NCBI RefSeq assembly: GCF_030813495.1
Contig: NZ_JAUSUI010000008.1
Span: forward strand, 62,001-126,000
Origin: Ancylobacter polymorphus
Lineage (GTDB): Bacteria > Pseudomonadota > Alphaproteobacteria > Rhizobiales > Xanthobacteraceae
Direction of reading: 5' to 3'
DNA: 64,000 nucleotides
The notes below the pieces were generated by a model that was not told where the DNA came from, made no database searches, and saw only the letters and a program-made list of their open reading frames with translations. Every line of letters begins with the position of its first letter. Within the stretch, counting starts at the first letter, position 1. This document shows, one piece after another, positions 1-64,000 of the stretch. A program made the position numbers and the translations under genes.

Positions 1-1766
1 ATGATCATGATGACGCGCCCGTCGCCGAGAATGGTGCTGCCCGAGACCAGGGAGATGCCGCGCAGCACGGAGGCGAGCGGCTTCACCACGATTTCCTCGG
101 TGTGCGAGACGCTGTCGACGACGACGCCGAAGCGCTGGCTGCCGACCTGCATCACCACGATCAGCTCGCCCTCGGGACGCTCGCCCCAATGGCAGGACAG
201 GCCCATTACCGAGCCAAGGTCGAGGATCGGCAGCAGCCGGTCGCGCAGGCGCAGCACATGGGCGTGCTTGATGAAGCTCAGCGAATGCTCGCTGTCGCCG
301 CGCACCCGCACCAGCTCGACCACCGAGGTCTGCGGCAGGGCGAAGCGCTCGCCGGTGGATTCGACGATCAGCGCCGGGACGATGGCCAGCGTCAGCGGGA
401 TCTTGATGGTGAAGGTGGTGCCCTCACCGCGCTTGGAGCGGACATCGACCGTGCCGCCGATCGCCTCGATATTGCAGCGCACCACATCCATGCCGACGCC
501 GCGGCCGGACACGCTGGTGACCTGCTGCGCGGTGGAGAAGCCGGCCTGGAAGATGAAGCGGAAGGCCTGCGCATCGGTCATGCGCGCGGCGTCGGCTTCC
601 GTGCACAGGCCGTTCTCGACGGCCTTCGCCTTGATGCGGCTGACATCGAGCCCGCGCCCGTCATCGGCGATCTCGACGATGACATGGCCGCCCTCGTGAT
701 AGGCGGCGAGGCGGATCGTGCCCTTTTCCGGCTTGCCGGCGGCGCGCCGCGCGGCCGGCATCTCCAGACCGTGATCGGCGGAATTGCGCACCATATGGGT
801 GAGCGGGTCCTTGATCTGGTCGAGCAATTGCCGGTCGAGTTCGGTCTCGGCGCCGTGCTGTTCCAGCTCGATATGCTTGCCGAGCTCATGGGCGAGGTCG
901 CGCACGATGCGCGGCAGCTTCTGCCAGGCATTGCCGATCGGCTGCATGCGGGTGCGCATCACCGCTTCCTGCAATTCGCCTGTCACGGTGGAGAGCCGCT
1001 GCAGCGGGCTCTTATATTCGCTGTCCTCGTTGCGGCGGCTGATTTCCATCAGCTGGTTGCGGGTCAGCACCAGCTCGGAAACCATCGTCATCAGATGTTC
1101 GAGCACGGAAACGTTGACGCGGATGGTCTGCGCCGCCGCCGCCGCCGGGTCGTGTCCGGCCGCGGCCGGTTCGCCCTCGGCGGCCTTCGGCGCGAGCGCG
1201 GGGGCGGGCGCGGGGACCGCCTTGGGGCGGGCTTCCACCGCCGTCTCGCGGAACATGCGCTCCAGTTCGTCCAGCGGCACTTCGCCCGGCAGCAGCTCGC
1301 GCTCCAGCGTGCCGGCCGCGGAGGCGGTCTCCACCGGCGCCGGCATGGCGGCGGCGAGCGGCGGGGCGACCACCTCTTCCTCGACGGTCTCCTGCGCGGC
1401 TTCCGCTTCCAGCGCCGTGATCAGGTCCTCGTCCGCCCCCGGAGGCTCGACACCGTCGGTGCGCTCGATCTCGGCCAGAATCAGCTTGATCCGGTCGATG
1501 GTGCGCAGGATCAGGTCCACCGCGCCCGACTTCACCGGCCGGCCGTTGCGGAACTCATCCATCAGCGTCTCGGCGGCATGGGCGAGACGTGCCAGCCGCG
1601 CCAGGCCGATGAAGCCGCACGTGCCCTTGATGGTGTGCACGAGGCGGAAGATGTTGTTGAGGATGTCCCGGTTGTTCGGGTCGGTTTCGAGCCTCAGAAG
1701 TTCGCCGTCGGCGACGTCGAGGCTTTCGCTGGTTTCCGTCAGGAATTCGCGGAGCAGATCGTCCAT
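1..1766 (-). CDS. cheA: Chemotaxis histidine kinase CheA (3' end outside window)
   Basis: CheA phosphorylates CheY in response to chemoreceptor signals. The protein starts MDDLLREFLTE and is open for 588 residues to the window edge, so only the end of the CheW-like P5 domain is missing. The HPt domain has the phosphorylated histidine in LVHTIKGTCGF (His44). An Ala/Pro-rich linker follows at about residues 105-225, with no recognisable P2 domain. Next come the P3 dimerisation helices (VSELVLTRNQLM), the P4 ATPase with its N box (HMVRNSADHGLE) and G boxes (DDGRGLD, GRGVGMDVV), and the start of P5 (ALPQTSVVELVRV). It is the last gene seen of the long flgE-initiated unit, 55 bp after a chemoreceptor gene, which suggests the two form one array. 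Confidence 0.96.
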   Translation of the reverse strand, partial: MDDLLREFLTETSESLDVADGELLRLETDPNNRDILNNIFRLVHTIKGTCGFIGLARLARLAHAAETLMDEFRNGRPVKSGAVDLILRTIDRIKLILAEIERTDGVEPPGADEDLITALEAEAAQETVEEEVVAPPLAAAMPAPVETASAAGTLERELLPGEVPLDELERMFRETAVEARPKAVPAPAPALAPKAAEGEPAAAGHDPAAAAAQTIRVNVSVLEHLMTMVSELVLTRNQLMEISRRNEDSEYKSPLQRLSTVTGELQEAVMRTRMQPIGNAWQKLPRIVRDLAHELGKHIELEQHGAETELDRQLLDQIKDPLTHMVRNSADHGLEMPAARRAAGKPEKGTIRLAAYHEGGHVIVEIADDGRGLDVSRIKAKAVENGLCTEADAARMTDAQAFRFIFQAGFSTAQQVTSVSGRGVGMDVVRCNIEAIGGTVDVRSKRGEGTTFTIKIPLTLAIVPALIVESTGERFALPQTSVVELVRVRGDSEHSLSFIKHAHVLRLRDRLLPILDLGSVMGLSCHWGERPEGELIVVMQVGSQRFGVVVDSVSHTEEIVVKPLASVLRGISLVSGSTILGDGRVIMI

Positions 1767-1795
1767 GACACTCACTGGATTGGGGTGATCTCGGA

Positions 1796-1816
1796 GCCGG
1801 CGCGCACGGCGCCGGC
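1796..1816 (-). other. Intercistronic hairpin between mcp and cheA
   Basis: Perfect 8-bp inverted repeat (GCCGGCGC and GCGCCGGC, 5-nt loop) in the 55-bp gap after the chemoreceptor stop codon and before cheA. No T-run follows in the direction of transcription, so it looks more like an mRNA processing or stability element than an intrinsic terminator. Confidence 0.4.
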
Positions 1817-1821
1817 GGGGC

Positions 1822-3495
1822 TCAGGCGGCGCGGATACGTTCGATGAAGGTGTCGACCTGGGTGCGCAGGCGGCTGGCCTGAGACGACAGATCAGTGGCG
1901 GAGCGGACGATTTCGGCGGAGACGCGGCCGGTGTCGGCGGCGGCGACGCTCACCGTCGAGATGCTGGAGGACACTTCCTGCGTGCCCTGGGCGGCCTGGT
2001 GGACGTTCTGCGCGATTTCACCGGTCGCCGCCCCCTGCTCGTCGATCGAGGTGGCGATGGCGCTGGAAATCTCGTCGATGCGGCGGATGGTGCCGGTAAT
2101 GTTCTCGATCGCCCGCACCACATCGTTGGTGGCGCCCTGCACGGCGGCGATCTGCGAGGAAATCTCGTCGGTCGCCTTCGAGGTCTGCTCGGCGAGGGTC
2201 TTCACTTCCATGGCCACGACCGCGAAGCCGCGTCCCGCCTCGCCCGCCCGTGCCGCCTCGATGGTGGCGTTGAGGGCCAGCAGATTGGTCTGCGAGGCGA
2301 TGTCGGTGATGAGGTTCACCACCTGGCCGATGCGCTGGGCGTTGGTGGCGAGGCCGCGCACCACATCGGCGGTGCCGGTCGCCTGCTCGGTGGCTTCGCC
2401 GGCGATCTTGGCGGCGGTGGCCACCTGATGGCCGATCTCGCGTACCGAGGCGGCGAGCTCCTCGGCGGCGGAAGCGGCGATCTGCACATTGCTGGTCGCC
2501 TGTTCGGCGGCGGCGGCGACGACGGTGGACTGCTTGCTGGTCTCGTCGGCGGACGAGCTCATGCTGGAAGCGGAATGTTCGAGCTGGGTGACGGCGGCCG
2601 CCACGGAGCGGACGACGCCGGAGACCTCGCTGTCGAAGCGCTCGGCGAGATCGCGCATGGCGACGCGCTTCTCGGCTTCCATGCGCTCGGCATTGGTGGC
2701 CTGCTCGGCGCGCAGCTGCTCGGCGTCGCGCAGCGTGCCCAGAAGCTCGCCGGTGGAGCGCCAGAGGTCGCCGATCTCGTCCTTGCCCGGATTGGGCTCG
2801 ACCGCGACATCGAGCTTGCCGTCGGCCACGGCCCTCACCGTGTCGATGACCCGGCGGATGGGGCGGCTCAGCGTGACGACGCCGATATAGAGGCCGGTGC
2901 CGATGCCGATGAGAAGGCCGATGATCGTGGCGGCGAGGATGACGAGGCCGGCCCAGCTGCTGACCGTGTTGAACTCCTCGCGCAACGGGTCGGTCATGTT
3001 GTGCAGCCGATCGACATGTTCGTTGAGCGAGGTCTGCAGCGCCTTGCGGTTGGCGCGGTTGGCCTCATTGTTGCCCTGGGTATTGGCCGCCTGCGGGCCT
3101 TCCACGGTGGCGAGGCGTGCGGTCTCGGTGCGGAAGGTGACGAAGTCGGCGACATCCTTGGCGACCGGGCCGAAGCTCGCCCGCACATCGGCGTCGTCGG
3201 TTGTGGTGACTTCCTGCGCGGTCTCCTCAAGCTGGTTGAGGCTACGCTTCAGACCGGCGACGAAGGGCTTGGCGGCGTCGGTGTCCTTCGACATGTAGAT
3301 GCCGCGCGCATCCATGACGACGGTGCTGACCAGGCCGTTGATGCGCTCGGCGAGGAAGGCCTGGCGGTGCAATTGGTCGAGCTTGTTGGCGAGGCGGGTT
3401 TCATGCGCCAGCGTGTAGACGGAAATGCCGCCGACGATCGCCGTTGTCAGGCCCAGCGTGGCGACGATGGAGTAGATTTTACCGGTGATCTTCAT
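1822..3495 (-). CDS. Methyl-accepting chemotaxis protein, membrane-bound
   Basis: Transmembrane chemoreceptor of 557 residues. TM1 lies at about residues 7-28 ([20 protein letters not shown]). A periplasmic helical segment of about 150 residues follows, then TM2 ([23 protein letters not shown]), a HAMP domain ([18 protein letters not shown]) and a cytoplasmic signalling domain with the conserved hairpin tip ([20 protein letters not shown]). No C-terminal pentapeptide for CheR/CheB tethering is seen. I chose the ATG giving [11 protein letters not shown]; an in-frame extension upstream adds about 30 basic residues that overlap the next gene and look non-coding. Being directly upstream of cheA suggests a receptor dedicated to this CheA. 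The ligand is unknown. Confidence 0.93.
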
Positions 3496-3514
3496 GTGAC
3501 ATTTCCGGGTGAGA

Positions 3515-4036
3515 TCAATGCGTTGCTTTTTCGCCTGAGGCGGCGGATGATTTTTTCTTCGGCGCGTCGCCGGTGCGGTCGACAAGGGCGCGTATCTCGG
3601 ACTTGTCGATGTAGTTGATGCCGTCGACGAGTATTTCGGTTATGACGTCGCCTTTGAGCTTTTCGTTCGCTCGCATGCGTATATTGGCCATCATTTCGGC
3701 GAGGTTGTATTTCGACAACTTGCCGAATTCGATGCGGCCCTCGGTGTAGATCTCGTCGAAAGCGGCGTTGGTGACGAAGATCTGCGGGTCGATCGGCAGC
3801 TTGCGCAGCGTCCCGGCGTCGGCGGTGAACACCAGCTTGGCGATGACATAGCCGCGCACCGTGCCGTCGATGATCATCGGCACGTTGATCGGGTCGAGCC
3901 GGCGATATTCGAGCCCGGCGAGGTAGGGTTCCTCGCTCTTGGCGCCGGCCGATCCCGCCATCCAATAGGCCCCGCCATAGCTCGCCAGCAGCGTCACCAG
4001 GCAGACCCAGAGGCCGATGAACAGCAGACGCATCAT
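3515..4036 (-). CDS. Membrane-anchored protein of unknown function in the flagellar operon (orf173)
   Basis: A 173-residue protein with one N-terminal transmembrane segment ([22 protein letters not shown]) followed by a soluble, probably periplasmic domain. The segment from about residue 50 to 145 alternates predicted strands and helices ([21 protein letters not shown], then [14 protein letters not shown]). This topology and strand pattern recall FliL-type stator-associated proteins, but no FliL signature is recognisable, so the resemblance is only an idea. The C-terminus is Lys/Ser-rich. Its start overlaps the stop of the FlgN-like gene by ATGA, so the two are translationally coupled and a role in flagellar assembly or the motor is likely. 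Confidence 0.8.
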
Positions 4037-4410
4037 CGCGCGGCCTGCCGGTTGAGCTGGGCGAAGGAATAGGTGCCGTCGGATTCCGCCTCGCCCATTT
4101 CGCGGCCGAGAAGGGCGGCGATTTCCTGCGCGGCGGAAAGATGGATGCGCAGCATGTCCTGATTGGCCTCCAGCCCGGCCCGCAGCCGCGCCAGCCGCGC
4201 GGACAGAGCGCCTTCGCGGGCGGCGTCGAACGCCTCAGGCAGCGAGCGAATGGCGCGCGTCAGCTCCAGCAGGCTGCGGCTCTTGCGGCGGTTGATCTCC
4301 TCGAAGTCCAGCGGCCGGCGCTGGGCGAGCGCGGAGGTTTCCTCCTCCACCGTCTCTTCCAGCCGGTCGAGCAGGCCCTTCAGCGTCGCAAGGGCGGGAT
4401 TGGCGGTCAT
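4033..4410 (-). CDS. FlgN-like flagellar export chaperone
   Basis: A 125-residue, all-helical, acidic protein with no signal peptide or membrane segment. The pattern (LATLKGLLDRLEETVEEETSAL, then a Lys/Arg helix INRRKSRSLLELT) matches FlgN-type chaperones, which bind the hook-filament junction proteins FlgK and FlgL before export. Family assignment rests on size, helical pattern and context, because FlgN proteins diverge strongly. It overlaps flgJ upstream and orf173 downstream by 4 nt each (ATGA), showing tight translational coupling within the flgE-cheA unit. Confidence 0.65.
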   Translation of the reverse strand: MTANPALATLKGLLDRLEETVEEETSALAQRRPLDFEEINRRKSRSLLELTRAIRSLPEAFDAAREGALSARLARLRAGLEANQDMLRIHLSAAQEIAALLGREMGEAESDGTYSFAQLNRQAAR

Positions 4411-4898
4411 GATGCGCTGGGCCCGCCCCGCGCGGCGGCGAGGTGCTGGGCGATGCCGATGCCGCCGGATTTCGCCACTTCATCGGCGATGCGCTCGGCC
4501 AGCATGGAGCGCCAGACCTGCCCGGCGGTGCCGGCGCCGAACAGGGTGGCGCTCGATTTCGGCAGCAATTGCTCGACGAAGCCGCTCAGCACCATCGCCT
4601 CGAAGCGCCGATAGGGCGAGGCGCCGGGCGTCTCCTGACGGGCGGAAAGGGCGGTGGCGTTGGACAGCGCCCGGGCGGAGAAGCCGCCGAGCGGGCTGGT
4701 GCCTTCACCGAGGGCCGGAGCGGCGACGCCTTCGCTGGCGAGGGCGTCATCGAAGCCCACGCCCCCGGCGAGGTCCACGGCCCCGGCCGGACCGGCGGAC
4801 GCGACCTCGCGCAGCCGCGCCGCCATGGCCTGCGCCTTGTGCGGATCGGCGGCTTTCACCACGTCGAGAAGGATATCGGATGGCGGCTGAATGCTCAT
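4407..4898 (-). CDS. flgJ: FlgJ-like rod-binding protein without muramidase domain
   Basis: 163 residues. The C-terminal half carries the rod-binding signature of the FlgJ N-terminal domain (RRFEAMVLSGFVEQLLPKSS, then VWRSMLAERIADEVAKSGGIGIAQHL). The muramidase half found in gammaproteobacterial FlgJ is absent, as is usual in alphaproteobacteria, so wall hydrolysis must come from a separate enzyme; the transglycosylase at 37723-38355 is a candidate. I chose the ATG for MSIQPPSDILLDVV. An in-frame start 66 bp upstream would add residues that do not look like FlgJ. The stop overlaps the next gene by 4 nt. Confidence 0.85.
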   Translation of the reverse strand: MSIQPPSDILLDVVKAADPHKAQAMAARLREVASAGPAGAVDLAGGVGFDDALASEGVAAPALGEGTSPLGGFSARALSNATALSARQETPGASPYRRFEAMVLSGFVEQLLPKSSATLFGAGTAGQVWRSMLAERIADEVAKSGGIGIAQHLAAARGGPSAS

Positions 4899-4938
4899 CG
4901 GCTGCACCGTTACATTTTGACGGTTGCAGCCTCGCAGG

Positions 4939-5340
4939 TCAGGCTGGCGGGAAGCTTGCGCCACTCCGGGCGATGAAAGCCTCGAGCGCGTCGTCGAGAT
5001 CGGCGCGCTCCCGCAAGGCGTTGGCGTGCGCGGCGGCCTTGCCGGTCAGGCGCTCGGCCCGCTTCAGCCGCATGGCGGCGTCGAGCGCGACCACCTTCTG
5101 GCGTGCCACTTCCTGCTGCAGCCGGGCGATCTGCGCGTCGAGCGCGCGCAGGCGCGGGGCGGCGAGGGCGATGACGAAGGAGGGCACGGCCTCGTTGTTG
5201 AGCACGGCGAGCACCTCGCCCCGCTCCCGCTGCACCTCGGCCAGCGCCCGCTCCAGCTGGGCGAGCGCGCTTTCGGCGCGCTGGTGCATCTGCCCCTGCA
5301 CCGATTCGATCCGCCGCGCCTTGCGCAGTGTGGCGACCAT
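4939..5340 (-). CDS. Coiled-coil protein, FliJ-like
   Basis: A 133-residue protein that is almost entirely charged alpha-helix with heptad-like spacing (AESALAQLERALAEVQRERGEVL, then LDAQIARLQQEVARQK). Size and coiled-coil character fit FliJ, the stalk and chaperone-escort protein of the export ATPase, but the gene is not next to fliI as fliJ often is. It starts 3 bp after the fliR stop codon, so it belongs to the same operon. The name is inferred from context and physical character; sequence motifs alone do not prove it. Confidence 0.6.
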   Translation of the reverse strand: MVATLRKARRIESVQGQMHQRAESALAQLERALAEVQRERGEVLAVLNNEAVPSFVIALAAPRLRALDAQIARLQQEVARQKVVALDAAMRLKRAERLTGKAAAHANALRERADLDDALEAFIARSGASFPPA

Positions 5341-5343
5341 GGT

Positions 5344-6099
5344 TCAGCCTTTCACCAGCCAGGAGGCGAAGGCCTCCAGGAACATGCGCAGCACATCGTC
5401 CACCGTCGCATAGAGCAGCAGCAGGCCGCCGGCGGTGATGATGGGCATGGCAATGAAATAGACGGGAATCTGCGGGGTCAGCTTGTTGATGAGGCCGACC
5501 GCGAAGTTCACCACCACGGAATAGATGAGGAACGGGCTCGCCAGCCGCAGCGCCAGCAGGAAGGTGTCGGTGAGCCGGTCCACGACCAAAGCGAGCGAGG
5601 CGCCGGTCTGGAAGGTGCCGGCCGGCGGCAGCCGCGCATAGGAATCGATGAGCGCGCGCAGGATCTCCCAGTGCTGTTCGGTGGCGAACAGCAGGGCGAC
5701 GGCGGACAGCGCCATCAGCGTGGCGATTTCCGGCACCTGGCCTTCATCGTCGGCCATCATGCTGGAGGGGGTGGCGAGGCTCAGCGCCTGCGCCGCCGCC
5801 GTCATCAGCGTCTGCAGGGCGAGGAAGAAGATGCGCGCCAGCAGGCCGATAATGCCGCCGGTGGCGAGCTCGCCGCCGATCGCCAGCAGGAGCTGGGCCT
5901 GCGACAGGCCGACAACGGTGCGGGCGATGCCGTCGCCCAGCAGCGGGGTGAGGGCATAGGAAATGCCCAGCGCCAGGAACAGCCGCACCTTGGCCGGCAG
6001 CCGGCTGCTGGAAAAGGCCGGCATCAGCATGAAGCAGGCGCCGATGCGGCAGAAGATGAGGAAGGCCGCGACGAGGGGTGCCTCCGCCGCGCTGTTCAC
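5344..6099 (-). CDS. fliR: Flagellar type III export gate protein FliR
   Basis: A 251-residue polytopic inner membrane protein, the usual length for FliR, which builds the core of the export gate with FliP and FliQ. The N-terminal helix ([21 protein letters not shown]), the following short basic loop with a conserved proline ([18 protein letters not shown]), and the late motif [22 protein letters not shown] are typical of the FliR/SpaR family. Its start codon overlaps the flhA stop by 4 nt, matching the common flhA-fliR order in rhizobia. Confidence 0.95.
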
Positions 6100-8180
6100 G
6101 CGATGGCCCCGAGCGAGGAGATTTCCACCCCGCGGGCGATTTCCACATGCGAGAGCACCGGCAGCGCCGGGAACATGCGCTCGATGATCATCCGCACATA
6201 GGGCCGGGCGTCGGGGGCGGTGACGAGGGCGAAGCTGCCGGCGCTGCGCATGCGCTCGCGAATGGCGGTGGAGGCCTCGGTGCCGAACTGCTCGACAAGG
6301 CGGGGGTCGATGTCGAACTCCGCCACCTCGCCCTTGGCGTCGCGCTTCAGGCTCTCATGGAAGGTGAGGTCCCATTTGCCGCCAAGCCGCAGCACCTTCA
6401 GCACCCCGCCCTCGGAAAGATCGCCGCAAATCTGCTGCGCCATGCGCATGCGCACATGTTCCACCACCTGCTCGGAACGGCGGGCATGCGGCACGATCTC
6501 GGCAATGGCTTCGAGGATGAGGTGGAGATTGCGGATCGAGACGCGCTCGGCCAGCAGCAGTTTCAGCACCGCCTGCAGCCCGGAATAGGAAATCTGCGAG
6601 GGGCACATATCCTCGATCAGCCGCTTATATTCGGGATCGAGCCGGTCGAGCAGCGCGCGCATGTCCTTGTAGGACAGCAGCTGGGCGAGATTGTTCGACA
6701 CCACCTCGCTGACATGGGTGAGCATGATGGAGAGCGCGTCGATGGGAATGAAGCCCTCGCGCTTGACCTCGGCGGCATAGGCATCCGACACCCACAGCGC
6801 CTTCATGCCGAAGGCCGGCTCGCGGGTCTCGTCGCCGGGCACGTCCGGGCGCGGGCCCTCGCCGATCACCACCAGCGCTTCGCCGATCCGCATCTCATGG
6901 CCGGTGATGGCGGTGCCGTGCAGCCGGATCTGGTAGTTCTTGGCCGGCAGGCCGAGCCCTTCCGTCACGCGGATGTCGGGCACCACGAAGCCGTAGCGCT
7001 CGGCGAATTTGCGCCGCATCTTGCCGATGCGGTGGGCGAGTTCGGCCGGGTTGCGCAGCACGATGGTGGCGAGCTGCTTGCCGACCACCACCTCGACCTC
7101 GGCGGTGCGCAGCGATTCCTTGACCGAATCCTTGGCCTCGGCGGCGGCCTGCTGCTGCGCCTGCGCCGCCCGGGCCTGCTCGGCCTCCTTCTGGCGGGCG
7201 AGGTGCTGCGGCACCTTGTAGCCGACAAAGGCCAGGATGGCGCCGAGCGCCGCGAAGGGGATCAGCGGCAGGCCGGGCACCAGCGCCAGGCAGAACATCA
7301 GGGCGGCGGCGACATAGAGCGCGCGCGGATAGGCGCCGAGCTGGCCGAGCACCGCCTTTTCCGTGGCGCCGCGCGTGCCGCCCTTCGACACCAGCAGGCC
7401 GGCGGCGAGCGAGACGATGAGCGCGGGAATCTGCGAGACCAGCCCGTCGCCGACGGACAGGCGGGTGAAGATGTCCGCCGCTTCGCGCAGCTCCATCCCG
7501 TGGCGGGTGACGCCGATGATGATGCCGCCGAAAATGTTGACGGCGATGATGATGAGGCTCGCCACCGCCTCGCCGCGGACGAATTTCGAGGCGCCGTCCA
7601 TGGAGCCGAAGAAGGAGCTTTCCTCCTCCAGCTCGCTGCGCCGCTTCTGGGCTTCCTTGTCGTCGATGAGGCCGGCATTGAGATCGGCGTCGATCGCCAT
7701 CTGCTTGCCGGGGATGGCATCGAGGGTGAAGCGCGCGCCGACCTCGGCAATGCGGGTGGCGCCCTTGGTGATGACGAGGAAGTTGACGGTGATCAGGATG
7801 ACGAAGACGACGATACCGATGACGAAATCGCCGCTCATCACCAGCTGCGAGAAGCCGCTGATGATGTGCCCGGCGGCGTGAACGCCCTCGCCGCCTTCCG
7901 CCAGAATGAGGCGCGTGGTGCCGATGCCGAGCGCGAGGCGCAGCAGGGTGGCGATCAGCAGCACGGTGGGGAAGGCGCTGAATTCCAGCGGCTTCTGAAT
8001 CCACAGCGCCACCATCAGGATCAGCACGGAGAGCGCGATGGACAGCGCCAGCCCCAGATCGATGAGCGGGGCCGGGATCGGCAGGAACAGGATGGTGAGG
8101 ATGGCGACGATGCCCGCCGCGAAGCCTATGTCGCGCCGTGAGGCGCGCTCAGTGGCGGGGGCGGCGGTCAGGGCGCTCAT
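6096..8180 (-). CDS. flhA: Flagellar export gate protein FlhA
   Basis: A 694-residue FHIPEP-family protein of normal length. The N-terminal half has about eight transmembrane helices ([20 protein letters not shown] and following) and the family signature around [18 protein letters not shown] conserved cytoplasmic loop ([27 protein letters not shown]) links helices, and the C-terminal cytoplasmic domain from about residue 350 receives chaperone-substrate complexes. It sits between fliQ (6-bp gap) and fliR (4-bp overlap). Confidence 0.97.
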
Positions 8181-8186
8181 GATGCA

Positions 8187-8453
8187 TCAGAATCCGGTGC
8201 CGATGCGGCCATAGACCTCCTGCGTGAAGGCGAGGATCTGCTGGCCGACGAAGGTGGCGGTGAGTGCGGTGACGATGAGCACCGCGATGATTTTCGGAAT
8301 GAAGGTGAGGGTGACTTCCTGCACCTGCGTCAGCGCCTGGAACAGGGCGACGCCGATGCCGACCAGCATCGCCGCCGCGACCGCGGGGCCGGACGCGATG
8401 ATGATGGTCCAGATGGCGGACTGGACGATATCGAGAGCGTCGGCCTCGTTCAT
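8187..8453 (-). CDS. fliQ: Flagellar export gate protein FliQ
   Basis: 88 residues, the standard size for FliQ, with two long transmembrane helices (AIWTIIIASGPAVAAAMLVGIGVALFQ... and IPKIIAVLIVTALTATFVGQQILAF). The loop between them contains the family hallmark ALTQVQEVTLTFIPK. It forms the export gate with FliP and FliR in the inner membrane. It lies 3 bp after flgD and 6 bp before flhA. Confidence 0.95.
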   Translation of the reverse strand: MNEADALDIVQSAIWTIIIASGPAVAAAMLVGIGVALFQALTQVQEVTLTFIPKIIAVLIVTALTATFVGQQILAFTQEVYGRIGTGF

Positions 8454-8456
8454 CGC

Positions 8457-8852
8457 TCAGGCGATCCGGATGCCGGAACCGAGGGTGATCTCCCGTCCGT
8501 CGGTGAGGGTGGCGACCGGGGCTTCCGAGGTGATGCGCACCGAGGCCACCTGCCCGGTCACGCTGCCATCGGCGCTGGTGACGGTGCGCCCGACGGCGGC
8601 ATCGGCGATCTGCAGCGCGGAGGAGGTGAGCAGCCGGTCGAGCTTGGCATTGGCCGAGACGCTCTGTTCCACCTGCGAGAAGGAGGCGAGCTGGCCCAGA
8701 TACTGGGCGCTGTCGATCGGCTTGGTCGGGTCCTGCGTCTTCATCTGGGCGACGAGCAGCTGCAGGAAGGCGCTGTAATCGAGCGTGCTGCCGCCCGACT
8801 TGGCCGGCGCGGCCGCGCTTGTGCTGCCACCGAGGGCGTTGATGCTGGTCAT
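8457..8852 (-). CDS. flgD: Hook capping protein FlgD
   Basis: A 131-residue short FlgD of the alphaproteobacterial type. The conserved N-terminal assembly region is clear (LDYSAFLQLLVAQMKTQDPTKP, then SAQYLGQLASFSQVEQS). The C-terminal part is only a small beta segment (GRTVTSADGSVTGQV...), shorter than in enterics. FlgD caps the growing hook and is needed for FlgE assembly. A 71-bp gap separates it from flbT upstream; fliQ follows after 3 bp. Confidence 0.93.
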   Translation of the reverse strand: MTSINALGGSTSAAAPAKSGGSTLDYSAFLQLLVAQMKTQDPTKPIDSAQYLGQLASFSQVEQSVSANAKLDRLLTSSALQIADAAVGRTVTSADGSVTGQVASVRITSEAPVATLTDGREITLGSGIRIA

Positions 8853-8923
8853 GGCGGAACTCCCTTGGGGCCGCGCGCAAGAGGCAGCGGCAGCGTCAGC
8901 GGTGGCGCGGCGCGGAAAAAGCT

Positions 8924-9322
8924 CTAGGCGGCCCGCGGCGCGTCGCAGCCGAGGATGGTCTCCTCGACCAGGAACAGGCGGCGGATGGAGCGCAGCGCGT
9001 CGAAATAGCGGCCGGTATCGACGAGATCGCCGATCTGGGTCAGCGCGGCGATCATCGAGTCGGTGCGGAAGGAGACGACGAGCGCGGCGAGCTGCTCGCG
9101 GAACAGGCGCTGCGCCTGGCTCATCCGGTGCGGCTCGATCAGCATCATCTGCACCACGAAATAGAGCTGGCGCAGCGGCGTGGTGGTGTCCTCGACCTGG
9201 AGCACATGGCTTTCCAGCAGGAAGGCCACGTCATTCATCAGCTCGACGGTCACCCGGCGGTCGACGCGGATGACGGCGCCGTTGAGGAACAGGCGTTCAC
9301 CGGGCTTGAGCGAAATCTGCAT
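8924..9322 (-). CDS. flbT: Flagellin mRNA regulator FlbT
   Basis: 132 residues with the FlbT family pattern (ISLKPGERLFLNGAVIRVDRRVTVELMNDVAFLLESHVL). In Caulobacter and Brucella FlbT acts post-transcriptionally on flagellin mRNA through its 5' leader, promoting or restraining translation together with FlaF. The flagellin gene in this window has a leader of roughly 160 nt, which gives FlbT a plausible target. It is paired with flaF, as is usual in this order, with a 9-bp gap. Confidence 0.94.
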   Translation of the reverse strand: MQISLKPGERLFLNGAVIRVDRRVTVELMNDVAFLLESHVLQVEDTTTPLRQLYFVVQMMLIEPHRMSQAQRLFREQLAALVVSFRTDSMIAALTQIGDLVDTGRYFDALRSIRRLFLVEETILGCDAPRAA

Positions 9323-9331
9323 CGCCGCCCC

Positions 9332-9679
9332 TCACATCAGCCCGTCGCGGATGGAACGGTTGACCTCGATGAGGGCGGCGAAATTGGAGGAGCGCTCCTG
9401 AACGATCTGGTCCGCCTCCTTGATCACCCACAGGCCGATGGAGATCAGGTTGCCGCGCAGCTGCTCGGCCAGCTCGTTGTGCGGATCGCTGAGGTCGCGG
9501 ATGAGGAAGCCCCAGAGCTTCTGGAGATAGAGCACCGCCTCGGCGGCCTCCGGCGAGGACGGGCCGTTGGCCTGGGCGCGCGTCAGCATGTCGATGGCGC
9601 GGTCGAGCGCGATGCGTTCCTCGTCCCGGGCTTCGGCAGCGGAATCGCCGAGTATCTCGGCATAGGAGAAGCGGTACAT
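9332..9679 (-). CDS. flaF: Flagellar biosynthesis regulator FlaF
   Basis: A 115-residue small helical protein with the FlaF pattern: YAEILGDSAAEARDEERIALDRAIDMLTRAQ near the N-terminus and LWGFLIRDLSDPHNELAEQLRGNLISIGLWV in the middle. FlaF works with FlbT in controlling flagellin synthesis and secretion. It sits 16 bp after flgL and 9 bp before flbT in the hook operon. Confidence 0.93.
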   Translation of the reverse strand: MYRFSYAEILGDSAAEARDEERIALDRAIDMLTRAQANGPSSPEAAEAVLYLQKLWGFLIRDLSDPHNELAEQLRGNLISIGLWVIKEADQIVQERSSNFAALIEVNRSIRDGLM

Positions 9680-9695
9680 CTTTAGACCTTTCGTC

Positions 9696-10745
9696 CTAGA
9701 CGTAGTCCATGATGGACAGTTTAAGTATTCGCGCGGTCAGCGAGTACGACATCTCGACCTGGGTGGTCATGGTGTCGAACCGCGTCTTGGCTTCGGCGGG
9801 GTCGACGGCTTCGAGCACGTTGAGGCGGCGATCCGTGGCGTCGATGGCGCTACGCATCAGGGTGTCGGCGGCGGCGATGCGGCTCTGGGCGGAGCCGATC
9901 CGGGTCGATATGTCGGTGACGCCGGAAATGGCGCTGCCGAGGAGACCACGGGTCTTGTCGAGCACGGTGTTCAGCGCGTCGCCCTTGAGCCCGGAGCCTC
10001 CGAGCGTCGCCATCATGGTGTATGCCATGGCGAGCTTGCGCATGGCTGGCTCATTGGCGCTGGCGCCGACCTCGATCTGGGCGGTGGAGGAGATGGCGGC
10101 GCGGCGGTTCTCGCTGCTCGCGTCCGACCAGGTGGCGCTCCAGCCCGGCTCCTCGAAGCTGGCGGCGAAGGTGGTGTCGATGAAGTCGGCGAGGTCGGCG
10201 ACGGGGATCTGCGCCACGGCCGGGTCCTTCATCGGATCGGCGGGATCGAGCCCGAAGCGGGCGGCGAAGGCCCCTGTTATGGCCGCCTCTGGCCCCTCGT
10301 CGAAACCGGCCATCGGCTTGGTGCCGCTGTTGAGCCCGCCGAAGAGATAGCGCCGGCCATCGGTGAGGTTGAGCGTCGAGGTGAGGGCGTCGAGGGCGGA
10401 ACGGCCCTGCGCCGCCAGCACGCCGGCGCCGCTATTGGCGTCGGAAATGCCGACCATGGCGCTGAGGAAACGGTCGGCCTGGCCGCGAATGTCGTCGAGC
10501 GCGGTCTGGGTGCGGTCGAGCACGGCGCCGGTCGAGGCATTGCCGTCGATGAGGCTCTGCAGCGATGTCTGGTCGCGGCGCAAGGTGAGGTTCTCGCCGA
10601 CCGCCACGCCGAGGTCGCGGCCGATATCGGCACGCCGGCCGGTGGTGAGCTCCTGGCTCGCCTTGGCGAGTTCGTTCTGCAGCCGGGGCAGGGCGGCGCG
10701 CGGCGCATTGTTGAGCGTGAGGGTGGAGATGAAGCTGGAATGCAT
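9696..10745 (-). CDS. flgL: Hook-filament junction protein FlgL
   Basis: A 349-residue flagellin-like junction protein. The N-terminal D0/D1-like helix region (NAPRAALPRLQNELAKASQELTTGRRADIG) and the C-terminal heptad region (DTMTTQVEMSYSLTARILKLS) are typical of FlgL, and the variable middle is short. It is exported and joins FlgK to the flagellin filament. It follows flgK after 3 bp. Confidence 0.93.
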   Translation of the reverse strand: MHSSFISTLTLNNAPRAALPRLQNELAKASQELTTGRRADIGRDLGVAVGENLTLRRDQTSLQSLIDGNASTGAVLDRTQTALDDIRGQADRFLSAMVGISDANSGAGVLAAQGRSALDALTSTLNLTDGRRYLFGGLNSGTKPMAGFDEGPEAAITGAFAARFGLDPADPMKDPAVAQIPVADLADFIDTTFAASFEEPGWSATWSDASSENRRAAISSTAQIEVGASANEPAMRKLAMAYTMMATLGGSGLKGDALNTVLDKTRGLLGSAISGVTDISTRIGSAQSRIAAADTLMRSAIDATDRRLNVLEAVDPAEAKTRFDTMTTQVEMSYSLTARILKLSIMDYV

Positions 10746-10748
10746 CGC

Positions 10749-12203
10749 TTACCTCAGAGCCTGGAAGAGCGCGTCATAGAGGCTGCTGACCACGGCAATG
10801 AGCTTGGACGAGGCCTGGTAGCTGCGTTCGAGGTCGAGCTGCCGGGCATATTCGTCGTCCATGTTGATGCCGGTGGCGTTGGACAGCGCCGAGGAGGCAT
10901 GGGCGAGCAGCGCGCTCTCGCTTTCCGTCTCCCGCGCCGCCACTTGCCGCTGGCCTTCCAGCCAGCCGGTGGAGGCGGCGGCGAAATCGGCCATGGTGGA
11001 GCGCGCGGGAATGCCGGAGGCGGGGTCGAAATCGCGCACCTCGGCCAGCGCCGCTCCGCTTGCCTGCAGATGGGCGCCGAAGCTCGGCTGGCCGCCCGTA
11101 TTGACCACATAGGCCGCGCCATTGATGCCGCCGTCGCGCAGCCGGCTCGGGCTGCCGCCCTGCGCGGGATCGACCGCCGGATTGACGGTGAGGCGCGCGG
11201 CGAGGCCGGTGGGGCCCGCCGGCAGGTTCGCCGTGCCATCGGTGAACAGGCCGGGCGCATCGGGGGCGCCGCCGCCGGTCTGGTCCTTCTCGGCAAAAGC
11301 CTGGGTAAGGCCGAAGGCGAGGGAATCGAGCTGCGTCTCCAGCGTCACGGCGGTGCGGTCGCGCAGTTCGGCGAGGCCGGCGAGCCGGCCGGAGCGCAGC
11401 GGCATGGTGGCGTCGGCGCCGGTGACGCTGACGCCATCCACCATCACCGCCTTGCCGGCCATGCCGGCGGCGAGCATCGGCGTGGTGGCGAAACTGACGC
11501 TGCGCGGCGTGGTTTCGAACAGGGTGGCGCCGCCATCGGTGTAGAGCACGAGGTCGTTATTGCCGCGCGAGACGGCGGTGACGCCCATTTCCTCGGCGAG
11601 GCTGGCGAGCAGCGTGTCGCGCCGGTCCATGGCATCGCTGACATCGCGCCCGGCGCCGGTGCCGCGCACCACCGTGTCGTTCTCGGCGGCGAACTGCTTG
11701 AGCAGATCGTTGACCCGCGCCACCGAGCGCGCCATGCCGCTGTCGGCCTCGGAGCGGACGGTACGCACGGTGGCGGCGGCGCTGTTGAGCGTGGTGGCGA
11801 GGTCCTGCGCCATGGTGACGGTGCGGGCGCCGAGCGCGGGATCGTCCGGGGCGTTGGCGAACTGGGCGAGCGCGTCGCCAAGCGCGCCAAGGCGTGCCGC
11901 CGGCGAATTGTCGCCGGTGACATCGCCCATGCCGGTGCGCAGCCGGTCGAGCCCGTCCAGCACGGCCTGCCGGTCGGCCGCGTTCGAGGTCGCGCCGAGC
12001 ATGCGCGTATAGAGCGGTCCGTCGCTCGCCCGCGAGACGGTGACGACATAGGCCCCGCCCGTCGCTTCCGTCGTGGTGACGGCGATCTTGCGCGAGGAGC
12101 CGGGCTGGCCCGCATTGGCAATGTTGCGGGACGTCGTCTCGATCTGCGTCGAGGTCGCCGCGAGCGAGGCGCGGGCGGTGTTGAAGGCGAGCGACAGGCT
12201 CAT
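10749..12203 (-). CDS. flgK: Hook-associated protein FlgK
   Basis: A 484-residue HAP1 protein of the usual rhizobial length. The N-terminus (MSLSLAFNTARASLAATSTQIETTSRNIANAGQPG) has the rod/hook-family motif with SRNIANA. The C-terminus (NMDDEYARQLDLERSYQASSKLIAVVSSLYDALF) is the conserved FlgK tail. It is the first junction protein on the hook. Located 7 bp after flgE and 3 bp before flgL. Confidence 0.96.
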   Translation of the reverse strand: MSLSLAFNTARASLAATSTQIETTSRNIANAGQPGSSRKIAVTTTEATGGAYVVTVSRASDGPLYTRMLGATSNAADRQAVLDGLDRLRTGMGDVTGDNSPAARLGALGDALAQFANAPDDPALGARTVTMAQDLATTLNSAAATVRTVRSEADSGMARSVARVNDLLKQFAAENDTVVRGTGAGRDVSDAMDRRDTLLASLAEEMGVTAVSRGNNDLVLYTDGGATLFETTPRSVSFATTPMLAAGMAGKAVMVDGVSVTGADATMPLRSGRLAGLAELRDRTAVTLETQLDSLAFGLTQAFAEKDQTGGGAPDAPGLFTDGTANLPAGPTGLAARLTVNPAVDPAQGGSPSRLRDGGINGAAYVVNTGGQPSFGAHLQASGAALAEVRDFDPASGIPARSTMADFAAASTGWLEGQRQVAARETESESALLAHASSALSNATGINMDDEYARQLDLERSYQASSKLIAVVSSLYDALFQALR

Positions 12204-12210
12204 CGGCGTA

Positions 12211-13467
12211 TCACCGCTTCAGGCTCATCAGCACGTCGAGCAGTTCGGAGCCGGTCTGGAACACCTTGGAGTTGGCGGTGTAGTCGCGCTGGGCGCTGAT
12301 CATTTCGGTGAGCTCGGACGCCATGTCGACATTCGAACGCTCGGTGGCGCCGGACACCATGGAGCCGAGCCCGCCCTCATTGGCGAAGCCGATCTGCAGC
12401 CCGCCCGATTCCCGCGTCGTCTCGAACACATTGCCCGCCTTGGGCGTGAGATTGTCCGGGCTGGTGACGAAGGCGAGGGGGATCTTGTAGAGCGGCGACT
12501 TGCGCCCGTTGAGATCGACGGCGGAGACGACGCCGTCCTTGTCGATGGTGACGCTCGACACCGAGCTCGGGGCGTTGCCGTCCACCGTGGCGTTGAGCGG
12601 GGTGTAGCGGTCGGCCAGCTGGGTCATGCCGGTGAGGTCGAGCGTCAGCGTCTGGCCGCCCGGCACGTTCAGCGCCATGGTCGGGGCGGAGGTGAGGTTG
12701 CCGAGCGCGTCGAAATCCAGCGTCTGGGTGGAGAGCGGGGCGCTGGCATAGGGGAAGCCACCGCCCGCCGCCGCATCGGCACGGTCGAAGGTGGTCATTT
12801 CCCACGCGATCGGGCTGTCGCTGGTCTTGGTGAGATAGATGTCGAGCGTGACCTCGCTGCCGAGATTGTCGAAGGTCACCAGCGAGGATTTCTGCGAGTA
12901 GGACGAGCCGGCGACGTTGGCCGCCGGGGTGCTGCCCGTCACCGCCGTGTCGGCGGCCGGCAGGTTGGCGGCGAAGGCGCCGGTGCGCGAGGGATTGGCG
13001 GCGAGCCGCACATCGGCGACGCGCACGGGCTTCAGCCCGCCGGCGCCGTTCAGCACCACATTGGGATCGCCATTGGTGATGTCGTAGCCCATCAGCGTGA
13101 AGCCGGCGGTGTTCACCAGATTGCCGGAGGAGGCATCGACGGTGAAGGAGCCGGCGCGGCTGAGATAGGAGGTGCCGTTGGGATCGGAGACCAGGAAGAA
13201 CCCGTTGCCCTGGATGCCGAGATCGGTCGCCGAGGTGGAATAGTTGAACGCGCCCTGCTGGCTCACCGCATAGCGCACGCTGGTGTTGACCGCGCCGGAA
13301 TTATACTCGCCCGGCCCGCTCTGCAGCAGCAGGCTGGAGAATTCGGTGGAGGCGCGCTTGTAGCCGGTGGTGCCCGAATTGGCGATGTTGTCGCCGATGG
13401 TGCTCAGCTTGTTGGACTGCGCCGCCATGCCGGACACACCCGTCCGCATCATGCCATAGAGGCTCAT
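12211..13467 (-). CDS. flgE: Flagellar hook protein FlgE
   Basis: 418 residues. The N-terminal rod/hook-family signature is clear (MRTGVSGMAAQSNKLSTIGDNIANSGTTGYKRA), as is the C-terminal signature (NVDMASELTEMISAQRDYTANSKVFQTGSELLDVLMSLKR). The central part is the FlgE beta domain forming the hook surface. It is the first gene of the long minus-strand unit. Just upstream is a copy of the CAAGC-type direct repeat seen at other flagellar operons, and an AGGAG ribosome binding site precedes the start by a few bases. Confidence 0.96.
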   Translation of the reverse strand: MSLYGMMRTGVSGMAAQSNKLSTIGDNIANSGTTGYKRASTEFSSLLLQSGPGEYNSGAVNTSVRYAVSQQGAFNYSTSATDLGIQGNGFFLVSDPNGTSYLSRAGSFTVDASSGNLVNTAGFTLMGYDITNGDPNVVLNGAGGLKPVRVADVRLAANPSRTGAFAANLPAADTAVTGSTPAANVAGSSYSQKSSLVTFDNLGSEVTLDIYLTKTSDSPIAWEMTTFDRADAAAGGGFPYASAPLSTQTLDFDALGNLTSAPTMALNVPGGQTLTLDLTGMTQLADRYTPLNATVDGNAPSSVSSVTIDKDGVVSAVDLNGRKSPLYKIPLAFVTSPDNLTPKAGNVFETTRESGGLQIGFANEGGLGSMVSGATERSNVDMASELTEMISAQRDYTANSKVFQTGSELLDVLMSLKR

Positions 13468-13505
13468 TTCATCACTCCTCGGTGTCGTTGCCGCAGTTGA
13501 CCCTG

Positions 13506-13525
13506 TCTGGCTTGTGCGAGACTGG
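13506..13525 (-). promoter_or_regulatory. Putative FtcR-type operator upstream of flgE
   Basis: On the minus strand the 20-mer is CCAGTCTCGCACAAGCCAGA. It holds two half sites (CCAGT and CAAGC) whose starts are 11 bp apart, and it ends 38 nt before the flgE start codon. The same layout occurs upstream of DUF1217, motA and flgB. Assignment to FtcR is inference from OmpR-family binding habits and from the shared genes. Confidence 0.6.
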
Positions 13526-13584
13526 CGTGCGCGGCGCCTGGCACGGCCGCGTCTGGCGAGCCGCGCAGGGTTAGCCGCGAATGG

Positions 13585-14907
13585 CTAGCCTCGTATCGCC
13601 TGGGCGAGTTCGGCGAAGGGTTCGCGGCTCGGCGGCGCGTCGGCATATTGCGACAGCGCCTCGTAGATGCGCGGCACCACCTTCACCGCCTGGTCGAGCT
13701 CGGGGTCGGCGCCGGGGTGGTAGCCGCCCATCAGCCTGAGGTCGCGCGTGTCCTCGAAGCGGGCGATGAGGCTGCGCAGGCGGCGGATCAGGTCCCGCTC
13801 CTCCGGGCTCCAGACGAGATCGGCGAGGCGCGAGACCGAGCGCAGCACATTGACGGCGGGAAAGCGGCCCTGGTCGCCGATCGCGCGGTCGAGCACAATA
13901 TGGCCGTCCAGCGTGCCGCGCACCGCGTCGGCCACCGGGTCGTTATGGTCGTCGCCATCGACCAGCACCGAGAAGATGGCGGAGATCGCTCCCTTGCCCT
14001 CCGGCCCCGGGCCGGCGCGTTCCAAAAGGCGCGGCAGGGTGCTGAACACGCTCGGCGCATAGCCGCGCGCCACCGCCGGCTCGCCCGCCGCCAGCGCCAC
14101 GTCGCGCGCGGCATGGGCGTAGCGGGTGACGCTGTCGATGATGAGCAGCACCTGCTCGCCCCGATCGCGGAAATATTCCGCCACGGCGAAGCCGGCGCGC
14201 GGCGCGAGGCGGCGCATCATCGCGCTCTCGTCGCTGGTGGCCACCACCACGACCGAGCGGTGGCGGTTGGGCGCCAGCGGACCTTCGAGGAATTCGCGCA
14301 CCTCGCGCCCGCGCTCGCCCACCAGCGCGACCACGATGGTGTCGAAGCCCTCGCAGCGCGCCAGCATGGCGAGAAGGGTGGATTTGCCGACGCCCGAGCC
14401 GGCGAAGATGCCGATGCGCTGGCCCTCGACCATGGGGGTGAACAGGTCGATCACCCGCACGCCGGTGCGCAGCGGCTTGTGGATGCGCGCCCGGCTCATC
14501 GCTTCCGGCGGATCGGCCTCCAATTCGCGCGCCTCGTCGCCGAGGGTGAGCGGGCCGAGCCCGTCCAGCGGCTGGCCGAGCGCGCCGATCACCCGGCCCT
14601 TCCACTCCTCATGCGGGCGGAAGGCGAGGGGGCGGGCGCGATGCGCCGGCGCGCCGAGGCCGATCGGCACCCGCTCGTCGAACGGTTTCACCGTGGCGCC
14701 GCCCTCATCGAGCCGCACCACCTCGCCGATCAGATGGCGGCCATTGGCCTCCACCGACACGCAGGCGCCGAGCGTGAGATGGGAGGACAGGCCCGAGACG
14801 CGGAAATGCGTCGGCGTGACCTCGCGCACCGTGCCGGAGACGCGCACGAAGGGCAGATCGTCGAGCCCGGATTGAACCGCCGCTTCCAGCCGCGCCAGCG
14901 CGTTCAT
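13585..14907 (-). CDS. fliI: Flagellum-specific ATPase FliI
   Basis: A 440-residue export ATPase related to F1 beta subunits. The Walker A motif is GIFAGSGVGKSTLL near residue 170, the Walker B strand is VLLIIDSVTRYAHAARD, and the catalytic-region signature GYAPSVFSTLPRLLERAGP is present. It unfolds and drives export substrates at the base of the flagellum with FliH and FliJ. The start lies 1 bp after flgF, so the two are coupled. A 117-bp gap with the flgE promoter follows. Confidence 0.96.
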   Translation of the reverse strand: MNALARLEAAVQSGLDDLPFVRVSGTVREVTPTHFRVSGLSSHLTLGACVSVEANGRHLIGEVVRLDEGGATVKPFDERVPIGLGAPAHRARPLAFRPHEEWKGRVIGALGQPLDGLGPLTLGDEARELEADPPEAMSRARIHKPLRTGVRVIDLFTPMVEGQRIGIFAGSGVGKSTLLAMLARCEGFDTIVVALVGERGREVREFLEGPLAPNRHRSVVVVATSDESAMMRRLAPRAGFAVAEYFRDRGEQVLLIIDSVTRYAHAARDVALAAGEPAVARGYAPSVFSTLPRLLERAGPGPEGKGAISAIFSVLVDGDDHNDPVADAVRGTLDGHIVLDRAIGDQGRFPAVNVLRSVSRLADLVWSPEERDLIRRLRSLIARFEDTRDLRLMGGYHPGADPELDQAVKVVPRIYEALSQYADAPPSREPFAELAQAIRG

Positions 14908-14908
14908 C

Positions 14909-15625
14909 TCAGGACGGCCCCAGCGTGCGGATGGTCTCCGAGGTCTGGTCCTCGCTCTGCTGCACCGCCTGGGCGGCCATCTCGAAGGTGCGCTGCACGG
15001 CGATGAGCCGTGTCATCTCCAGGATCGGGTCGACATTCGAGCCCTCGACATAGCCCTGGCGGATGCCGAGGCTGGAGAAGTCCTGCACCGGCAGGCCGGG
15101 GCGGTCGGGGATCACCGCATTGCCCTGGCGCTCCAGCTTCGCCCCCGCCGGCAGGGTGAACAGGCCGAGCGTGCCGACGCGGTTGCCGCCCTGGGTCATC
15201 GCGCCGTCGGCGCCGATGCGGATCTCGCCGCCGGCGGGGTCGACAAGCATCGCGGTGCCGCCGGCATCGAGCACCGGCAGGTTGTCGACGGTGAGCAATT
15301 CCCCCGTCGGGGCGATATGCAGCCGCCCGTCGCGCGTATAGGCGCGCCCGTTCGGGGTCTGCACCGCGAACCAGGCGTCGCCCTGCGGCGCCACGTCGAG
15401 CGGGTTGCCGGTGTAGTTGACGGGTCCGGCGGCGAGCGAGGTGTAGGTCTCGCCCTCGGAGACGAAGGCGACGTCCTGGTCGCCGGCGGTGGAGAGCAGG
15501 TGCTCGAACTTGATCGCCTCGGCGCGAAAGCCGGGGGTGCTCATATTGGCGACATTGTTGGCGATGGTCGCCATGCGCCGTTCAGTGGCAAGCTGCGCCG
15601 CCAGCGGGACATAAAGGCTCGGCAT
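14909..15625 (-). CDS. flgF: Proximal rod protein FlgF
   Basis: A 238-residue rod protein. The N-terminal motif (AAQLATERRMATIANNVANMSTPGFRAE) and the C-terminal motif (LGIRQGYVEGSNVDPILEMTRLIAVQRTFEMAAQAVQQSED) define the flagellar rod/hook family. Length and order (just before fliI) fit FlgF better than FlgG, which is at 22854. It starts 3 bp after the DUF1217 gene. Confidence 0.92.
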   Translation of the reverse strand: MPSLYVPLAAQLATERRMATIANNVANMSTPGFRAEAIKFEHLLSTAGDQDVAFVSEGETYTSLAAGPVNYTGNPLDVAPQGDAWFAVQTPNGRAYTRDGRLHIAPTGELLTVDNLPVLDAGGTAMLVDPAGGEIRIGADGAMTQGGNRVGTLGLFTLPAGAKLERQGNAVIPDRPGLPVQDFSSLGIRQGYVEGSNVDPILEMTRLIAVQRTFEMAAQAVQQSEDQTSETIRTLGPS

Positions 15626-15628
15626 GGA

Positions 15629-16396
15629 TCAGCCTCCATATTTGAGGTTCAGCAGCGCCATGCCGGTGCGCATGCCGACGCCATTGGCCGGAAACAGCGC
15701 CAGCGTCGGCGAGGCGGCGACGCCCTGGTCGGCATCCCAGCGCGCGGTGAAGCGGCGGATCAGCCGGTCGAGCTTGGTCGGGTCCTGCAGATCGGCGAGC
15801 TTGAGGCGCTGGGTGACGGCGGAAGCCTGCTTCTCAATGTCGGCGGAGGCCATCGCGGTGGGAAAGCCATAGACGGTCTTCAGCACCTTCCACAGCGCGG
15901 GATCGGCGAGCAGCCCGTAGGCCGACTTCACCTTGGGCGCCTCGCGCTGGAAATAAAGCGCGAGCCGCACGCCCTCATTTTCCGCCCCGGCATCGACTTC
16001 GAGCTTCTGGCGCACATAGGCGTCGACCACGTCCTGCCGCGCCGCCGGGCGCGTCGTGGTGAGCGGGCCGTAATTGTCGAAGTCGAACGCCTTGGCGAAG
16101 GCGGTGAAGCGCTCGTCATTCAGCCGGTTGGCGAAGGATTTGGGGTCGACGATGCCCTCGGTCAGCACCTTGCGCATATAGCCCTTGGCATAGGCCATGT
16201 CGCCGAGCCCGAAGGCGTTCATCGCATAGGTGAAGACGCGGGTGTTCTTGAGAAAGGCGTCGACCGTCTTGATCTTCGGGATGGTGGCGAGGAAGTGCTT
16301 GGTCTCCAGCGCCACCGAAGGCTCCGCCGCCTTCAGCGAGAGCGTGCGGGTCATGTTGCGCGTGAGCGACTGGAAGGTCGCGAAGGTGGTGGTCAT
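15629..16396 (-). CDS. DUF1217-family flagellar protein
   Basis: A 255-residue cytosolic or exported protein without signal peptide or membrane segment. The text TFATFQSLTRNMTRTLSLKAAEPSVALETKHFLATIPKIKTVDAFLKN and the repeated FANRLNDERFTAFAKAFDF / FIRRFTARWDAD type blocks match the DUF1217 family, which occurs at this place (before flgF-fliI) in rhizobial flagellar clusters. The molecular function is not known; a rod or hook accessory role is plausible. I chose the ATG at MTTTFATF because ten extra residues upstream would cover the promoter element. It heads a divergent promoter region with motA. Confidence 0.8.
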   Translation of the reverse strand: MTTTFATFQSLTRNMTRTLSLKAAEPSVALETKHFLATIPKIKTVDAFLKNTRVFTYAMNAFGLGDMAYAKGYMRKVLTEGIVDPKSFANRLNDERFTAFAKAFDFDNYGPLTTTRPAARQDVVDAYVRQKLEVDAGAENEGVRLALYFQREAPKVKSAYGLLADPALWKVLKTVYGFPTAMASADIEKQASAVTQRLKLADLQDPTKLDRLIRRFTARWDADQGVAASPTLALFPANGVGMRTGMALLNLKYGG

Positions 16397-16435
16397 GGCG
16401 GTTCCCGGCTCCGGTCCGGTCGCCACCCTGGCGCG

Positions 16436-16455
16436 GCAAGCTTGCGCCGGGCTTC
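16436..16455 (-). promoter_or_regulatory. Putative FtcR-type operator upstream of DUF1217-flgF-fliI
   Basis: On the minus strand the 20-mer is GAAGCCCGGCGCAAGCTTGC: half sites GAAGC and CAAGC with starts 11 bp apart. It ends 39 nt before the start codon. It lies back to back with the motA copy, giving each divergent operon its own element in 138 bp. Confidence 0.55.
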
Positions 16456-16477
16456 CGCGCCGTCGGGCCGGGCAGGG

Positions 16478-16497
16478 CCAGCCTCGCGCAATCTTGC
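16478..16497 (+). promoter_or_regulatory. Putative FtcR-type operator upstream of motA
   Basis: The 20-mer is CCAGCCTCGCGCAATCTTGC, with half sites CCAGC and CAATC 11 bp apart start to start. It ends 37 nt before the motA start, the same distance as at flgB. A CCTA block follows 3 nt later at both promoters. Confidence 0.6.
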
Positions 16498-16534
16498 TTG
16501 CCTAGACCCTCAGTCAACAACGGAGGGGTCGGCA

Positions 16535-17419
16535 TTGTTCATTCTGATTGGCATCGTCCTGGGGTTTGCCTCGATCGGAGGCGGCTTCGTCGCGATGGGC
16601 GGCCATCTCGAAGTGATTTGGCAACCCTTTGAATATGTCATCATTTTCGGCATCGCCTTTGCCACCTTCCTCATCGCCAACCCGATGTCGACCGTCAAGG
16701 ACACCGGCAAGGCGCTGGGCCAGGCCTTCGCCGGCAAGGCGCCCAAGCGCAAGGATTTCCTCGGCCTGCTCGGCCTGCTCTATGCGCTGATGCGCGAATT
16801 GCGCACCCGTCCGCGCAATGAGGTCGAGGGGCACATCGACGACCCCGCCAATTCCGCGCTGTTCCAGCACTTCCCGGACATTCTCAAGGACAAGGAGCTG
16901 ACGCAGTTCATCTGCGACTATGCGCGGCTCATCGTCATCGGCAATGCCCGCTCGCACGAGATCGAGGGGCTGATGGAACAGGAAATCTCGACCATCAAGA
17001 AATACAAGACCAAGCCGGCCGGGGCGCTGAGCACGGTGGCCGAGGGCATGCCGGCCATCGGCATCTGTGCGGCGGTGCTCGGCATCGTCAAGGCAATGGG
17101 CGCCATCGACCAGTCGCCGGAAATCCTCGGCCACTATATCGCCTCGGCGCTCGTCGGCACGCTGATCGGCATCTACACCTCCTACGCGATCCTCGGGCCG
17201 ATGGCGCACTACATCAAGATCATGCGCGAGAAGCAGGTCCAGCCCTTCATTATCGTGAAGCAGTCGCTCATCGCCTACATGAACGGGGCGCTGCCGCAGA
17301 TCGCGCTCGAACACGGGCGCAAGACCATCTCCTCCTCCGAGCGCCCGAGCATCGACGAGGTCGAGGCGGAAGCCATCTCCAACGTGCCCAACCTCTCGGC
17401 CGTTCCTCAGGCAGCCTGA
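16535..17419 (+). CDS. motA: Flagellar motor stator protein MotA
   Basis: A 294-residue stator ion channel subunit with four membrane helices. It opens LFILIGIVLGFASIGGGFVAMGG; the channel helix TVAEGMPAIGICAAVLGIVKAMG holds the conserved proline; and the cytoplasmic loop is rich in charges for contact with FliG. The start is a TTG, chosen because the reading begins at the typical MotA N-terminus and a strong GGAGGGG ribosome binding site sits 6 nt upstream (16522-16528). It leads an operon with fliM, fliN, fliG and flhB rather than with motB, the rhizobial arrangement. Confidence 0.95.
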   Translation: MFILIGIVLGFASIGGGFVAMGGHLEVIWQPFEYVIIFGIAFATFLIANPMSTVKDTGKALGQAFAGKAPKRKDFLGLLGLLYALMRELRTRPRNEVEGHIDDPANSALFQHFPDILKDKELTQFICDYARLIVIGNARSHEIEGLMEQEISTIKKYKTKPAGALSTVAEGMPAIGICAAVLGIVKAMGAIDQSPEILGHYIASALVGTLIGIYTSYAILGPMAHYIKIMREKQVQPFIIVKQSLIAYMNGALPQIALEHGRKTISSSERPSIDEVEAEAISNVPNLSAVPQAA

Positions 17420-17423
17420 TCAC

Positions 17424-18368
17424 ATGAACATGCGCGCCACCCCCTCCGCCGGCACGCCGGCCGATATTCGCGACCTCCTGCTCGACGCTGCCGGGCTCTC
17501 GCTCGACAAGCTGCCGATGCTGCATGTCATCTTCGACCGCATGGCGACGCTGTGCGCGGAGAGCCTGCGCCAGCTCGCCTCCTCGCAGGCCTATTACTCG
17601 CTGAGCCAGGTGGAGAGCGGGCGCATCGGCGACGTGCTCGACAGCTATGAGGGCATGGCGATCGTCGGCGTGTTCCACTCCCCGGAATGGGACAGCCACG
17701 TCATTGTCGGTTTCGACCGCGACTTCGTGTTCAGCATGGTCGAGGTGCTGTTCGGCGCCGACGGCTCCGAGCCGCCGGTGGATGACGAGCGCTCCTTCTC
17801 CAATATCGAGCTGCGCATCGCCATCGCCCTGTTCGAACAGGTGGCCAAGGCGCTGCAGGGCAGCTTCGCGCTGGTGAGCCAGGTGAGCTTCAAGTTCCAG
17901 CGCCAGGAAACCCGCATGGATTTCGCGGTGGTGGGCCGGCGCAACAACCTCGCCATCTGTGCCAAATTCCTGCTGCAGGCGCTCAATCGCGGCGGCGAGA
18001 TGTTCGTGCTGATCCCGCAGGGCGCGCTCACCCCGCTGCGCCAGCAGCTCGCCAGCACCACGGCCGGCGAATCCTCCCCGCGCGACCCGATCTGGACCAA
18101 GCACATACGCGGCGAGGTGCAGCGCACCGAGGTGCGGCTGCGCGCGGTGCTGGAAGAACGCGAGATCACGCTCGGCGACGCCGCGCAGCTGGAAGTCGGG
18201 CAGATTCTGCCGCTGCAGGCGACGCCGCGCAGCCGGGTCAAGCTGGAGAGCGTCGAGCAGCCGCTGTTCTGGTGCAGCCTCGGGCAAGCTGAAGGGTCTT
18301 ATGTGCTGCGTATCGAAGAGGCGGTCGACCTCGATCAGGAGTTCATCGATGACATTCTCCCCCGCTGA
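17424..18368 (+). CDS. fliM: Flagellar switch protein FliM
   Basis: A 314-residue C-ring component that couples CheY to rotation direction. The middle domain is seen from about residue 40 to 230 (SLSQVESGRIGDVLDSYEGMAIVGVFH, then VSFKFQRQETRMDFAVVGRRNNLAICAKF), and the SpoA/FliN-like domain at about 225-310. The N-terminal CheY-binding peptide is degenerate (TPADIRDLLLDA where other bacteria have a LSQxEIDALL pattern). The gene starts 4 bp after motA; its last 20 nt overlap the next gene. Confidence 0.93.
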   Translation: MNMRATPSAGTPADIRDLLLDAAGLSLDKLPMLHVIFDRMATLCAESLRQLASSQAYYSLSQVESGRIGDVLDSYEGMAIVGVFHSPEWDSHVIVGFDRDFVFSMVEVLFGADGSEPPVDDERSFSNIELRIAIALFEQVAKALQGSFALVSQVSFKFQRQETRMDFAVVGRRNNLAICAKFLLQALNRGGEMFVLIPQGALTPLRQQLASTTAGESSPRDPIWTKHIRGEVQRTEVRLRAVLEEREITLGDAAQLEVGQILPLQATPRSRVKLESVEQPLFWCSLGQAEGSYVLRIEEAVDLDQEFIDDILPR

Positions 18369-18666
18369 GGCGGTGCTGTTCGTGGCGCTCGTGGTGACGA
18401 GCGGCTGCGTCGTGCTGATGTATCGCAAGCTCAATGAGCTCTCGACGGTCGGGCGCCACTACCGGCTGGCGCTGCATGACAGCGCCGCGGCGCTGGGCGA
18501 GGCGCGCGATGCCGTCGCCCTGCTCAACAATGACAGCCGCGAGCTGATTTCCGCGCTGTGCACGCGCATCGGCGAGGCGGAGGCGCTGGTCGCCCGGCTG
18601 GACCGCGCCCGCGCCGAGGCCGCCGCCATTCTCCCCACCCCCGTTAACAAGGACCCGCGCGGATGA
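18349..18666 (+). CDS. Small membrane-anchored coiled-coil protein between fliM and fliN (orf105)
   Basis: 105 residues: one N-terminal transmembrane helix (AVLFVALVVTSGCVVLMYRKL) and then about 70 residues of charged helix with heptad-like spacing (LHDSAAALGEARDAVALL, then LISALCTRIGEAEALVARLDRARAEAAA). I do not recognise a family. I chose the ATG giving MTFSPAEAVLF, inside the end of fliM (20-nt overlap). The stop overlaps the fliN start by 4 nt. Coupling on both sides to C-ring genes suggests a membrane-tethered partner of the switch complex, but this is inference. Confidence 0.75.
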   Translation: MTFSPAEAVLFVALVVTSGCVVLMYRKLNELSTVGRHYRLALHDSAAALGEARDAVALLNNDSRELISALCTRIGEAEALVARLDRARAEAAAILPTPVNKDPRG

Positions 18667-18995
18667 GCCACGAAACCTTCGCCCCGGAAGTGCTGTCGGC
18701 CAGCGGCACGGTTGAGGAAAGCTTCGGCGGCCGTGGACTCGAATCGCTGCTGCGCGTGCCGGTCACGCTGCAGGTGGTGCTGGGCTCGGCGCACCTGCCG
18801 GTGGCGCAGCTGATGAAGCTCGGCCGTGGCGCCATCGTGCCGCTCGACCGCCGCGTCGGCGAGCCGGTCGACATCGTCGTCAATGGCCGCATCATCGCCC
18901 GCGGCGAAGTCGTGGTGGTGGACGAGGACAATTCCCGCTTCGGCGTGTCGCTGACCGAGATCGTCGGCGCGTCCGGTGCCGATCTCTCGCGCTGA
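18663..18995 (+). CDS. fliN: Flagellar switch protein FliN
   Basis: A 110-residue protein whose last 80 residues are the SpoA fold: LLRVPVTLQVVLGSAHLPVAQLMKLGRGAIVPLDRRVGEPVDIVVNGRIIARGEVVVVDEDNSRFGV. This is the canonical FliN domain that forms the lower C-ring with FliM and docks FliH. The start overlaps orf105 by ATGA, and fliG begins 15 bp downstream. Confidence 0.95.
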   Translation: MSHETFAPEVLSASGTVEESFGGRGLESLLRVPVTLQVVLGSAHLPVAQLMKLGRGAIVPLDRRVGEPVDIVVNGRIIARGEVVVVDEDNSRFGVSLTEIVGASGADLSR

Positions 18996-19010
18996 GACGG
19001 TTGAGCGCGC

Positions 19011-20030
19011 ATGTCCGCCGTCACCCGGGTGGCCCGCCCGCTACAGGGTTCCGACCGCGTCGCCGCACTGCTCATGACCATGGGCCGGCCGGTGGCGGCG
19101 CGGCTGATGAAGCACTTCCAGCCCGAGGAGATCAAGGCGATCACCCGCGCCATCGCGGAGATGCGCCCGGTATCGACCGCGCAGGTCGAACTCGCCATCG
19201 AGGAATTCGCCACCCAGTTCGTCGCCGGGGCGAATGTGGTCGGCTCGCCCAGCGATGTGGAGCGCCTGCTCGACGGGGTCCTGCCCCCCGAGCAGATCTC
19301 CGCGATCATGACCGACATTCTCGGCTCGACCAATCACAGCATCTGGGACCGGATTTCCGGCGTTTCCGAGGGCACGATCGCGGCCTATGTGATCAAGGAA
19401 CACCCGCAGATCGCGGCGCTGGTGCTGTCCAAGGTCAAGCCGTCCTGCGCCGCCAAGGTGCTCGGCCATCTGCCCGAGGCGATGCGCAACGCCGTGATGC
19501 GCCGCATGCTCGGCTTCAAGCCGATCGTCGACGAGACGATGCGCATCATCGAGAACACCATCCATGAAGACTTCATGGTGAACCTCGCCCGCAATGCGGG
19601 CGCCGACACCCATGCGCGCATCGCCGACATCATCAACAAGATGGAGCGCGACGACATGGAGAACGTCCTCTCCAGCCTCGCGAGCACGCGGCCGAAATCG
19701 GCGGAAATCCTCAAGGGGCTGCTGTTCACCTTCGACGACATCATCTCGCTGCCGCCGCGCGCCCGCACGGCGCTGTTCGACCAGGTGCCGAACGACCGCA
19801 CGGTGATGGCGCTGAAGGGCACGGACGCGCAGTTCCGCGAGGTCATCCTGCAGTCGCTCGGCTCGCGCGTGCGGCGCATGGTCGAGCAGGAGCTGATGAG
19901 CAGCGAGCCGGCCTCGCACCGCGACGTGCACGAGGCCCGCCGCGCCATTACCGACATGGCGCTGGAAATGGCCGGGCGCGGCGAGATCGAGCTCAACGCC
20001 GGCGGCGAGGACGAAGCCTATGTGCGCTAG
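19011..20030 (+). CDS. fliG: Flagellar rotor protein FliG
   Basis: A 339-residue rotor protein with the three FliG helical domains. The N-terminal FliF-binding part contains DRVAALLMTMGRPVAARLMKHFQPEEIKAI. The middle contains the EHPQIAALVLSKVKPSCAAKVLGHLP motif, the FliG EHPQ signature. The C-terminal part carries the charged torque helix region (LPPRARTALFDQVPNDRTVMALKGTDAQFREVILQSLGSRVRRMVEQEL). It contacts MotA and mounts on the MS ring. Confidence 0.96.
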   Translation: MSAVTRVARPLQGSDRVAALLMTMGRPVAARLMKHFQPEEIKAITRAIAEMRPVSTAQVELAIEEFATQFVAGANVVGSPSDVERLLDGVLPPEQISAIMTDILGSTNHSIWDRISGVSEGTIAAYVIKEHPQIAALVLSKVKPSCAAKVLGHLPEAMRNAVMRRMLGFKPIVDETMRIIENTIHEDFMVNLARNAGADTHARIADIINKMERDDMENVLSSLASTRPKSAEILKGLLFTFDDIISLPPRARTALFDQVPNDRTVMALKGTDAQFREVILQSLGSRVRRMVEQELMSSEPASHRDVHEARRAITDMALEMAGRGEIELNAGGEDEAYVR

Positions 20031-20053
20031 GTCAGGCCACCCCGGGGGCCGCC

Positions 20054-21130
20054 ATGTCCGAGGATAATGACAAGGAGAGCAAAACCGAGGAGGCGAGCGA
20101 GAAGAAGATCGCCGACGCGCTGGAAAAGGGACAGGTTCCGTTTTCGCGCGAAGCCCCGCTCTTCGCCTCGCTGCTCGGCATTCTCGTCAGCCTGTCTTTC
20201 TTCGCCGGCCCGCAGGTCACGCTGCTGACCGAGGGGATGGCGCGGCTGATCGACAATCCCGGCGGCTTCCGCATCGCCGGCAGCGAGGACGCGCTGGAGC
20301 TGTTCTGGCTCGCCTTCGGCCTTGCCGCCCGCTTCCTGCTGCCGATCGCGCTGGTGCTCGCCGCCTTCGGCCTCGTCGCCTCGCTGGCGCAGAACATGCC
20401 GCGTTTCGTCGGCGAGCGCATCCGCCCGCAATGGTCGCGCGTCTCGCCGGCCTCCGGCTTCACCCGCATCTTCGGCCGGCACGGCCAGGTCGAATTCCTG
20501 AAATCGCTGTTCAAGTTCGGCGCCGTCGCGGCGATCTGCGTCATGCTGCTGCTCTCCGCCAAGGACAGCATCATGGGCGCCATGTCGAGCGACCCGACGC
20601 TCGTTCCCTCCATGCTGCTCGGCCTTGCGGTGCGGCTGGTCTCCGCCGTCTGCGTCGCCACCATCGCGCTGGTGTGCATCGATCTCGTCTGGTCGCGGCT
20701 GAGCTGGCGCGCCGAGCTGCGCATGACCAAACAGGAGGTGAAGGAGGAGTTCAAGCAGGCCGAGGGCGACCCGATCGTCAAGGCGCGCATGCGCTCGCTG
20801 GCCAAGGAACGCGCCCGCCACCGCATGATGAGCGCGGTGCCGCGCGCCTCGCTCGTCATCGCCAACCCGACCCATTACGCCATCGCCCTGCATTATGACC
20901 GGGTGAAGGGCGGGGCGCCGCTGGTGCTCGCCAAGGGCGTCGACCTGATCGCCCTGAAGATACGCTCCATCGCCGAAACGTCCGGCGTGCCTGTTGTGGA
21001 GGACCGCGCGCTGGCGCGGGCGCTCTATGAGGCGGTGGAGGTCGACCAGTGGATTCCGGCGGAGTTCTACCGGCCGGTCGCCAAGATTCTCTTCTTCATC
21101 TACTCGCGAGGCCAAAATGCGCGGAAATGA
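20054..21130 (+). CDS. flhB: Flagellar export switch protein FlhB
   Basis: A 358-residue protein with a hydrophilic N-terminus (KTEEASEKKIADALEKGQVPFSREA), four transmembrane helices and a cytoplasmic domain. The self-cleavage site NPTH is at residue 271 (LVIANPTHYAIAL); cleavage there switches export from rod/hook to filament substrates, together with FliK. Length and motifs are normal. It follows fliG after 23 bp, and its end overlaps orf152 by 14 nt in another frame. Confidence 0.96.
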   Translation: MSEDNDKESKTEEASEKKIADALEKGQVPFSREAPLFASLLGILVSLSFFAGPQVTLLTEGMARLIDNPGGFRIAGSEDALELFWLAFGLAARFLLPIALVLAAFGLVASLAQNMPRFVGERIRPQWSRVSPASGFTRIFGRHGQVEFLKSLFKFGAVAAICVMLLLSAKDSIMGAMSSDPTLVPSMLLGLAVRLVSAVCVATIALVCIDLVWSRLSWRAELRMTKQEVKEEFKQAEGDPIVKARMRSLAKERARHRMMSAVPRASLVIANPTHYAIALHYDRVKGGAPLVLAKGVDLIALKIRSIAETSGVPVVEDRALARALYEAVEVDQWIPAEFYRPVAKILFFIYSRGQNARK

Positions 21131-21575
21131 GGGGCCTTGCCGTCTCGACATCGCGAGCCTGCCGGAACTGTCGCTGCTCACCTATGAAAAACGGCTGGCC
21201 GAGGCGCTGCGCGGTTTTCTCACCGAGCTGTGCCTGACCAATGCCGGGGTGGTGATGGCCTATATCAACAGCGGCCAGGACAGTAACATCGACGACCTCA
21301 TCGCCTCCTCGGCCGAGCTTTTCCTCAAGCCGGGCCAGCTCAGCTATGACCGCCATGCGGTGATCGAGAGCGACTGGGGCGCGCCGCCGCATGTTTCCAT
21401 CGCGCTCAGCTTCCGCCAGCCGGCGATGACGACGGCTTTTCATGTGGTCTTCGACGAGAATTCGGTCGGCGTGCACATCGACGCCATCGAGTTCGCCACC
21501 GCGACGGGTTCGGAGAGCGAGAATCTCCGCCGCTTCGAGGCGGCGCTGGCGGCGGCCCGGCTCAGCGAGCACTGA
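21117..21575 (+). CDS. Unknown cytosolic protein coupled to flhB (orf152)
   Basis: 152 residues with no signal peptide, membrane helix or domain I recognise. A helix-rich N-terminal half (LSLLTYEKRLAEALRGFLTELCL) is followed by a beta-rich part (HVSIALSFRQPAMTTAFHVVFDENSVGVHI). I chose the ATG for MRGNEGPCRLDIASL, which overlaps the flhB end by 14 nt, the usual arrangement in this operon. It is the last gene of the motA operon; the flgB promoter element begins 6 bp after its stop. Confidence 0.75.
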   Translation: MRGNEGPCRLDIASLPELSLLTYEKRLAEALRGFLTELCLTNAGVVMAYINSGQDSNIDDLIASSAELFLKPGQLSYDRHAVIESDWGAPPHVSIALSFRQPAMTTAFHVVFDENSVGVHIDAIEFATATGSESENLRRFEAALAAARLSEH

Positions 21576-21580
21576 ACGCT

Positions 21581-21600
21581 CCAGCCTCGTGCAAGGTTCT
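21581..21600 (+). promoter_or_regulatory. Putative FtcR-type operator upstream of flgB
   Basis: The 20-mer is CCAGCCTCGTGCAAGGTTCT (half sites CCAGC and CAAGG, starts 11 bp apart). It ends 37 nt before the GTG start of flgB. A TATGGTC block follows 5 nt downstream; similar blocks stand at the same distance after the flagellin and DUF1217 copies (GAAGGTC, CAGGGTG). Confidence 0.6.
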
Positions 21601-21637
21601 CGTCCTATGGTCCGCGCGTAGGAATGCGGAGACCCCA

Positions 21638-22021
21638 GTGGACAAGATCTTCCTGTTCGATCTCACCGCCCGCCACGCCGAATGGGCGTCGGTGCGGCAG
21701 GCGACGATCGCCGCGAACATCGCCAATGCCAATACGCCGGCCTACCGGGCGGCGGATGTCGAGCCCTTCTCCATGGTGCTCGACCGCACCCATCTGACCC
21801 AGGCGCGCACCTCCGTCGGGCATCTCTCTCCGGCAGGTGCCGAGGCGATGCGCGCCGAGGTGAAGCCGGCGGATAGCTGGGAAGTCTCCGAATCCGGCAA
21901 CACGGTGAGCCTCGACCAGCAGATGGTCAAAGCCGCCGAAACCAGCGGGGCCTTTACGTTGAACACGAGCGTCGTGCGCGCCTTCCACCGCATGGTGCTC
22001 GCCAGTGTGAGGAACGCCTGA
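21638..22021 (+). CDS. flgB: Flagellar rod protein FlgB
   Basis: A 127-residue proximal rod protein. The N-terminal rod signature is LTARHAEWASVRQATIAANIANANTPAYRAADVEPFSMVL, and the C-terminal helix NTSVVRAFHRMVLASVRNA is typical of FlgB. The start codon is GTG; MDKIFLFDLTARHAEW is the expected family N-terminus, and a GGAGA lies 5 nt upstream of it. It opens the flgBC-fliE-flgGAI operon, and its stop codon overlaps the flgC start by 1 nt. Confidence 0.95.
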   Translation: MDKIFLFDLTARHAEWASVRQATIAANIANANTPAYRAADVEPFSMVLDRTHLTQARTSVGHLSPAGAEAMRAEVKPADSWEVSESGNTVSLDQQMVKAAETSGAFTLNTSVVRAFHRMVLASVRNA

Positions 22022-22440
22022 TGATCGATTCCCTGAAGTCCATTTCCACCATCGCCAGTTCCGGCATGGAGGCGCAGTCCACCCGCATGCGGGTGGTGTC
22101 CGAGAACATCGCCAATGCCCGTTCCACCGGCTCAACGCCCGGCGCCGATCCCTACCGGCGCAAGACGGTGCATATGGGCGTGCCGGAAGGCATCGGCGCC
22201 GGGCCCGGCGTTTCCATCCGCGCCATCGCCACAGACGACACCACGCCTTTCACCATCGAGCACGACCCCGGCAACCCGGCCGCCGATGCCGACGGCAATG
22301 TGAAGCTGCCCAATGTGAATGTGCTGATGGAGATGGCGGACCTGCGCGAGGCCGGCCGTTCCTATTCCGCCAATCTCCAGATGATGAAGCAGGCACGCTC
22401 GATGATTTCCATGACCATCGACCTGTTGAGGGCCGGCTGA
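22021..22440 (+). CDS. flgC: Flagellar rod protein FlgC
   Basis: A 139-residue rod protein with the family N-terminus (STIASSGMEAQSTRMRVVSENIANARSTG) and C-terminus (NVNVLMEMADLREAGRSYSANLQMMKQARSMISMTIDLLRAG). Length and position between flgB and fliE are canonical. Both junctions are TGATG, so translation is coupled. Confidence 0.96.
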   Translation: MIDSLKSISTIASSGMEAQSTRMRVVSENIANARSTGSTPGADPYRRKTVHMGVPEGIGAGPGVSIRAIATDDTTPFTIEHDPGNPAADADGNVKLPNVNVLMEMADLREAGRSYSANLQMMKQARSMISMTIDLLRAG

Positions 22441-22757
22441 TGATGGACGCGCTCAATTCGATCTCCACCCTGCGCGGGGTGGGCGGCACCGCCTCCACGG
22501 CGGCCAGCTCCGCCGCCTCGGCGGTTCGGCCGGCGGCGGGCACCGGCTTTTCCGACATGCTGGCCGACATCTCCGGCCAGGCGGTCAGCTCGTTGCAGGG
22601 CGCGGAAGCCGCCGCCATCACCGGCCTGCAGGGCAAGGCCTCCGTGCAGCATGTGGTGCAGACCATCATGGCGGCCGAAACCACGCTGCAGACCGCGCTG
22701 GCGGTGCGCGACAAGGTGGTCGCCGCCTATCAGGAAATCTCGCGGATGGCGATCTAG
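22440..22757 (+). CDS. fliE: MS ring-rod adaptor FliE
   Basis: 105 residues. An Ala/Ser-rich N-terminus precedes the conserved C-terminal helices (FSDMLADISGQAVSSLQGAEAAAITGLQGKASVQHVVQTIMAAETTLQTALAVRDKVVAAYQEISRM), which is the FliE pattern including the late A-Y-x-E-I-x-R-M motif. FliE is the first rod-type export substrate and joins the FliF ring to the rod. Confidence 0.95.
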   Translation: MMDALNSISTLRGVGGTASTAASSAASAVRPAAGTGFSDMLADISGQAVSSLQGAEAAAITGLQGKASVQHVVQTIMAAETTLQTALAVRDKVVAAYQEISRMAI

Positions 22758-22814
22758 CGCCGCCCGCGACACCTCGTTCCGCCCCCTGTTTCCCGCATTC
22801 CCGGCGGGCGGCGC
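22757..22814 (+). other. Long-range inverted repeat between fliE and flgG
   Basis: Perfect 11-bp inverted repeat: GCGCCGCCCGC at 22757-22767 and GCGGGCGGCGC at 22804-22814, with a 36-nt loop. It starts at the last base of the fliE stop codon and fills most of the 96-bp gap before flgG, the largest gap inside this operon. No T-run follows, so intrinsic termination is unlikely; an mRNA stability or differential expression element is possible. Confidence 0.45.
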
Positions 22815-22853
22815 CGTCGCCGCGTTGTCCGAGGCTGCCCCGAGGACGCCGAC

Positions 22854-23642
22854 ATGAAAGCACTGGCCATCGCCGCCACCGGCATGAGCGCGCAGCAGAC
22901 CAATGTCGAGGTGATCGCGAACAACATCGCGAACATCAACACGACCGGCTTCAAGCGCGCCCGCGCCGAGTTCTCCGACCTGCTCTACCAGGCCGAGCGC
23001 GCCCAGGGCGTGCCCAATGCGGAAGGCGGCCTGCCGATCCCGGAGGGGGCGCTCGTCGGCCTCGGGGTGCGCACGCTCGGGGTGCGCAACCTGCACCAGC
23101 AGGGCCCGCTCGCCCAGACCGGCAACCCGCTCGACATGGCAATCAACGGGCGCGGCTGGTTCCAGATCACCGGCCCGACCGGCGAGACGCTCTATACGCG
23201 CGCCGGCTCCTTCAGCAAGGGACCGGCCGGCGAACTCGTGACCAATGACGGCTATGTCGTGCAGCCGGCCATCACCTTTCCCGCCGACACCACCGAGATC
23301 GTCATCAACGAGACCGGCAACATCTACGCCAAGACCCCGGCGCAGGCGGACCCGCAGCTGCTCGGCCAGCTCAGCCTCGCCAATTTCGCCAATGATGGCG
23401 GGCTGGAGCCGATCGGCAACAATCTCTACCGCGAGACCGCCGCTTCGGGCCAGCCGGTCACCGGCGTTGCCGGCGATGCCGGCTTCGGCAAGATTCACCA
23501 GGGCTATCTCGAAGGTTCGAATGTCGATCCGGTGAAGGAAATCACCGAGCTCATCACCGCGCAGCGCGCCTATGAGATGAACTCCAAGGTGATCCAGGCC
23601 GCCGACGAGATGGCGGCGACGGTTGCCAAGGGCATCCGCTAA
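22854..23642 (+). CDS. flgG: Distal rod protein FlgG
   Basis: 262 residues, the standard FlgG length. The N-terminus ([46 protein letters not shown]) and C-terminus ([45 protein letters not shown]) are strongly conserved. It forms the distal rod that crosses the P and L rings. The preceding 96-bp gap contains a large inverted repeat; flgA starts 15 bp downstream. Confidence 0.97.
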
Positions 23643-23657
23643 ACAAGGACATCTGCG

Positions 23658-24254
23658 ATGAATCGGCTGCTGCCGGGGGGCGTGCGCGCCCTCGCCCTTT
23701 CCTGCGCCGTTCTGTCGGCCACGCTGCCGGCCTTGGAGCAGGCCCTGGCGCAGGCTCCGGCCACCGCGCGCCAGCGGCCCATCGCCGACACGGTGTCCGG
23801 CCTCGACGCGCCGTCCGCGCCGGCCCCGGTTTCGCCCGCGCCGGCGGCCGTCGCCGCGCCGGAGCAGATCAGCCTGCCGGTCGCCGCGACCAATATCGCG
23901 CCGGGCGAGACCATCACCGCCGCCATGCTGGGCGAGCGCGCCTTCCCGGTCTCGATGGCGCACCAATACCCGCTGGCGGTCAATCCGGGCCAGCTGGTCG
24001 GCAAGGTGGCGCGCCGCCCGCTGGCGGCCGGCAACGCCATTCCCGTCGCCGCCGTCGCGGAGGCGCAGCTGGTGACGCGCGGCGTCGCCACCGAACTGCG
24101 CTTCGAGCAGGACGGACTCAGCATCCGCGCGATCGGCGTGCCGCTCGAATCCGGCGCGCTCGGCGCGATGGTGAAGCTGAAGAACGCCGACAGCGGCAAG
24201 GTCGTCGCCGGCATCGTGCAGGCCGACGGCTCGGTCAAGGTGACCGCGCCATGA
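23658..24254 (+). CDS. flgA: P-ring assembly chaperone FlgA
   Basis: A 198-residue secreted protein. A signal peptide (about residues 1-30, ending near ALEQALAQA) precedes a Pro/Ala linker and the SAF-type C-terminal domain (ISLPVAATNIAPGETITAAMLGERAFP, then VGKVARRPLAAGNAIPVAAV). FlgA assists polymerisation of FlgI in the periplasm. The stop overlaps flgI by 4 nt. Confidence 0.93.
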   Translation: MNRLLPGGVRALALSCAVLSATLPALEQALAQAPATARQRPIADTVSGLDAPSAPAPVSPAPAAVAAPEQISLPVAATNIAPGETITAAMLGERAFPVSMAHQYPLAVNPGQLVGKVARRPLAAGNAIPVAAVAEAQLVTRGVATELRFEQDGLSIRAIGVPLESGALGAMVKLKNADSGKVVAGIVQADGSVKVTAP

Positions 24255-25405
24255 TCGGCTGGACACGGCGCTTGCTGAGCGGGCGCGGCCTGTGCGCGCT
24301 GCTGCTGGTGCTCGCCTTCGCCCCGGCGGCCGGGGCGGCGACCCGCATCAAGGACATCACCAACGTGCAGGGCGTGCGCGACAACCAGCTGATCGGCTAC
24401 GGCCTCGTCATCGGGTTGCAGGGTACGGGCGACACGCTGCGCAACTCGCCTTTCACCGAGCAGGCGATGCAGTCCATGCTCGACCGGCTCGGCATCAGCA
24501 CGCGCGGCGTGCCGCTGCGCTCGCGCAATGTCGCGGCGGTGGCGGTGACCGCCAATCTGCCCTCCTTCGCCGGGGTCGGCGGGCGCATCGATGTCAATGT
24601 CGCCTCCCTCGGCGACGCCACCTCGCTCAAGGGTGGCACGCTGCTCATCACCCCGCTGAACAGCGCCGACGGCCAGACCTATGCCGTTGCGCAGGGCCAG
24701 CTCGCCGTCACCGGCTATGTCGCCGCCGGCGAGGCCGAGAGCGTGACCCAGGGCGTGCCGACCGCCGCCCGCATCCCCAATGGCGCGCTGGTGGAAAAGC
24801 CGGCGCCGGGGGAGCTGGCGGAGCTGCCGCAATTCGTGCTGGAGCTGAACAACCCCGATTTCGCCACCGCCGCCCGGGTGGCCGACGCCATCAATGCCCG
24901 CTTCGGCAACAATGTCACCGACAATGGCAAGATCGGCGGCCCGGTGCGACCGACGGCGCTGGCGCGCGACCAGCGCTCCATTGTCGTGCTGCGGCCCCCG
25001 CGCATCAGCGCCGCCCGCTTCCTCGCCATGGTCGGCGATCTCGCGGTGCAGACCGACGCGCCCGCCCGCGTGGTCATCGACCAGCGCTCCGGCACGGTGG
25101 TGATCGGGCGCAACGTCAAGATCTCCACCGTCGCGGTCACGCAAGGCAATCTCACCGTGCGCGTCACCGAGACGCCGCAGGTCTCCCAGCCCGCGCCGTT
25201 CTCCTATGGCGAGACGGTGGTGGTGCCCAATACCGAGGTCCAGGTCGAGCAGGATGGCGGCTATCTCAGCGTGGTGCGAGGCCCCGATCTCGACACCCTC
25301 GTGCAAGGTCTGAACCGTATGGGAATGAGGCCGACGGACATCATCTCCGTCCTTCAGGCGATCAAGACAGCCGGCGCCCTGCAAGCCGAGCTGGTCATCC
25401 AGTAA
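24251..25405 (+). CDS. flgI: Flagellar P-ring protein FlgI
   Basis: 384 residues with a signal peptide (LLLVLAFAPAAGAA) and the very conserved FlgI start of the mature protein (TRIKDITNVQGVRDNQLIGYGLVIGLQGTGD). The end has the family motif DTLVQGLNRMGMRPTDIISVLQAIKTAGALQAEL. It forms the periplasmic P ring around the rod. It overlaps flgA by 4 nt and is followed by motE after 33 bp. Confidence 0.97.
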   Translation: MIGWTRRLLSGRGLCALLLVLAFAPAAGAATRIKDITNVQGVRDNQLIGYGLVIGLQGTGDTLRNSPFTEQAMQSMLDRLGISTRGVPLRSRNVAAVAVTANLPSFAGVGGRIDVNVASLGDATSLKGGTLLITPLNSADGQTYAVAQGQLAVTGYVAAGEAESVTQGVPTAARIPNGALVEKPAPGELAELPQFVLELNNPDFATAARVADAINARFGNNVTDNGKIGGPVRPTALARDQRSIVVLRPPRISAARFLAMVGDLAVQTDAPARVVIDQRSGTVVIGRNVKISTVAVTQGNLTVRVTETPQVSQPAPFSYGETVVVPNTEVQVEQDGGYLSVVRGPDLDTLVQGLNRMGMRPTDIISVLQAIKTAGALQAELVIQ

Positions 25406-25438
25406 GCGCCGCAGGGCGCATCGGCCGGGAGTTCCCGC

Positions 25439-26182
25439 ATGAGCATGATACTGGTCGTCTCGCATCTCGCCGCCCTCGCCGTGGGCTGCCTGCTCGGGCT
25501 GCTTTCCGCCGCCCTCTGCTTCGCCGCCCGCGACAGCGAGCCCGGCGGCGAGGATAACGAGGCGGAGGCGGTGGGCTGGACGGTACCCGCCCGCCGCCTG
25601 CCGCTGCCGAGGCGCGACGGCGGCGCCGGCATCGTCAAGGCGCTGGTCATCGTCGCGCTCGCCCTTGGCACCAGCTTTCTCGGTGCGATGAGCCTGCGGG
25701 CGGAGCCGGCGCAGGCCCCGGAGGCCGCGGCGCCCATCGCCGCCTCGCGCCCGGCGCCGCCGGCGCCCAAGGGCGACAATGCCGACCAGTATTGCGAGGC
25801 GATGGTCGACGCGGTGCGCGATGCCCGCTTCGCCCGCCAGCGGGCGGCGCTCGCCGCGCTGGAAAAGGACATCGAGGACCGGATCGCCCGGCTGGAGGCC
25901 AAGCGCGCCGAATTCGAGAAGTGGCTGACACGGCGCGAGGAATTCCTCAACAAGGCGGACGCGGCGGTGATCGCGGTCATCTCGCAGATGCGCCCCGACG
26001 CCGCCGCCGCGCAGCTCACCATCATGGGCGACGACCCCGCAGTCGCCATCCTCGCCAAGCTGAATCCCCGCGTCGCCAGCGCGATCCTCAACGAGATGGA
26101 GCCGGCCCGCGCCGCCCGCCTCACCGGCGTGATGGTGGGAATCGCCAAGCGCCCGCCGCCCCCGGATGGAAAATCATCGTGA
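25439..26182 (+). CDS. motE: MotE-type periplasmic motility chaperone
   Basis: 247 residues: an N-terminal hydrophobic segment (MILVVSHLAALAVGCLLGLLSAALCFA), a second hydrophobic stretch near residue 65 (IVKALVIVALALGTSFLGAM), a charged coiled coil (LAALEKDIEDRIARLEAKRAEFEKWL), and a short C-terminal domain like the MgtE N-terminal fold (MGDDPAVAILAKLNPRVASAILNEMEPARAARLTGVM). In Sinorhizobium, MotE is a chaperone specific for MotC and lies between flgI and flgH, exactly as here. The two hydrophobic segments leave topology uncertain. The stop overlaps flgH by 4 nt. Confidence 0.85.
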   Translation: MSMILVVSHLAALAVGCLLGLLSAALCFAARDSEPGGEDNEAEAVGWTVPARRLPLPRRDGGAGIVKALVIVALALGTSFLGAMSLRAEPAQAPEAAAPIAASRPAPPAPKGDNADQYCEAMVDAVRDARFARQRAALAALEKDIEDRIARLEAKRAEFEKWLTRREEFLNKADAAVIAVISQMRPDAAAAQLTIMGDDPAVAILAKLNPRVASAILNEMEPARAARLTGVMVGIAKRPPPPDGKSS

Positions 26183-26910
26183 CACGCACCCGTTCGACGC
26201 TTCCCCTCACGGTGTCCCTCGTCGCGCTCGCGCTCGGCGGCTGCCAGAAGACCTATGACAGCCTGGCCTTCGGGCCGAGCCTCACCCCGGTCGGCTATGG
26301 CATCAACCAGCCGACCGACCCCATTCCCATGAGCTTCCCCGCGCCGCCCAAGCGCAGCTTCGCCTCGACCTGGGACCAGGGCACGCAGAGCATTTATCGC
26401 AGCATCCGCGCCAGCAAGGTCGGCGATGTGGTGACGGTGACCATCGTCATGAACGACAAGGCCCAGTTCGACAACCAGACCGACCGTTCGCGCAAATCCG
26501 CGCAGCAGGCCGGGCTCGATGTCGCCGTCGCCGCCGAAGGCTTCGGCTGGAGCGGGGCGGCCGGCTCGGCCATGGGCGACCTCACCATGAACTCGGACAC
26601 CGCCGCCAAGGGCAAGGGGTCGATCGACCGCTCGGAAAAACTGCAGGTCCAGATCGCCGCCGTGGTCACCGAGGTGCTGCCGAACGGCAATCTCATGATC
26701 AGCGGCTCGCAGGAAATCCTGGTGAATTACGAAGTCCGCGTGCTCAACGTTGCCGGCATGGTCAATCCGCTCGATATTTCCGGCCGCAACCTCATCTCCT
26801 ACGACAAGATCGCCGAGGCCCGCATCTCCTATGGTGGACGCGGCCGGCTCATGGATGTGCAGCAGCCCGCCTGGGGCCAGCGCATCTATGATGTCGTGGC
26901 GCCGTTCTGA
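26179..26910 (+). CDS. flgH: Flagellar L-ring lipoprotein FlgH
   Basis: 243 residues with a lipoprotein signal (lipobox LALGGC, Cys at about residue 21). The body is typical FlgH: TWDQGTQSIYRSIRASKVGDVVTVTIVMNDKAQFDNQT and GNLMISGSQEILVNYEVRVLNVAGMVNPLDISGRNLISYDKIAEARISYGGRG. It forms the outer membrane L ring. The start is a GTG overlapping the motE stop (GTGA), chosen because it gives the signal sequence. Confidence 0.95.
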   Translation: MTRTRSTLPLTVSLVALALGGCQKTYDSLAFGPSLTPVGYGINQPTDPIPMSFPAPPKRSFASTWDQGTQSIYRSIRASKVGDVVTVTIVMNDKAQFDNQTDRSRKSAQQAGLDVAVAAEGFGWSGAAGSAMGDLTMNSDTAAKGKGSIDRSEKLQVQIAAVVTEVLPNGNLMISGSQEILVNYEVRVLNVAGMVNPLDISGRNLISYDKIAEARISYGGRGRLMDVQQPAWGQRIYDVVAPF

Positions 26911-26922
26911 CGGGGGCGGGCC

Positions 26923-27426
26923 ATGGCATCCAAGGCAGCCGCCGTCAAAGGCGACGACAAGAAAAGCGGTGGCGGGCTGATCGTGCCGCTGGCCATCCTC
27001 ACGCTCCTCGCCGCCGGCGGCGGCGGCGGGCTCGGCATCCAGCTCGCCTCCAGCGTCGAGAAGACGGTAAGCGAGAAGGCGAAGGAAAAGCCGCCGGAGC
27101 CCGACACGCCGCCGCTGAAATATGCCGGCACCGATGTGGTGATGGAGCCGATGAAGGCGATCGTCTCCAATCTCGCCGCGCCCTCGCAGACCTTCGTGCG
27201 TATCGAGGCTGCGATCATCTTCAAGAAAGACGCGCTGCCCGACCCGAAGATCGCCGTCGCGCAGATCCGCGACGACATCATGGGCTATCTGCGCACGCTC
27301 TCGCTCAGCCAGCTGGAAGGGCCGAGCGGGCTCCTGCACCTGCGCGAGGATTTGAACGAGCGCGCCAAATTGCGCACCGAGGGCAAGATCGACGAACTCA
27401 TCATCGAGACGATGGTGGTGCAATGA
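26923..27426 (+). CDS. fliL: Flagellar basal body-associated protein FliL
   Basis: 167 residues: a Lys-rich N-terminus, one transmembrane helix (LIVPLAILTLLAAGGGGGLGIQLAS) and a periplasmic domain with the FliL pattern (MEPMKAIVSNLAAPSQTFVRIEAAIIFKK, then QIRDDIMGYLRTLSLSQLEGPSGLLHLREDLNERAKLRTEGKIDELIIETMVVQ). FliL encircles and supports stators. It overlaps fliP by 4 nt. Confidence 0.94.
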   Translation: MASKAAAVKGDDKKSGGGLIVPLAILTLLAAGGGGGLGIQLASSVEKTVSEKAKEKPPEPDTPPLKYAGTDVVMEPMKAIVSNLAAPSQTFVRIEAAIIFKKDALPDPKIAVAQIRDDIMGYLRTLSLSQLEGPSGLLHLREDLNERAKLRTEGKIDELIIETMVVQ

Positions 27427-28211
27427 GCGCGTTCTTCCGCCGTTTCGCCCGGCCCCTCGCGGTGGCCGGCCTCGCCGCTGCCGGCGTTTTCGCCAGCGTC
27501 GTCCTCGCCGCGCCGGCCTTCGCCCAGTCGCTGCCGGGGCTGAACGACCTGCTCCAGCAATCCGGCGGCGGGGCGGCGAGCGGGCGCATCGTGCAGATGA
27601 TCGCCCTGCTCACCGTATTGTCGGTGGCGCCAGGGCTGCTCATCACCGTCACCAGCTTCACCCGGCTGGTCATCGCTTTGTCCTTCCTGCGCTCGGGGCT
27701 CGGCCTGCAGTCGACGCCGGCCAATCTGGTGCTGATCTCGCTGTCGCTGTTCATGACCTTCTATGTCATGGGCCCGACCTTCGACCGCGCCTGGCAGCAG
27801 GGTATCCAGCCGCTGACCGAGAACCAGATCACCGAGCAGGAGGCGCTGACGCGGGTGGCGGCGCCGTTCCATGACTTCATGATGTCGCAGGTGCGCCCCA
27901 AGGACCTGCAGACCTTCGCCGATCTCGCTGCCGCCAACGGCCAGGCGCCGGCGGCATCGGAGGACAAGGTGCCGCTGCGCATCCTCATCCCCGCCTTCAT
28001 GATTTCCGAGCTGCGGCGCGGCTTCGAGATCGGCTTCCTGATCATGCTGCCCTTCCTGATCATCGACATGATCGTGGCGACGCTGGTCATGTCGATGGGC
28101 ATGATGATGATGCCGCCGGCGGTCATTGCCCTGCCGTTCAAGATATTGTTCTTCATCCTGATCGACGGCTGGAATCTTCTGGTGGGCGGTCTGGTGCGCT
28201 CGTTCTACTGA
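27423..28211 (+). CDS. fliP: Flagellar export gate protein FliP
   Basis: 262 residues. A cleavable N-terminal signal (LAVAGLAAAGVFASVVLAAPAFA) is followed by the conserved core: IVQMIALLTVLSVAPGLLITVTSFTRLVIALSFLR, then SLFMTFYVMGPTFDRAW and FMISELRRGFEIGFLIMLPFLIIDMIVATLVMSMGMMMMPP. It forms the export pore with FliQ and FliR. It closes the flgB operon. The gap to the flagellin gene is 298 bp. Confidence 0.97.
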   Translation: MSAFFRRFARPLAVAGLAAAGVFASVVLAAPAFAQSLPGLNDLLQQSGGGAASGRIVQMIALLTVLSVAPGLLITVTSFTRLVIALSFLRSGLGLQSTPANLVLISLSLFMTFYVMGPTFDRAWQQGIQPLTENQITEQEALTRVAAPFHDFMMSQVRPKDLQTFADLAAANGQAPAASEDKVPLRILIPAFMISELRRGFEIGFLIMLPFLIIDMIVATLVMSMGMMMMPPAVIALPFKILFFILIDGWNLLVGGLVRSFY

Positions 28212-28323
28212 CGCAATTCAGAGATCGACGGATTCACAACAGGGCGGGGCGGTGCGCGCGAGCGGGCCGCCCCGCCGGCGTTTTGCCGGCTTCGCATCGG
28301 GCTGTCGGGCCCAGTGCCGGATG

Positions 28324-28343
28324 CAAGCCTCGCGCAAGCTTGC
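28324..28343 (+). promoter_or_regulatory. Putative FtcR-type operator upstream of flagellin
   Basis: The 20-mer CAAGCCTCGCGCAAGCTTGC is the cleanest copy of the element: two perfect CAAGC half sites, starts 11 bp apart. Unlike other copies it lies far (166 nt) from the start codon, so the transcript probably carries a long leader. A GAAGGTC block follows 5 nt downstream. Confidence 0.65.
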
Positions 28344-28509
28344 CGTGCGAAGGTCGTTTCATGGCAGATTGATTGTCCGCCCGCTCAGGGCCGGCACTCG
28401 GATCGCGCTTTCGGGCCCGATCATCAAAGGCATGATGCCGCCTCTGCCATGCCGGTGTAAGCCCGGTATGTCCCGTGAAAAAACTCACATCAACTCAAGG
28501 GACATTCCT
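28344..28509 (+). promoter_or_regulatory. Flagellin promoter and predicted long 5' leader
   Basis: A non-coding stretch between the operator and the flagellin start. It ends with a strong AAGGGA ribosome binding site (28497-28502) 7 nt before the ATG, preceded by an A-rich segment. Leader-dependent control by FlbT, encoded at 8924-9322, is known in related bacteria, so this leader is a likely target. The transcription start was not determined. Confidence 0.5.
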
Positions 28510-29763
28510 ATGACCAGCCTGATGACCAACACGTCCTCCATGGTCGCCCTGCAGACCCTGCGGACCATCAACTCTTCGCTCGACGAGACCAATAACCGCG
28601 TCTCCACCGGCCTGCGCGTCAATTCGGCGTCGGACAACGCGGCCTACTGGTCCATCGCCACCACGACCCGCTCCGACAACGGTGCGCTCGGTGCGGTGAA
28701 GGACTCGCTCGGCCTCGCCAAGTCCTCGGTCGATACCGTCAACACCGGTCTCGACACCGTCCGCAATGCCTTGCAGAAGGTGAAGGAAAAGCTCATCACC
28801 GCCGCGTCCCCGGACGCCGATCGCGCCAAGCTGCAGACCGAAATCGGCAGCCTGCTCGAAGAGGTGAAGAACAACGCCAAGAGCACGGTTATTTCCGGCA
28901 GCAACTGGCTGTCGGTGGATTCGAGCGAAGCCAACTACAATGCCAACAAGGCGGTGGTTGCCTCGTTCTCCCGCACCGGCGACTCGGTGCAGGTCGACAC
29001 GATCAACATCGACACCAGCAAGTTCAAGCTGCTGGATTCGAACACCACCGTTCACTCCGCGGTCGACGCGGCGGTGACCACGGCGTCGGCGACCTACTCG
29101 ACCGCCGCCACCACGGCCACGACCGCCTACGACACCGCGAAGACCACGGCGACGACGGCCTACGACACCGACATTGCGGCCGCCGACACGACTTTCGCCG
29201 GCAGCGCCATGGACGCCGCGGCTGTGGCCGCCCGTGACGCCGCTTATGCGACGGCGAAGAACACCCGTGACAGTGCCTTCACCACCGCCGAAACCACGAA
29301 GAAGACGGCCCTCGACGGCGCGGTTCTCGCGCTGAAGAACTCGCTGGGCGCCTCGGGTACCGATAACCTCGGCATTCTCGACAAGTCCCGCGTGGCCGCC
29401 ACGTCCAACGGCAAGGCGACGGTCAGCTCGATCATGGATATCGACATTTCCAAGCTGACCTCGAGCCAGAACGACCTCGACCAGATCGCGAACTACACCT
29501 CGATCGTCGATGCCGCCCTGACCGACCTTACGGATGCGTCCACGAGCCTCGGCTCCACGGCCAGCCGTATCGAGTCGCAGACCAACTTCGTGCAGGCGTT
29601 GCAGGACGCCAACAACCGCGCCATCGGCTCGCTCGTCGATGCGAACATGGAAGAAGAGTCGACCCGTCTGAAGGCGCTGCAGACTCAGCAGCAGCTCGCC
29701 GTTCAGTCGCTCGGCATCGCCAATTCCAGCTCGCAGAGCGTGCTCAGCCTGTTCCGCGGCTGA
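28510..29763 (+). CDS. Flagellin
   Basis: A 417-residue flagellin, the only one in the window. The N-terminal D0/D1 region is conserved (MTNTSSMVALQTLRTINSSLDETNNRVSTGLRVNSASDNAAYWSIA), and so is the C-terminal region (ESQTNFVQALQDANNRAIGSLVDANMEEESTRLKALQTQQQLAVQSLGIANSSSQSVLSLFRG). The surface-exposed middle is unusual: residues about 180-285 are nearly all Ala, Thr, Asp and Lys, predicted helical, with two copies of TTATTAYDT 11 residues apart (201-209 and 212-220). The ATG is fixed by a good ribosome binding site. An intrinsic terminator follows. Confidence 0.97.
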   Translation: MTSLMTNTSSMVALQTLRTINSSLDETNNRVSTGLRVNSASDNAAYWSIATTTRSDNGALGAVKDSLGLAKSSVDTVNTGLDTVRNALQKVKEKLITAASPDADRAKLQTEIGSLLEEVKNNAKSTVISGSNWLSVDSSEANYNANKAVVASFSRTGDSVQVDTINIDTSKFKLLDSNTTVHSAVDAAVTTASATYSTAATTATTAYDTAKTTATTAYDTDIAAADTTFAGSAMDAAAVAARDAAYATAKNTRDSAFTTAETTKKTALDGAVLALKNSLGASGTDNLGILDKSRVAATSNGKATVSSIMDIDISKLTSSQNDLDQIANYTSIVDAALTDLTDASTSLGSTASRIESQTNFVQALQDANNRAIGSLVDANMEEESTRLKALQTQQQLAVQSLGIANSSSQSVLSLFRG

Positions 29764-29822
29764 TACGGCCGGGCTCGCGCCCGGTTTCCCCGACCCCGCC
29801 GCCGTGTTCCACGGCGCGCCTT

Positions 29823-29861
29823 GGGCCACGCTTCGCCTCCCAGGAGCGTGGCCCTTTTTTT
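29823..29861 (+). terminator. Rho-independent terminator after flagellin
   Basis: Perfect 10-bp stem (GGGCCACGCT at 29823-29832 and AGCGTGGCCC at 29845-29854, 12-nt loop) followed directly by seven T residues (29855-29861). It ends the monocistronic flagellin transcript. Confidence 0.92.
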
Positions 29862-29875
29862 CGCGCTTCCCCGCG

Positions 29876-29895
29876 CAACGCTCAGGCAAGCTCGC
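29876..29895 (+). promoter_or_regulatory. Weak FtcR-type operator upstream of fliF
   Basis: The 20-mer is CAACGCTCAGGCAAGCTCGC: half sites CAACG and CAAGC with starts 11 bp apart, but the 6-nt spacer does not match the CTCGCG consensus. It lies about 100 nt before fliF. In Brucella the fliF promoter is a known FtcR target, which makes the site worth keeping. Confidence 0.35.
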
Positions 29896-29996
29896 CGACG
29901 CACTCTCCTCCCGACGGAACGGCCCTCCCCACTGGCGGGCCCCGCGCGCGGCCCGCGCCAAGGGCCCTTCGCATCATCTAGGGAGCGGGAGAGCAG

Positions 29997-31646
29997 ATGT
30001 TCGCACGCCAGCAGCTCGACATGCTTCTGAGCAATCTGCGGCAGCTCGGCGCCCGCCGCCTGTTCGCGCTGGCCATGATCGGGCTGGCGGTGCTCGCCGC
30101 CATCGGCCTCGGCGCCTATTATCTCAGCCGCCCCGCCACCGAGACGCTCTACGCCAATCTCAGCCGCGAGGACGTGACCCGCATCGGCGCCGCGCTGAAG
30201 GATGCCGGCATTTCCTTCGACGTGAACGCCGATGGTACGGCCGTGCTGGTCGCCCCCGCCGATACGGCGCGCGCGCGCATGCAGCTGGCGGAAAAGGGCC
30301 TGCCGCAGAGCTCCAGCTCGGGCTACGAACTGTTCAACGACGTGAACTCGCTCGGCCTCACCTCCTTCATGCAGGAGGTGACGAAGGTGCGCGCGCTGGA
30401 AGGCGAACTCGCCCGCACCATCCAGACCATGAAGGGCATCAAGGCGGCGCGGGTGCACATCGTGCTGCCCGACCGCGCCTCCTTCCGCCGCGACCAACAG
30501 AGCGCCTCGGCCTCGGTGGTGATCCGCACCGAGAACGCGGAGGACGGCACCTCGGCGGAGGCGATCCGCCATCTCGTCGCCGCCGCCCTGCCGGGCATGA
30601 AGATCGACGCGGTGACCGTGCTCAACACCGAGGGCGCCATTCTCGCCTCGGGCGACGATCCGGCCAATGCCTCCTCCGGCAAGAAGGCGATGCTGCAGGA
30701 GCAGATGAACCGCGAGACCGAGGCGAAGATCCGGCGCGCGCTCACCCCCTATCTCGGCATCGACAATTTCCAGATCAGCGTCACCTCGCGCCTCGACATC
30801 GACCGCGTCACCACCAATGAGACGACCTACGACCCCGCCTCCAAGACCGAGCGCTCGGTGCGCGTGGTCAAGGAGACCGGCACGTCGCAGAACCGTTCCA
30901 AGCAGGCGGCGGCCTCGGTGCAGCAGAACATACCCGGTCAGGCGGCCGGCGGGGATGCCGGCAACAATTCCAATGAGGAGACCAACCGGCGCGAGGAACT
31001 GACCAATTTCGAGATTTCCTCGCGCAGCACCGAGACGGTGCGCGAAGGCTTCACCGTGCAGAACCTGTCCATCGCCATTCTGGTGAACCGCGCCCGGCTG
31101 GTGCCGGCGGAGGGGGCGGGCGACGGCGCCGTGCCGCTGGAGACGCAGATCTACGAGATCGAGCAGCTCGCCGCCGCCGCCTCCGGCTTCGACAAGGCGC
31201 GTGGCGACAAGCTGAAGGTCTCCGCCGTCGGTTTCGCCGATGGCAATGGCGAGCTCGAACCCGTGGCGGCGCTGCCCTGGTCGGAAGTGCTGATGCGTCA
31301 GGCCGGCACGCTGGTGAACGCCGCCACCATTCTCATCGTCGCCGTCCTGCTGATCTGGTTCGGCCTGCGCCCCGCCGTGCGTGCCATCGTCGCCCGGCCC
31401 GAGGAAGCGGAACTGATCGAGACCGCCATGCTCGCCGGCACGGGCGGGGCGATGGGCGAATTGCCGGCGCCCGAGGGCGGCGGCGCTATGACCCCCGGCG
31501 TCACCGAGCCGGTCAGCCTGATCGAGGACCTCACCAGCAAGATGAACCGTTCGCCGCAGAAGCGCCTGGAGCAGATCATCGATTTCGATGAGGAGCAGGC
31601 CGCCGCCATTCTGCGGCAGTGGCTGCAGCAGGAGGCGCGGGTCTGA
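29997..31646 (+). CDS. fliF: Flagellar MS-ring protein FliF
   Basis: A 549-residue ring protein with two membrane helices: near the N-terminus (LFALAMIGLAVLAAIGLGAYYL) and near residue 440 (TLVNAATILIVAVLLIWFGLRPAV). Between them is the periplasmic ring-building region (ETLYANLSREDVTRIGAALKDAGI, then ARVHIVLPDRASFRRDQQSASASVVI). The C-terminal tail (RSPQKRLEQIIDFDEEQAAAILRQWLQQE) is the FliG-binding segment. A GGGAG motif precedes the ATG. It leads the fliF-fliH-motBC-fliK operon, and its stop overlaps fliH by 1 nt. Confidence 0.96.
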   Translation: MFARQQLDMLLSNLRQLGARRLFALAMIGLAVLAAIGLGAYYLSRPATETLYANLSREDVTRIGAALKDAGISFDVNADGTAVLVAPADTARARMQLAEKGLPQSSSSGYELFNDVNSLGLTSFMQEVTKVRALEGELARTIQTMKGIKAARVHIVLPDRASFRRDQQSASASVVIRTENAEDGTSAEAIRHLVAAALPGMKIDAVTVLNTEGAILASGDDPANASSGKKAMLQEQMNRETEAKIRRALTPYLGIDNFQISVTSRLDIDRVTTNETTYDPASKTERSVRVVKETGTSQNRSKQAAASVQQNIPGQAAGGDAGNNSNEETNRREELTNFEISSRSTETVREGFTVQNLSIAILVNRARLVPAEGAGDGAVPLETQIYEIEQLAAAASGFDKARGDKLKVSAVGFADGNGELEPVAALPWSEVLMRQAGTLVNAATILIVAVLLIWFGLRPAVRAIVARPEEAELIETAMLAGTGGAMGELPAPEGGGAMTPGVTEPVSLIEDLTSKMNRSPQKRLEQIIDFDEEQAAAILRQWLQQEARV

Positions 31647-32308
31647 TGCGGGCGCTGATCGACCATCTTCCCGATTATTCCGGCCTCGCCCCGCGCGCCG
31701 CCGAGCCGGCGGCTCCCCGCGCGGGCGAGGCGCCGGCGCGTCCCGCCGCGCCGCATCCGGCGTCGCCTATAGCGGCGCCGATCCCCGCCGCTCCCCCGGC
31801 GCCGGACCTCGCCCTGCTGGTGCAGGAAGCCGAGGCGGCCGGGCGGGCGGCGGGTGAAGCCGCGGCCCGCGCCCGCTTCGACCGGCAGCGCACCGAGGAC
31901 GCCGCCCGGGCCGAGGAGCGGCTCGCCGAGGCGCGCCGCGCCTGGGCGCAGGCGGAGAGCGAGCCGCTGGCGCAGGCCCTGGCCGAGGCTCTGGAGCAGT
32001 TGGGCGAGGACCTCGCGAGCCGGCTCGGCCGGGTGATCGCCCCCTTCCTCGCGAGCGCCCTGCGCGAGCGCGTGCTCGCGGACATGGCGAGCGCGATCAC
32101 CCGCGCGCTCGCCGACGGCACCACGCCGCTGCTGCACGTGCGTGGCCCGGCGGACCTTCTTGAGGGGCTGCAGGCGCGGCTCGATCCGCGCGCGCCGGTG
32201 TGCTTCGAGGCCGGGACGGGCGGCGAGATCGTCGCCGTCGCCGGCGCCACTACGTTCGAGACGCAGATGCAGGCCTGGGCCGCACGCCTCGCCCTGGCGC
32301 AGGAGTAG
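31646..32308 (+). CDS. fliH: Flagellar export ATPase regulator FliH (divergent)
   Basis: 220 residues: an Ala/Pro-rich N-terminus, then a long charged helix with spaced small residues (VQEAEAAGRAAGEAAARARFDRQRTEDAARAEERL) reminiscent of the FliH GxxxG helix, and a compact C-terminal domain. FliH proteins diverge widely; the call rests on this architecture and on the place directly after fliF. It would dock FliI to the export gate and to FliN. I chose the ATG overlapping the fliF stop (TGATG). Confidence 0.75.
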   Translation: MRALIDHLPDYSGLAPRAAEPAAPRAGEAPARPAAPHPASPIAAPIPAAPPAPDLALLVQEAEAAGRAAGEAAARARFDRQRTEDAARAEERLAEARRAWAQAESEPLAQALAEALEQLGEDLASRLGRVIAPFLASALRERVLADMASAITRALADGTTPLLHVRGPADLLEGLQARLDPRAPVCFEAGTGGEIVAVAGATTFETQMQAWAARLALAQE

Positions 32309-32314
32309 GCGGCC

Positions 32315-33568
32315 ATGGCCGGTCCCGAACACCAGGAAATGATCATCATCAAGCGCTACGAGGAAGATGAGCACGAGCATCATTCCAGCGCCTGGAAGGT
32401 CGCCCATGCCGACTTCATGACGGCGATGATGGCGTTCTTCCTCATCATGTGGCTGATCAACGTCACCGACAAGGATGTGCGCAAGGCGATCGCCAATTAC
32501 TTCAATCCGGTGAACCTTGCCGACAGCGTGAGCGAGCGGAAGGGACTGAACGATCCCGAGGACGTCAAGGATGTCGGCACCTCGGACGATGGCGACCAGA
32601 TGTCCGCGCTGAAGGACACGGTGGGCGAGAACACCGGCAAGGGTGAGGAGGTGCAGCAGGGCCCGCGCGAGGCGGCGCTGTTCCAGGACCCCTATGCCGT
32701 GCTCGCCGAGATCGTCGCCGATGCGCCGCCCGGCACGCCGACCTCGCTCGACGCCCCGATCGGCGTCAATAGCGAGCCGGGCACCGGCAGCGGCGATGCG
32801 ACGCGCGACCCGTTCGACCCGGTCTATTGGCAGATGACTTCCACCCGCAAGGCGCAGGCGACGGCGCCCGGCACCGCCGGTATCGGCGCGCCGCAGGGCG
32901 CACGGCCGGATGCGGGCGCCAAGCGCGACACGCCCAACCCCGCCGTCGAGGGGATGGATGGCTCGCCCGCCGGCGGCCCGACGCCGGACTCCGCCCGCGC
33001 CGGCGGCGTTGCCGGGGCGACCAAGGCCGCCTCGTCGGCCCCCGACGGCGACAGCGCCAAGGCGGTGGCGGCCAATGGCCCCGCCCGCACCGAGGGCGCG
33101 CAGGGACCGGCGGAAAAGCTGGAAGAGCAGATCAAGGCCGACCTCGCCGCCGCCATGGGCGGCGCCACCGGCCCGCAGGTGACGGTGCGCAAGACCGGCG
33201 AGGGCACGGTGATCAGCCTGACCGACGACCTCGACTTCTCCATGTTCCCCATCGGCTCGGCGGTGCCGGATGCGCGCATGGTCGCCGCCATGGCGCGCAT
33301 CGCCCAGACATTGAAGGACCGGCCCGGCGATGTGGTGATCCGCGGCTATACCGACGGGCGGCCCTTCCGCTCGCCGACCTATGACAATTGGCAGCTCTCC
33401 GCCGCCCGCGCCAACATCGCCCATTACATGCTGGTGCGCGGCGGACTCCCGGAAGGGCGTATCCAGCAGATCGTCGGTTTCGCCGACCGCAATCTCAAGA
33501 ACAAGGCCGACCCCAACGCGCCGGAAAACCGCCGGATCGAGATCGTGTTGCAGGAGCCCGCCCGATGA
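32315..33568 (+). CDS. motB: Flagellar motor stator protein MotB
   Basis: 417 residues. A single transmembrane helix carries the essential proton-binding aspartate (HADFMTAMMAFFLIMW, Asp33). A long Ala/Gly/Pro-rich periplasmic linker (about residues 110-260) precedes the OmpA-like peptidoglycan-binding domain (LDFSMFPIGSAVPDARMVAAMARIAQTL, then YTDGRPFRSPTYDNWQLSAARANIAHYMLVRGGL). It anchors the MotA channel to the cell wall. The linker makes it longer than enteric MotB, as in other rhizobia. It overlaps motC by 4 nt. Confidence 0.95.
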   Translation: MAGPEHQEMIIIKRYEEDEHEHHSSAWKVAHADFMTAMMAFFLIMWLINVTDKDVRKAIANYFNPVNLADSVSERKGLNDPEDVKDVGTSDDGDQMSALKDTVGENTGKGEEVQQGPREAALFQDPYAVLAEIVADAPPGTPTSLDAPIGVNSEPGTGSGDATRDPFDPVYWQMTSTRKAQATAPGTAGIGAPQGARPDAGAKRDTPNPAVEGMDGSPAGGPTPDSARAGGVAGATKAASSAPDGDSAKAVAANGPARTEGAQGPAEKLEEQIKADLAAAMGGATGPQVTVRKTGEGTVISLTDDLDFSMFPIGSAVPDARMVAAMARIAQTLKDRPGDVVIRGYTDGRPFRSPTYDNWQLSAARANIAHYMLVRGGLPEGRIQQIVGFADRNLKNKADPNAPENRRIEIVLQEPAR

Positions 33569-35724
33569 GCCGCGTTGCTTTGTCCGCCACACTCCTCGCC
33601 GCGCTGCTGCTCGCCGGCGGCCCGGCTCTGGCCAAGGACCCTTGGGGCGAGGTGCGCCCAGCCGATGCCGCGCCGGCCGATGCGGGCGGAGAGGCGACGG
33701 GCGATGGCGAAGCGCTGCCCGCGCTCACGCCCGTGGTGGTGCCCACACCCCTGCCGAAGCCGGCGGTGATGCCGCCGGCGGCGCCGCGCCGGATGCCGCT
33801 CGAGGCGCCGCGCCCGCTGCCGCGCCCCGCCGATCTCGCGGCGCAGGCCCCGGCCGCTGCGGTCACGGCCTTGGTCGAGCCGGGCACCGCCGACCCCGCG
33901 CCCGACGCGTCGGCGCCCGCCCTGTCGGCGCCGCTCCCGCCCGCGCATCCGGCACTGGCAGCCGAGGCGCCGGTGTCGCGGGTGGCGACGCTGCGCGTGC
34001 CGCTGCCCCCCGCGCGCCCGGCTCTGGGCGGGGCGGAAGCGCGGTCGCCGGTCGCCTTCCAGACCGCGCCCGTGGAAACGCCGATCGCGGCGCCGACAGG
34101 GGTGGCGGCGCCCGCGCCGACCCCTCAGCCCTTCGCGGGGCTTGTGCCGGCACCGGCGCTGCTCGCGTCGGAGGCGGTCGGGCCGGACACTTTCGTTTCG
34201 CTGGCCTTCACCGCCGATTCCTTCGATCCCCGCTCCTTCGCCCCGACCGTTTCGGCGGCTCGCGCCGCGGCGGCCGCGCCGGCGCCGTCCCCGGTCGTCT
34301 CTCCGGCGGTCGTCTCGCCGGCGGCGGCGCCGATGGTCGCCCCGGCTGTCGCGCCGGCGGTCACCCTCGCGGCGCCCGAGGCCCCCGCCGCGCCGATGGC
34401 GGAGCCTGATCTTCCGGAGCCGATGGAGCGCACGACCGCGCTGCTCGCCCTGCCGACGCTTGCCGTGTTCTCGTCGGCGCAGGCGGCGGAAGCCACGGCG
34501 CCGGAAGCCGCCGCCAAGGAGGCGCCCGCCAAGGATGAGCCCGCCTCCGCCGCCAATGCTCCCGAACTGCCGCCCGCGCCGCCGCTCTACCGCGAGGTGC
34601 GCGAGCTCCAGCGCCTGCAGGACCGTATGGCGGCGGGCGAGCCGAACGCCCTGACGGCGCAGAACGCGCTGATCGCCCGCATCGACCAGAGCTTCCGCGC
34701 GGCGGATGCCTCCGCCTGGAACGACCCGCAGAACGCCCGCGCGCTCATCGTCTTCGCGCTGAGCGGCGGCGGGCCGGGCGTGCTGCGGGCGGTGCTGGGT
34801 CAGGGCGCCAGCCCCGCCGTCGATGAGAGGCTGCTGCGCGGCACGCTCGCCTATCTCGAAGGCCGTGAGCCGGAGGCGCTGAAGCAGCTCGGCGAGATTG
34901 ATGCGCGCCAGCTGCCGGACAGCCTCGCCGGCCAGGTGGCGCTGGCGCAGGCCGCTTTGTGGGTGCGTCGCGACCCCCCGCGCGCCTCGGTGCTGCTGGG
35001 CCGCGCCCGCCTTTTGGCGCCGGGCACGCTGGTGGAGGAGGCCGCGCTGCGCCGCGAGATCTTCATCGCCGCCCAGGCCAACGAACTCGCCAGCTTCGAG
35101 CGCCTGACCTCGACCTATCTCGCCCGCTACCGGCACTCGGTCTATGCCGGCAATTTCCGCCTGCGCTTCGCCGCCGCGCTGACGCGCATGAGCTTCATCG
35201 ACAGCGCCGACGAATTCCACCGCGTCCACGAACTCCTGGCCCCGCTGGAACCCGAAAGCCGCCGCGAGGTCGCGCTGCTCATCGCCCAGGCGGCGCTGGC
35301 GCAGGGCAAGACCACGGCGGCGGCGCTGGCCTCGGAGCTGGTACTGAAGGGCACGGTGTTCGGCAGCCTGGAAGCCGACCGCGCCACGCTGTACCGCGCC
35401 GCCGCGATCATCGCCGCGCCCGGCCGCTTCGACGAGGCCAGCGCGGCCCTCGCCAGCATCGCCCGCGAGCGCTTCGGCAGCGAGGATGCGCGGCTGCTCG
35501 GCGCGGCGCTGGCGGTGGGCGCGTCGATCAGCGATGCCGTCAATGTGCCGGTGCCGCCGCCGGCCGGGCTCGGGGGCGAGGCCGGCGCGCCGGAAGCCCA
35601 GGGGCCGGTCGCCCCGGAGACGGGCCAGGACGGCGGCCAGGACGCCATGCCGCCGGCCGTGCTTGCCTCGGCCCAGGCCGCGCTTGAGGCCGCCGACAAA
35701 GCCCTGGGAGACGCGCCGCTATGA
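33565..35724 (+). CDS. motC: Periplasmic motility protein MotC with long Pro/Ala-rich insert
   Basis: 719 residues: a signal peptide (LLAALLLAGGPALA), about 300 residues of low-complexity Ala/Pro/Val sequence, then a helical C-terminal domain from about residue 335 (LYREVRELQRLQDRMAAGEPNALTAQNALIARIDQSFRAAD and following TPR-like helices). The C-terminal part, its place after motB, and the motE gene elsewhere in the window support MotC, which binds MotB and stabilises stators in rhizobia. Known rhizobial MotC is only about 430 residues, so the disordered insert is a marked expansion. It overlaps both neighbours by ATGA. Confidence 0.88.
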   Translation: MSRVALSATLLAALLLAGGPALAKDPWGEVRPADAAPADAGGEATGDGEALPALTPVVVPTPLPKPAVMPPAAPRRMPLEAPRPLPRPADLAAQAPAAAVTALVEPGTADPAPDASAPALSAPLPPAHPALAAEAPVSRVATLRVPLPPARPALGGAEARSPVAFQTAPVETPIAAPTGVAAPAPTPQPFAGLVPAPALLASEAVGPDTFVSLAFTADSFDPRSFAPTVSAARAAAAAPAPSPVVSPAVVSPAAAPMVAPAVAPAVTLAAPEAPAAPMAEPDLPEPMERTTALLALPTLAVFSSAQAAEATAPEAAAKEAPAKDEPASAANAPELPPAPPLYREVRELQRLQDRMAAGEPNALTAQNALIARIDQSFRAADASAWNDPQNARALIVFALSGGGPGVLRAVLGQGASPAVDERLLRGTLAYLEGREPEALKQLGEIDARQLPDSLAGQVALAQAALWVRRDPPRASVLLGRARLLAPGTLVEEAALRREIFIAAQANELASFERLTSTYLARYRHSVYAGNFRLRFAAALTRMSFIDSADEFHRVHELLAPLEPESRREVALLIAQAALAQGKTTAAALASELVLKGTVFGSLEADRATLYRAAAIIAAPGRFDEASAALASIARERFGSEDARLLGAALAVGASISDAVNVPVPPPAGLGGEAGAPEAQGPVAPETGQDGGQDAMPPAVLASAQAALEAADKALGDAPL

Positions 35725-37778
35725 TCCCGGTTCCGCTCAACGCCGCCCGCACCGCCACCGCCGACGATTTGCCCGGCCGCGCCGAGCGCGGGGACGGCGG
35801 CGACGCGTTCGCCGCCCTGCTCGCCGAGCTGGATGGACGGCCCGCCGCCGCACCCGAGGCGTCGGCGCCTTCCGCCGGCCCGCGAGCCGAACGATCCACG
35901 CTGCCGGCGCCGCGCTTCGGCGCGCCGGTGCGGCTGGAGGCGGCGGAGACGACGCCCGCTCCGGAGCAGGCCCCGGATCAAGCCGCCGTGCCCGCCAACC
36001 CGATTCCCGGGACGGAGCGGCCGCCGGCGGCGATGGACCTCGGCGCGCTGCTCGCGCGGTCCGCCCGCCCGGCCGCCGTCGTGCCGTCCGCCGCCCGGCC
36101 GTTCGGCGAGCCGCCCGCCAGCGGCGCGGGTGAAACGCCGCGCGAGAACGGGCCGGCGATGCCCCGGTCCACCCCGGCCGCGGAAACTGCGTTGGCCCGC
36201 CCCGCAGCGCCCGGCACCGTGGCGCACATCCTCTCGACGCCGGCAGCGCCGTTGCCTGCGTCGCCGTCCATTCTCCCCCTGCCGAACGGGGAGGCGGAAA
36301 CGGTGGCTCAGATGCCGTCCGCCGCTCGCCCCGACCGAGACGCCGAGGCGGGGGAGGGCGCGCCTGCTCCCGCCGCCCCGCGGTCGATGGCCGGTGACGA
36401 GACCTCCCCCCGCCCGGAGCGGACCCGGCCCTCTTCGTCACCGGCGCCGGTGCGCGCCGATGCCACCCGCCTGTTCTCCCCGCGGCCGGAGGCGACGCCC
36501 GCATCCTCGGAGGAGGATGGCGCGCCGCGTCCTCTCCCGGTCGAGGCCGGTCGGTCCGCGCCCGCGCGGTCATCCGATCGCCCGGAGGAACGGACACCCG
36601 TCGTACCGGCGGCTGCGAACGATGCGGCGCCCTCAACGTCCCCGCTGCCGGCGGCGATGCTCGCGACCCTGCTGCCCGCCCCTTCGGCGCTGCCGCAAGA
36701 GGCGGATGTGCCGGAAGGCACGAGCGACTCGGCCATGGTCGCGACGCTGGAGGAGGGGGCCACGCCGGACGAGGCGCCGGTCCCCAGCGCCAAGGTGGTG
36801 TTGTGCGAGACGCATTTCGCGCCGGTGCTGCCGCGCGAGGCCGGGCCGACGCCGCCTGCCGTGCCCGACCAAACACCGGCCGCGCCCCGGCCTTCCCTCG
36901 CGCTTCCGCAGGCGGCGGAAGCGGAGGCGCAGGCGGCGGCCGTTGCGGTCCCGGCGGCCACGGTCGCAGCGGCTTCCGCCTCTGCCGCTTCCGCCTTGGC
37001 CGCCTCCGAAGGGCCGGCGTTCGACCGTCCGGTGCCCACCTCGAACGAGCGTCGCCCCGCTGCGCGCGTTGTCGACATATCCGCCCAGGCGGGCGAGGCG
37101 CCGCCGCCGTCCACCGACACGGCTCCGCCCGAGGAACGCCCCGCCGCGCGGATGCCGGTCCGGGCGACCGCCGGCGCGGAGAGGGTGCGCGGCGCGTCCG
37201 AGGTCGCGACCGAGACGCCGACCCCCGCCCCGGTTGCCAGCGACACCGCCGCCACTCCCGCGCCTGTCGCTGCGCCGGCGGGGGCCGCTCCGTCGCCAGC
37301 GGCGGTACAGCTCGGCAGCATCCTTGCCGAGGCCGTTCGCGCGGAAGCGCCGGGCTCTTCCGCCGCTGGCGCGGCCATACCGGCGCGCGGCCCGGTGCGT
37401 GTGCTGGAAATCCAGCTCCGCCCGCTGGAACTCGGCCTGGTGACGGTGCGGCTGCGCACCGGCCGCAACGGTCTGGAGATCCACGTTCATGCCGCGCGAG
37501 CGGAGACGGCGCACCTGCTGGAGCAGGACCGCGCCAGCCTCATCGCCACGCTGGCCGATGCCGATGCCGGCCCGCTCGACCTCACCATCAGCCAGACCGG
37601 CCTGCCGCCCCGCCTCACCGGCGAGGACGCCTTCGCGCCGGTGGACTGGGAGCGCCGCGAGGGGAACGGGTCCCGCGAGGGGAATTCCGGCGATTCTGAC
37701 CCGCGCCGAAGGAGACGACAGGATGAAGATGCGGCTTTCCGCGCTGCTGATGGCGGCGCTGCTGACCAGCAGCCCTGA
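35721..37778 (+). CDS. fliK: Hook-length control protein FliK (rhizobial MotD)
   Basis: 685 residues, mostly low-complexity Pro/Ala sequence with no predicted fold, as expected for a molecular ruler. The folded C-terminal substrate-switch domain is recognisable at about residues 555-630 (RVLEIQLRPLELGLVTVRLRTGRNGLEIHVHAARAETAHLLEQDRASLIATLADADAGPLDLTISQTG). In rhizobia this gene was first named motD. The last 18 residues (RRRRRQDEDAAF and on) are read from sequence that also encodes the start of the next gene, a 56-nt overlap in another frame. Confidence 0.88.
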   Translation: MIPVPLNAARTATADDLPGRAERGDGGDAFAALLAELDGRPAAAPEASAPSAGPRAERSTLPAPRFGAPVRLEAAETTPAPEQAPDQAAVPANPIPGTERPPAAMDLGALLARSARPAAVVPSAARPFGEPPASGAGETPRENGPAMPRSTPAAETALARPAAPGTVAHILSTPAAPLPASPSILPLPNGEAETVAQMPSAARPDRDAEAGEGAPAPAAPRSMAGDETSPRPERTRPSSSPAPVRADATRLFSPRPEATPASSEEDGAPRPLPVEAGRSAPARSSDRPEERTPVVPAAANDAAPSTSPLPAAMLATLLPAPSALPQEADVPEGTSDSAMVATLEEGATPDEAPVPSAKVVLCETHFAPVLPREAGPTPPAVPDQTPAAPRPSLALPQAAEAEAQAAAVAVPAATVAAASASAASALAASEGPAFDRPVPTSNERRPAARVVDISAQAGEAPPPSTDTAPPEERPAARMPVRATAGAERVRGASEVATETPTPAPVASDTAATPAPVAAPAGAAPSPAAVQLGSILAEAVRAEAPGSSAAGAAIPARGPVRVLEIQLRPLELGLVTVRLRTGRNGLEIHVHAARAETAHLLEQDRASLIATLADADAGPLDLTISQTGLPPRLTGEDAFAPVDWERREGNGSREGNSGDSDPRRRRRQDEDAAFRAADGGAADQQP

Positions 37779-38355
37779 GCTTGCCGCCGCGCCGAACGCC
37801 TCGGCGACGCAAACGCCCCCCAGCACGCCTGCCGGCACGCCCGCCAGCGCGGCGGCCGGGGCGCGCCTCGGCGTGTGCGAGGCGGCGATGGCGCGCGCCT
37901 CGGCCAAACATGGCGTGCCGCTGGCGATACTCTATGCGGTCGGCATGACCGAGACCGGCGGCAATGGCACGCTGCAGCCTCTGGCGATGAATGCGGGGGG
38001 GAAAAGCCATGTCGCCACGAGCCCCGCCGATGGTGCGCGCAAGCTGGCGGAGTTCAAGGCGCGGGGGGTGAACCTGGTCGATCTCGGCTGCATGCAGATC
38101 AACCATCGCTGGCATGGCGACCAGTTCGCCTCGGTGGCGGAGATGTTCGATCCGGAGCGCAATGTCGACTACGCCGCCCGCTTCCTTGCGGAACTGCGGC
38201 AGCGTCATGGCAACTGGACGATGGCGGCGGCCCGCTACAATGCCGGGCCGAACAATGATCCGGCGCAGAAGCGCTATGTCTGTGCCGTCATCCGCAATCT
38301 GGTCCGGTCCGGCTTCGGAAGCTGGACCGCCCAGTCGCGGGCCTTCTGCGCCTGA
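37723..38355 (+). CDS. Secreted lytic transglycosylase (SLT domain)
   Basis: 210 residues: signal peptide (LSALLMAALLTSSPELAAA), short Pro/Thr linker, then a single SLT domain with the catalytic glutamate in ILYAVGMTETGG and the later motifs LGCMQINHRWHG and AARYNAGPN. It likely opens peptidoglycan for rod growth, replacing the muramidase half missing from FlgJ here. The start is set by a strong AAGGAGA (37709-37715) 7 nt upstream of the ATG; it lies 56 nt inside fliK. It is the last gene of the fliF operon and converges on cheZ. Confidence 0.9.
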   Translation: MKMRLSALLMAALLTSSPELAAAPNASATQTPPSTPAGTPASAAAGARLGVCEAAMARASAKHGVPLAILYAVGMTETGGNGTLQPLAMNAGGKSHVATSPADGARKLAEFKARGVNLVDLGCMQINHRWHGDQFASVAEMFDPERNVDYAARFLAELRQRHGNWTMAAARYNAGPNNDPAQKRYVCAVIRNLVRSGFGSWTAQSRAFCA

Positions 38356-38357
38356 TC

Positions 38358-39080
38358 TCAGGCGAAGAGGGAGTCGATGTCGTCCTGCGAGACGACGTTC
38401 TCGTCATCCGCCAGCGCCGGCCCGTTGAGCAGGGCCTCGTCGCCGGTGCGCTCGGAGGCGATGGTCTCGGCGATGCGCGAGACTTCCTCCTGCCCGCCCC
38501 AGATGTTGGACATGCGCGCGACCCGCTCCTCGATGAAGACCATGAGGTCCACCACCTTGCGGATACGCTGGCCACTGATGTCCTGGAAATTGCAGGCCTC
38601 AAAGATGCGGGTGGCATAGCTGTGGATCGCCTGCGCCAGCATCTTGTGGCTGCCTTCCAGCTCCGCCACCAGCGAGATCGCCGCGCCGTCGATGTTCTCG
38701 GCCATCTGCAGAATGTCCTCGGTCGCCGCCTCGGTATCCGCGACGACGGCGTCGAGCTCGTCGGTGGCGCGGTTGAAGCGTGCTCCCTTGGCGCCGCCCG
38801 CCTGCAGCGTGGCCAGCTCGTTCTTGGTGTTGTCGATCGCCTGCCGGATCGATTCCACATCCATCAGCATGGCGTGGCGCGAGCATTCGGGATCGGCTTC
38901 GGGGCAGCGGCGGTCGAACCGCGCGATCACGCCGCGCAGCTCGTGCAGCTCTTCCAGCACACGGCCTATCTGGGCGGAGACGGAGCCCTGCATCGTCATC
39001 GAGTTGGCGACGTGCTTCTCTCCCGCCCCATTGTGTCGTTCATTCGCTTCAATCCGGAACGGCCGCCGGGCAGACGACAT
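38358..39080 (-). CDS. cheZ: CheY-P phosphatase CheZ
   Basis: A 240-residue helical protein. The phosphatase motif NFQDISGQRIRKVV holds the expected acid and glutamine (Asp167 and Gln171, equivalent to D143 and Q147 in E. coli CheZ). The C-terminus VVSQDDIDSLFA matches the CheY-binding tail of CheZ (SQDQVDDLLDSLGF in E. coli). The start MSSARRPFRIEAN was chosen for its GGGAG ribosome binding site 7 nt upstream; an in-frame ATG 24 bp further up lacks one. It is divergent from cheY, its substrate gene. A cheZ-like gene beside flagellar genes is also known in Azorhizobium. Confidence 0.88.
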   Translation of the reverse strand: MSSARRPFRIEANERHNGAGEKHVANSMTMQGSVSAQIGRVLEELHELRGVIARFDRRCPEADPECSRHAMLMDVESIRQAIDNTKNELATLQAGGAKGARFNRATDELDAVVADTEAATEDILQMAENIDGAAISLVAELEGSHKMLAQAIHSYATRIFEACNFQDISGQRIRKVVDLMVFIEERVARMSNIWGGQEEVSRIAETIASERTGDEALLNGPALADDENVVSQDDIDSLFA

Positions 39081-39167
39081 GTAAATTCTCCCATTAACTC
39101 GCAAGTTTTCGATGATTTCTTATAGTTCAAAGCCAAAGGCCTGAGAATAACCCTAGGTTTCGGCCTG

Positions 39168-39187
39168 CAAGCTTCGCGCAAGCATTG
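39168..39187 (+). promoter_or_regulatory. Putative FtcR-type operator between cheZ and cheY
   Basis: The 20-mer CAAGCTTCGCGCAAGCATTG has two perfect CAAGC half sites with starts 11 bp apart. It lies 78 nt before cheY and 87 nt from the cheZ start, so it could serve either gene. Being partly palindromic (GCTTGCGCGAAGC on the other strand), its orientation is not decisive. Confidence 0.5.
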
Positions 39188-39265
39188 CAATTCAGAACAT
39201 GAACCTACGAAAGGGCGGCATGTGGCTGTCCCGTGGAACTTGTTAGCTGAGGGACGGAGCGCTTT

Positions 39266-39649
39266 ATGGCCGTGGATTTGTCGATGCCGGTTCTTGTAGT
39301 CGACGATTACAAGACCATGGTCCGCATCATTCGCAACCTGCTGAAGCAGATCGGCTTTGAAGACGTGGACGAGGCGTCCGACGGCGTCGAAGCCCTCTCC
39401 AAGCTGAAGGAGCGGCAGTACGGGCTTGTGATTTCCGACTGGAACATGGAGCCGATGACGGGCTACGAACTGCTGAAGCAGGTGCGCGACGACAGCGCCC
39501 TCAACGCGCTGCCCTTCATCATGGTCACGGCCGAGGCGAAGTCGGAAAACGTCATCGCCGCCAAGAAGGCGGGGGTGAACAACTACATCGTCAAGCCCTT
39601 CAACGCGCAGACGTTGAAGAGCAAGATCGAGACGGTGTTCGAAGGCTGA
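39266..39649 (+). CDS. cheY: Chemotaxis response regulator CheY
   Basis: A 127-residue single-domain receiver that binds the flagellar switch when phosphorylated. The acidic pair Asp13/Asp14 (VLVVDDYKTMVRIIRNLL), phosphoacceptor Asp58 (LVISDWNMEPMTGYELL), the Thr in PFIMVTAEA and the Lys in NNYIVKPFNAQTL are all present. This wording is typical of the CheY type that works on FliM rather than a phosphate sink. A 12-bp hairpin lies about 100 bp after the gene. Confidence 0.96.
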   Translation: MAVDLSMPVLVVDDYKTMVRIIRNLLKQIGFEDVDEASDGVEALSKLKERQYGLVISDWNMEPMTGYELLKQVRDDSALNALPFIMVTAEAKSENVIAAKKAGVNNYIVKPFNAQTLKSKIETVFEG

Positions 39650-39752
39650 CCCCCCGCGCCGCCGGCCCGGCACACGCGCAAGACGTGCATTGCGCCGGGC
39701 ATGTGTGAGCGGGCGCAGCCCGGATCGATTCACATCGGATGCATCTCACGCC

Positions 39753-39785
39753 GCCGCCCCTCGGCTTCCCCCGAGGGGCGGCTTT
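39753..39785 (+). terminator. Probable terminator hairpin after cheY
   Basis: Perfect 12-bp stem (GCCGCCCCTCGG at 39753-39764 and CCGAGGGGCGGC at 39771-39782, 6-nt loop CTTCCC) followed by only three T residues. The stem is very stable; the short T-run makes termination efficiency uncertain. It lies in the 317-bp gap between cheY and ftcR; the rest of that gap would hold the ftcR promoter. Confidence 0.65.
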
Positions 39786-39966
39786 GGCGTTGCCGCGACG
39801 CGGCCTGAGGCGGCGATACCCGCCAGAATGGAAGGAAACCCACTCCAACCCTGAAGCAACTCGGCTTGAGTGGAGATATTTACCAAAATAGTCCTTTGGC
39901 CAAGGACACGTGCAGGCAGCAATCACCGAATTGCATGACTGCAGGTTCAAGGCAGGGGATTGAATC

Positions 39967-40641
39967 ATGTATGTCATCGTCGACGACCGCTCTATTGTTG
40001 CCGAAAGCTATGTTTCCAGCTTTTCGCGGGAGGGTTTTTCCAGCTTCGGCCTCAATGAAGACGAGTTCAAAGGCTGGATCGAGAGCGCTTCGGAAAATGA
40101 TATTGCTGCGGTGGAAGGTTTTCTGCTCGGCGATTTCGAGCGGCGCCCGACTTACCCCGAGATGATCCGCTCGCACAGCGCCGCGCCGATCCTGGCGCTG
40201 AGCGACCAGAAAAGCCTGGCGCAGACGCTGGAACTGTTCACCGCCGGCATTGACGACGTGGTGCGCAAGCCCGTGCATGTCCGCGAGATCGTCGCCCGCA
40301 CCGATGCCATCTGGCGGCGCGTCAACGCCAATGCCGCCCCCGCGGCGGCGCGCGAGGACCGGCTGAAGGTGTTCTTCGACGGCCGTGACCCGGAGATCGA
40401 CGGCGCCCCGCTGCCGCTGCCGCGTCGCGAGCGGCACATGCTGGAATATCTGGTCAAGAACGCCCGCCGGCGGGTGACCAAGACCCAGATCTTCAACACG
40501 ATCTACGGCATCTTCAACGACGATGTCGATGAGAGCGTGGTCGAAGGCCATATGAGCAAGCTGCGCAAGAAGCTGCGTCTGAAGCTCGGCTATGACGTGA
40601 TCGACGCCAAGCGCTATCTCGGCTACCAGTTCGTCGGCTGA
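39967..40641 (+). CDS. ftcR: Flagellar transcriptional regulator FtcR/Rem, OmpR type
   Basis: A 224-residue response-regulator-like protein: receiver domain at 1-105 and winged helix at about 125-224 (LPLPRRERHMLEYLVKNARRRVTKTQIFNTIY, then SVVEGHMSKLRKKLRLKLGYDVIDAKRYLGYQF). It resembles FtcR of Brucella and Rem of Sinorhizobium, which activate flagellar genes. In the receiver the acidic pair (Asp6, Asp7), Ser79 and Lys101 are kept, but the aligned phosphoacceptor position is Glu50 (NDIAAVEGFLL), which may mimic the phosphorylated state. Its probable target sites recur across the locus. A degenerate half-site pair (CAAGG and GCAGG) lies upstream at 39901-39916. Confidence 0.88.
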   Translation: MYVIVDDRSIVAESYVSSFSREGFSSFGLNEDEFKGWIESASENDIAAVEGFLLGDFERRPTYPEMIRSHSAAPILALSDQKSLAQTLELFTAGIDDVVRKPVHVREIVARTDAIWRRVNANAAPAAAREDRLKVFFDGRDPEIDGAPLPLPRRERHMLEYLVKNARRRVTKTQIFNTIYGIFNDDVDESVVEGHMSKLRKKLRLKLGYDVIDAKRYLGYQFVG

Positions 40642-40674
40642 ACGCCCGCCGCCGGCCGCCGGCGCGCGGCCGGC

Positions 40675-41475
40675 TCAGTCCAGGGGAAGGCCGAGGCGCT
40701 CGGCCTGGCGCTTGACGAAGGTTTCCATCCGCTGGCGCCCGCTTTCCGTCAGCTCGACGATGATCCGCCGGCGATCGGCGGGGTCGGGGCGGCGCTCGAT
40801 CAGCCCGGCATCGCGCAATTCATCGATCCGCCGCAGCGCCGTCGTCGTCGGCGCGCCGGAGGCGATGCACAGGCTGGTGACCGAAATCGGCCGGCCGGAG
40901 GCTTCCGCCACCGCCAAGTCGAGCAGCATGTCCCACGCCGGGTCCGAGAACAGGTCGGACTGGAAGATGGCGTCGCGGTCGGCGCGCGCGGCCACCAGCG
41001 TCTTCAGATAATTTGGCCGGGCCACCGGCTTTTCCGCCATCGGCGCCGGTCCATTGGCCTGCCGGACGCTGTCCTCGACCAGCGAGAAGGCCCGGCGCAC
41101 CGCCTGCGCGACTTCCTCGGGCAGCAGCGGCTTCTGCAGGAAATCCACCGCATTGAGACGCAACGCGCCCACCGCCCGGTCGAGCGAGGCGTGGCCGGTG
41201 ATGATGATGGTGGCGAGCGGGCGCTTGCGGCCCATCAAGGCGAGCTTCTGCAACAGTTCGATGCCGTCGATGCGCGGCATTTGCAGATCGGTCACCACCA
41301 CCTGCAGCTGCTCGTTGCGCTGCACGAGGTCGATAGCTTCCACCGGCGTATTCGCGGTCAGGCTCGGCAGGCCGAGCATGGCCAGCCCCTCGCTCAGTTC
41401 GATCAGCACGTCCGGGTCGTCATCGACCAGCAGAACACGCGGCAGTTCCGAATCCACCCCAGTTGCACCCACCAT
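40675..41475 (-). CDS. Receiver-MarR fusion response regulator
   Basis: 266 residues from the chosen start. A full receiver domain fills about residues 12-130 (VLLVDDDPDV; phosphoacceptor Asp63 in VVVTDLQMPRIDG; Thr in IIITGHAS; Lys in DFLQKPLLPEE). After a linker, a MarR-like winged helix follows (SLCIASGAPTTTALRRIDELRDAGLIERRPDPADRRRIIVELTESGRQRMETFVKR). Fusing a receiver to MarR-type DNA binding is uncommon. Several in-frame starts exist upstream (to 41592); I preferred the ATG just before the receiver, with a GGCGG nearby. It is the last gene of a four-gene minus-strand operon with two-component partners. Confidence 0.85.
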   Translation of the reverse strand: MVGATGVDSELPRVLLVDDDPDVLIELSEGLAMLGLPSLTANTPVEAIDLVQRNEQLQVVVTDLQMPRIDGIELLQKLALMGRKRPLATIIITGHASLDRAVGALRLNAVDFLQKPLLPEEVAQAVRRAFSLVEDSVRQANGPAPMAEKPVARPNYLKTLVAARADRDAIFQSDLFSDPAWDMLLDLAVAEASGRPISVTSLCIASGAPTTTALRRIDELRDAGLIERRPDPADRRRIIVELTESGRQRMETFVKRQAERLGLPLD

Positions 41476-41628
41476 TCGCACCGCCACACGCCCGCTCACG
41501 ACCAGAAGAATGTCACGCCCGGCGACTGCCGCCAATTGTAAGGTAGTGTTGCGCATCCGTCTTTGGGAAATGACACATCCCCGCGTCGTCACGCGCGCTT
41601 TTTCGCCCGTTGCCGATAGGGGCGATGG

Positions 41629-42021
41629 TCAGGCCGGGGGCGGGGCCACGCCGGCCAGGAAGCTGCCGATATCGTCGAGCACTTCCGTGGGATCGACCGG
41701 CTTCACATAGAGGAAATCGCTGTCGAGATCGGCCGCCGTCACATTGTGCATGACATGCCCGGTGATGATGATGACCAGCGCCGGGCAGAGCGCCGGCGGC
41801 AGGGCGCGGGCCTCAGCCACCACCTGCCGCCCGTCGACGGCGCCGATGCGCAGATCGGTGATCAGCACCTGCGGCGCCAGCCCGCCGCGCAGCTGCGCGA
41901 TCGCCTCCTCTGCCGTGATGGCGAGGGCGACATGCCAGCCCAGCGAGGCGAAATACTCGCCCAGCTCGTGGGCGAGTTCTTCTTCATCGTCGCAGATCAG
42001 CATACTGCGTGTGGCGTTCAT
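41629..42021 (-). CDS. Single-domain response regulator
   Basis: A 130-residue receiver with no output domain: acidic pair Asp11/Asp12 (MLICDDEEELAHELGEYFASLGW), phosphoacceptor Asp56 (VLITDLRIGAVDG), Thr in LVIIITGHV and Lys in DFLYVKPVDPTEVL. It overlaps the histidine kinase stop by 4 nt, making it the likely direct target of that kinase, perhaps passing signal onward to the receiver-MarR protein encoded 153 bp downstream. Confidence 0.92.
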   Translation of the reverse strand: MNATRSMLICDDEEELAHELGEYFASLGWHVALAITAEEAIAQLRGGLAPQVLITDLRIGAVDGRQVVAEARALPPALCPALVIIITGHVMHNVTAADLDSDFLYVKPVDPTEVLDDIGSFLAGVAPPPA

Positions 42022-43892
42022 GCGGCATCCCGCGAGGCGTTGATGAGCGAGGCCGGCACAGTGATGGTGAAACGCGCGCCGGCGCCGACATTTTCCGCCA
42101 CGATGGTACCGTTCATATCACGCACCACGCTGCGCGCGAGCGAGAGGCCGAGCCCGGTGCCCTTTTCGGTCGATTTGGTGGTGGCGAAGGGCTCGAACAT
42201 GCGTTCCAGAATGTCCTCGGGCACGCCGCCGGCATTGTCCTGCACCGCGATCACCGCGCGCTCCTCCACCTGCCGGATCGATACCTGCACTTCGCGCCGG
42301 GCCGTGCCGGCTGCGGCAAAGGGCGGGGCGTCGCCGGTCGCCGGCGCCAGGCGATTATCCCGCGCTTCGCGGCTTTCCTGTGATCCGCGAAGTTCTTGCG
42401 TTTCGCGAAGTTCTTGCGTTTCGCGGAGTTCTTGCGTTTCGCGGAGTTCTTGCGTTTCGAAGGCGTCGCGGGCGTTGATCAGCACATTGACGATGACCTG
42501 CTCGAACATGGTCTGCTCGCCGAACACCAGCAATTCGGCCGGCACGCCCGCCTCGACCGACAGCACGATGTTGGCGGCGCGGAACTGCTCGGCGACGAAG
42601 CCGGCGGCGAGTTCCACCGCATGGCGCAGCGAGAAGGGCAGAAGCTGCTCGGTCGGCATGCGGCCATAGCGGCGGACCTGGTCGGTGATGCGCTTGGCGC
42701 GATCGACCTGCGCGGAGATGCGCTCCAGCTTGGCCGCCACCGGCTCCCCGCCCGGCAGCGGGTCGAGCAGGCGGCGGGCATTGGCCACCGCCATCTTGAT
42801 CACCGCCAGCGGCTGGTTGAGTTCATGGGCGATGGCGGTCGCCATCTCGCCCAGCGTCGCCAGCTTGGCCGCCTGCATCACCTGCAATTCGGCATTGCGC
42901 ACCTGCGAGGTGTCGACCACCACGATGAGCTGCTGCGGGCGTCGCTCCCACAGCACCGCGCCGACCGATCCGCGCAGCGAGATGATGTCGCCGGGGCTGC
43001 GGGCATAGCCCATGCTCAGCGCTCCCCAGCGCCGCGTGTCGGGCTCGCCGGCGGCGGCACGGACCGCCCGGACGAAGCGCGGCCAGGCGGGATCGTCCAG
43101 CGAGGGGGAGACCAGGGCGGCGGCGGACGGGTTGATGAAGTTCACCTTGTCGGTGTCCGGGTCGGCCACCACCACGCAGGCCGGCACGGCCTGGATGACG
43201 GCGCGCAGATTCTCCTCCATGGCCGCCAGCGCCGCCTGTGCCTCACGCACGTCGTTCAGCCGCATGCGGTCGCGGCGCGCCTGCAGGATGAGCACGGCGG
43301 CAAGGCAGGCGCCGCTGACGAACAGCATCACCAGCGGCAGCGCGCCGGGCCGCTGCGCCAAGGCGCGCTCGCGCTGGAAGATCTCCTGATTATAGGCGAC
43401 GGACTGCATCAAAATGGTCTGCAGCGCCTCACCGAGCGGGTCCAGCTCCTGGCTCAGCCTCTTCAGCTCCCGCGCCGTGCCACCATCCTCCGGATCGAGT
43501 TTTCCCACCTCATCGATGATCTGGTCCAGCCGCGTCTCGAAAATCTGCGTCGGGCCGCGCGTGTCGACGATATCGCTCAGCACCCGGCCCTCGTCGGAAT
43601 CGTAGAGCAGCGGCAGGCGCGAGCGCAGCAGTTCGAGGCGCAGCATCAGCTTGTCCATGCCCAGGGTGCTCGGCACGATGGCGAGCTTGGCGAATTCGGC
43701 CTGCGTCTTCACGAATTCCAGCTGCGCCTGATAGGCCACCCAGCCGGAGGAGCGGATCGTCGCGGTGAGAAAGGCCTGCTGACGTGTCTGCAGGACATAG
43801 ACCAGCGCAGTTGCGAGAAAGAGCGCAATGGACGCGACGACGAGGCCGAGCTTGAGAAGGCCGGGCGAGCGACTATTGCGCGCTAAAATCAA
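42018..43892 (-). CDS. Membrane sensor histidine kinase with hexapeptide repeats
   Basis: 624 residues. Two membrane helices (about 14-34 and 185-205) flank a helical periplasmic sensor of about 150 residues. A PAS-like segment follows (AVIQAVPACVVVADPDTDKVNFINPSAAAL), then HisKA with the phosphorylated His356 (ATLGEMATAIAHELNQPLAVIK), and the ATPase with N box (NVLINARDAF, Asn473), G1 (VQDNAGGVPE) and the FEPFATTKSTEKGTGLGLSL block. Between N box and G1 sit four copies of ETQELR (residues 479-502), lengthening this loop to about 75 residues. The gene overlaps its response regulator by 4 nt and the upstream periplasmic protein gene by 20 nt. Confidence 0.94.
   Translation of the reverse strand: MILARNSRSPGLLKLGLVVASIALFLATALVYVLQTRQQAFLTATIRSSGWVAYQAQLEFVKTQAEFAKLAIVPSTLGMDKLMLRLELLRSRLPLLYDSDEGRVLSDIVDTRGPTQIFETRLDQIIDEVGKLDPEDGGTARELKRLSQELDPLGEALQTILMQSVAYNQEIFQRERALAQRPGALPLVMLFVSGACLAAVLILQARRDRMRLNDVREAQAALAAMEENLRAVIQAVPACVVVADPDTDKVNFINPSAAALVSPSLDDPAWPRFVRAVRAAAGEPDTRRWGALSMGYARSPGDIISLRGSVGAVLWERRPQQLIVVVDTSQVRNAELQVMQAAKLATLGEMATAIAHELNQPLAVIKMAVANARRLLDPLPGGEPVAAKLERISAQVDRAKRITDQVRRYGRMPTEQLLPFSLRHAVELAAGFVAEQFRAANIVLSVEAGVPAELLVFGEQTMFEQVIVNVLINARDAFETQELRETQELRETQELRETQELRGSQESREARDNRLAPATGDAPPFAAAGTARREVQVSIRQVEERAVIAVQDNAGGVPEDILERMFEPFATTKSTEKGTGLGLSLARSVVRDMNGTIVAENVGAGARFTITVPASLINASRDAA
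42386..42457 (-). repeat. 18-bp tandem repeat, four units, inside kinase gene
   Basis: Four head-to-tail units on the plus strand: CGCGAAGTTCTTGCGTTT twice, then CGCGGAGTTCTTGCGTTT twice, differing at one base. They are in frame and encode ETQELR four times. A degraded partial copy lies on the left (42368-42385), encoding the GSQESR stretch. Being a multiple of three, copy-number change would alter loop length without frameshift. Confidence 0.95.
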
Positions 43893-44364
43893 TGGACTTG
43901 ACCTGCCAGACCATGCGCGACTGGTAATATTGCTGCCGCAGCGCCGTATCGGAATCGATAGGGTACATCACCCAGAACGGCCCCTTGTCGCGCACCCGCA
44001 TGGTCTTGCCATTGATCCGCGTGGTCAGGATGGCGCCGTGTTCCTTCCAGTCCTCGGCGGGAATGGTGGCGACATAGTCGTTGAGCGCTATCACCTTCGC
44101 CTCCCGCACCGGCCGGCCGCCCAGCGCCGCGAGCGCGCCGAGCGAGGGGCCGGTGAAGCGCTGCACGCCCTCGGTCCAGGGCGTGCCGGTGTCGATGGTC
44201 ACCTGGGGAAGCGCGTCGAGCTCGGCCAGCGGCAGCGTCTTCTCCAGCGCGACCTGGCCGTCGGCGCCGATCCAGCGCAGGGTGAGTCCATGCGCGCGCG
44301 CCCCCTCCGGCACGGCGAGGCATAAGAGCGCCAGCACGAGCGCGCAGATCAACCTGACCATCAT
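43873..44364 (-). CDS. Secreted sulfite-oxidase-fold (molybdopterin-domain-like) protein lacking cysteine
   Basis: 163 residues with a signal peptide (LICALVLALLCLAVPEGARA) and a mature domain like the oxidoreductase molybdopterin-binding fold (TLPLAELDALPQVTIDTGTPWTEGVQRFTGPSLGALAALGG, then VIALNDYVATIPAEDWKEHGAILTTRINGKTMRVRDKGPFWVMYPID). The molybdenum-ligating cysteine of sulfite oxidases is absent; the mature part has no Cys at all, so catalysis of that kind is unlikely. It leads an operon with a sensor kinase (20-nt overlap), suggesting it is the periplasmic sensing partner. I chose the Met giving MMVRLICALV. Confidence 0.82.
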   Translation of the reverse strand: MMVRLICALVLALLCLAVPEGARAHGLTLRWIGADGQVALEKTLPLAELDALPQVTIDTGTPWTEGVQRFTGPSLGALAALGGRPVREAKVIALNDYVATIPAEDWKEHGAILTTRINGKTMRVRDKGPFWVMYPIDSDTALRQQYYQSRMVWQVKSIDFSAQ

Positions 44365-44741
44365 CGTCCGCTCCGTGGAAGAATGCCCGCCGCTCAACCG
44401 GCACGAGCACCGCTAGGATCGCACGCGGCCACCGGCCAAGCCTGCCGAATCGCTGCCATTCCGGTGGGGAAACGGCGGAAACCGCTCCATTTTGGATCGA
44501 ATTGCCGGGGGAAGGTCCGGCGCCGGGCGAAAAATCGCGCCGTCGGTCGAGGAATCGCAAGGAACCGGCGCCGCTTCCGCCATCTCAGGTCGTGCACGCT
44601 GCGAACGGGTGCGGAAGATTGCATCCACAGGGCGGGGCGACTAGGACATAATGAACTGCAAGAGTGTCCGGGCGCCACCGGCTCCGAAGACACAGGTGCG
44701 GGGTGAGGCGGCAGCGACATGCCCTTTTCGACTTGGCGGCG
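44365..44741 (+). promoter_or_regulatory. Divergent promoter region between two signalling operons
   Basis: A 377-bp gene-free stretch between the secreted protein gene (minus) and the second kinase gene (plus). It must hold both promoters. I see no convincing gene, no CAAGC-type element, no clear terminator and no obvious operator in it. Confidence 0.5.
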
Positions 44742-46916
44742 ATGACGTCGGATTCTTCAGCGCAGGCGGTGCCGAACCCGCCCGATCCTTCCGCTGTGCC
44801 GGCGAACATGTCCCCGGCCACGCCACTGTGGAAGGGGGCCTCGTACCGGCTGCTGCTCGTGTTCGTGCTGGTGCTGGCCTTCGTGCTGCCGGCCTCGGTG
44901 GCGCTGATCGCCATCAAGCTGCATACCGCGCATGAGGAGGAGGTCGCCATCTCCGCCTCGCGCAAGCTGGCGGTGGCGCTGACCTCGCATCTGGAACGCA
45001 CGGTCGAATCGATCGATTCCTTTCTCGATGGCTTCGCCAACCTGCCGGACGCCGCCTCGCCGGATGAAATCTATTCCCGCCTGCTCACCGCCCGCCTCCC
45101 GGCCTCGGTCATCCAGGTGACCTATGTCGACCCCACCGGGGCCGTCGTCGCCAGCAATCTGCTGCCGCCCGGCAGTGGCGTGACGCTGGCGGACCGCGAA
45201 CATATTCGCGTGCATATGAACGACGATCCGACCGATACCGGCATCTTCATCAGCAAGCCGGTGAAGGGGCGGATCAGCGGCGCCTGGTCGCTCCAGTTCA
45301 CCCGCGCGCTGCGCGCGGATGACGGCAAGCTGCGCGGTATCATCGCCGCTTCCTACCAGATTTCCGATTTCATCGAGTTCTATGAGAAACTGCTGCCGAA
45401 AGGCGACGGCCTGATCGCTCTCGTCGGCTTTGACGGTGTGGTGCGGGCTATCGTTCCGGCGAACCGGCAGGTCGACGGGTTGCAGGCCGCCAACCTCCTC
45501 CCGGAGGAGGCGATCAAAGCCGGCGCCGCCAATGGCGCCGATGTCGGCCTCGCCTGGGACGATCAGGGGCGCGTCGGCTATTCCATGCATTCCAACCGTT
45601 TCCCGTTCTTCGTGGCGGTGGCGGTGGATCGCGCCGAAATCGACTCCGACAATCACGATTTCCACGTCGCGATCTGGGGCATTGCCGGCGGCCTCAGCCT
45701 GACGCTTGCCGCCCTCACTCTTTTCGGCGCGCGGCATGCGCGGCTGGAGCGGACCTATCGCGAGCGGGAACTGAGGGCGCAGGCACAGGAGCGCGAGGCG
45801 CAGGTGCTGCAGGCGATCAGCCGGGTGCCGGGCATCCATGTGCTCCATGTCGAGAACGGGCGGGCGGTGCGCATCGGCGAGGCGGCGGACGGCCTGCTGC
45901 CGCGGCTGATCGCCGAGCGGGTGGAATCGCCCGAATTCCTCGCCCGCCTGCAGGAGGATGCCGCCCCCTCGGTGGCGATCGAGTATTTCTCCGGCGATGG
46001 CGAGGAATTCGAGGTCGGCATGGTCATCACCCGGCTGCCCCCCAACGGACCGGGCCGCACGGATCCCGCCACCGCGCCCGCCGTGGTATTCGCCCTGGAT
46101 GAGACCGCCAAGCGCCTGAAGGAGAACAAGCTCTACCAGATGTCGAAAATGGCGGCGCTGGGCGAGCTGGTGACCGGCCTCGCGCATGAGATCAACCAGC
46201 CGCTCGGGGTCATCCGGCTGGCGGCCAGCAATGCGATTACGGGCCTGCGCAAGGGCCTGCCGGCCGAGCACACCAGCGAGAAGCTGGCGCGCATCGTCCG
46301 CCAGGTCGAGCGCATGAAGGCGATCATCGACCATATGCGCATCTTCGGGCGCAAGGACGCGCTCACCATCGACCCCTCCTCGGCGGAAACGGCGGTGGAG
46401 GGGACGTTGCAGGTGCTCGGCACGGAAATCCGCCTCGACGGCATCGAACTGACGGCCACGGGCAGCGCCGGCACGGCCCGCGTGCCCTGCCGGCAGGAGC
46501 AGCTGGAACAGGTGCTGATCAATCTGGTGCTGAACGCGCGTGACGCCATCCGCGCCCGCCGCCGGCACGAGCCGGACTTTGCCGGCCGCATCGCCATCGC
46601 CATCGGCCGCCGCGTGACGGAAGGGCAGGGCTTCGTCGTCGTCACCGTGCGCGACAATGGCGGCGGCATTCCGCCGGCGGTGATCGGCAAGATTTTCCAG
46701 CCCTTCTTCACTACCAAGCCTTCCGGGCAGGGCACGGGCCTCGGCCTCTCCGTCAGCTTCGGCATCATCCGCGACTATGGCGGCACGCTCACCGTCGCCG
46801 ATGTCGAGGGCGGCGCGCTGTTCACCATCGCCCTGCCGGAAGTGCCGGCGGCACCTGCGAATGACGCCGCCATTGCGGGCACCCGGAGCGAGCCTGAAGC
46901 AAGCTCCGCCGGTTAG
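44742..46916 (+). CDS. Membrane sensor histidine kinase with Cache-like periplasmic domain
   Basis: 724 residues. TM1 lies at about residues 36-58 (LLLVFVLVLAFVLPASVALIAIKL). A double-Cache-like extracytoplasmic sensor of about 230 residues follows (VIQVTYVDPTGAVVASNLLPP, then LALVGFDGVVRAIV-like second lobe), then TM2 (VAIWGIAGGLSLTLAALTLFG), a coiled coil, and a degenerate PAS segment. HisKA has His482 (MAALGELVTGLAHEINQPLGVI), and the ATPase has NLVLNARDAI, RDNGGGIPP and FFTTKPSGQGTGLGLSVS. No response regulator is next to it; the nearest are in the divergent operon. A chemoreceptor follows after 58 bp. The start ATG (MTSDSSAQ) is uncertain; MSPATPLW is possible. Confidence 0.9.
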   Translation: MTSDSSAQAVPNPPDPSAVPANMSPATPLWKGASYRLLLVFVLVLAFVLPASVALIAIKLHTAHEEEVAISASRKLAVALTSHLERTVESIDSFLDGFANLPDAASPDEIYSRLLTARLPASVIQVTYVDPTGAVVASNLLPPGSGVTLADREHIRVHMNDDPTDTGIFISKPVKGRISGAWSLQFTRALRADDGKLRGIIAASYQISDFIEFYEKLLPKGDGLIALVGFDGVVRAIVPANRQVDGLQAANLLPEEAIKAGAANGADVGLAWDDQGRVGYSMHSNRFPFFVAVAVDRAEIDSDNHDFHVAIWGIAGGLSLTLAALTLFGARHARLERTYRERELRAQAQEREAQVLQAISRVPGIHVLHVENGRAVRIGEAADGLLPRLIAERVESPEFLARLQEDAAPSVAIEYFSGDGEEFEVGMVITRLPPNGPGRTDPATAPAVVFALDETAKRLKENKLYQMSKMAALGELVTGLAHEINQPLGVIRLAASNAITGLRKGLPAEHTSEKLARIVRQVERMKAIIDHMRIFGRKDALTIDPSSAETAVEGTLQVLGTEIRLDGIELTATGSAGTARVPCRQEQLEQVLINLVLNARDAIRARRRHEPDFAGRIAIAIGRRVTEGQGFVVVTVRDNGGGIPPAVIGKIFQPFFTTKPSGQGTGLGLSVSFGIIRDYGGTLTVADVEGGALFTIALPEVPAAPANDAAIAGTRSEPEASSAG

Positions 46917-46974
46917 CAAAAGCGGCCCGTCCTGATCGATCGGACCGGCGAACCGCCCCCGACCGGAGATCGGC

Positions 46975-48450
46975 ATGAGCCCCGCCTCGCTTTATTCCCT
47001 CAAGCGCCGCTCCTCGGCGCGCGCCTTCGATGCCGCCCTGCTGGACGACCTGCCCGCAGCCATCCTCATGTGCGACCCCCATACGGGCGGGATCGACTAC
47101 GCCAATGCGCGCTCGAAGGCGCTGTACGAGACGATCCGGCACGCGCTGCCCAAGGCGCCGCCGGAGATCGTGGGGGCCTCGCTCAGCCTGTTCACGCTCG
47201 ATCTCGCCTCTGCCGGCGGCCGCGCGGCGCGCGGCGACCTCCAGCCGTTCTCGCGGGATGTGCGCCTCGGCGACGAGGTGCTGCGCTTCGCCCTCACCCC
47301 GATCCGCAATGCCCGTGGCGAGTGCCAGCATGTGCAGGTGATGTGGAGCGTGGAGACGGCGGCGCTGATCGCCGAGGCCAAGATCCGGCGGCTGATGCAG
47401 ATGGTCGATCAGATGCCGATCAATGTGATGACCTGCTCGCTCGACGGCTTCATCATCGACTACGCCAACCGCACCAGCCTCGATACGCTCAAGCGCATCG
47501 AGCAGCATCTGCCGATCAAGGCGTCCGAGCTCATCGGCTCCTCCATCGACGTGTTCCACAAGAAGCCGGAAATGCAGCGCCACATGCTGGCGGACGCCTC
47601 CCGCCTGCCGCACACGGCGCGGATTAGGGTCGGGCCGGAGACGCTCAATCTCTCCGTCTCCGCGCTGATGACGCCCGATGGCCATTATGACGGGCCGATG
47701 CTGACCTGGGCGCTGGTGACGGACACGGTCAAGGTCGCCGCCTCCGTCACTTCTGTTATCGAGGAGATGAACCAGTCCTCCGCCGCCATGGAGGCCGCCA
47801 GCACCGATCTCGACGATCTCAGCCGCCAGAGCGAGGAGATGACGGCGTCCGTCGCCGCCTCGGCGGTGGAGATGTCGGTATCCTTCGGCGAGGTCAGCAA
47901 GCAGATTCACAACGCCACCGCCATGACCGCGCAGGCGGCCGAGCGTGCCACCTCGGCCGACGGGCTGGTCGGCGGGCTGGTGGAGAGCATCGAACGCATC
48001 GGCAATATTTCGGCGATGATCGAGCGCATCGCCTCGCAGACCAATCTCCTCGCCCTCAACGCCGCCATCGAGGCCGCCCGCGTCGGCGAGGCCGGCAAGG
48101 GCTTCGCCGTGGTGGCTTCCGAGGTGAAGGAACTGGCGCTGCAGACCGCCAACGCCACCAAGGAGATCAGCACCCAGGTCAGCGCGGTGCAGCAGGCGAG
48201 CAATGACGCGGCGCGCGCGGTGAACGAGATCACCCACAGCGTCGGCACGCTGCGCGACGTGTTCTCGACCCTCTCCTCTGCGGTGGAGGAACAGAGCGTC
48301 ACCAATGCCTCGGTGACGCAGAGCATCAATGGCGTCTCGCGCATCTCCGGCCAGATCCGGGGCACGGCGGGGCAGATCGAACAGGTTTCCGATGCCGTCT
48401 CCGCGCTTGGCGGGCGGCTGCGCGACGAAGTGAAGGTGCTGACCGCCTGA
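46975..48450 (+). CDS. Cytoplasmic PAS-containing chemoreceptor
   Basis: 491 residues with no membrane helix. Two PAS-like modules lie in the first 250 residues ([31 protein letters not shown], then [29 protein letters not shown]). A methyl-accepting signalling domain follows with the tip motif ([39 protein letters not shown]). It is a soluble receptor sensing an internal cue, perhaps redox or metabolic; no haem or flavin motif could be proven. It follows the sensor kinase by 58 bp and is closed by a strong terminator. Confidence 0.92.
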
Positions 48451-48504
48451 GCGACGAGCGGGCCGGGCACCCGCGAGACATCCCGTTCCTGCACAACCTC
48501 CCAA

Positions 48505-48532
48505 GGGCCGGCTCTCGCCGGCCCCTTTTTTT
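48505..48532 (+). terminator. Rho-independent terminator after the PAS chemoreceptor gene
   Basis: Stem GGGCCGGC (48505-48512) with GCCGGCCC (48517-48524), 4-nt loop, one C and then seven T residues (48526-48532). Confidence 0.92.
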
Positions 48533-48643
48533 CGGGTTCACGCGCCATTCAGGTGCCGCAGGATCGGCCGCTTCCGTCTCGCGCTGGGGAACCTTTTCGC
48601 AGCATTTGGCGTTTTGTGCTCGATCCGACACATGAGAGCACCC

Positions 48644-48892
48644 ATGTCCGACTGCTACTGGGACGCTGATCTGGAACGCCCGCTGCGCACGCGCGAGGGC
48701 CGTCGCCTGCGCACGTTGCGCGACGCTTACGAGTTTGTCGGCACCCGCAGCGCCTGCCCCGGCCATCCCCTGGTCAAGACGACCCTCGGCGCCCTCGCCA
48801 CCGCGGCGCAGAGCGGGGCGCCGCTCGACCTGCGCCGGGCGGTTGAGCGCACGGTGCGCCTCATGCGCGCCAATCACTGGGGCTGGGGCTGA
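48644..48892 (+). CDS. Small protein of unknown function (orf82)
   Basis: 82 residues from the chosen ATG (MSDCYWDADLERPLRTREGRRLRTLRDAYEFVG), helical, basic, without signal peptide. The order of a leading Trp-containing strand, an Arg-rich r-x-l-r-t-l-r-d-A segment and a C-terminal amphipathic helix distantly recalls small DUF982-type proteins of rhizobia, but I cannot confirm this. A GAGAG lies just upstream of the ATG. It stands alone, 94 bp before glgX and on the same strand. Confidence 0.55.
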   Translation: MSDCYWDADLERPLRTREGRRLRTLRDAYEFVGTRSACPGHPLVKTTLGALATAAQSGAPLDLRRAVERTVRLMRANHWGWG

Positions 48893-48986
48893 CGTTCCAC
48901 CTTGCCACCGTTCCGGATGTGCCCCGCCCCGCCCCCGCCGTGCGGATGACCGGCCGCGTCTTTTCCCTCCTTCTGGTGACCCCATC

Positions 48987-51050
48987 ATGCGCAAGATACT
49001 GCCCGGCTCTGCCTTTCCGCTCGGTGTGACGGTCGACGGGAGAGGAACGAATTTTGCGCTGTTCTCCGACAATGCCGTCGGGGTGACGCTGTGCCTGTTC
49101 GACCGCTATGGCGACACCGAGCTGGAGCGCATCGACCTGCACGAATGCACCAATGGCGTCTGGCACTGCTATCTCCCCGGCGTCGGGCGCGGGCAGGTCT
49201 ATGGCTGGCGCGTGCACGGGCCGTGGGCGCCGGAGGCCGGGCACCGCTTCAACCCGAACAAGCTGCTGCTCGACCCCTATGCCCGCATGCTGGTGGGCAA
49301 TATCGAGTGGGACGACGCGCTCTATGGCTACACGATCGGCGCCGGCGACGACGCCGACCTGATCATGGACGCGCGCGACAGCGCCCCCTTCATGCCCAAG
49401 GCGCGTGTTGTTGCCGGCACGCCGATGGCGGCGACCCAGCACCCGCGCATCTCCTGGGCGAAGACGGTGATCTATGAGGGCCATGTGCGCGGGCTGACCA
49501 TGCGCCACCCGCTGGTGCCGGAATCCATTCGCGGCACCTTCACCGCACTCGGCCAGCCGGAATTCATCGACTACATCGCCAAGCTCGGTGTCACCGCGCT
49601 GGAACTGCTGCCCGTCCATGCCTTCACCCAGGACCGGCATCTCATCGATCGGGGCCTCGCCAATTACTGGGGCTACAACACGCTGAACTTCTTCGCCCCG
49701 GAACCGCGCTATCTCGGCGAGGACGGGCTCGACGCCATTGGCGAGGCGGTGGACCGGCTGCACCAGGCGGGAATCGAGATCATTCTCGACGTGGTCTACA
49801 ACCACACCTGCGAGGGCAACCATCTCGGGCCGACGCTCTCCTTCAAGGGCATCGACAACGCGTCCTATTACCGGCTGCTGCCCGGCAATGGCCGCTACTA
49901 TGACGATCTCACCGGCTGCGGGAACTCGGTCAACACCGACCATCCCCGCGTGCTGCAGATGGTGATGGACAGCCTTCGCATGTGGGCCTCGGTCTACGGC
50001 ATTGACGGGTTCCGCTTCGATCTCGCCACCACGCTCGGCCGCCGCCCGGAAGGCTTCGATTCCGGCCACGCCTTCTTCAACGCCATTCTCCAGGACCCGA
50101 CGCTGGGCGGGCTCAAGCTGATCGCCGAGCCGTGGGATGTCGGCCCCGGCGGCTACCAGCTCGGCGCCTTCCCGCCCGGCTTCTCCGAATGGAACGGCGA
50201 TTACCGCGACAAGGTGCGCGAGTTCTGGTGCGGCTCGGAAGGGCTGCTGCCGAGCTTCGCCACCCGCTTCGCCGCCTCGCAGGACATCTTCTCGGAAGGC
50301 CGCCGCCGGCCGTGGTCGAGCCTCAACTTCATCACCGCCCATGACGGTTTCACCCTGCACGACCTCGTCACCTATAACGACAAGCACAATGAGGCCAATG
50401 GCGAGGATGGCCGCGACGGCCATGACGACAATAAGAGCTGGAACTGCGGCGTCGAAGGCGAGACCGACGACCCCGCGATCAACGCGCTGCGCCGGCGGCA
50501 GAAGCGCAATCTGATCGCCACGCTGTTCCTCAGTCAGGGCGTGCCCATGCTGCTGGCCGGCGACGAGCGGTCCAACTCGCAGGGCGGCAACAACAACGCC
50601 TATTGCCAGGACAATGAGATCGGCTGGGTCGACTGGTCGAATGACGACCCGGAACTGCCGGACTTCGTCGCCCGCCTCGCCCAGCTGCGCAAAACCCATT
50701 CCTGCCTGTCGCGGCCGGAATTCCTCACCGGCTCGCGCAACGCGATGGGCCAGCCGGATGTTGCCTGGTTCAACAATGGCGGCACGCGGATGACCGAGGA
50801 GAACTGGGTCGACCCGCATTCCAAATGCATCACCCTGCGCCTCGCGCCGGTGCTGCCGGAGGAGCCCTCGCTGGTGATCATGCTCAACGCTTCGCATGTC
50901 GATGTCGATTTCGTCGCCCCGCCGGTGCAGTCCGGCCGCTGGGAGGCGATCCTCGCCACCGGCGACGACCTTGAAGGCGCGAGCCTCGAGGGCGGCGGCA
51001 CGTTCGGCGTGCCGGCCCGTACTCTCATCGTGTGGGAATGGCGGGCATGA
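48987..51050 (+). CDS. glgX: Glycogen debranching enzyme GlgX
   Basis: A 687-residue GH13 isoamylase-type enzyme that cleaves alpha-1,6 branches, leaving linear maltodextrins. An N-terminal CBM48-like domain ([32 protein letters not shown]) precedes the barrel. Catalytic motifs are [10 protein letters not shown], the nucleophile Asp in [15 protein letters not shown], the acid Glu in LIAEPWDVG and the Asp in [12 protein letters not shown]. It is transcribed with treZ and treY, where it acts as the TreX-type debrancher feeding trehalose synthesis. The stop overlaps treZ by 4 nt. Confidence 0.95.
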
Positions 51051-52822
51051 ACAGCACTTTCGGGCCGCTGATCGAGGCCACCTCCACACGCTTCCGCCTG
51101 TTCGCCCCCGAGGCCGCCACCGTCAGCCTGGAGATCGACGGCGCGGGGCCGGTGGCGATGGACAAGGGCGCCGACGGCTTCTTCACCGCCACGGTTGACG
51201 GGCTCGAGGCCGGCACGCGCTACCGCTTCCGCCTCGGCGAGGGGCAGGCGGGCCTCGCCGTGCCCGATCCCGCCTCGCGCGGGCAGGCGGAGGATGCCGA
51301 TGGCTGGAGCCTCGTGCCGGCGCCGCCCCCCTCCCGCGCGCCCGGCCCGTCGCGGCCCTGGCACGAGGCCATCATCGCCGAAGTGCATGTAGGAACCGCC
51401 ACGCCGGAAGGCACGTTCCGCGCGCTGATCGACCGGCTGGACCATTACCGCGACGCCGGCTTCACGGTCATCGAACTGCTGCCGGTCGCCGATTTCGCCG
51501 GGCGCCGCAACTGGGGCTATGACGGCGTGCTGCTCTACGCGCCCGACACCGCCTATGGCACGCCGGAGGACCTGCGCGCGCTGATCGACGCCGCGCATGA
51601 GCGCGGCCTCGGCATGATGCTCGATGTCGTCTACAACCATTTCGGCCCGAGCGGGAATTACCTGCCGCTCTATGCCAAATCCTTCTTCCGCGAGGATATC
51701 GACACCCCCTGGGGCCCGGCGATCGACCTCGAGAACCCCATCGTCCGGGCCTTCTTCAGCGAGAACGCCGCCTATTGGCTCGCCGAGTTCGGCTTTGACG
51801 GGCTGCGCTTCGACGCGGTGCATGCGCTGGCGACCACGGGCGCCGAGACCTTTCTGCGCGAGATCGCGGCCGCCTGCCGGGCGGTGAAGCCGGATGCCTG
51901 GCTGGTTCTGGAGAACCACGACAACATCGCCGGCTGGATGACGCGCGACGAGCCTCTCTACGACGCGCAGTGGAACGACGACTGGCACCATGCCTTCCAT
52001 GTGCTGGCGAGCGGCGAGCGCACCGGCTATTACGCGCCCTATGCGCGCGATCCCGTCGCCGCCGCCGGCCGGGCGCTCAGTGAGGGTTTCGTGTTCCAGG
52101 GCGAGCCCTATCCCGGCGAGGGCGGGCAGCCGCGCGGCACGGTGAGCACGGAACTCGCCCCCGACGCTTTCGTCGCCTTCGCCCAGAACCACGACCATAT
52201 CGGCAACCGCCCGCTCGGGGACCGGCTGGCGGCGAGCCTGGCGCCGGAGTGGCTCGCCTTCCTGCGCTTCGTGCTGATGCTCTCGCCCGCCATTCCGCTG
52301 CTGTTCCAGGGCGAGGAGGCGCTGCTGTCGCAGCCCTTCCCGTTCTTCTGCGATTTCGAGGGCGATCTCGCCGAGGCGGTGCGCAATGGTCGGCGCAGCG
52401 AATTCGCCGATTTCTTCGACGCCCATGGCGAGAGCTTCCCCGACCCGCTGAGCGAAGCCACCTTCATCTCCGCCAAGCTGAAGGCGGAGGATTTCCGCAC
52501 CCCGCAGGCGCGGGCGGAACTCGACATTTTCCGCCGGCTGGCGGATGAGCGCCGCCGGCTGGTGTGGCCGCTGGCAGCGAGCTTCTATCGCGGCAGCGAA
52601 CTCAGCCGCAGCGGCGAGGCGCTGCGCGTCGCCTGGCACTTCAACGCCGGCACGCTGGTGATGGTGCTGAATGGCGGCCGGCAGGCGGCCACGCTCGACC
52701 CGATGACCGGCATTGCCGGCATGCCGGCCGGGGCCAGCACCGGCGGGGTGATCCATGAAGCCGAGGGCAAGCTCACCCTCGGCCCCTTCGCCGCCGCCGT
52801 CTGGAGCCTCGCGCCCGCATGA
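51047..52822 (+). CDS. treZ: Malto-oligosyltrehalose trehalohydrolase TreZ
   Basis: A 591-residue GH13 enzyme that releases trehalose from maltooligosyltrehalose. An N-terminal CBM48-like domain (TRFRLFAPEAATVSLEIDG) precedes the barrel motifs: VIELLPVADFAGRRNWGYDGVLLYAPDTAYG, MMLDVVYNHFGPSGNYL, the nucleophile in GFDGLRFDAVHAL, the acid in WLVLENHDNI, and FAQNHDHIGNRPLGDRL. These are TreZ-type. The ATG overlapping the glgX stop was chosen. The stop overlaps treY by 4 nt, so the three are translationally coupled. Confidence 0.95.
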   Translation: MNSTFGPLIEATSTRFRLFAPEAATVSLEIDGAGPVAMDKGADGFFTATVDGLEAGTRYRFRLGEGQAGLAVPDPASRGQAEDADGWSLVPAPPPSRAPGPSRPWHEAIIAEVHVGTATPEGTFRALIDRLDHYRDAGFTVIELLPVADFAGRRNWGYDGVLLYAPDTAYGTPEDLRALIDAAHERGLGMMLDVVYNHFGPSGNYLPLYAKSFFREDIDTPWGPAIDLENPIVRAFFSENAAYWLAEFGFDGLRFDAVHALATTGAETFLREIAAACRAVKPDAWLVLENHDNIAGWMTRDEPLYDAQWNDDWHHAFHVLASGERTGYYAPYARDPVAAAGRALSEGFVFQGEPYPGEGGQPRGTVSTELAPDAFVAFAQNHDHIGNRPLGDRLAASLAPEWLAFLRFVLMLSPAIPLLFQGEEALLSQPFPFFCDFEGDLAEAVRNGRRSEFADFFDAHGESFPDPLSEATFISAKLKAEDFRTPQARAELDIFRRLADERRRLVWPLAASFYRGSELSRSGEALRVAWHFNAGTLVMVLNGGRQAATLDPMTGIAGMPAGASTGGVIHEAEGKLTLGPFAAAVWSLAPA

Positions 52823-55335
52823 CCCAGCCGCTTCGCGCCACTTACCGCCTGCAGTTCCATCGCGGCTTCACCTTCGCGGATGCGCAGGCGCTGGTTCCCT
52901 ATCTCGCCGAACTCGGCATCAGCCATCTCTACGCCTCGCCGATCACCATGGCGGTGCCCGGTTCGACCCATGGCTATGACGTGGCCGACCCGACCCGCAT
53001 CAACCCCGAACTTGGCGGGGAGGAGGGGTTCGCGCGCCTCGCCGCCGCGCTGGCCGCGCGCGGCATGGGTGTGCTGCTCGACATCGTGCCCAACCACATG
53101 GCGGCGTCCAGCCACAACCCGTTCTGGAACGACATGCTGGAAGGCGGGCCGGGTTCGCCCGCCGCCCGCGTGTTCGATGTGAAATGGGAGAGCGGCCGGC
53201 TGCTGCTGCCGCTGCTCGGCGATCCGCTCAAAGCCACATTGGAGGCGGGCAGCCTGTCGCTGGAGGCCGATTACGCGCTGGGGCGGATCCATGTCGCCTA
53301 TGCCGAGCATCGCTTTCCGCTGCGGGCAATGAGCGTGGCCGAAATGCTGCGCGTGGTGGGAGTTGAGGCGGCCGCCGCCGCGTTCGAGCGGGTGGAGACT
53401 TCGCACCGCGATGCCGGGCTTGGCGCGGCGCGGGCCGTGTTCACCGGCCTTGGCGAAAGCGAGCGCGCCGCGCTCGACGCCGTGCTCGCGCAAGCGGACC
53501 TTGCCGCCCTGCTGGAAGCCCAGCACTGGAGGCTCGCCTGGTGGCGGACGGCGGCGCATGACCTCAATTACCGCCGCTTCTTCAACATCACCGACCTTGC
53601 CGGCGTCCGCGTCGAGGACCCCGAGGTGTTCGACCTCGTCCACCGCCTGCCGCTGGACCTGATCCGGCGCGGGCTCGTCCATGGCCTGCGCATCGACCAC
53701 ATTGACGGGCTGGTGGACCCCGCCGGCTATTGCGCGCGGCTGCGGGCAGTGGTGGGCGAGGACGTGCCGCTCCTCGTCGAGAAGATATTGGAACCGGGCG
53801 AGGTGCTGCGACCGTGGCCGATCGAGGGGACGACCGGCTATGAGCGGCTGAACGACATCAACGCGCTCTGCGTCGAACCCGAGGGCTATCGCCGCTTCGA
53901 GGAGGCGCTGCGCGCGCGCCATCTGCTCATCGGCGCGCTCCCCGAGCGGCTCGCATCGGCCAAGCGGCAGGTGCTGGACGCCAGCCTGAAGGCCGAGGTC
54001 GACATTCTGGCGACCCTGGCGCGCGAGGGACTGGACGCGGCGATGCAGGCCGGCGACCTCACCGACACCGCGATCCGCGACGGTGTGGTGGCGCTGCTCG
54101 CCCATTGCCCGGTCTACCGCTCCTACGCGACGCCCGACGGCCATGCGGAGGAGGACCTCGCGATCTGGGAGGAGATCCGCGCCCGGATCGAGGCGACCGA
54201 GAACCCCCTCACTGCCGCCGCCGCCCGGCTGCTGCTGCAGCGGTTGGAACACCCGGAACGGCCGAGCGACCACGAGTTCCGCTCGCGCTTCCAGCAGCTC
54301 AGCGGCCCGGCCATGGCCAAGGGGTTCGAGGACACCGAGCTGTACCGTTATCCCGTTCTGCTCTGCGCCAATGAGGTGGGCGGCAGTCTCGACCATCCCT
54401 CGCGCACGGCGCAGGAGATGCACGCGCTGAACGCGGCGCGAGCGCAGGCGGGGCTAAGCGATCTCATCCCGCTCGCCACCCACGACACCAAGCGCGGCCC
54501 CGGCCCGCGCGCGCGCCTCGCGGCGCTCAGCCACCAGCCCGAGCACTGGCTCGCCTTCACCGAAGAGGCGCGGGAGCTTGTCGCGCCGCATATCGGTGAG
54601 GAGACGGGCATGGCGATGCCGGACCCGCTCGATGCGCATATGATCGTGCAGACGCTGGTCTCGGCCTGGCCGATCACTACGGAGCGCATGGCGGGCTACA
54701 TCACCAAGGCGCTGCGCGAAGCCAAGCGCCACAGCAATTGGGAAACGCCGAACGCGCCTTATGAGGAAGCCTGCCTCGCTTTCGCCGCCGGGCTGATCGA
54801 GGCGCCGGAGGCGGCGGGGTTCCGCGCGCGACTGGAGGCGCTGCTGGCGGCAATCGCCCCGGCCGGGCGGCTGGTGGGCCTCACCCAGCTTATCCTCCAG
54901 CACACGCTGCCGGGCACGCCCGACCTCTATCAGGGAACGGAATTCCGCGACTTCTCGCTGGTCGACCCGGATAATCGCCGCCCGGTCGACTGGACGGCGC
55001 GGCAGGCGGCGCTGCGCGGTGACGACCCCAATGAGGCCGGCGACGCCGAGTATTTCCGGCTGACGCGGGCGTTGCTGGCGCTGCGCCAGCGCAACGGCGC
55101 GCTGACGGGCGGGGACTACCGGCCGCTCGACATGGAGCCCGGCCGCCTCGGCTGGTTCGGCTTCGAGCGCTGGCGCGGCGAGGAGGCGGTGCGCGTCGTC
55201 GTGCCGACGCGCCTGCCGGCCGATGCGGGCGAGGTGAGGGTGCCGGCCGAACTCCGCGAGTCGGGCTGGCGGGTGCTCGACGCGCTCGGCCCGGATGCGC
55301 CGTTCCTGATCGCGGAACGCGGGGCGGCGGGCTGA
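52819..55335 (+). CDS. treY: Malto-oligosyltrehalose synthase TreY
   Basis: An 838-residue GH13 enzyme that turns the reducing-end glucose linkage of maltodextrins to alpha,alpha-1,1. It opens with the TreY signature ATYRLQFHRGFTFADAQALVPYLAELGISHLYASPI and has DIVPNHMAA, the catalytic region GLVHGLRIDHIDGLVDP, LLVEKILEPGE and the late DTKRGPGPRARLAALSH. Product goes to TreZ. The operon thus converts glycogen-like glucan to trehalose, useful for osmotic or desiccation stress. It converges on the transporter gene with a shared hairpin. Confidence 0.96.
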   Translation: MTQPLRATYRLQFHRGFTFADAQALVPYLAELGISHLYASPITMAVPGSTHGYDVADPTRINPELGGEEGFARLAAALAARGMGVLLDIVPNHMAASSHNPFWNDMLEGGPGSPAARVFDVKWESGRLLLPLLGDPLKATLEAGSLSLEADYALGRIHVAYAEHRFPLRAMSVAEMLRVVGVEAAAAAFERVETSHRDAGLGAARAVFTGLGESERAALDAVLAQADLAALLEAQHWRLAWWRTAAHDLNYRRFFNITDLAGVRVEDPEVFDLVHRLPLDLIRRGLVHGLRIDHIDGLVDPAGYCARLRAVVGEDVPLLVEKILEPGEVLRPWPIEGTTGYERLNDINALCVEPEGYRRFEEALRARHLLIGALPERLASAKRQVLDASLKAEVDILATLAREGLDAAMQAGDLTDTAIRDGVVALLAHCPVYRSYATPDGHAEEDLAIWEEIRARIEATENPLTAAAARLLLQRLEHPERPSDHEFRSRFQQLSGPAMAKGFEDTELYRYPVLLCANEVGGSLDHPSRTAQEMHALNAARAQAGLSDLIPLATHDTKRGPGPRARLAALSHQPEHWLAFTEEARELVAPHIGEETGMAMPDPLDAHMIVQTLVSAWPITTERMAGYITKALREAKRHSNWETPNAPYEEACLAFAAGLIEAPEAAGFRARLEALLAAIAPAGRLVGLTQLILQHTLPGTPDLYQGTEFRDFSLVDPDNRRPVDWTARQAALRGDDPNEAGDAEYFRLTRALLALRQRNGALTGGDYRPLDMEPGRLGWFGFERWRGEEAVRVVVPTRLPADAGEVRVPAELRESGWRVLDALGPDAPFLIAERGAAG

Positions 55336-55349
55336 GCGCGGCTCAGCCC
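55329..55349. terminator. Possible bidirectional terminator hairpin at treY end
   Basis: Perfect 9-bp stem GGGCTGAGC / GCTCAGCCC with 3-nt loop, spanning the stop codons of both convergent genes. There is no T-run on either side, so it may block read-through or transcript decay rather than terminate on its own. Confidence 0.4.
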
Positions 55350-56293
55350 GGCCTGCGGCGAAAGAAGCCGATGACGCCGACAAGGCTGCGCAGCGCGATC
55401 CAGCCGATGATGAGATTGCCGGCGACGAACAGCGCCAGCGCCATCTGCGTCACCGGCGCGCCGGCGCCCTGTTCCACCAGCTTCAGCGCCGCGAGCGGCA
55501 GGCTGGCCACGCCGAAGGTGTAGCCCCAGGCGCCGGGGCCGAAGGGCTGCTGGCGCAGCCAGGGCACCAGCCGCAGCATCACCAGCGCGAGAAAGCAGCC
55601 ATAGCCGAACAGAGCCAGCGCCGCCCGGTCCGCCGGGCCCGGCGCCAGCGAGAGATAGGCGACGCAGGCCACCGCCGGCGGCGCCAGTTCCATGCCGAGG
55701 CTCGCCCGGGCGGTGGCGGGCAGCCCGTGCTGGAACAGACGGGTGAGGAACACCGATTCCATGGAGAGCCAGGAGAACAGGCCCATGCCGAAGAACATCC
55801 AGCCCAGCGCCGGCTGGCCGAAGGTGGCGCTGGCGATGCCGGCGACCAGCCCGCCGCCGACGGTGGGCAGATAGAGGATCGGCGTCACTTCCTGCGGCGC
55901 CCGCCCGCCCTGCCACAGGCCGCCGACGCTCCAGGCGGCATAGAGCGCGACCCCGGCCGCCCCGGCGATGAACAGGCCCCAGCCGAGCAGCGGCACATGC
56001 GGGCCGATGGCGATGGCGGCGATGAGGGTGGAAACCGGCGCCAGCGCGGCGATGAGCCCCTGGGCGGGGTGGCGTATTTCCTCACGCGCGGCGTCAGTGT
56101 GGAACCGCCATTTCAGCGCGTAGAGCACGCTCCACAGCGCCCAGAGGGCGAAGGCGGTGACCGCCAGCGCCTCGCCGATCAGCACCGGCGCGCCCCACAG
56201 CCGGCTCGCCACCCGCCAGCCATTGGCGAGGCCGCCAATGCCGAGCACGGTGCCGAAGAAGATGGGGCGCATGTGGAGGAGGAGGGATGTCAC
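55343..56293 (-). CDS. TDT-family transporter (TehA / C4-dicarboxylate type)
   Basis: 316 residues, almost wholly hydrophobic, with about ten membrane helices. The N-terminus MRPIFFGTVLGIGGLANGWRVASRLWG fits the tellurite-resistance/dicarboxylate transporter (SLAC1-like anion channel) family pattern of FFGIVLGLAGL plus W-R. The late helix FAGY-type segment is FGYGCFLALVMLRLVPWLRQQPFGPGAWGYTFGVASLPLAAL. Substrate is not predictable; tellurite, malate or sulfite have been shown for members. The start is uncertain: I took a GTG 21 bp before the Met of MRPIFFG. It forms its own unit between the trehalose and phosphonate genes. Confidence 0.82.
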   Translation of the reverse strand: MTSLLLHMRPIFFGTVLGIGGLANGWRVASRLWGAPVLIGEALAVTAFALWALWSVLYALKWRFHTDAAREEIRHPAQGLIAALAPVSTLIAAIAIGPHVPLLGWGLFIAGAAGVALYAAWSVGGLWQGGRAPQEVTPILYLPTVGGGLVAGIASATFGQPALGWMFFGMGLFSWLSMESVFLTRLFQHGLPATARASLGMELAPPAVACVAYLSLAPGPADRAALALFGYGCFLALVMLRLVPWLRQQPFGPGAWGYTFGVASLPLAALKLVEQGAGAPVTQMALALFVAGNLIIGWIALRSLVGVIGFFRRRPG

Positions 56294-56363
56294 GAGTGGG
56301 CACCTGTCGCTAGAGGCGCGACACTTACCCCCTCGCGCCGCGGAAAGCACCCTCCGCGGGGGT

Positions 56364-57182
56364 CTACTGGAACTTCGCCCGCAGCCGGTCGGTGAGGAAT
56401 TCCATCGCCAGCACGATGACGAAGATGGCGAGGATGATGGCCGAGGCGTTGCGGTACTGGAACAGGTCGAACGCGACTTTCAGTTCCTGCCCGATGCCGC
56501 CGGCGCCGACAAGGCCGAGCACCACCGAGGCCCGCACCGCCTTTTCCAGCGCGAAGAGCGAGGAGTTGATCAGCGTCGGCATCACATCCGGCAGGATCGC
56601 CCCCAGAAGCACGCTGACGCGGTTGGCGCCGATGGCGTGCAGCGCCTCCTGCGGCTTCTTGTCGGCCTCTTCCATCGCCTCGGCGAAGAAGCGGCCGCAA
56701 AAGCCGATCGTGTCGACGACGATGGTCATGGTGCCCGCCACCGCGCCGAGGCCGAGCGTCGAGACGAAGAGCAGCGCCCAGACGAGATCGGGCACGGTGC
56801 GGAACAGCGACACCAGCGCGCGCGGGAAATGCCGCAGCGCGCCGAGCGGGGAAATGCCGCGCGCGGCCAGCCAGCCCATGGGCAGACTGATGAGCACGCC
56901 GAACACGGTGCCGACCAGCGCGATCTGCAGCGTCTCCAGAATGCGCCAGCCCATGCGCTGGAGAAAGCCGGGATCGGTGTTGGGCGGCAGCATGCGGCCG
57001 ACCAGCTCGGCCATGCGCGGCAGGCCGTTGGCGAGCTTTTCCGGCGAGGGCGCGACCTGCCCCATGGAGGCGAGGAAGAGGGCCGCGACGACCACGATGA
57101 GTGTGAAGGTCAGCGGCGACATCGACGGAAGCCGCGAGGGCGGCAGGGGGCGCGCGGCGGGGGCGGCGGCGGCGTCAGCCAT
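56364..57182 (-). CDS. phnE: Phosphonate ABC transporter permease PhnE
   Basis: A 272-residue inner membrane permease with about six helices. The coupling (EAA) loop that contacts the ATPase is PQEALHAIGANRVSVLLGAILPDVMPTLI. The phrases LVSLFRTVPDLVWALLFVSTLGLGAVAGTMTIVVDTIGFCGRFFAEAMEE and GLVGAGGIGQELKVAFDLFQYRNASAIILAIF are highly typical of PhnE. It overlaps phnC by 8 nt and ends the phnD-phnC-phnE unit. Confidence 0.95.
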   Translation of the reverse strand: MADAAAAPAARPLPPSRLPSMSPLTFTLIVVVAALFLASMGQVAPSPEKLANGLPRMAELVGRMLPPNTDPGFLQRMGWRILETLQIALVGTVFGVLISLPMGWLAARGISPLGALRHFPRALVSLFRTVPDLVWALLFVSTLGLGAVAGTMTIVVDTIGFCGRFFAEAMEEADKKPQEALHAIGANRVSVLLGAILPDVMPTLINSSLFALEKAVRASVVLGLVGAGGIGQELKVAFDLFQYRNASAIILAIFVIVLAMEFLTDRLRAKFQ

Positions 57183-58038
57183 GGAACACGCCCTCCATGT
57201 CGCGCGCGGTCACCCGCGCGGTGGGCCGGTCGAAATGCACCTTGCCGCCTTTCAGGGCGACGATGCGGTCGGAATAGTCGAGCGCGTGCTGCATGTCGTG
57301 CGTGGTGTAGACGAGGGTAATGCCGTGATCGCGGGCGAGATCGGAGAAGATGCGCATGATGTCGCGCCCCACCGCCGGGTCGAGGCTGGCGGCGGGCTCG
57401 TCGGCGATGAGCAGGCGCGGCCGGCGGATCAGCGCGCGGGCGATGGCGACGCGCTGCGCCTGTCCGCCCGACAGCTGGTCGGCGCGGGCGCCGGCCTTGT
57501 CGGCGAGGCGCACCTCGGCCAGCACCGCCATCGCCTCCTCGCGCCAGTGCTGCGGGGCGAGCGCGTGATGGAAGGCGCGCCAGCTGCCGGGCAGGCCGAG
57601 CTTGCCCTGAATGACATTGGTGAGCACGCTCTGCCGCCCGACCAGCCCGTGATTCTGGAACACGAAGCCGATCTGCCGCCGCAGCCGGGTCAGCTGCGCG
57701 GCGCTGGAAGCGGCCAGGAAGCGCTCGCCCAGCGTGGTGATCTCGCCGAGCGTCGTCGGCAGCAGGCCGATCAGGCATTTGAGCAGGGTGGATTTGCCCG
57801 CGCCATTGGAGCCGATGAGCGCCACGCGCTGGTCGGCGCGGATGTCGAGATCGACGCCGGCGAAGACGCGCTGCCCGTTGGGATAGGTCTTGGCGAGGCC
57901 GCGCGCGCCGATGATCTGCGGGGCCAGCACCGGCGCCGGCGCCTTCACCAGCGGGCCGATCGGCGGATTGCCGGTGTCGGCCGGGCTGAGGCCGGCGAGA
58001 TGCGGCACGGAAACGGGCTCGATCGGAACGCGCTCCAT
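57175..58038 (-). CDS. phnC: Phosphonate ABC transporter ATPase PhnC
   Basis: A 287-residue ABC ATPase: Walker A GSNGAGKSTLL, Q-loop FVFQNHGLVGRQSVLTNVIQGKLG (the last phrase is typical of PhnC), signature LSGGQAQRVAIARAL, Walker B LLIADEPAASLD, and the H-loop histidine in VYTTHDM. The start MERVPIEPVSV was chosen for its GGAGG 5 nt upstream (58044-58048); an earlier in-frame ATG has no such site. It follows phnD after 71 bp. Confidence 0.95.
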   Translation of the reverse strand: MERVPIEPVSVPHLAGLSPADTGNPPIGPLVKAPAPVLAPQIIGARGLAKTYPNGQRVFAGVDLDIRADQRVALIGSNGAGKSTLLKCLIGLLPTTLGEITTLGERFLAASSAAQLTRLRRQIGFVFQNHGLVGRQSVLTNVIQGKLGLPGSWRAFHHALAPQHWREEAMAVLAEVRLADKAGARADQLSGGQAQRVAIARALIRRPRLLIADEPAASLDPAVGRDIMRIFSDLARDHGITLVYTTHDMQHALDYSDRIVALKGGKVHFDRPTARVTARDMEGVFHG

Positions 58039-58109
58039 GGCGGCCTCCATCGCGGAAAACACAGAAGCGCCGGACGGGGCAGGGCCCGCCCGGCGCGTCG
58101 GGACGGGCG

Positions 58110-58967
58110 TCAGTTGATGAAGCTGCCGAAGTTCTCGATGCCGATGGTGCGGTACATCGAGCGGACATAGTCGTAATCGCTGTCCTTCACGTCGGTGATG
58201 AAGATGCCGCCCTTGAACTTCTGATTGTCCTCGCCCTTGAGCACGGCGTTCATCAGCTCGTTGCCATGCTTGAGGAAGGCCTCGCGCACCTTCACGAACA
58301 CTTCCTCGGGAATGTCCTTGCGGGCGACGAGGATGTCGTTCGGCAGGTCGCGGCCACGGGCGACGACGGCGAAGGCGGCGTTGGGGAACGCCTTGCGGAT
58401 GGCATTGAGGTGGCCATAGTTCAGGCCGATGGCGGCGATGTCGCCGCGGATCAGCGCTTCCGCCGCGACATTGCGGGAGATGATGACGCCCTCATAATCC
58501 TTGCCGTACATGATGCCGAAATCGGCCAGCACCTGTGCCGGGCCGAGATGCTGCGAGGTGGAGCCGACCGAGCCGAAGGAGACCTTCTTGCCCTTGAGGT
58601 CCTCGACGGAACGGATCGGCCCGTTGGCCAGCACCGCCACCTGCGCGAAATAATCCGGGCGCTGCCAGGCGACGACGATGCGCGGGTCGCTGAGCTGCTT
58701 CATGACGACATATTCGGCCGGGCCGGTGAGCACGAGCTCGACATGGCCGGAATTCATCGCCTCGACGGCGGCGGTGCGCGAGCTGACCGGGATCAGCTCG
58801 ATGTCGAGCCCGGTGAGCTTCGACAGCTCCTTCTGGAAGCCGCCGAACTCCTGCTGCAGCGCCTCCAGCCCTTCAATGTCGGTCACGGCGAAACGCACGG
58901 GTTCGGCGCTTGCGGCGAAGGCGGTCACCACGGTGATGGCGAGAGCGGAAACAAGCTTGCGAAACAT
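58110..58967 (-). CDS. phnD: Phosphonate ABC transporter substrate-binding protein PhnD
   Basis: A 285-residue periplasmic binding protein with signal peptide (LVSALAITVVTAFAASA). The PhnD pattern is clear: LSKLTGLDIELIPVSSRTAAVEAMNSGHVELVLTGPAEYVVM, then LKGKKVSFGSVGSTSQHLGPAQVLADFGI. It may bind phosphonates or phosphite. The AAGGG ribosome binding site lies 6 nt from the ATG. It is the first gene after the operator region, read leftward, so its expression should follow PhnF control. Confidence 0.95.
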   Translation of the reverse strand: MFRKLVSALAITVVTAFAASAEPVRFAVTDIEGLEALQQEFGGFQKELSKLTGLDIELIPVSSRTAAVEAMNSGHVELVLTGPAEYVVMKQLSDPRIVVAWQRPDYFAQVAVLANGPIRSVEDLKGKKVSFGSVGSTSQHLGPAQVLADFGIMYGKDYEGVIISRNVAAEALIRGDIAAIGLNYGHLNAIRKAFPNAAFAVVARGRDLPNDILVARKDIPEEVFVKVREAFLKHGNELMNAVLKGEDNQKFKGGIFITDVKDSDYDYVRSMYRTIGIENFGSFIN

Positions 58968-58980
58968 TTTGTGCCCTTTG

Positions 58981-58992
58981 CTGTATAGACAG
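58981..58992. promoter_or_regulatory. PhnF-like operator, copy 1
   Basis: CTGTATAGACAG: inverted repeat CTGT/ACAG around ATAG, 13 bp upstream of the phnD start. The core TATAGAC equals that of the mycobacterial PhnF site TGGTATAGACCA. A phnF gene lies in the divergent operon. Confidence 0.75.
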
Positions 58993-59012
58993 GAACTGTG
59001 GACTGCGATTAT

Positions 59013-59024
59013 CTGTATAGACAG
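59013..59024. promoter_or_regulatory. PhnF-like operator, copy 2
   Basis: Second exact copy of CTGTATAGACAG, 32 bp (about three helical turns) from copy 1 and 45 bp before phnM. The gap between the divergent operons is 102 bp, so both promoters lie around these sites. A further 6-bp inverted repeat CGTATG-ACG-CATACG (59025-59039) directly follows. Confidence 0.75.
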
Positions 59025-59069
59025 CGTATGACGCATACGTGACAGTGACCCAGAGATGACGAGGCAGCC

Positions 59070-60260
59070 ATGAGTACGGCGATGAGTGTGCGTATCGAGA
59101 ACGGGCTGGCGCTGGTGGACGGCCGGTGGAGCGCGGAGCCGCTGGCCCTGCGCGGCGCGCTTCTGGCCGATGACGCCGCCGGCGGAGTGCCCACGCGGGT
59201 CATCGACGCGTCGGGCCTGCTGGTGCTGCCGGGGATCGTCGACATTCACGGCGACGCCTTCGAGCGCCACATCATGCCGCGCCCGGGGGTGCGCTTCGAC
59301 ACCACGCTCGCCTTGCGCGACACTGACCGGCAGCTCGTGGCCAACGGCATCACCACCGCCTTTCACGGCGTCACCATTTCCTGGGAGCCGGGCCTGCGCT
59401 CGGTGGAAGCGGCGCGCGCCTTCGTCGCCACGCTGATGGCCCTTCGCGGCGGCCTCGCCTGCGACACCCGCCTGCATCTGCGCTGGGAGACCTTCGCGCT
59501 GGAGGCGATGGAAGAGGTGCGCGGCTGGCTGGCGCTCGACCCCGCGCCGATCCTCGCCTTCAACGACCACACATCAGGCTCGGTGCTGAAGGGCACCATC
59601 GCCCGCAAGATCGGCCAGATGGCGGAGCGTTCCGGCCTCAGCCAGGACGATTACCGCGCGCTGCTGGACCGCGTGTGGGGCGCGCGCGAGGACGTGCCCG
59701 CCGCCATTGTGAGCCTCGCCGCCAGCGCGCGGGCCAATGGCAATGTGCTGCTCGCCCATGACGAGAATTCGCCGGACGAGCGTGCCCGCTTCCGCGCGCT
59801 GGGCGCGGTGGCGTCCGAATTCCCGATGAACCCCGAGACCGCGCAAGCCGCCCGCGACGCCGGCGAGGACGTGATCCTTGGCGCGCCCAATGTGGTGCGC
59901 GGCGGCAGCCATAATGGCGCGCAGAGCGCGGGCGAGGCGGTGGCCGCCGGGCGCTGCACCGTGCTGACCAGCGATTATCACTACCCGTCCCCGCTCTATG
60001 CCGCCTTCACCCTGGCGGCGGGCGACCGCGACGCGCTGGCGCGGCACTGGCCGCTCATCTCCGCCAACCCCGCTCGCGTCGCCCGTCTGGAGGATCGCGG
60101 CCGGCTGGCGCCGGGGCAGCGGGCGGACCTGATCCTTGTCGATGCCTCGGACATGGCGCATCCGGAAGTGGTGGCGACGCTGGTCGAAGGGCGTATCGTC
60201 TATGCGCGCCGGGCGGTGGAGCATCGGCCGGTCGCGGTTGCGGCACAGGCGGCGGAGTGA
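59070..60260 (+). CDS. phnM: PhnM, ribosyl-methylphosphonate 5-triphosphate diphosphatase
   Basis: A 396-residue amidohydrolase-fold enzyme that removes diphosphate from the C-P lyase intermediate. Metal and active-site motifs are visible: VDIHGDAFERHIMPRPGVRF, LAFNDHTSGS, LLAHDENSPDERARF, LGAPNVVRGGSHNGA and LTSDYHYPSPLYAAF. Length is normal for PhnM. A GAGG motif precedes the ATG. It is the first gene of a two-gene unit with phnF. No phnG-phnL core lyase genes are present in this window. Confidence 0.94.
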   Translation: MSTAMSVRIENGLALVDGRWSAEPLALRGALLADDAAGGVPTRVIDASGLLVLPGIVDIHGDAFERHIMPRPGVRFDTTLALRDTDRQLVANGITTAFHGVTISWEPGLRSVEAARAFVATLMALRGGLACDTRLHLRWETFALEAMEEVRGWLALDPAPILAFNDHTSGSVLKGTIARKIGQMAERSGLSQDDYRALLDRVWGAREDVPAAIVSLAASARANGNVLLAHDENSPDERARFRALGAVASEFPMNPETAQAARDAGEDVILGAPNVVRGGSHNGAQSAGEAVAAGRCTVLTSDYHYPSPLYAAFTLAAGDRDALARHWPLISANPARVARLEDRGRLAPGQRADLILVDASDMAHPEVVATLVEGRIVYARRAVEHRPVAVAAQAAE

Positions 60261-60264
60261 GGGC

Positions 60265-61041
60265 GTGAACCGAAGCGTGAAGGCGCAGGCCGGAGCGGCA
60301 AGCGATGTATCCGGCTTTGACGGGCTGGTGTTCCGCCCGCGCCGCGACACCCCGATCTGGCAGCAGATTTACGACTACATCCTCTCGCTGATCGAGAGCG
60401 GCTATTTGCGGCCGGGCAGCCAGCTGCCGGGCGAGGTGCATCTGGCGGAAAAGCTCGGCGTCACCCGCATCACGCTGCGCCGGGCGCTGCAGCAACTGCA
60501 GCAGGAAGGCCACCTCACCGCGCGCAAGGGGGTGGGCGCCTTCGTGCGCAGCCTGCCCTCGGCGCTGGTGGTGCGCGACGGCAGCCGCTTCGCCGAGAGC
60601 CTGCGTGCCGACGGCAAGGCGGTCACCACCACGACGACGCTCCTGGAAGAGGAATTCGCCGACGCGGCTGCCGCCGAGCAGCTGCATCTGCCGCTCGGTG
60701 CGCCGGTGGTGCGGCTGCGCCGCGTGCGTTCAGCCGACGGACAGCCGATCTATATCAGCACCAAGGTGTTTCCCGCCGCTTTGCTGCCGGACTTCGCCAC
60801 CGTCTATTCCCGCCGCCAGTCGGTGACGGATGTGTTCATCGCCCATGGCATCCAGAAGTACCGCCGCGCCGAGACCCGGATCAGCGGCGGCTTCGCCACG
60901 GCGGAGGAGGCGAATCTTTTGGCGCTGACGCCCGGCACGCCGGTGTTCCGCACCAGCTCCATCAACACCGACGCCGCCGGCAACCGCATTGAATGGGCGC
61001 GCGGCTGCTGGCTGCTGACCTCGGTGGATTTCGTGTTCTGA
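60265..61041 (+). CDS. phnF: GntR/HutC-family phosphonate regulator PhnF
   Basis: 258 residues. N-terminal GntR winged helix (PIWQQIYDYILSLIESGYLRPGSQLPGEVHLAEKLGVTRITLRRALQQLQQEGHLTARKGVGAFV) and C-terminal UTRA ligand-binding domain (LGAPVVRLRRVRSADGQPIYISTKVFPAALLPDFATVY, then FATAEEANLLALTPGTPVFRTSSINTDAAGNRIEWARGCW). The start is taken as a GTG 4 bp after phnM. Two palindromes of a PhnF kind lie upstream of phnM and phnD, so it probably represses both units and itself, released by a phosphonate or phosphate-linked signal. Confidence 0.92.
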   Translation: MNRSVKAQAGAASDVSGFDGLVFRPRRDTPIWQQIYDYILSLIESGYLRPGSQLPGEVHLAEKLGVTRITLRRALQQLQQEGHLTARKGVGAFVRSLPSALVVRDGSRFAESLRADGKAVTTTTTLLEEEFADAAAAEQLHLPLGAPVVRLRRVRSADGQPIYISTKVFPAALLPDFATVYSRRQSVTDVFIAHGIQKYRRAETRISGGFATAEEANLLALTPGTPVFRTSSINTDAAGNRIEWARGCWLLTSVDFVF

Positions 61042-61048
61042 GGGCGCC

Positions 61049-62443
61049 CTACGTCCGCCAGCCCCGGCTTTTCGCCACCGCCTCGGCAAACCGGGCGCGG
61101 TCCTGCGGGCTTACCGAATCGTCGGGTGCGAAATGGCGATCACCGCCGCGCGCGGCGCCGACATCCACGCCGCACAGCGCGGCGAGGCCGAGCGCGGTCA
61201 TCTCGTGCAGCGCCGGCACCTTCACCACCCGCCCGCTGGCGGTGGCGAGGAAGCGGGCGAAATAGCCGCTCTGCGACAGGCCGCCATCGATGGAAATTTC
61301 GGTGATCGGCGCCCCGGCACGCTCCGCCGCCTCGATCAGCCCGACGGTGAGCAGAGCGATGCCTTCCAGCGCGGCCCGCACCATGTCGCGCCGCTCGGTC
61401 GCCGCCTCCATGCCGATGAACAGCGGCGCCGCCTTGCGGTCCCAATAGGGCGCGGCAAGGCCGGAGAGCGCCGGCACGAACACCAGCCCGCGGCTGAGCG
61501 CGGAGGGGCCGGTGAAGCCGTCGAGTTCGGCCGTCTCGCTGTAGAGGTCGAGCCGGCGCAGCCATTCCAGCGCCGCCCCCGCGTCATAGACCCCGCCCTC
61601 AATGGCGAAGACCGGTGCCTCGCCCGTGCGCTGCCAGCCGATGGTCGGCAGCAGCCCCTCCGGCGCGGGCCGCTCCGGGCCGGCGATGGCGAGCAGGAAG
61701 GCGCCGGTGCCGAAGGTGATCTTGGCGTCGCCCGGCGCCCGGCAGCCATGGCCGTACAGCGCCGCCTGCTGGTCGACGATGGACACGCGCAGCGGCACGC
61801 CGTCGATCGTCCCGAAGCCGGCATCGACGGCACGGATCGGCGGCAGGAATTCCAGCGGCACGCCGTGGAGATCGCACAGTTCCGCGCTCCAGCGCCCGGT
61901 GGACAGGTCGAGCAGGCCGGTGCGCGAGGCGGTGGCGAGGTCGGTGGCGAAGATGCCGGTGAGCCGGTCGAGAAAATAGGCGTCGGTGGTGCCGAGCCGC
62001 AGCCGCCCCGTCGCCCGCGCCGTGGCGACGGCGGGCACATTCTCCATCAGCCAGCCGAGCTTGGAGGCGGAAAAATACGGGTCGAGCGGCAGGCCGCTGA
62101 TCGCCTTGGCCCGCGCGGCCTGCTTCGCCGGGCGGGCGGCCAGGCTCTCAGTGGAGCGCGCATCCTGCCAGACGATGACGGGGGAGAGCGCGTCCCCGCT
62201 CACCGCGTCCCAGGCGAGGCAGCTCTCGCCCTGATTGGCGAGGGCGATCGCGTCCACCGCGCCGGCGGCGGCAATGAGGGCGCGGATGTTGCGCAGCAGT
62301 TCTGCCGGGTCGTGCTCCACCCAGCCGGGCGCGGGGTGGCGCTGGGCATGGGTCAGGCTGCCGGTGACGCGCGCTGTCCCATCCGCCTCGACCACGAGGC
62401 AGCGTGTGGAGGTGGTGCCCTGGTCGATGGCGGCGACACGCAT
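61049..62443 (-). CDS. Glycerol-kinase-like FGGY carbohydrate kinase
   Basis: A 464-residue FGGY kinase. The N-terminal phosphate-binding signature is MRVAAIDQGTTSTRCLVVEADG; the substrate region is NQGESCLAWDAVSGDALSPVIVWQDAR; the second ATPase lobe has ITFGTGAFLLAIAG and ISIDGGLSQSGYFARFLATASG. It is like glycerol kinase but shorter than the usual 500 residues, so the substrate may be glycerol or a related polyol. It is the last gene of an operon with two flavoprotein genes (1-nt overlap, TGATG) and converges on phnF with a 7-bp gap. Confidence 0.88.
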   Translation of the reverse strand: MRVAAIDQGTTSTRCLVVEADGTARVTGSLTHAQRHPAPGWVEHDPAELLRNIRALIAAAGAVDAIALANQGESCLAWDAVSGDALSPVIVWQDARSTESLAARPAKQAARAKAISGLPLDPYFSASKLGWLMENVPAVATARATGRLRLGTTDAYFLDRLTGIFATDLATASRTGLLDLSTGRWSAELCDLHGVPLEFLPPIRAVDAGFGTIDGVPLRVSIVDQQAALYGHGCRAPGDAKITFGTGAFLLAIAGPERPAPEGLLPTIGWQRTGEAPVFAIEGGVYDAGAALEWLRRLDLYSETAELDGFTGPSALSRGLVFVPALSGLAAPYWDRKAAPLFIGMEAATERRDMVRAALEGIALLTVGLIEAAERAGAPITEISIDGGLSQSGYFARFLATASGRVVKVPALHEMTALGLAALCGVDVGAARGGDRHFAPDDSVSPQDRARFAEAVAKSRGWRT

Positions 62444-63678
62444 CAGGCGGCCTCCTCGAAGCGGACATGCACGGCGTCGGCGGTGTGCGCGTCGCGCGGG
62501 ATCGGCACGAGGATGCGCCGCTCGGGCATCCAGGTCCCACGCGCCGACCACGTCTCCCGCCCGTCGATGAGGAGCACCAGCCGGCCGCGCGCCCGGCGCA
62601 GGAAGCGCAGCTGGAAATCGGCGAAGGCGGGCGTCGCGTGCGCCCCGCGCCGGATGAGGCCGGGGACCACCAGCTTGATCGGCGGGTCGAAGGTGACGGG
62701 GATGAGGTCGCCCGGCGCGCTGCCGCGCGCCCGCTCTTCCGCCAGATCCTCGGCCATGGCGCGGCCGACGGCGCGGCCTTCGCGGAAGGACCAGCCGCCG
62801 GTCTCCACCGCCCGCAACAGATTGCCGGCGGCGAAGACATGGGGGTCGGCGGTGCGGCCGAACGGGTCGATGGCCGGGCCGGAACTGCCGGCGTCGACCC
62901 CAATCGTGGATTGCCGCAGCAGCGTCGATTCCGGGGTGAAGCGGCCGGTGAACAGCACGCCGTCGCAGGCGAAAGCGCGCACCGTGCCGTCGGCGAGTCG
63001 CACCGTCGCCTCTTCCACCCGCGTCGTCCCGCGGATGTCGACGAGGTCCGCCCCGGCATGGAAGGGCACGCCCAGCAGCCGGGGAAAGGCCATGAGCGGC
63101 GCTGGGGCGAGCGGGTGCGGGCCCGGCTCGATCATCGCCACCGGCCGCGCGCCATGGCTCCTGCAGGTGAGCACGGCGGAAAGGCTGACCAGCTCCGAGC
63201 CGACGATGAGCGGACGGCGGAACGGCATCAGCCCGTGAAAGGCGACATAGGCCTGCAGCGCGCCGGTCGTCACCACGCCCACCGGCCGGTCGCCGGAGAC
63301 GAGGCGGGCGGAACGCGGCGTCTCGCGCGTTCCGGTGGCGATGAGCACGCGCTGTGCCGCGAGCGTCTCCACCCCGCGCGGGGAGGTGACGTGAAGCTGG
63401 CCGCCCGGCTCGATCCGCACCACGGAATGGCCGGTGCGCAGCGCGACCCCGGCGCGGGCGATTTCCGTCTCCAGCCGCCTGCCATAGGCCGCGCCGAGAT
63501 AGACCCGGCCGAATTCGCGCATGCCGAAGGGCGAATGGCTGCAATGGCGGGTGGCGCCGCCGAGATGCGGCTCGCGTTCCAGCAAGACGACGCGGGCGAC
63601 GCCCTGGCGGCGCAGTTCCAGCGCCGCCGCGACCCCGGCCGGCCCGCCGCCGACGATGAGGACATCCGCTTCGCTCAT
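62443..63678 (-). CDS. FAD/NAD(P)-binding oxidoreductase (GlpB/HcnB-like subunit)
   Basis: 411 residues. The FAD Rossmann motif is VLIVGGGPAGVAAALELRRQG, followed by LGGATRHCSHSPFGMREFGRVYLG, the mid segment VLIATGTRETPRSAR, and the late FAD motif DPHVFAAGNLLRAVETGGWSFREGRAVG. This is the layout of pyridine-nucleotide-disulfide-type subunits of multi-subunit amine or glycerol-phosphate dehydrogenases. Its last 80 residues are not recognisable. It overlaps the upstream dehydrogenase gene by 4 nt and the kinase by 1 nt, so they probably form one pathway. Confidence 0.85.
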   Translation of the reverse strand: MSEADVLIVGGGPAGVAAALELRRQGVARVVLLEREPHLGGATRHCSHSPFGMREFGRVYLGAAYGRRLETEIARAGVALRTGHSVVRIEPGGQLHVTSPRGVETLAAQRVLIATGTRETPRSARLVSGDRPVGVVTTGALQAYVAFHGLMPFRRPLIVGSELVSLSAVLTCRSHGARPVAMIEPGPHPLAPAPLMAFPRLLGVPFHAGADLVDIRGTTRVEEATVRLADGTVRAFACDGVLFTGRFTPESTLLRQSTIGVDAGSSGPAIDPFGRTADPHVFAAGNLLRAVETGGWSFREGRAVGRAMAEDLAEERARGSAPGDLIPVTFDPPIKLVVPGLIRRGAHATPAFADFQLRFLRRARGRLVLLIDGRETWSARGTWMPERRILVPIPRDAHTADAVHVRFEEAA

Positions 63679-64000
63679 GATGCGGCGCCCTCCACAGCCA
63701 GCGGTTCGGCCAGATGGCCGCGCGTGATCTCGGCGAGGCGGGCATTGCAGTAGAAGCCCTGGCAGCGGCCCATGCCGGCACGGGTCCGCCGCCGCAGCCC
63801 GCCGAAATCGCCCGGCGGCACCTCGGAGGCGAGCGCCGCCTCGATCTCGCGCTTCGTCACCAGTTCGCAATGGCAGACGATCTCGCCATGGTCCGGCTGC
63901 TGCCAGTCGCGCGGCAGCGTCTCGGTGAGGTTGGGCAGGCACACCGGCGGCGACGTCTCCACCGGCGCGAGGCCGAGGCCGAAACCCTCGATCAGCCGCA
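63675..64000 (-). CDS. C-terminal part of a GlpA-like FAD dehydrogenase with BFD-type [2Fe-2S] domain (5' end outside window)
   Basis: About 108 residues are visible, and the frame is open to the window edge, so this is the 3' end of a longer gene. It carries the BFD-like iron-sulfur motif: CHC at IVCHCELVTKREIEAAL and a second pair in GMGRCQGFYCNARLAEI (C-x4-C). Such a domain ends GlpA-type glycerol-3-phosphate dehydrogenases. Together with the following flavoprotein and FGGY kinase it suggests oxidation of glycerol phosphate or a similar compound. The N-terminal FAD domain is not in view, so the enzyme name is inferred. Confidence 0.75.
   Translation of the reverse strand, partial: RLIEGFGLGLAPVETSPPVCLPNLTETLPRDWQQPDHGEIVCHCELVTKREIEAALASEVPPGDFGGLRRRTRAGMGRCQGFYCNARLAEITRGHLAEPLAVEGAAS

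Follow-up and report, generated by a model that had tools for sequence, protein, structure and literature searches.

The flagellar cluster in the window, the 64,000-nt stretch of Ancylobacter polymorphus DNA analysed here, carries at seven operon starts a paired element with a consensus of roughly CMAGY-N6-CAAGS, and related boxes were found at orthologous promoters in several families of the Hyphomicrobiales. This box is most probably the docking site of the flagellar master regulator FtcR, which would switch the motility genes on. The original prediction had proposed an activator site of the OmpR-family direct-repeat type, probably the FtcR/Rem box, and the geometry and conservation of the element together with its co-occurrence with FtcR support that proposal.

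All seven elements are intergenic, with sequence, strand and downstream gene as originally described (Table 1), and their half sites are arranged head to tail with the proposed distance of 11 bp, measured start to start. The gap of 37–39 nt between element and start codon that had been claimed for four promoters was confirmed, the distance from the end of the 20-mer being 38 nt for flgE, 39 nt for DUF1217 and 37 nt for both motA and flgB; longer gaps precede the flagellin gene (166 nt), fliF (101 nt) and cheY (78 nt). The assertion that most flagellar operons are marked holds for this cluster, with ftcR itself not among the marked genes. The motA and DUF1217 boxes lie back to back. The lowest profile score of the seven is that of fliF (14.6 bits), whose CAACG..CAAGG form was found again before fliF in relatives. 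An Rfam search of the flagellin leader returned two matches, both far under the gathering score.

Table 1. Predicted boxes, candidate −10 elements and genes of the flagellar cluster (window coordinates).
Feature	Position	Strand	Sequence	Basis or remark
flgE box	13506..13525	−	CCAGT-CTCGCA-CAAGC	profile; orthologous boxes in G051, G057, G013
DUF1217-flgF-fliI box	16436..16455	−	GAAGC-CCGGCG-CAAGC	profile; also G051, G024, G026
Box before motA and the genes after it	16478..16497	+	CCAGC-CTCGCG-CAATC	profile, orthologous upstreams
Box before flgB and the genes after it	21581..21600	+	CCAGC-CTCGTG-CAAGG	profile, orthologous upstreams
Flagellin-gene box	28324..28343	+	CAAGC-CTCGCG-CAAGC	top profile match of genome
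fliF box, weaker	29876..29895	+	CAACG-CTCAGG-CAAGC	profile, orthologous upstreams
cheY box	39168..39187	+	CAAGC-TTCGCG-CAAGC	profile, orthologous upstreams
flgE candidate −10	13495-13500		TCAACT	weak, without conserved A
DUF1217 candidate −10	16425-16430		CAGGGT	
motA candidate −10	16503-16508		TAGACC	
flgB candidate −10	21606-21611		TATGGT	
Flagellin candidate −10	28349-28354		GAAGGT	
fliF candidate −10	29901-29906		CACTCT	
cheY candidate −10	39193-39198		CAGAAC	
flgE	12211..13467	−		translation and tblastn synteny
DUF1217 gene	15629..16396	−		PF06748 2.8e-57
flgB	21638..22021	+		named from translation
Flagellin gene	28510..29763	+		named from translation
fliF	29997..31646	+		named from translation
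cheY	39266..39649	+		named from translation
ftcR	39967..40641	+		OmpR-family regulator, degenerate receiver; Trans_reg_C PF00486 4.5e-13
Receiver-MarR regulator gene	40675-41592			adjoins ftcR
Histidine kinase gene	42018-43892			adjoins ftcR

A loose IUPAC pattern allowing three mismatches was not enriched in the window (24 matches seen, 23.6 expected), and therefore a weighted profile was used. It was built from 24 sites of seven relatives and contained no window sequence, although these training sites are not independent of the original motif since they were found with a similar seed. With this held-out profile, the seven sites all ranked within the top nine of ~128,000 window positions; out of 300 column-shuffled profiles, 260 caught no promoter, 38 caught one and two caught two. 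The unfiltered window scan ranked, from the top, flaA, flgB, motA, DUF1217, a site within fliM, cheY, another site and flgE. The fliM-internal site (18274-18293, 18.1 bits) had no counterpart in eight relatives, where the best score was 4.1 bits, and was therefore read as a coding coincidence. A further profile match lies at window position 4939 (15.0 bits).

Searched over the whole genome, the held-out profile gave 11 matches at E≤10 (150 of 1593 first-look candidates scored), and E was <0.05 only for the first two. This list begins with flaA, flgB, motA, DUF1217 and an unlinked chemoreceptor gene, has cheY in eighth place and includes five of the seven window sites and one chemoreceptor promoter; the flgE and fliF boxes are missing from it. 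The pattern CMAGYYTCGYRCAAKS was written from five sites, and those five are its only exact matches in the 4.71-Mb genome, with 181 genome matches versus 116 for the backward control when up to two mismatches were allowed. The spacing histogram of CAAG words is governed by codon phase, so that only an off-phase spike at spacing 7 is informative; such a spike was seen in L191-252 (63 versus 8–19) and in the clusters of relatives (20 versus 4–9), but FtcR-less clusters gave 5 versus 0–5.

Among 139 distinct sites (distinct 31-mers, in whose selection the −10 columns played no part), column 27 is A in 84%, and TA stands at offset 9 in 45 sites compared with at most 11 at other offsets. These columns describe a sigma70-like −10 of the form nAnAnT. 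Its start lies 9 nt past the downstream half site, so that the predicted box occupies the −35 position in the manner of PhoB/OmpR class II promoters, the sequence columns having both the site in the −35 place and the sigma70-like −10 at a fixed short distance. The second block, A-N-GGT, of the original prediction is real at three sites, but rather than being a separate block it is the three-site form of this general −10. When the −10 A was included in a pattern derived from the site alignment, seven genome matches were obtained versus one for the backward control, and five of the seven precede motility genes (flgB, flaA, fliF, cheY and one MCP). In the pho box, an 11-bp direct repeat with the half site CTGTCAT lies over the −35 region and the −10 follows ~10 nt past the last half site. 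PhoB/OmpR class II promoters are like the window promoters in repeat length, placement and −10 spacing, whereas the half site here is CAAGC and the FtcR receiver is without a conserved phosphoacceptor; the PF00072 receiver match covers only residues 66–111 and is below cut-off.

Conservation in relatives was found at orthologous promoters. Several Hyphomicrobiales families keep the box before motA, fliF, flgB and cheY, and it is rarer before flgE and flagellin genes. With training genomes included, orthologous upstreams scoring at least 12 numbered 35/35 for motA, 49/52 for fliF, 17/18 for flgB, 30/37 for cheY and 7/12 for DUF1217, counts that are not all independent because some loci are identical with genomes of the set (L182/G001, L183/G018, L184/G006, L186/G057 and L187/G051, for example). 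For flgE the count was 17/29, lowered by paralogue matches (30–36% identity), and for flagellin only 9/36 upstreams had the box. Upstreams were dropped before counting if the tblastn match started past residue 25 or if they had fewer than 60–70 bases. At the same threshold, eight operon-internal genes (fliI, fliM, fliG, flhB, flgC, flgI, fliP and motB) gave 0/214, flgF 2/26 and flgG 5/30, and upstreams of ftcR were almost devoid of the box (1/101). The element does not occur at similar frequency before unrelated genes; 15 of 27 off-cluster matches in FtcR-bearing genomes precede motility genes, ten of them chemoreceptor genes; the other 12 have no recognisable motility gene downstream.

The distribution of the box follows that of FtcR, which is encoded in the flagellar locus; 67 of 249 genomes of the order have an FtcR ortholog at E≤1e-40. 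With 119 candidates scored per genome, each of eight genomes with a close FtcR had 6–8 profile matches at E≤0.5; seven of these genomes gave training sites (three only that of cheY), the window genome none. Under the same conditions, 49 genomes with neither FtcR nor a lateral-type FliP had 30 matches in total, for which 19 loci were inspected and 16 counted (L132, L133 and L135 left out), and three dual-flagellum genomes had only 2, 2 and 0. One genome, G048 (79% complete), has a lateral-type FliP and two matches, with FtcR not found. Flagellar upstreams from four FtcR-less genomes, internal genes and paralogue matches included, scored at least 12 in 0/29 cases, with a maximum of 7.2. The box accompanies FtcR and is missing where FtcR is missing, a relationship confounded by linkage to the cluster: co-occurrence alone cannot separate FtcR from another regulator of this cluster because the lateral-type cluster is inherited along with FtcR. 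Of two DNA-binding regulators of the locus that were compared, only FtcR stayed with the box.

That the box is read by some other factor tied to lateral-type flagella, either the receiver-MarR winged-helix regulator or an OmpR-family protein encoded away from the locus, for example CtrA, appears improbable. The genes for the receiver-MarR regulator and the histidine kinase neighbour ftcR, and they were found in 18 and 16, respectively, of 80 FtcR loci (the best 80 of 436 relatives); however, the receiver-MarR gene was not found within up to 10 kb on each side in the other 62, and among these the motA box was present in all 27 scorable loci. MarR proteins, moreover, usually bind inverted repeats. 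The FtcR query had 15 matches in the genome, and therefore other OmpR-type regulators exist. In other Alphaproteobacteria, flagellar genes are regulated by CtrA, a member of the OmpR family whose site is likewise an 11-bp direct repeat, TTAA-N7-TTAA, but its TTAA half sites are unlike CAAGC. CtrA motifs are listed at S. meliloti flaA, flaC, flaD and two mcp genes in an excerpt of PMC3616915, whereas rem mutants are without flagella and lateral flagellar genes are under LafR control according to passages of PMC8429497.

Even less probable is that the element serves an alternative sigma factor as core promoter and is not a regulator site. The fixed distance from box to −10 and the closeness of some start codons would agree with it, as would the regulation of a minor flagellin in Azospirillum by the ECF sigma factor RpoE6 (PMC12826043, in part). 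Nevertheless, a separate −35 does not fit half sites that lie head to tail, one helical turn apart, and end 9 nt before a sigma70-like −10. Flagellar promoters of the sigma54 and sigma28 types have GG-N10-GC and TAAA-N15-GCCGATAA, respectively; the nAnAnT −10 differs from both, and neither was found in the aligned site columns. Finally, chance likeness or common descent of flagellar promoter DNA with no function, for which the loose pattern at chance level could speak, is barely credible given that shuffled profiles fail, the eight internal genes are without the box, the box and −10 stay while their flanks diverge and different genes within one genome share the box.

FtcR of Brucella melitensis is of the same OmpR family, controls flagellar genes like the window FtcR and is said to bind directly upstream of fliF. 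However, its ChIP-seq motif, TGTGGGCA (PMC9456535, in part), and its autoregulation set it apart from the window system, with its CMAGY-N6-CAAGS element. The motif TGTGGGCA occurred in the window at chance (one match, 1.4 expected), three 40-kb stretches from other families had 0, 1 and 1 matches to it, and autoregulation through the same box was not borne out by the ftcR upstreams. Rem (Sinorhizobium, Rhizobium) and LafR (Bradyrhizobium diazoefficiens) are homologous regulators of flagellar operons, and similar boxes occur both in two genomes inferred to be Rhizobiaceae and in the dual-flagella genomes. Sections of PMC8429497 describe LafR as controlling lateral but not polar flagella with phosphorylation not needed, and state that S. 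meliloti flagellin is indirectly activated, in contrast to the window, where no box scores better than that of the flagellin promoter. A Rem/LafR binding box was not found in the literature searched, partly excerpts, with the primary papers Rotter 2006, Mongiardini 2017 and Leonard 2007 outside it, and the S. meliloti transcription start site study reports three new motifs, none resembling the box in the portion available (PMC3616915).

We put the probability of the complete model of activation by FtcR at about 85%. Two FtcR DNA-binding domains would occupy the pair of CAAGC-type half sites, with their 11-bp spacing, at approximately −37 to −22 from the predicted transcription start. The paired half sites would thereby replace the −35 hexamer, and FtcR would bring sigma70 RNA polymerase to the nAnAnT −10, 9 nt beyond the downstream half site. 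The targets switched on would be the flagellar operons of the cluster, some unlinked chemoreceptor genes and extra flagellin genes. As ftcR is without the box, it would be made from another promoter and may act as a feed-forward master switch. With less confidence, though we lean towards it, lateral/peritrichous-type flagella across the Hyphomicrobiales may have a single FtcR/Rem/LafR box, CMAGY-N6-CAAGS-N9-nAnAnT, as their general operator. Its reader would have a receiver no longer subject to phosphorylation, and chemoreceptors would have been recruited to the regulon; in that case the published Brucella ChIP motif would not represent the core operator.

FtcR, Rem and LafR are described as flagellar master regulators in rhizobia, Brucella and their kin, yet no agreed binding box was found for them in the literature searched. 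With the box, the −10 predicted for it and a list of targets across the genome, the regulon, including its scattered chemoreceptors, becomes directly testable, and the box may help in distinguishing flagella of the FtcR type from those of the sigma54 type on the basis of sequence alone.

All seven 20-mers of the original prediction were read back at the coordinates and on the strands claimed, and the stated start-codon gap of 37–39 nt was confirmed for flgE, DUF1217, motA and flgB; it is longer for flagellin (166 nt), fliF (101 nt) and cheY (78 nt). A loose pattern allowing up to three mismatches was not enriched (24 matches versus 23.6 expected), and therefore a weighted model was needed to test the claim. 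Profile A1/R1 and a 20-column matrix were built from 24 sites in seven relatives, with the window excluded. With this held-out matrix all seven sites were within the nine top-scoring of ~128,000 window positions, whereas 300 column-shuffled matrices each recovered at most two of these promoters. The remaining two positions were 4939 and a site inside fliM, the latter having no counterpart across 8 relatives.

Across the window's own genome (4.71 Mb), the 31-column model gave 11 matches at E ≤ 10, comprising flaA, flgB, motA, DUF1217, C2:419589, the fliM site, C6:66803, cheY and three others, with flgE and fliF absent from the list. A pattern written from the aligned sites to include the −10 A had seven genome matches (backward control, one), at flgB, flaA, fliF, cheY, the chemoreceptor C4:459253, a position within flgI, and C4:149468. 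The DUF1217 and motA boxes stand back to back, an arrangement visible also in three comparison genomes (G051, G024 and G026).

Features of the window and of other contigs (contig:position) of the same genome
Feature	Location	Observation
Chemoreceptor gene (PF00015)	1822-3585	no box upstream (4.6 bits)
DUF1217 and motA boxes	16436-16497	opposite directions, 22 bp between
fliM-internal site	18274	
Flagellin mRNA leader	28426-28512	
ftcR	39967-40641	
Receiver-MarR gene	40675-41592	
Histidine kinase gene	within 40675-43892	near ftcR
Chemoreceptor gene (PF00015)	46975	weaker box copy, 8.8 bits
Model match	C2:419589	34 nt before methyl-accepting chemotaxis gene (PF00015 9e-35)
Chemoreceptor gene (PF00015)	C2:646432	CAATC-CTGAAG-CAAGC, TAGCGA at −10 position, 13.0 bits
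Chemoreceptor gene (PF00015)	C2:140104	upstream sequence covers only ~56 bases
Pattern match	C4:459253	89 nt before ATG of second chemoreceptor
Pattern match	C4:149468	no motility gene recognised
Model match	C6:66803	

In a stack of 139 distinct sites scoring at least 14 over the first 20 columns, A3, C12, A13, A14 and G15 were 97–100% constant. Beyond the columns used for scoring, A was present at column 27 in 84% (1.2 bits), followed by A at column 29 (53%) and T at columns 31 (42%) and 26 (40%), and TA fell at the −10 offset in 45 of the 139 sites and in at most 11 at every other offset. As read from the aligned sites, a sigma70-like −10 hexamer starts 9 nt past the downstream half site; its column-27 A is present at six of the seven window sites, the exception being flgE. 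The A-N-GGT second block proposed for three sites does occur there, but it is this general −10 element rather than a separate block. If the −10 spans −12 to −7, one half site would cover roughly −37 to −33 and the other −26 to −22, and the box would therefore replace the −35. PhoB-type class II activators operate in this manner.

FtcR (P0001) has an ortholog in 11 of the 61 genomes of the family, the window genome among them, with 76–82% identity in seven and 52–58% in three (next best listed match, E 2e-19). Among named FtcR loci, of which the best 80 of 436 were kept, the closest are from Ancylobacter (84–93%), then Prosthecomicrobium, Azorhizobium, Aquabacter and Xanthobacter, and the more distant from Methylobacterium, Chelatococcus, Microvirga and others. 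Comparison of orthologous upstreams in the relatives' flagellar clusters bore out conservation, as boxes of the same form, with differing flanks, precede all seven genes in most relatives in which these were found. Upstreams scoring at least 12 were 35/35 for motA, 49/52 for fliF, 17/18 for flgB, 30/37 for cheY, 17/29 for flgE, 7/12 for DUF1217 and 9/36 for flagellin. None reached this score for fliI (0/19), fliM (0/36), fliG (0/40), flhB (0/41), flgC (0/18), flgI (0/10), fliP (0/4) or motB (0/46), and only 1/101 did for ftcR itself; flgF (2/26) and flgG (5/30) had a few, and flgF can be the leading gene when no DUF1217 was detected, for example in genome G060. Flagellin is the variable target, with only 1/22 upstreams at this score in the best 80 of 436 named loci. 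Among genomes of nine other families, eight of ten had the box (at least 12) at one or more promoters, and in the remaining two (G198 and G144) the ftcR upstream alone was scorable. Scores in family f24 were 19.9 and 14.4 for flgE and 21.4 and 15.2 for flgB; we infer the correspondence of such tool labels to names such as Rhizobiaceae. Clear misses outside the family included flgE of G278, fliF of G245 and G159, and flagellin of G246, G245 and G159.

Most lateral-type relatives share a strongly conserved leader on the flagellin mRNA, with the exception of G195; in G245, G159 and G246 it is divergent. From 14 of 22 leaders, RNAalifold predicted a GGC/GCC hairpin, an AUGCCGG/CCGGCAU hairpin and pairing of GUCCC with GGGAC at the ribosome site. 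Covariation lends this no real support because a single pair had both partners altered in 4 sequences and was broken in 4. An Rfam search of the leader gave no match at gathering score; it is perhaps a target of FlbT.

The element is less frequent before unrelated genes. Of 27 off-cluster stretches in FtcR genomes (26 from the family-wide list at E ≤ 0.5 and one from the own-genome list; two belong to the window's own genome), 15 precede motility genes: ten PF00015 chemoreceptors, two flagellins, and motA, flgE (Pfam) and flgB (by eye), the last three being cluster genes sitting on other contigs. No motility gene was recognised after the other 12: two lie before glycosyltransferases, one before an S-adenosylhomocysteine hydrolase and three before proteins that match no Pfam family, and six fell outside the Pfam scan. 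The own genome has six PF00015 genes, and upstream comparison covered all apart from C2:140104.

Lateral-type FliP was found in 11/11 FtcR genomes (65–88% identity; two in pieces or partial), and the other FliP type (36–58%) was found without FtcR; three genomes carry both types, and eight of the 61 had no FliP match. Counted at E ≤ 0.5, model matches numbered 6–8 in each of the eight close-FtcR genomes, 2, 2 and 0 in the three dual-type genomes, and 2 in G048, a fragmentary genome (79% complete) with lateral-type FliP in which FtcR was not found. The 49 other genomes had 30 matches (at least one in 20/49), about the threshold expectation. In four FtcR-less genomes 0/29 flagellar upstreams scored at least 12 (maximum 7.2), and flgF had an upstream GGCAC with GG-N10-GC sigma54 promoter spacing in 4/4 (by eye). 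None of 16 matches examined in FtcR-less genomes preceded a recognisable flagellar gene (by eye), and 4/16 had the column-27 A. In G022, of the same genus and 99% complete, the flagellar system seems absent, as neither an FtcR ortholog nor a FliP match was found.

No description of a CAAGC-type flagellar box was found in the literature searched, which did not extend to the original publications on Rem, FtcR and LafR, and an earlier description is possible. Excerpts of a Brucella FtcR ChIP-seq study give TGTGGGCA at 118/363 sites (PMC9456535), those of an S. meliloti TSS paper give three new motifs, none resembling the box, and place CtrA motifs at genes for flagellin and at mcp genes (PMC3616915), and those of an agrobacterial TSS paper mention SciP and CtrA motifs (PMC10469942). 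In the main text of a paper on Azorhizobium ActR, neither "motif" nor "EMSA" appears (PMC8639532).

FtcR belongs to the OmpR family (PF00486), and its receiver is degenerate, being matched by Pfam over residues 66–111 only and below cut-off. In a hand-read alignment to the regX3 aspartate, the phosphoacceptor position (column 50 of ortholog alignment A2) is E in six of the 11 orthologs, Q in three, and D and R in one each, leaving no conserved phosphoacceptor aspartate; at column 101 the three dual-flagella genomes have V or A in place of the conserved lysine. LafR functions without phosphorylation, according to an excerpted review (PMC8429497). Two FtcR genes stand at separate places in several Methylobacterium and others (locus pairs L195/L243, L204/L224 and L214/L252; genomes G144, G104, G255 and G276), perhaps representing two lateral-type systems. 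Among the best 80 of 436 FtcR loci, the receiver-MarR protein was found in 18 and the histidine kinase in 16. Co-inheritance of FtcR with the cluster, and the position of CtrA and VisNR outside the comparison, mean that the assignment of a reader is not proof. Because the box persists, for instance at motA in 27/27 loci, where the gene for receiver-MarR (the second DNA-binding regulator compared) was not found, FtcR is the most probable reader of the box.
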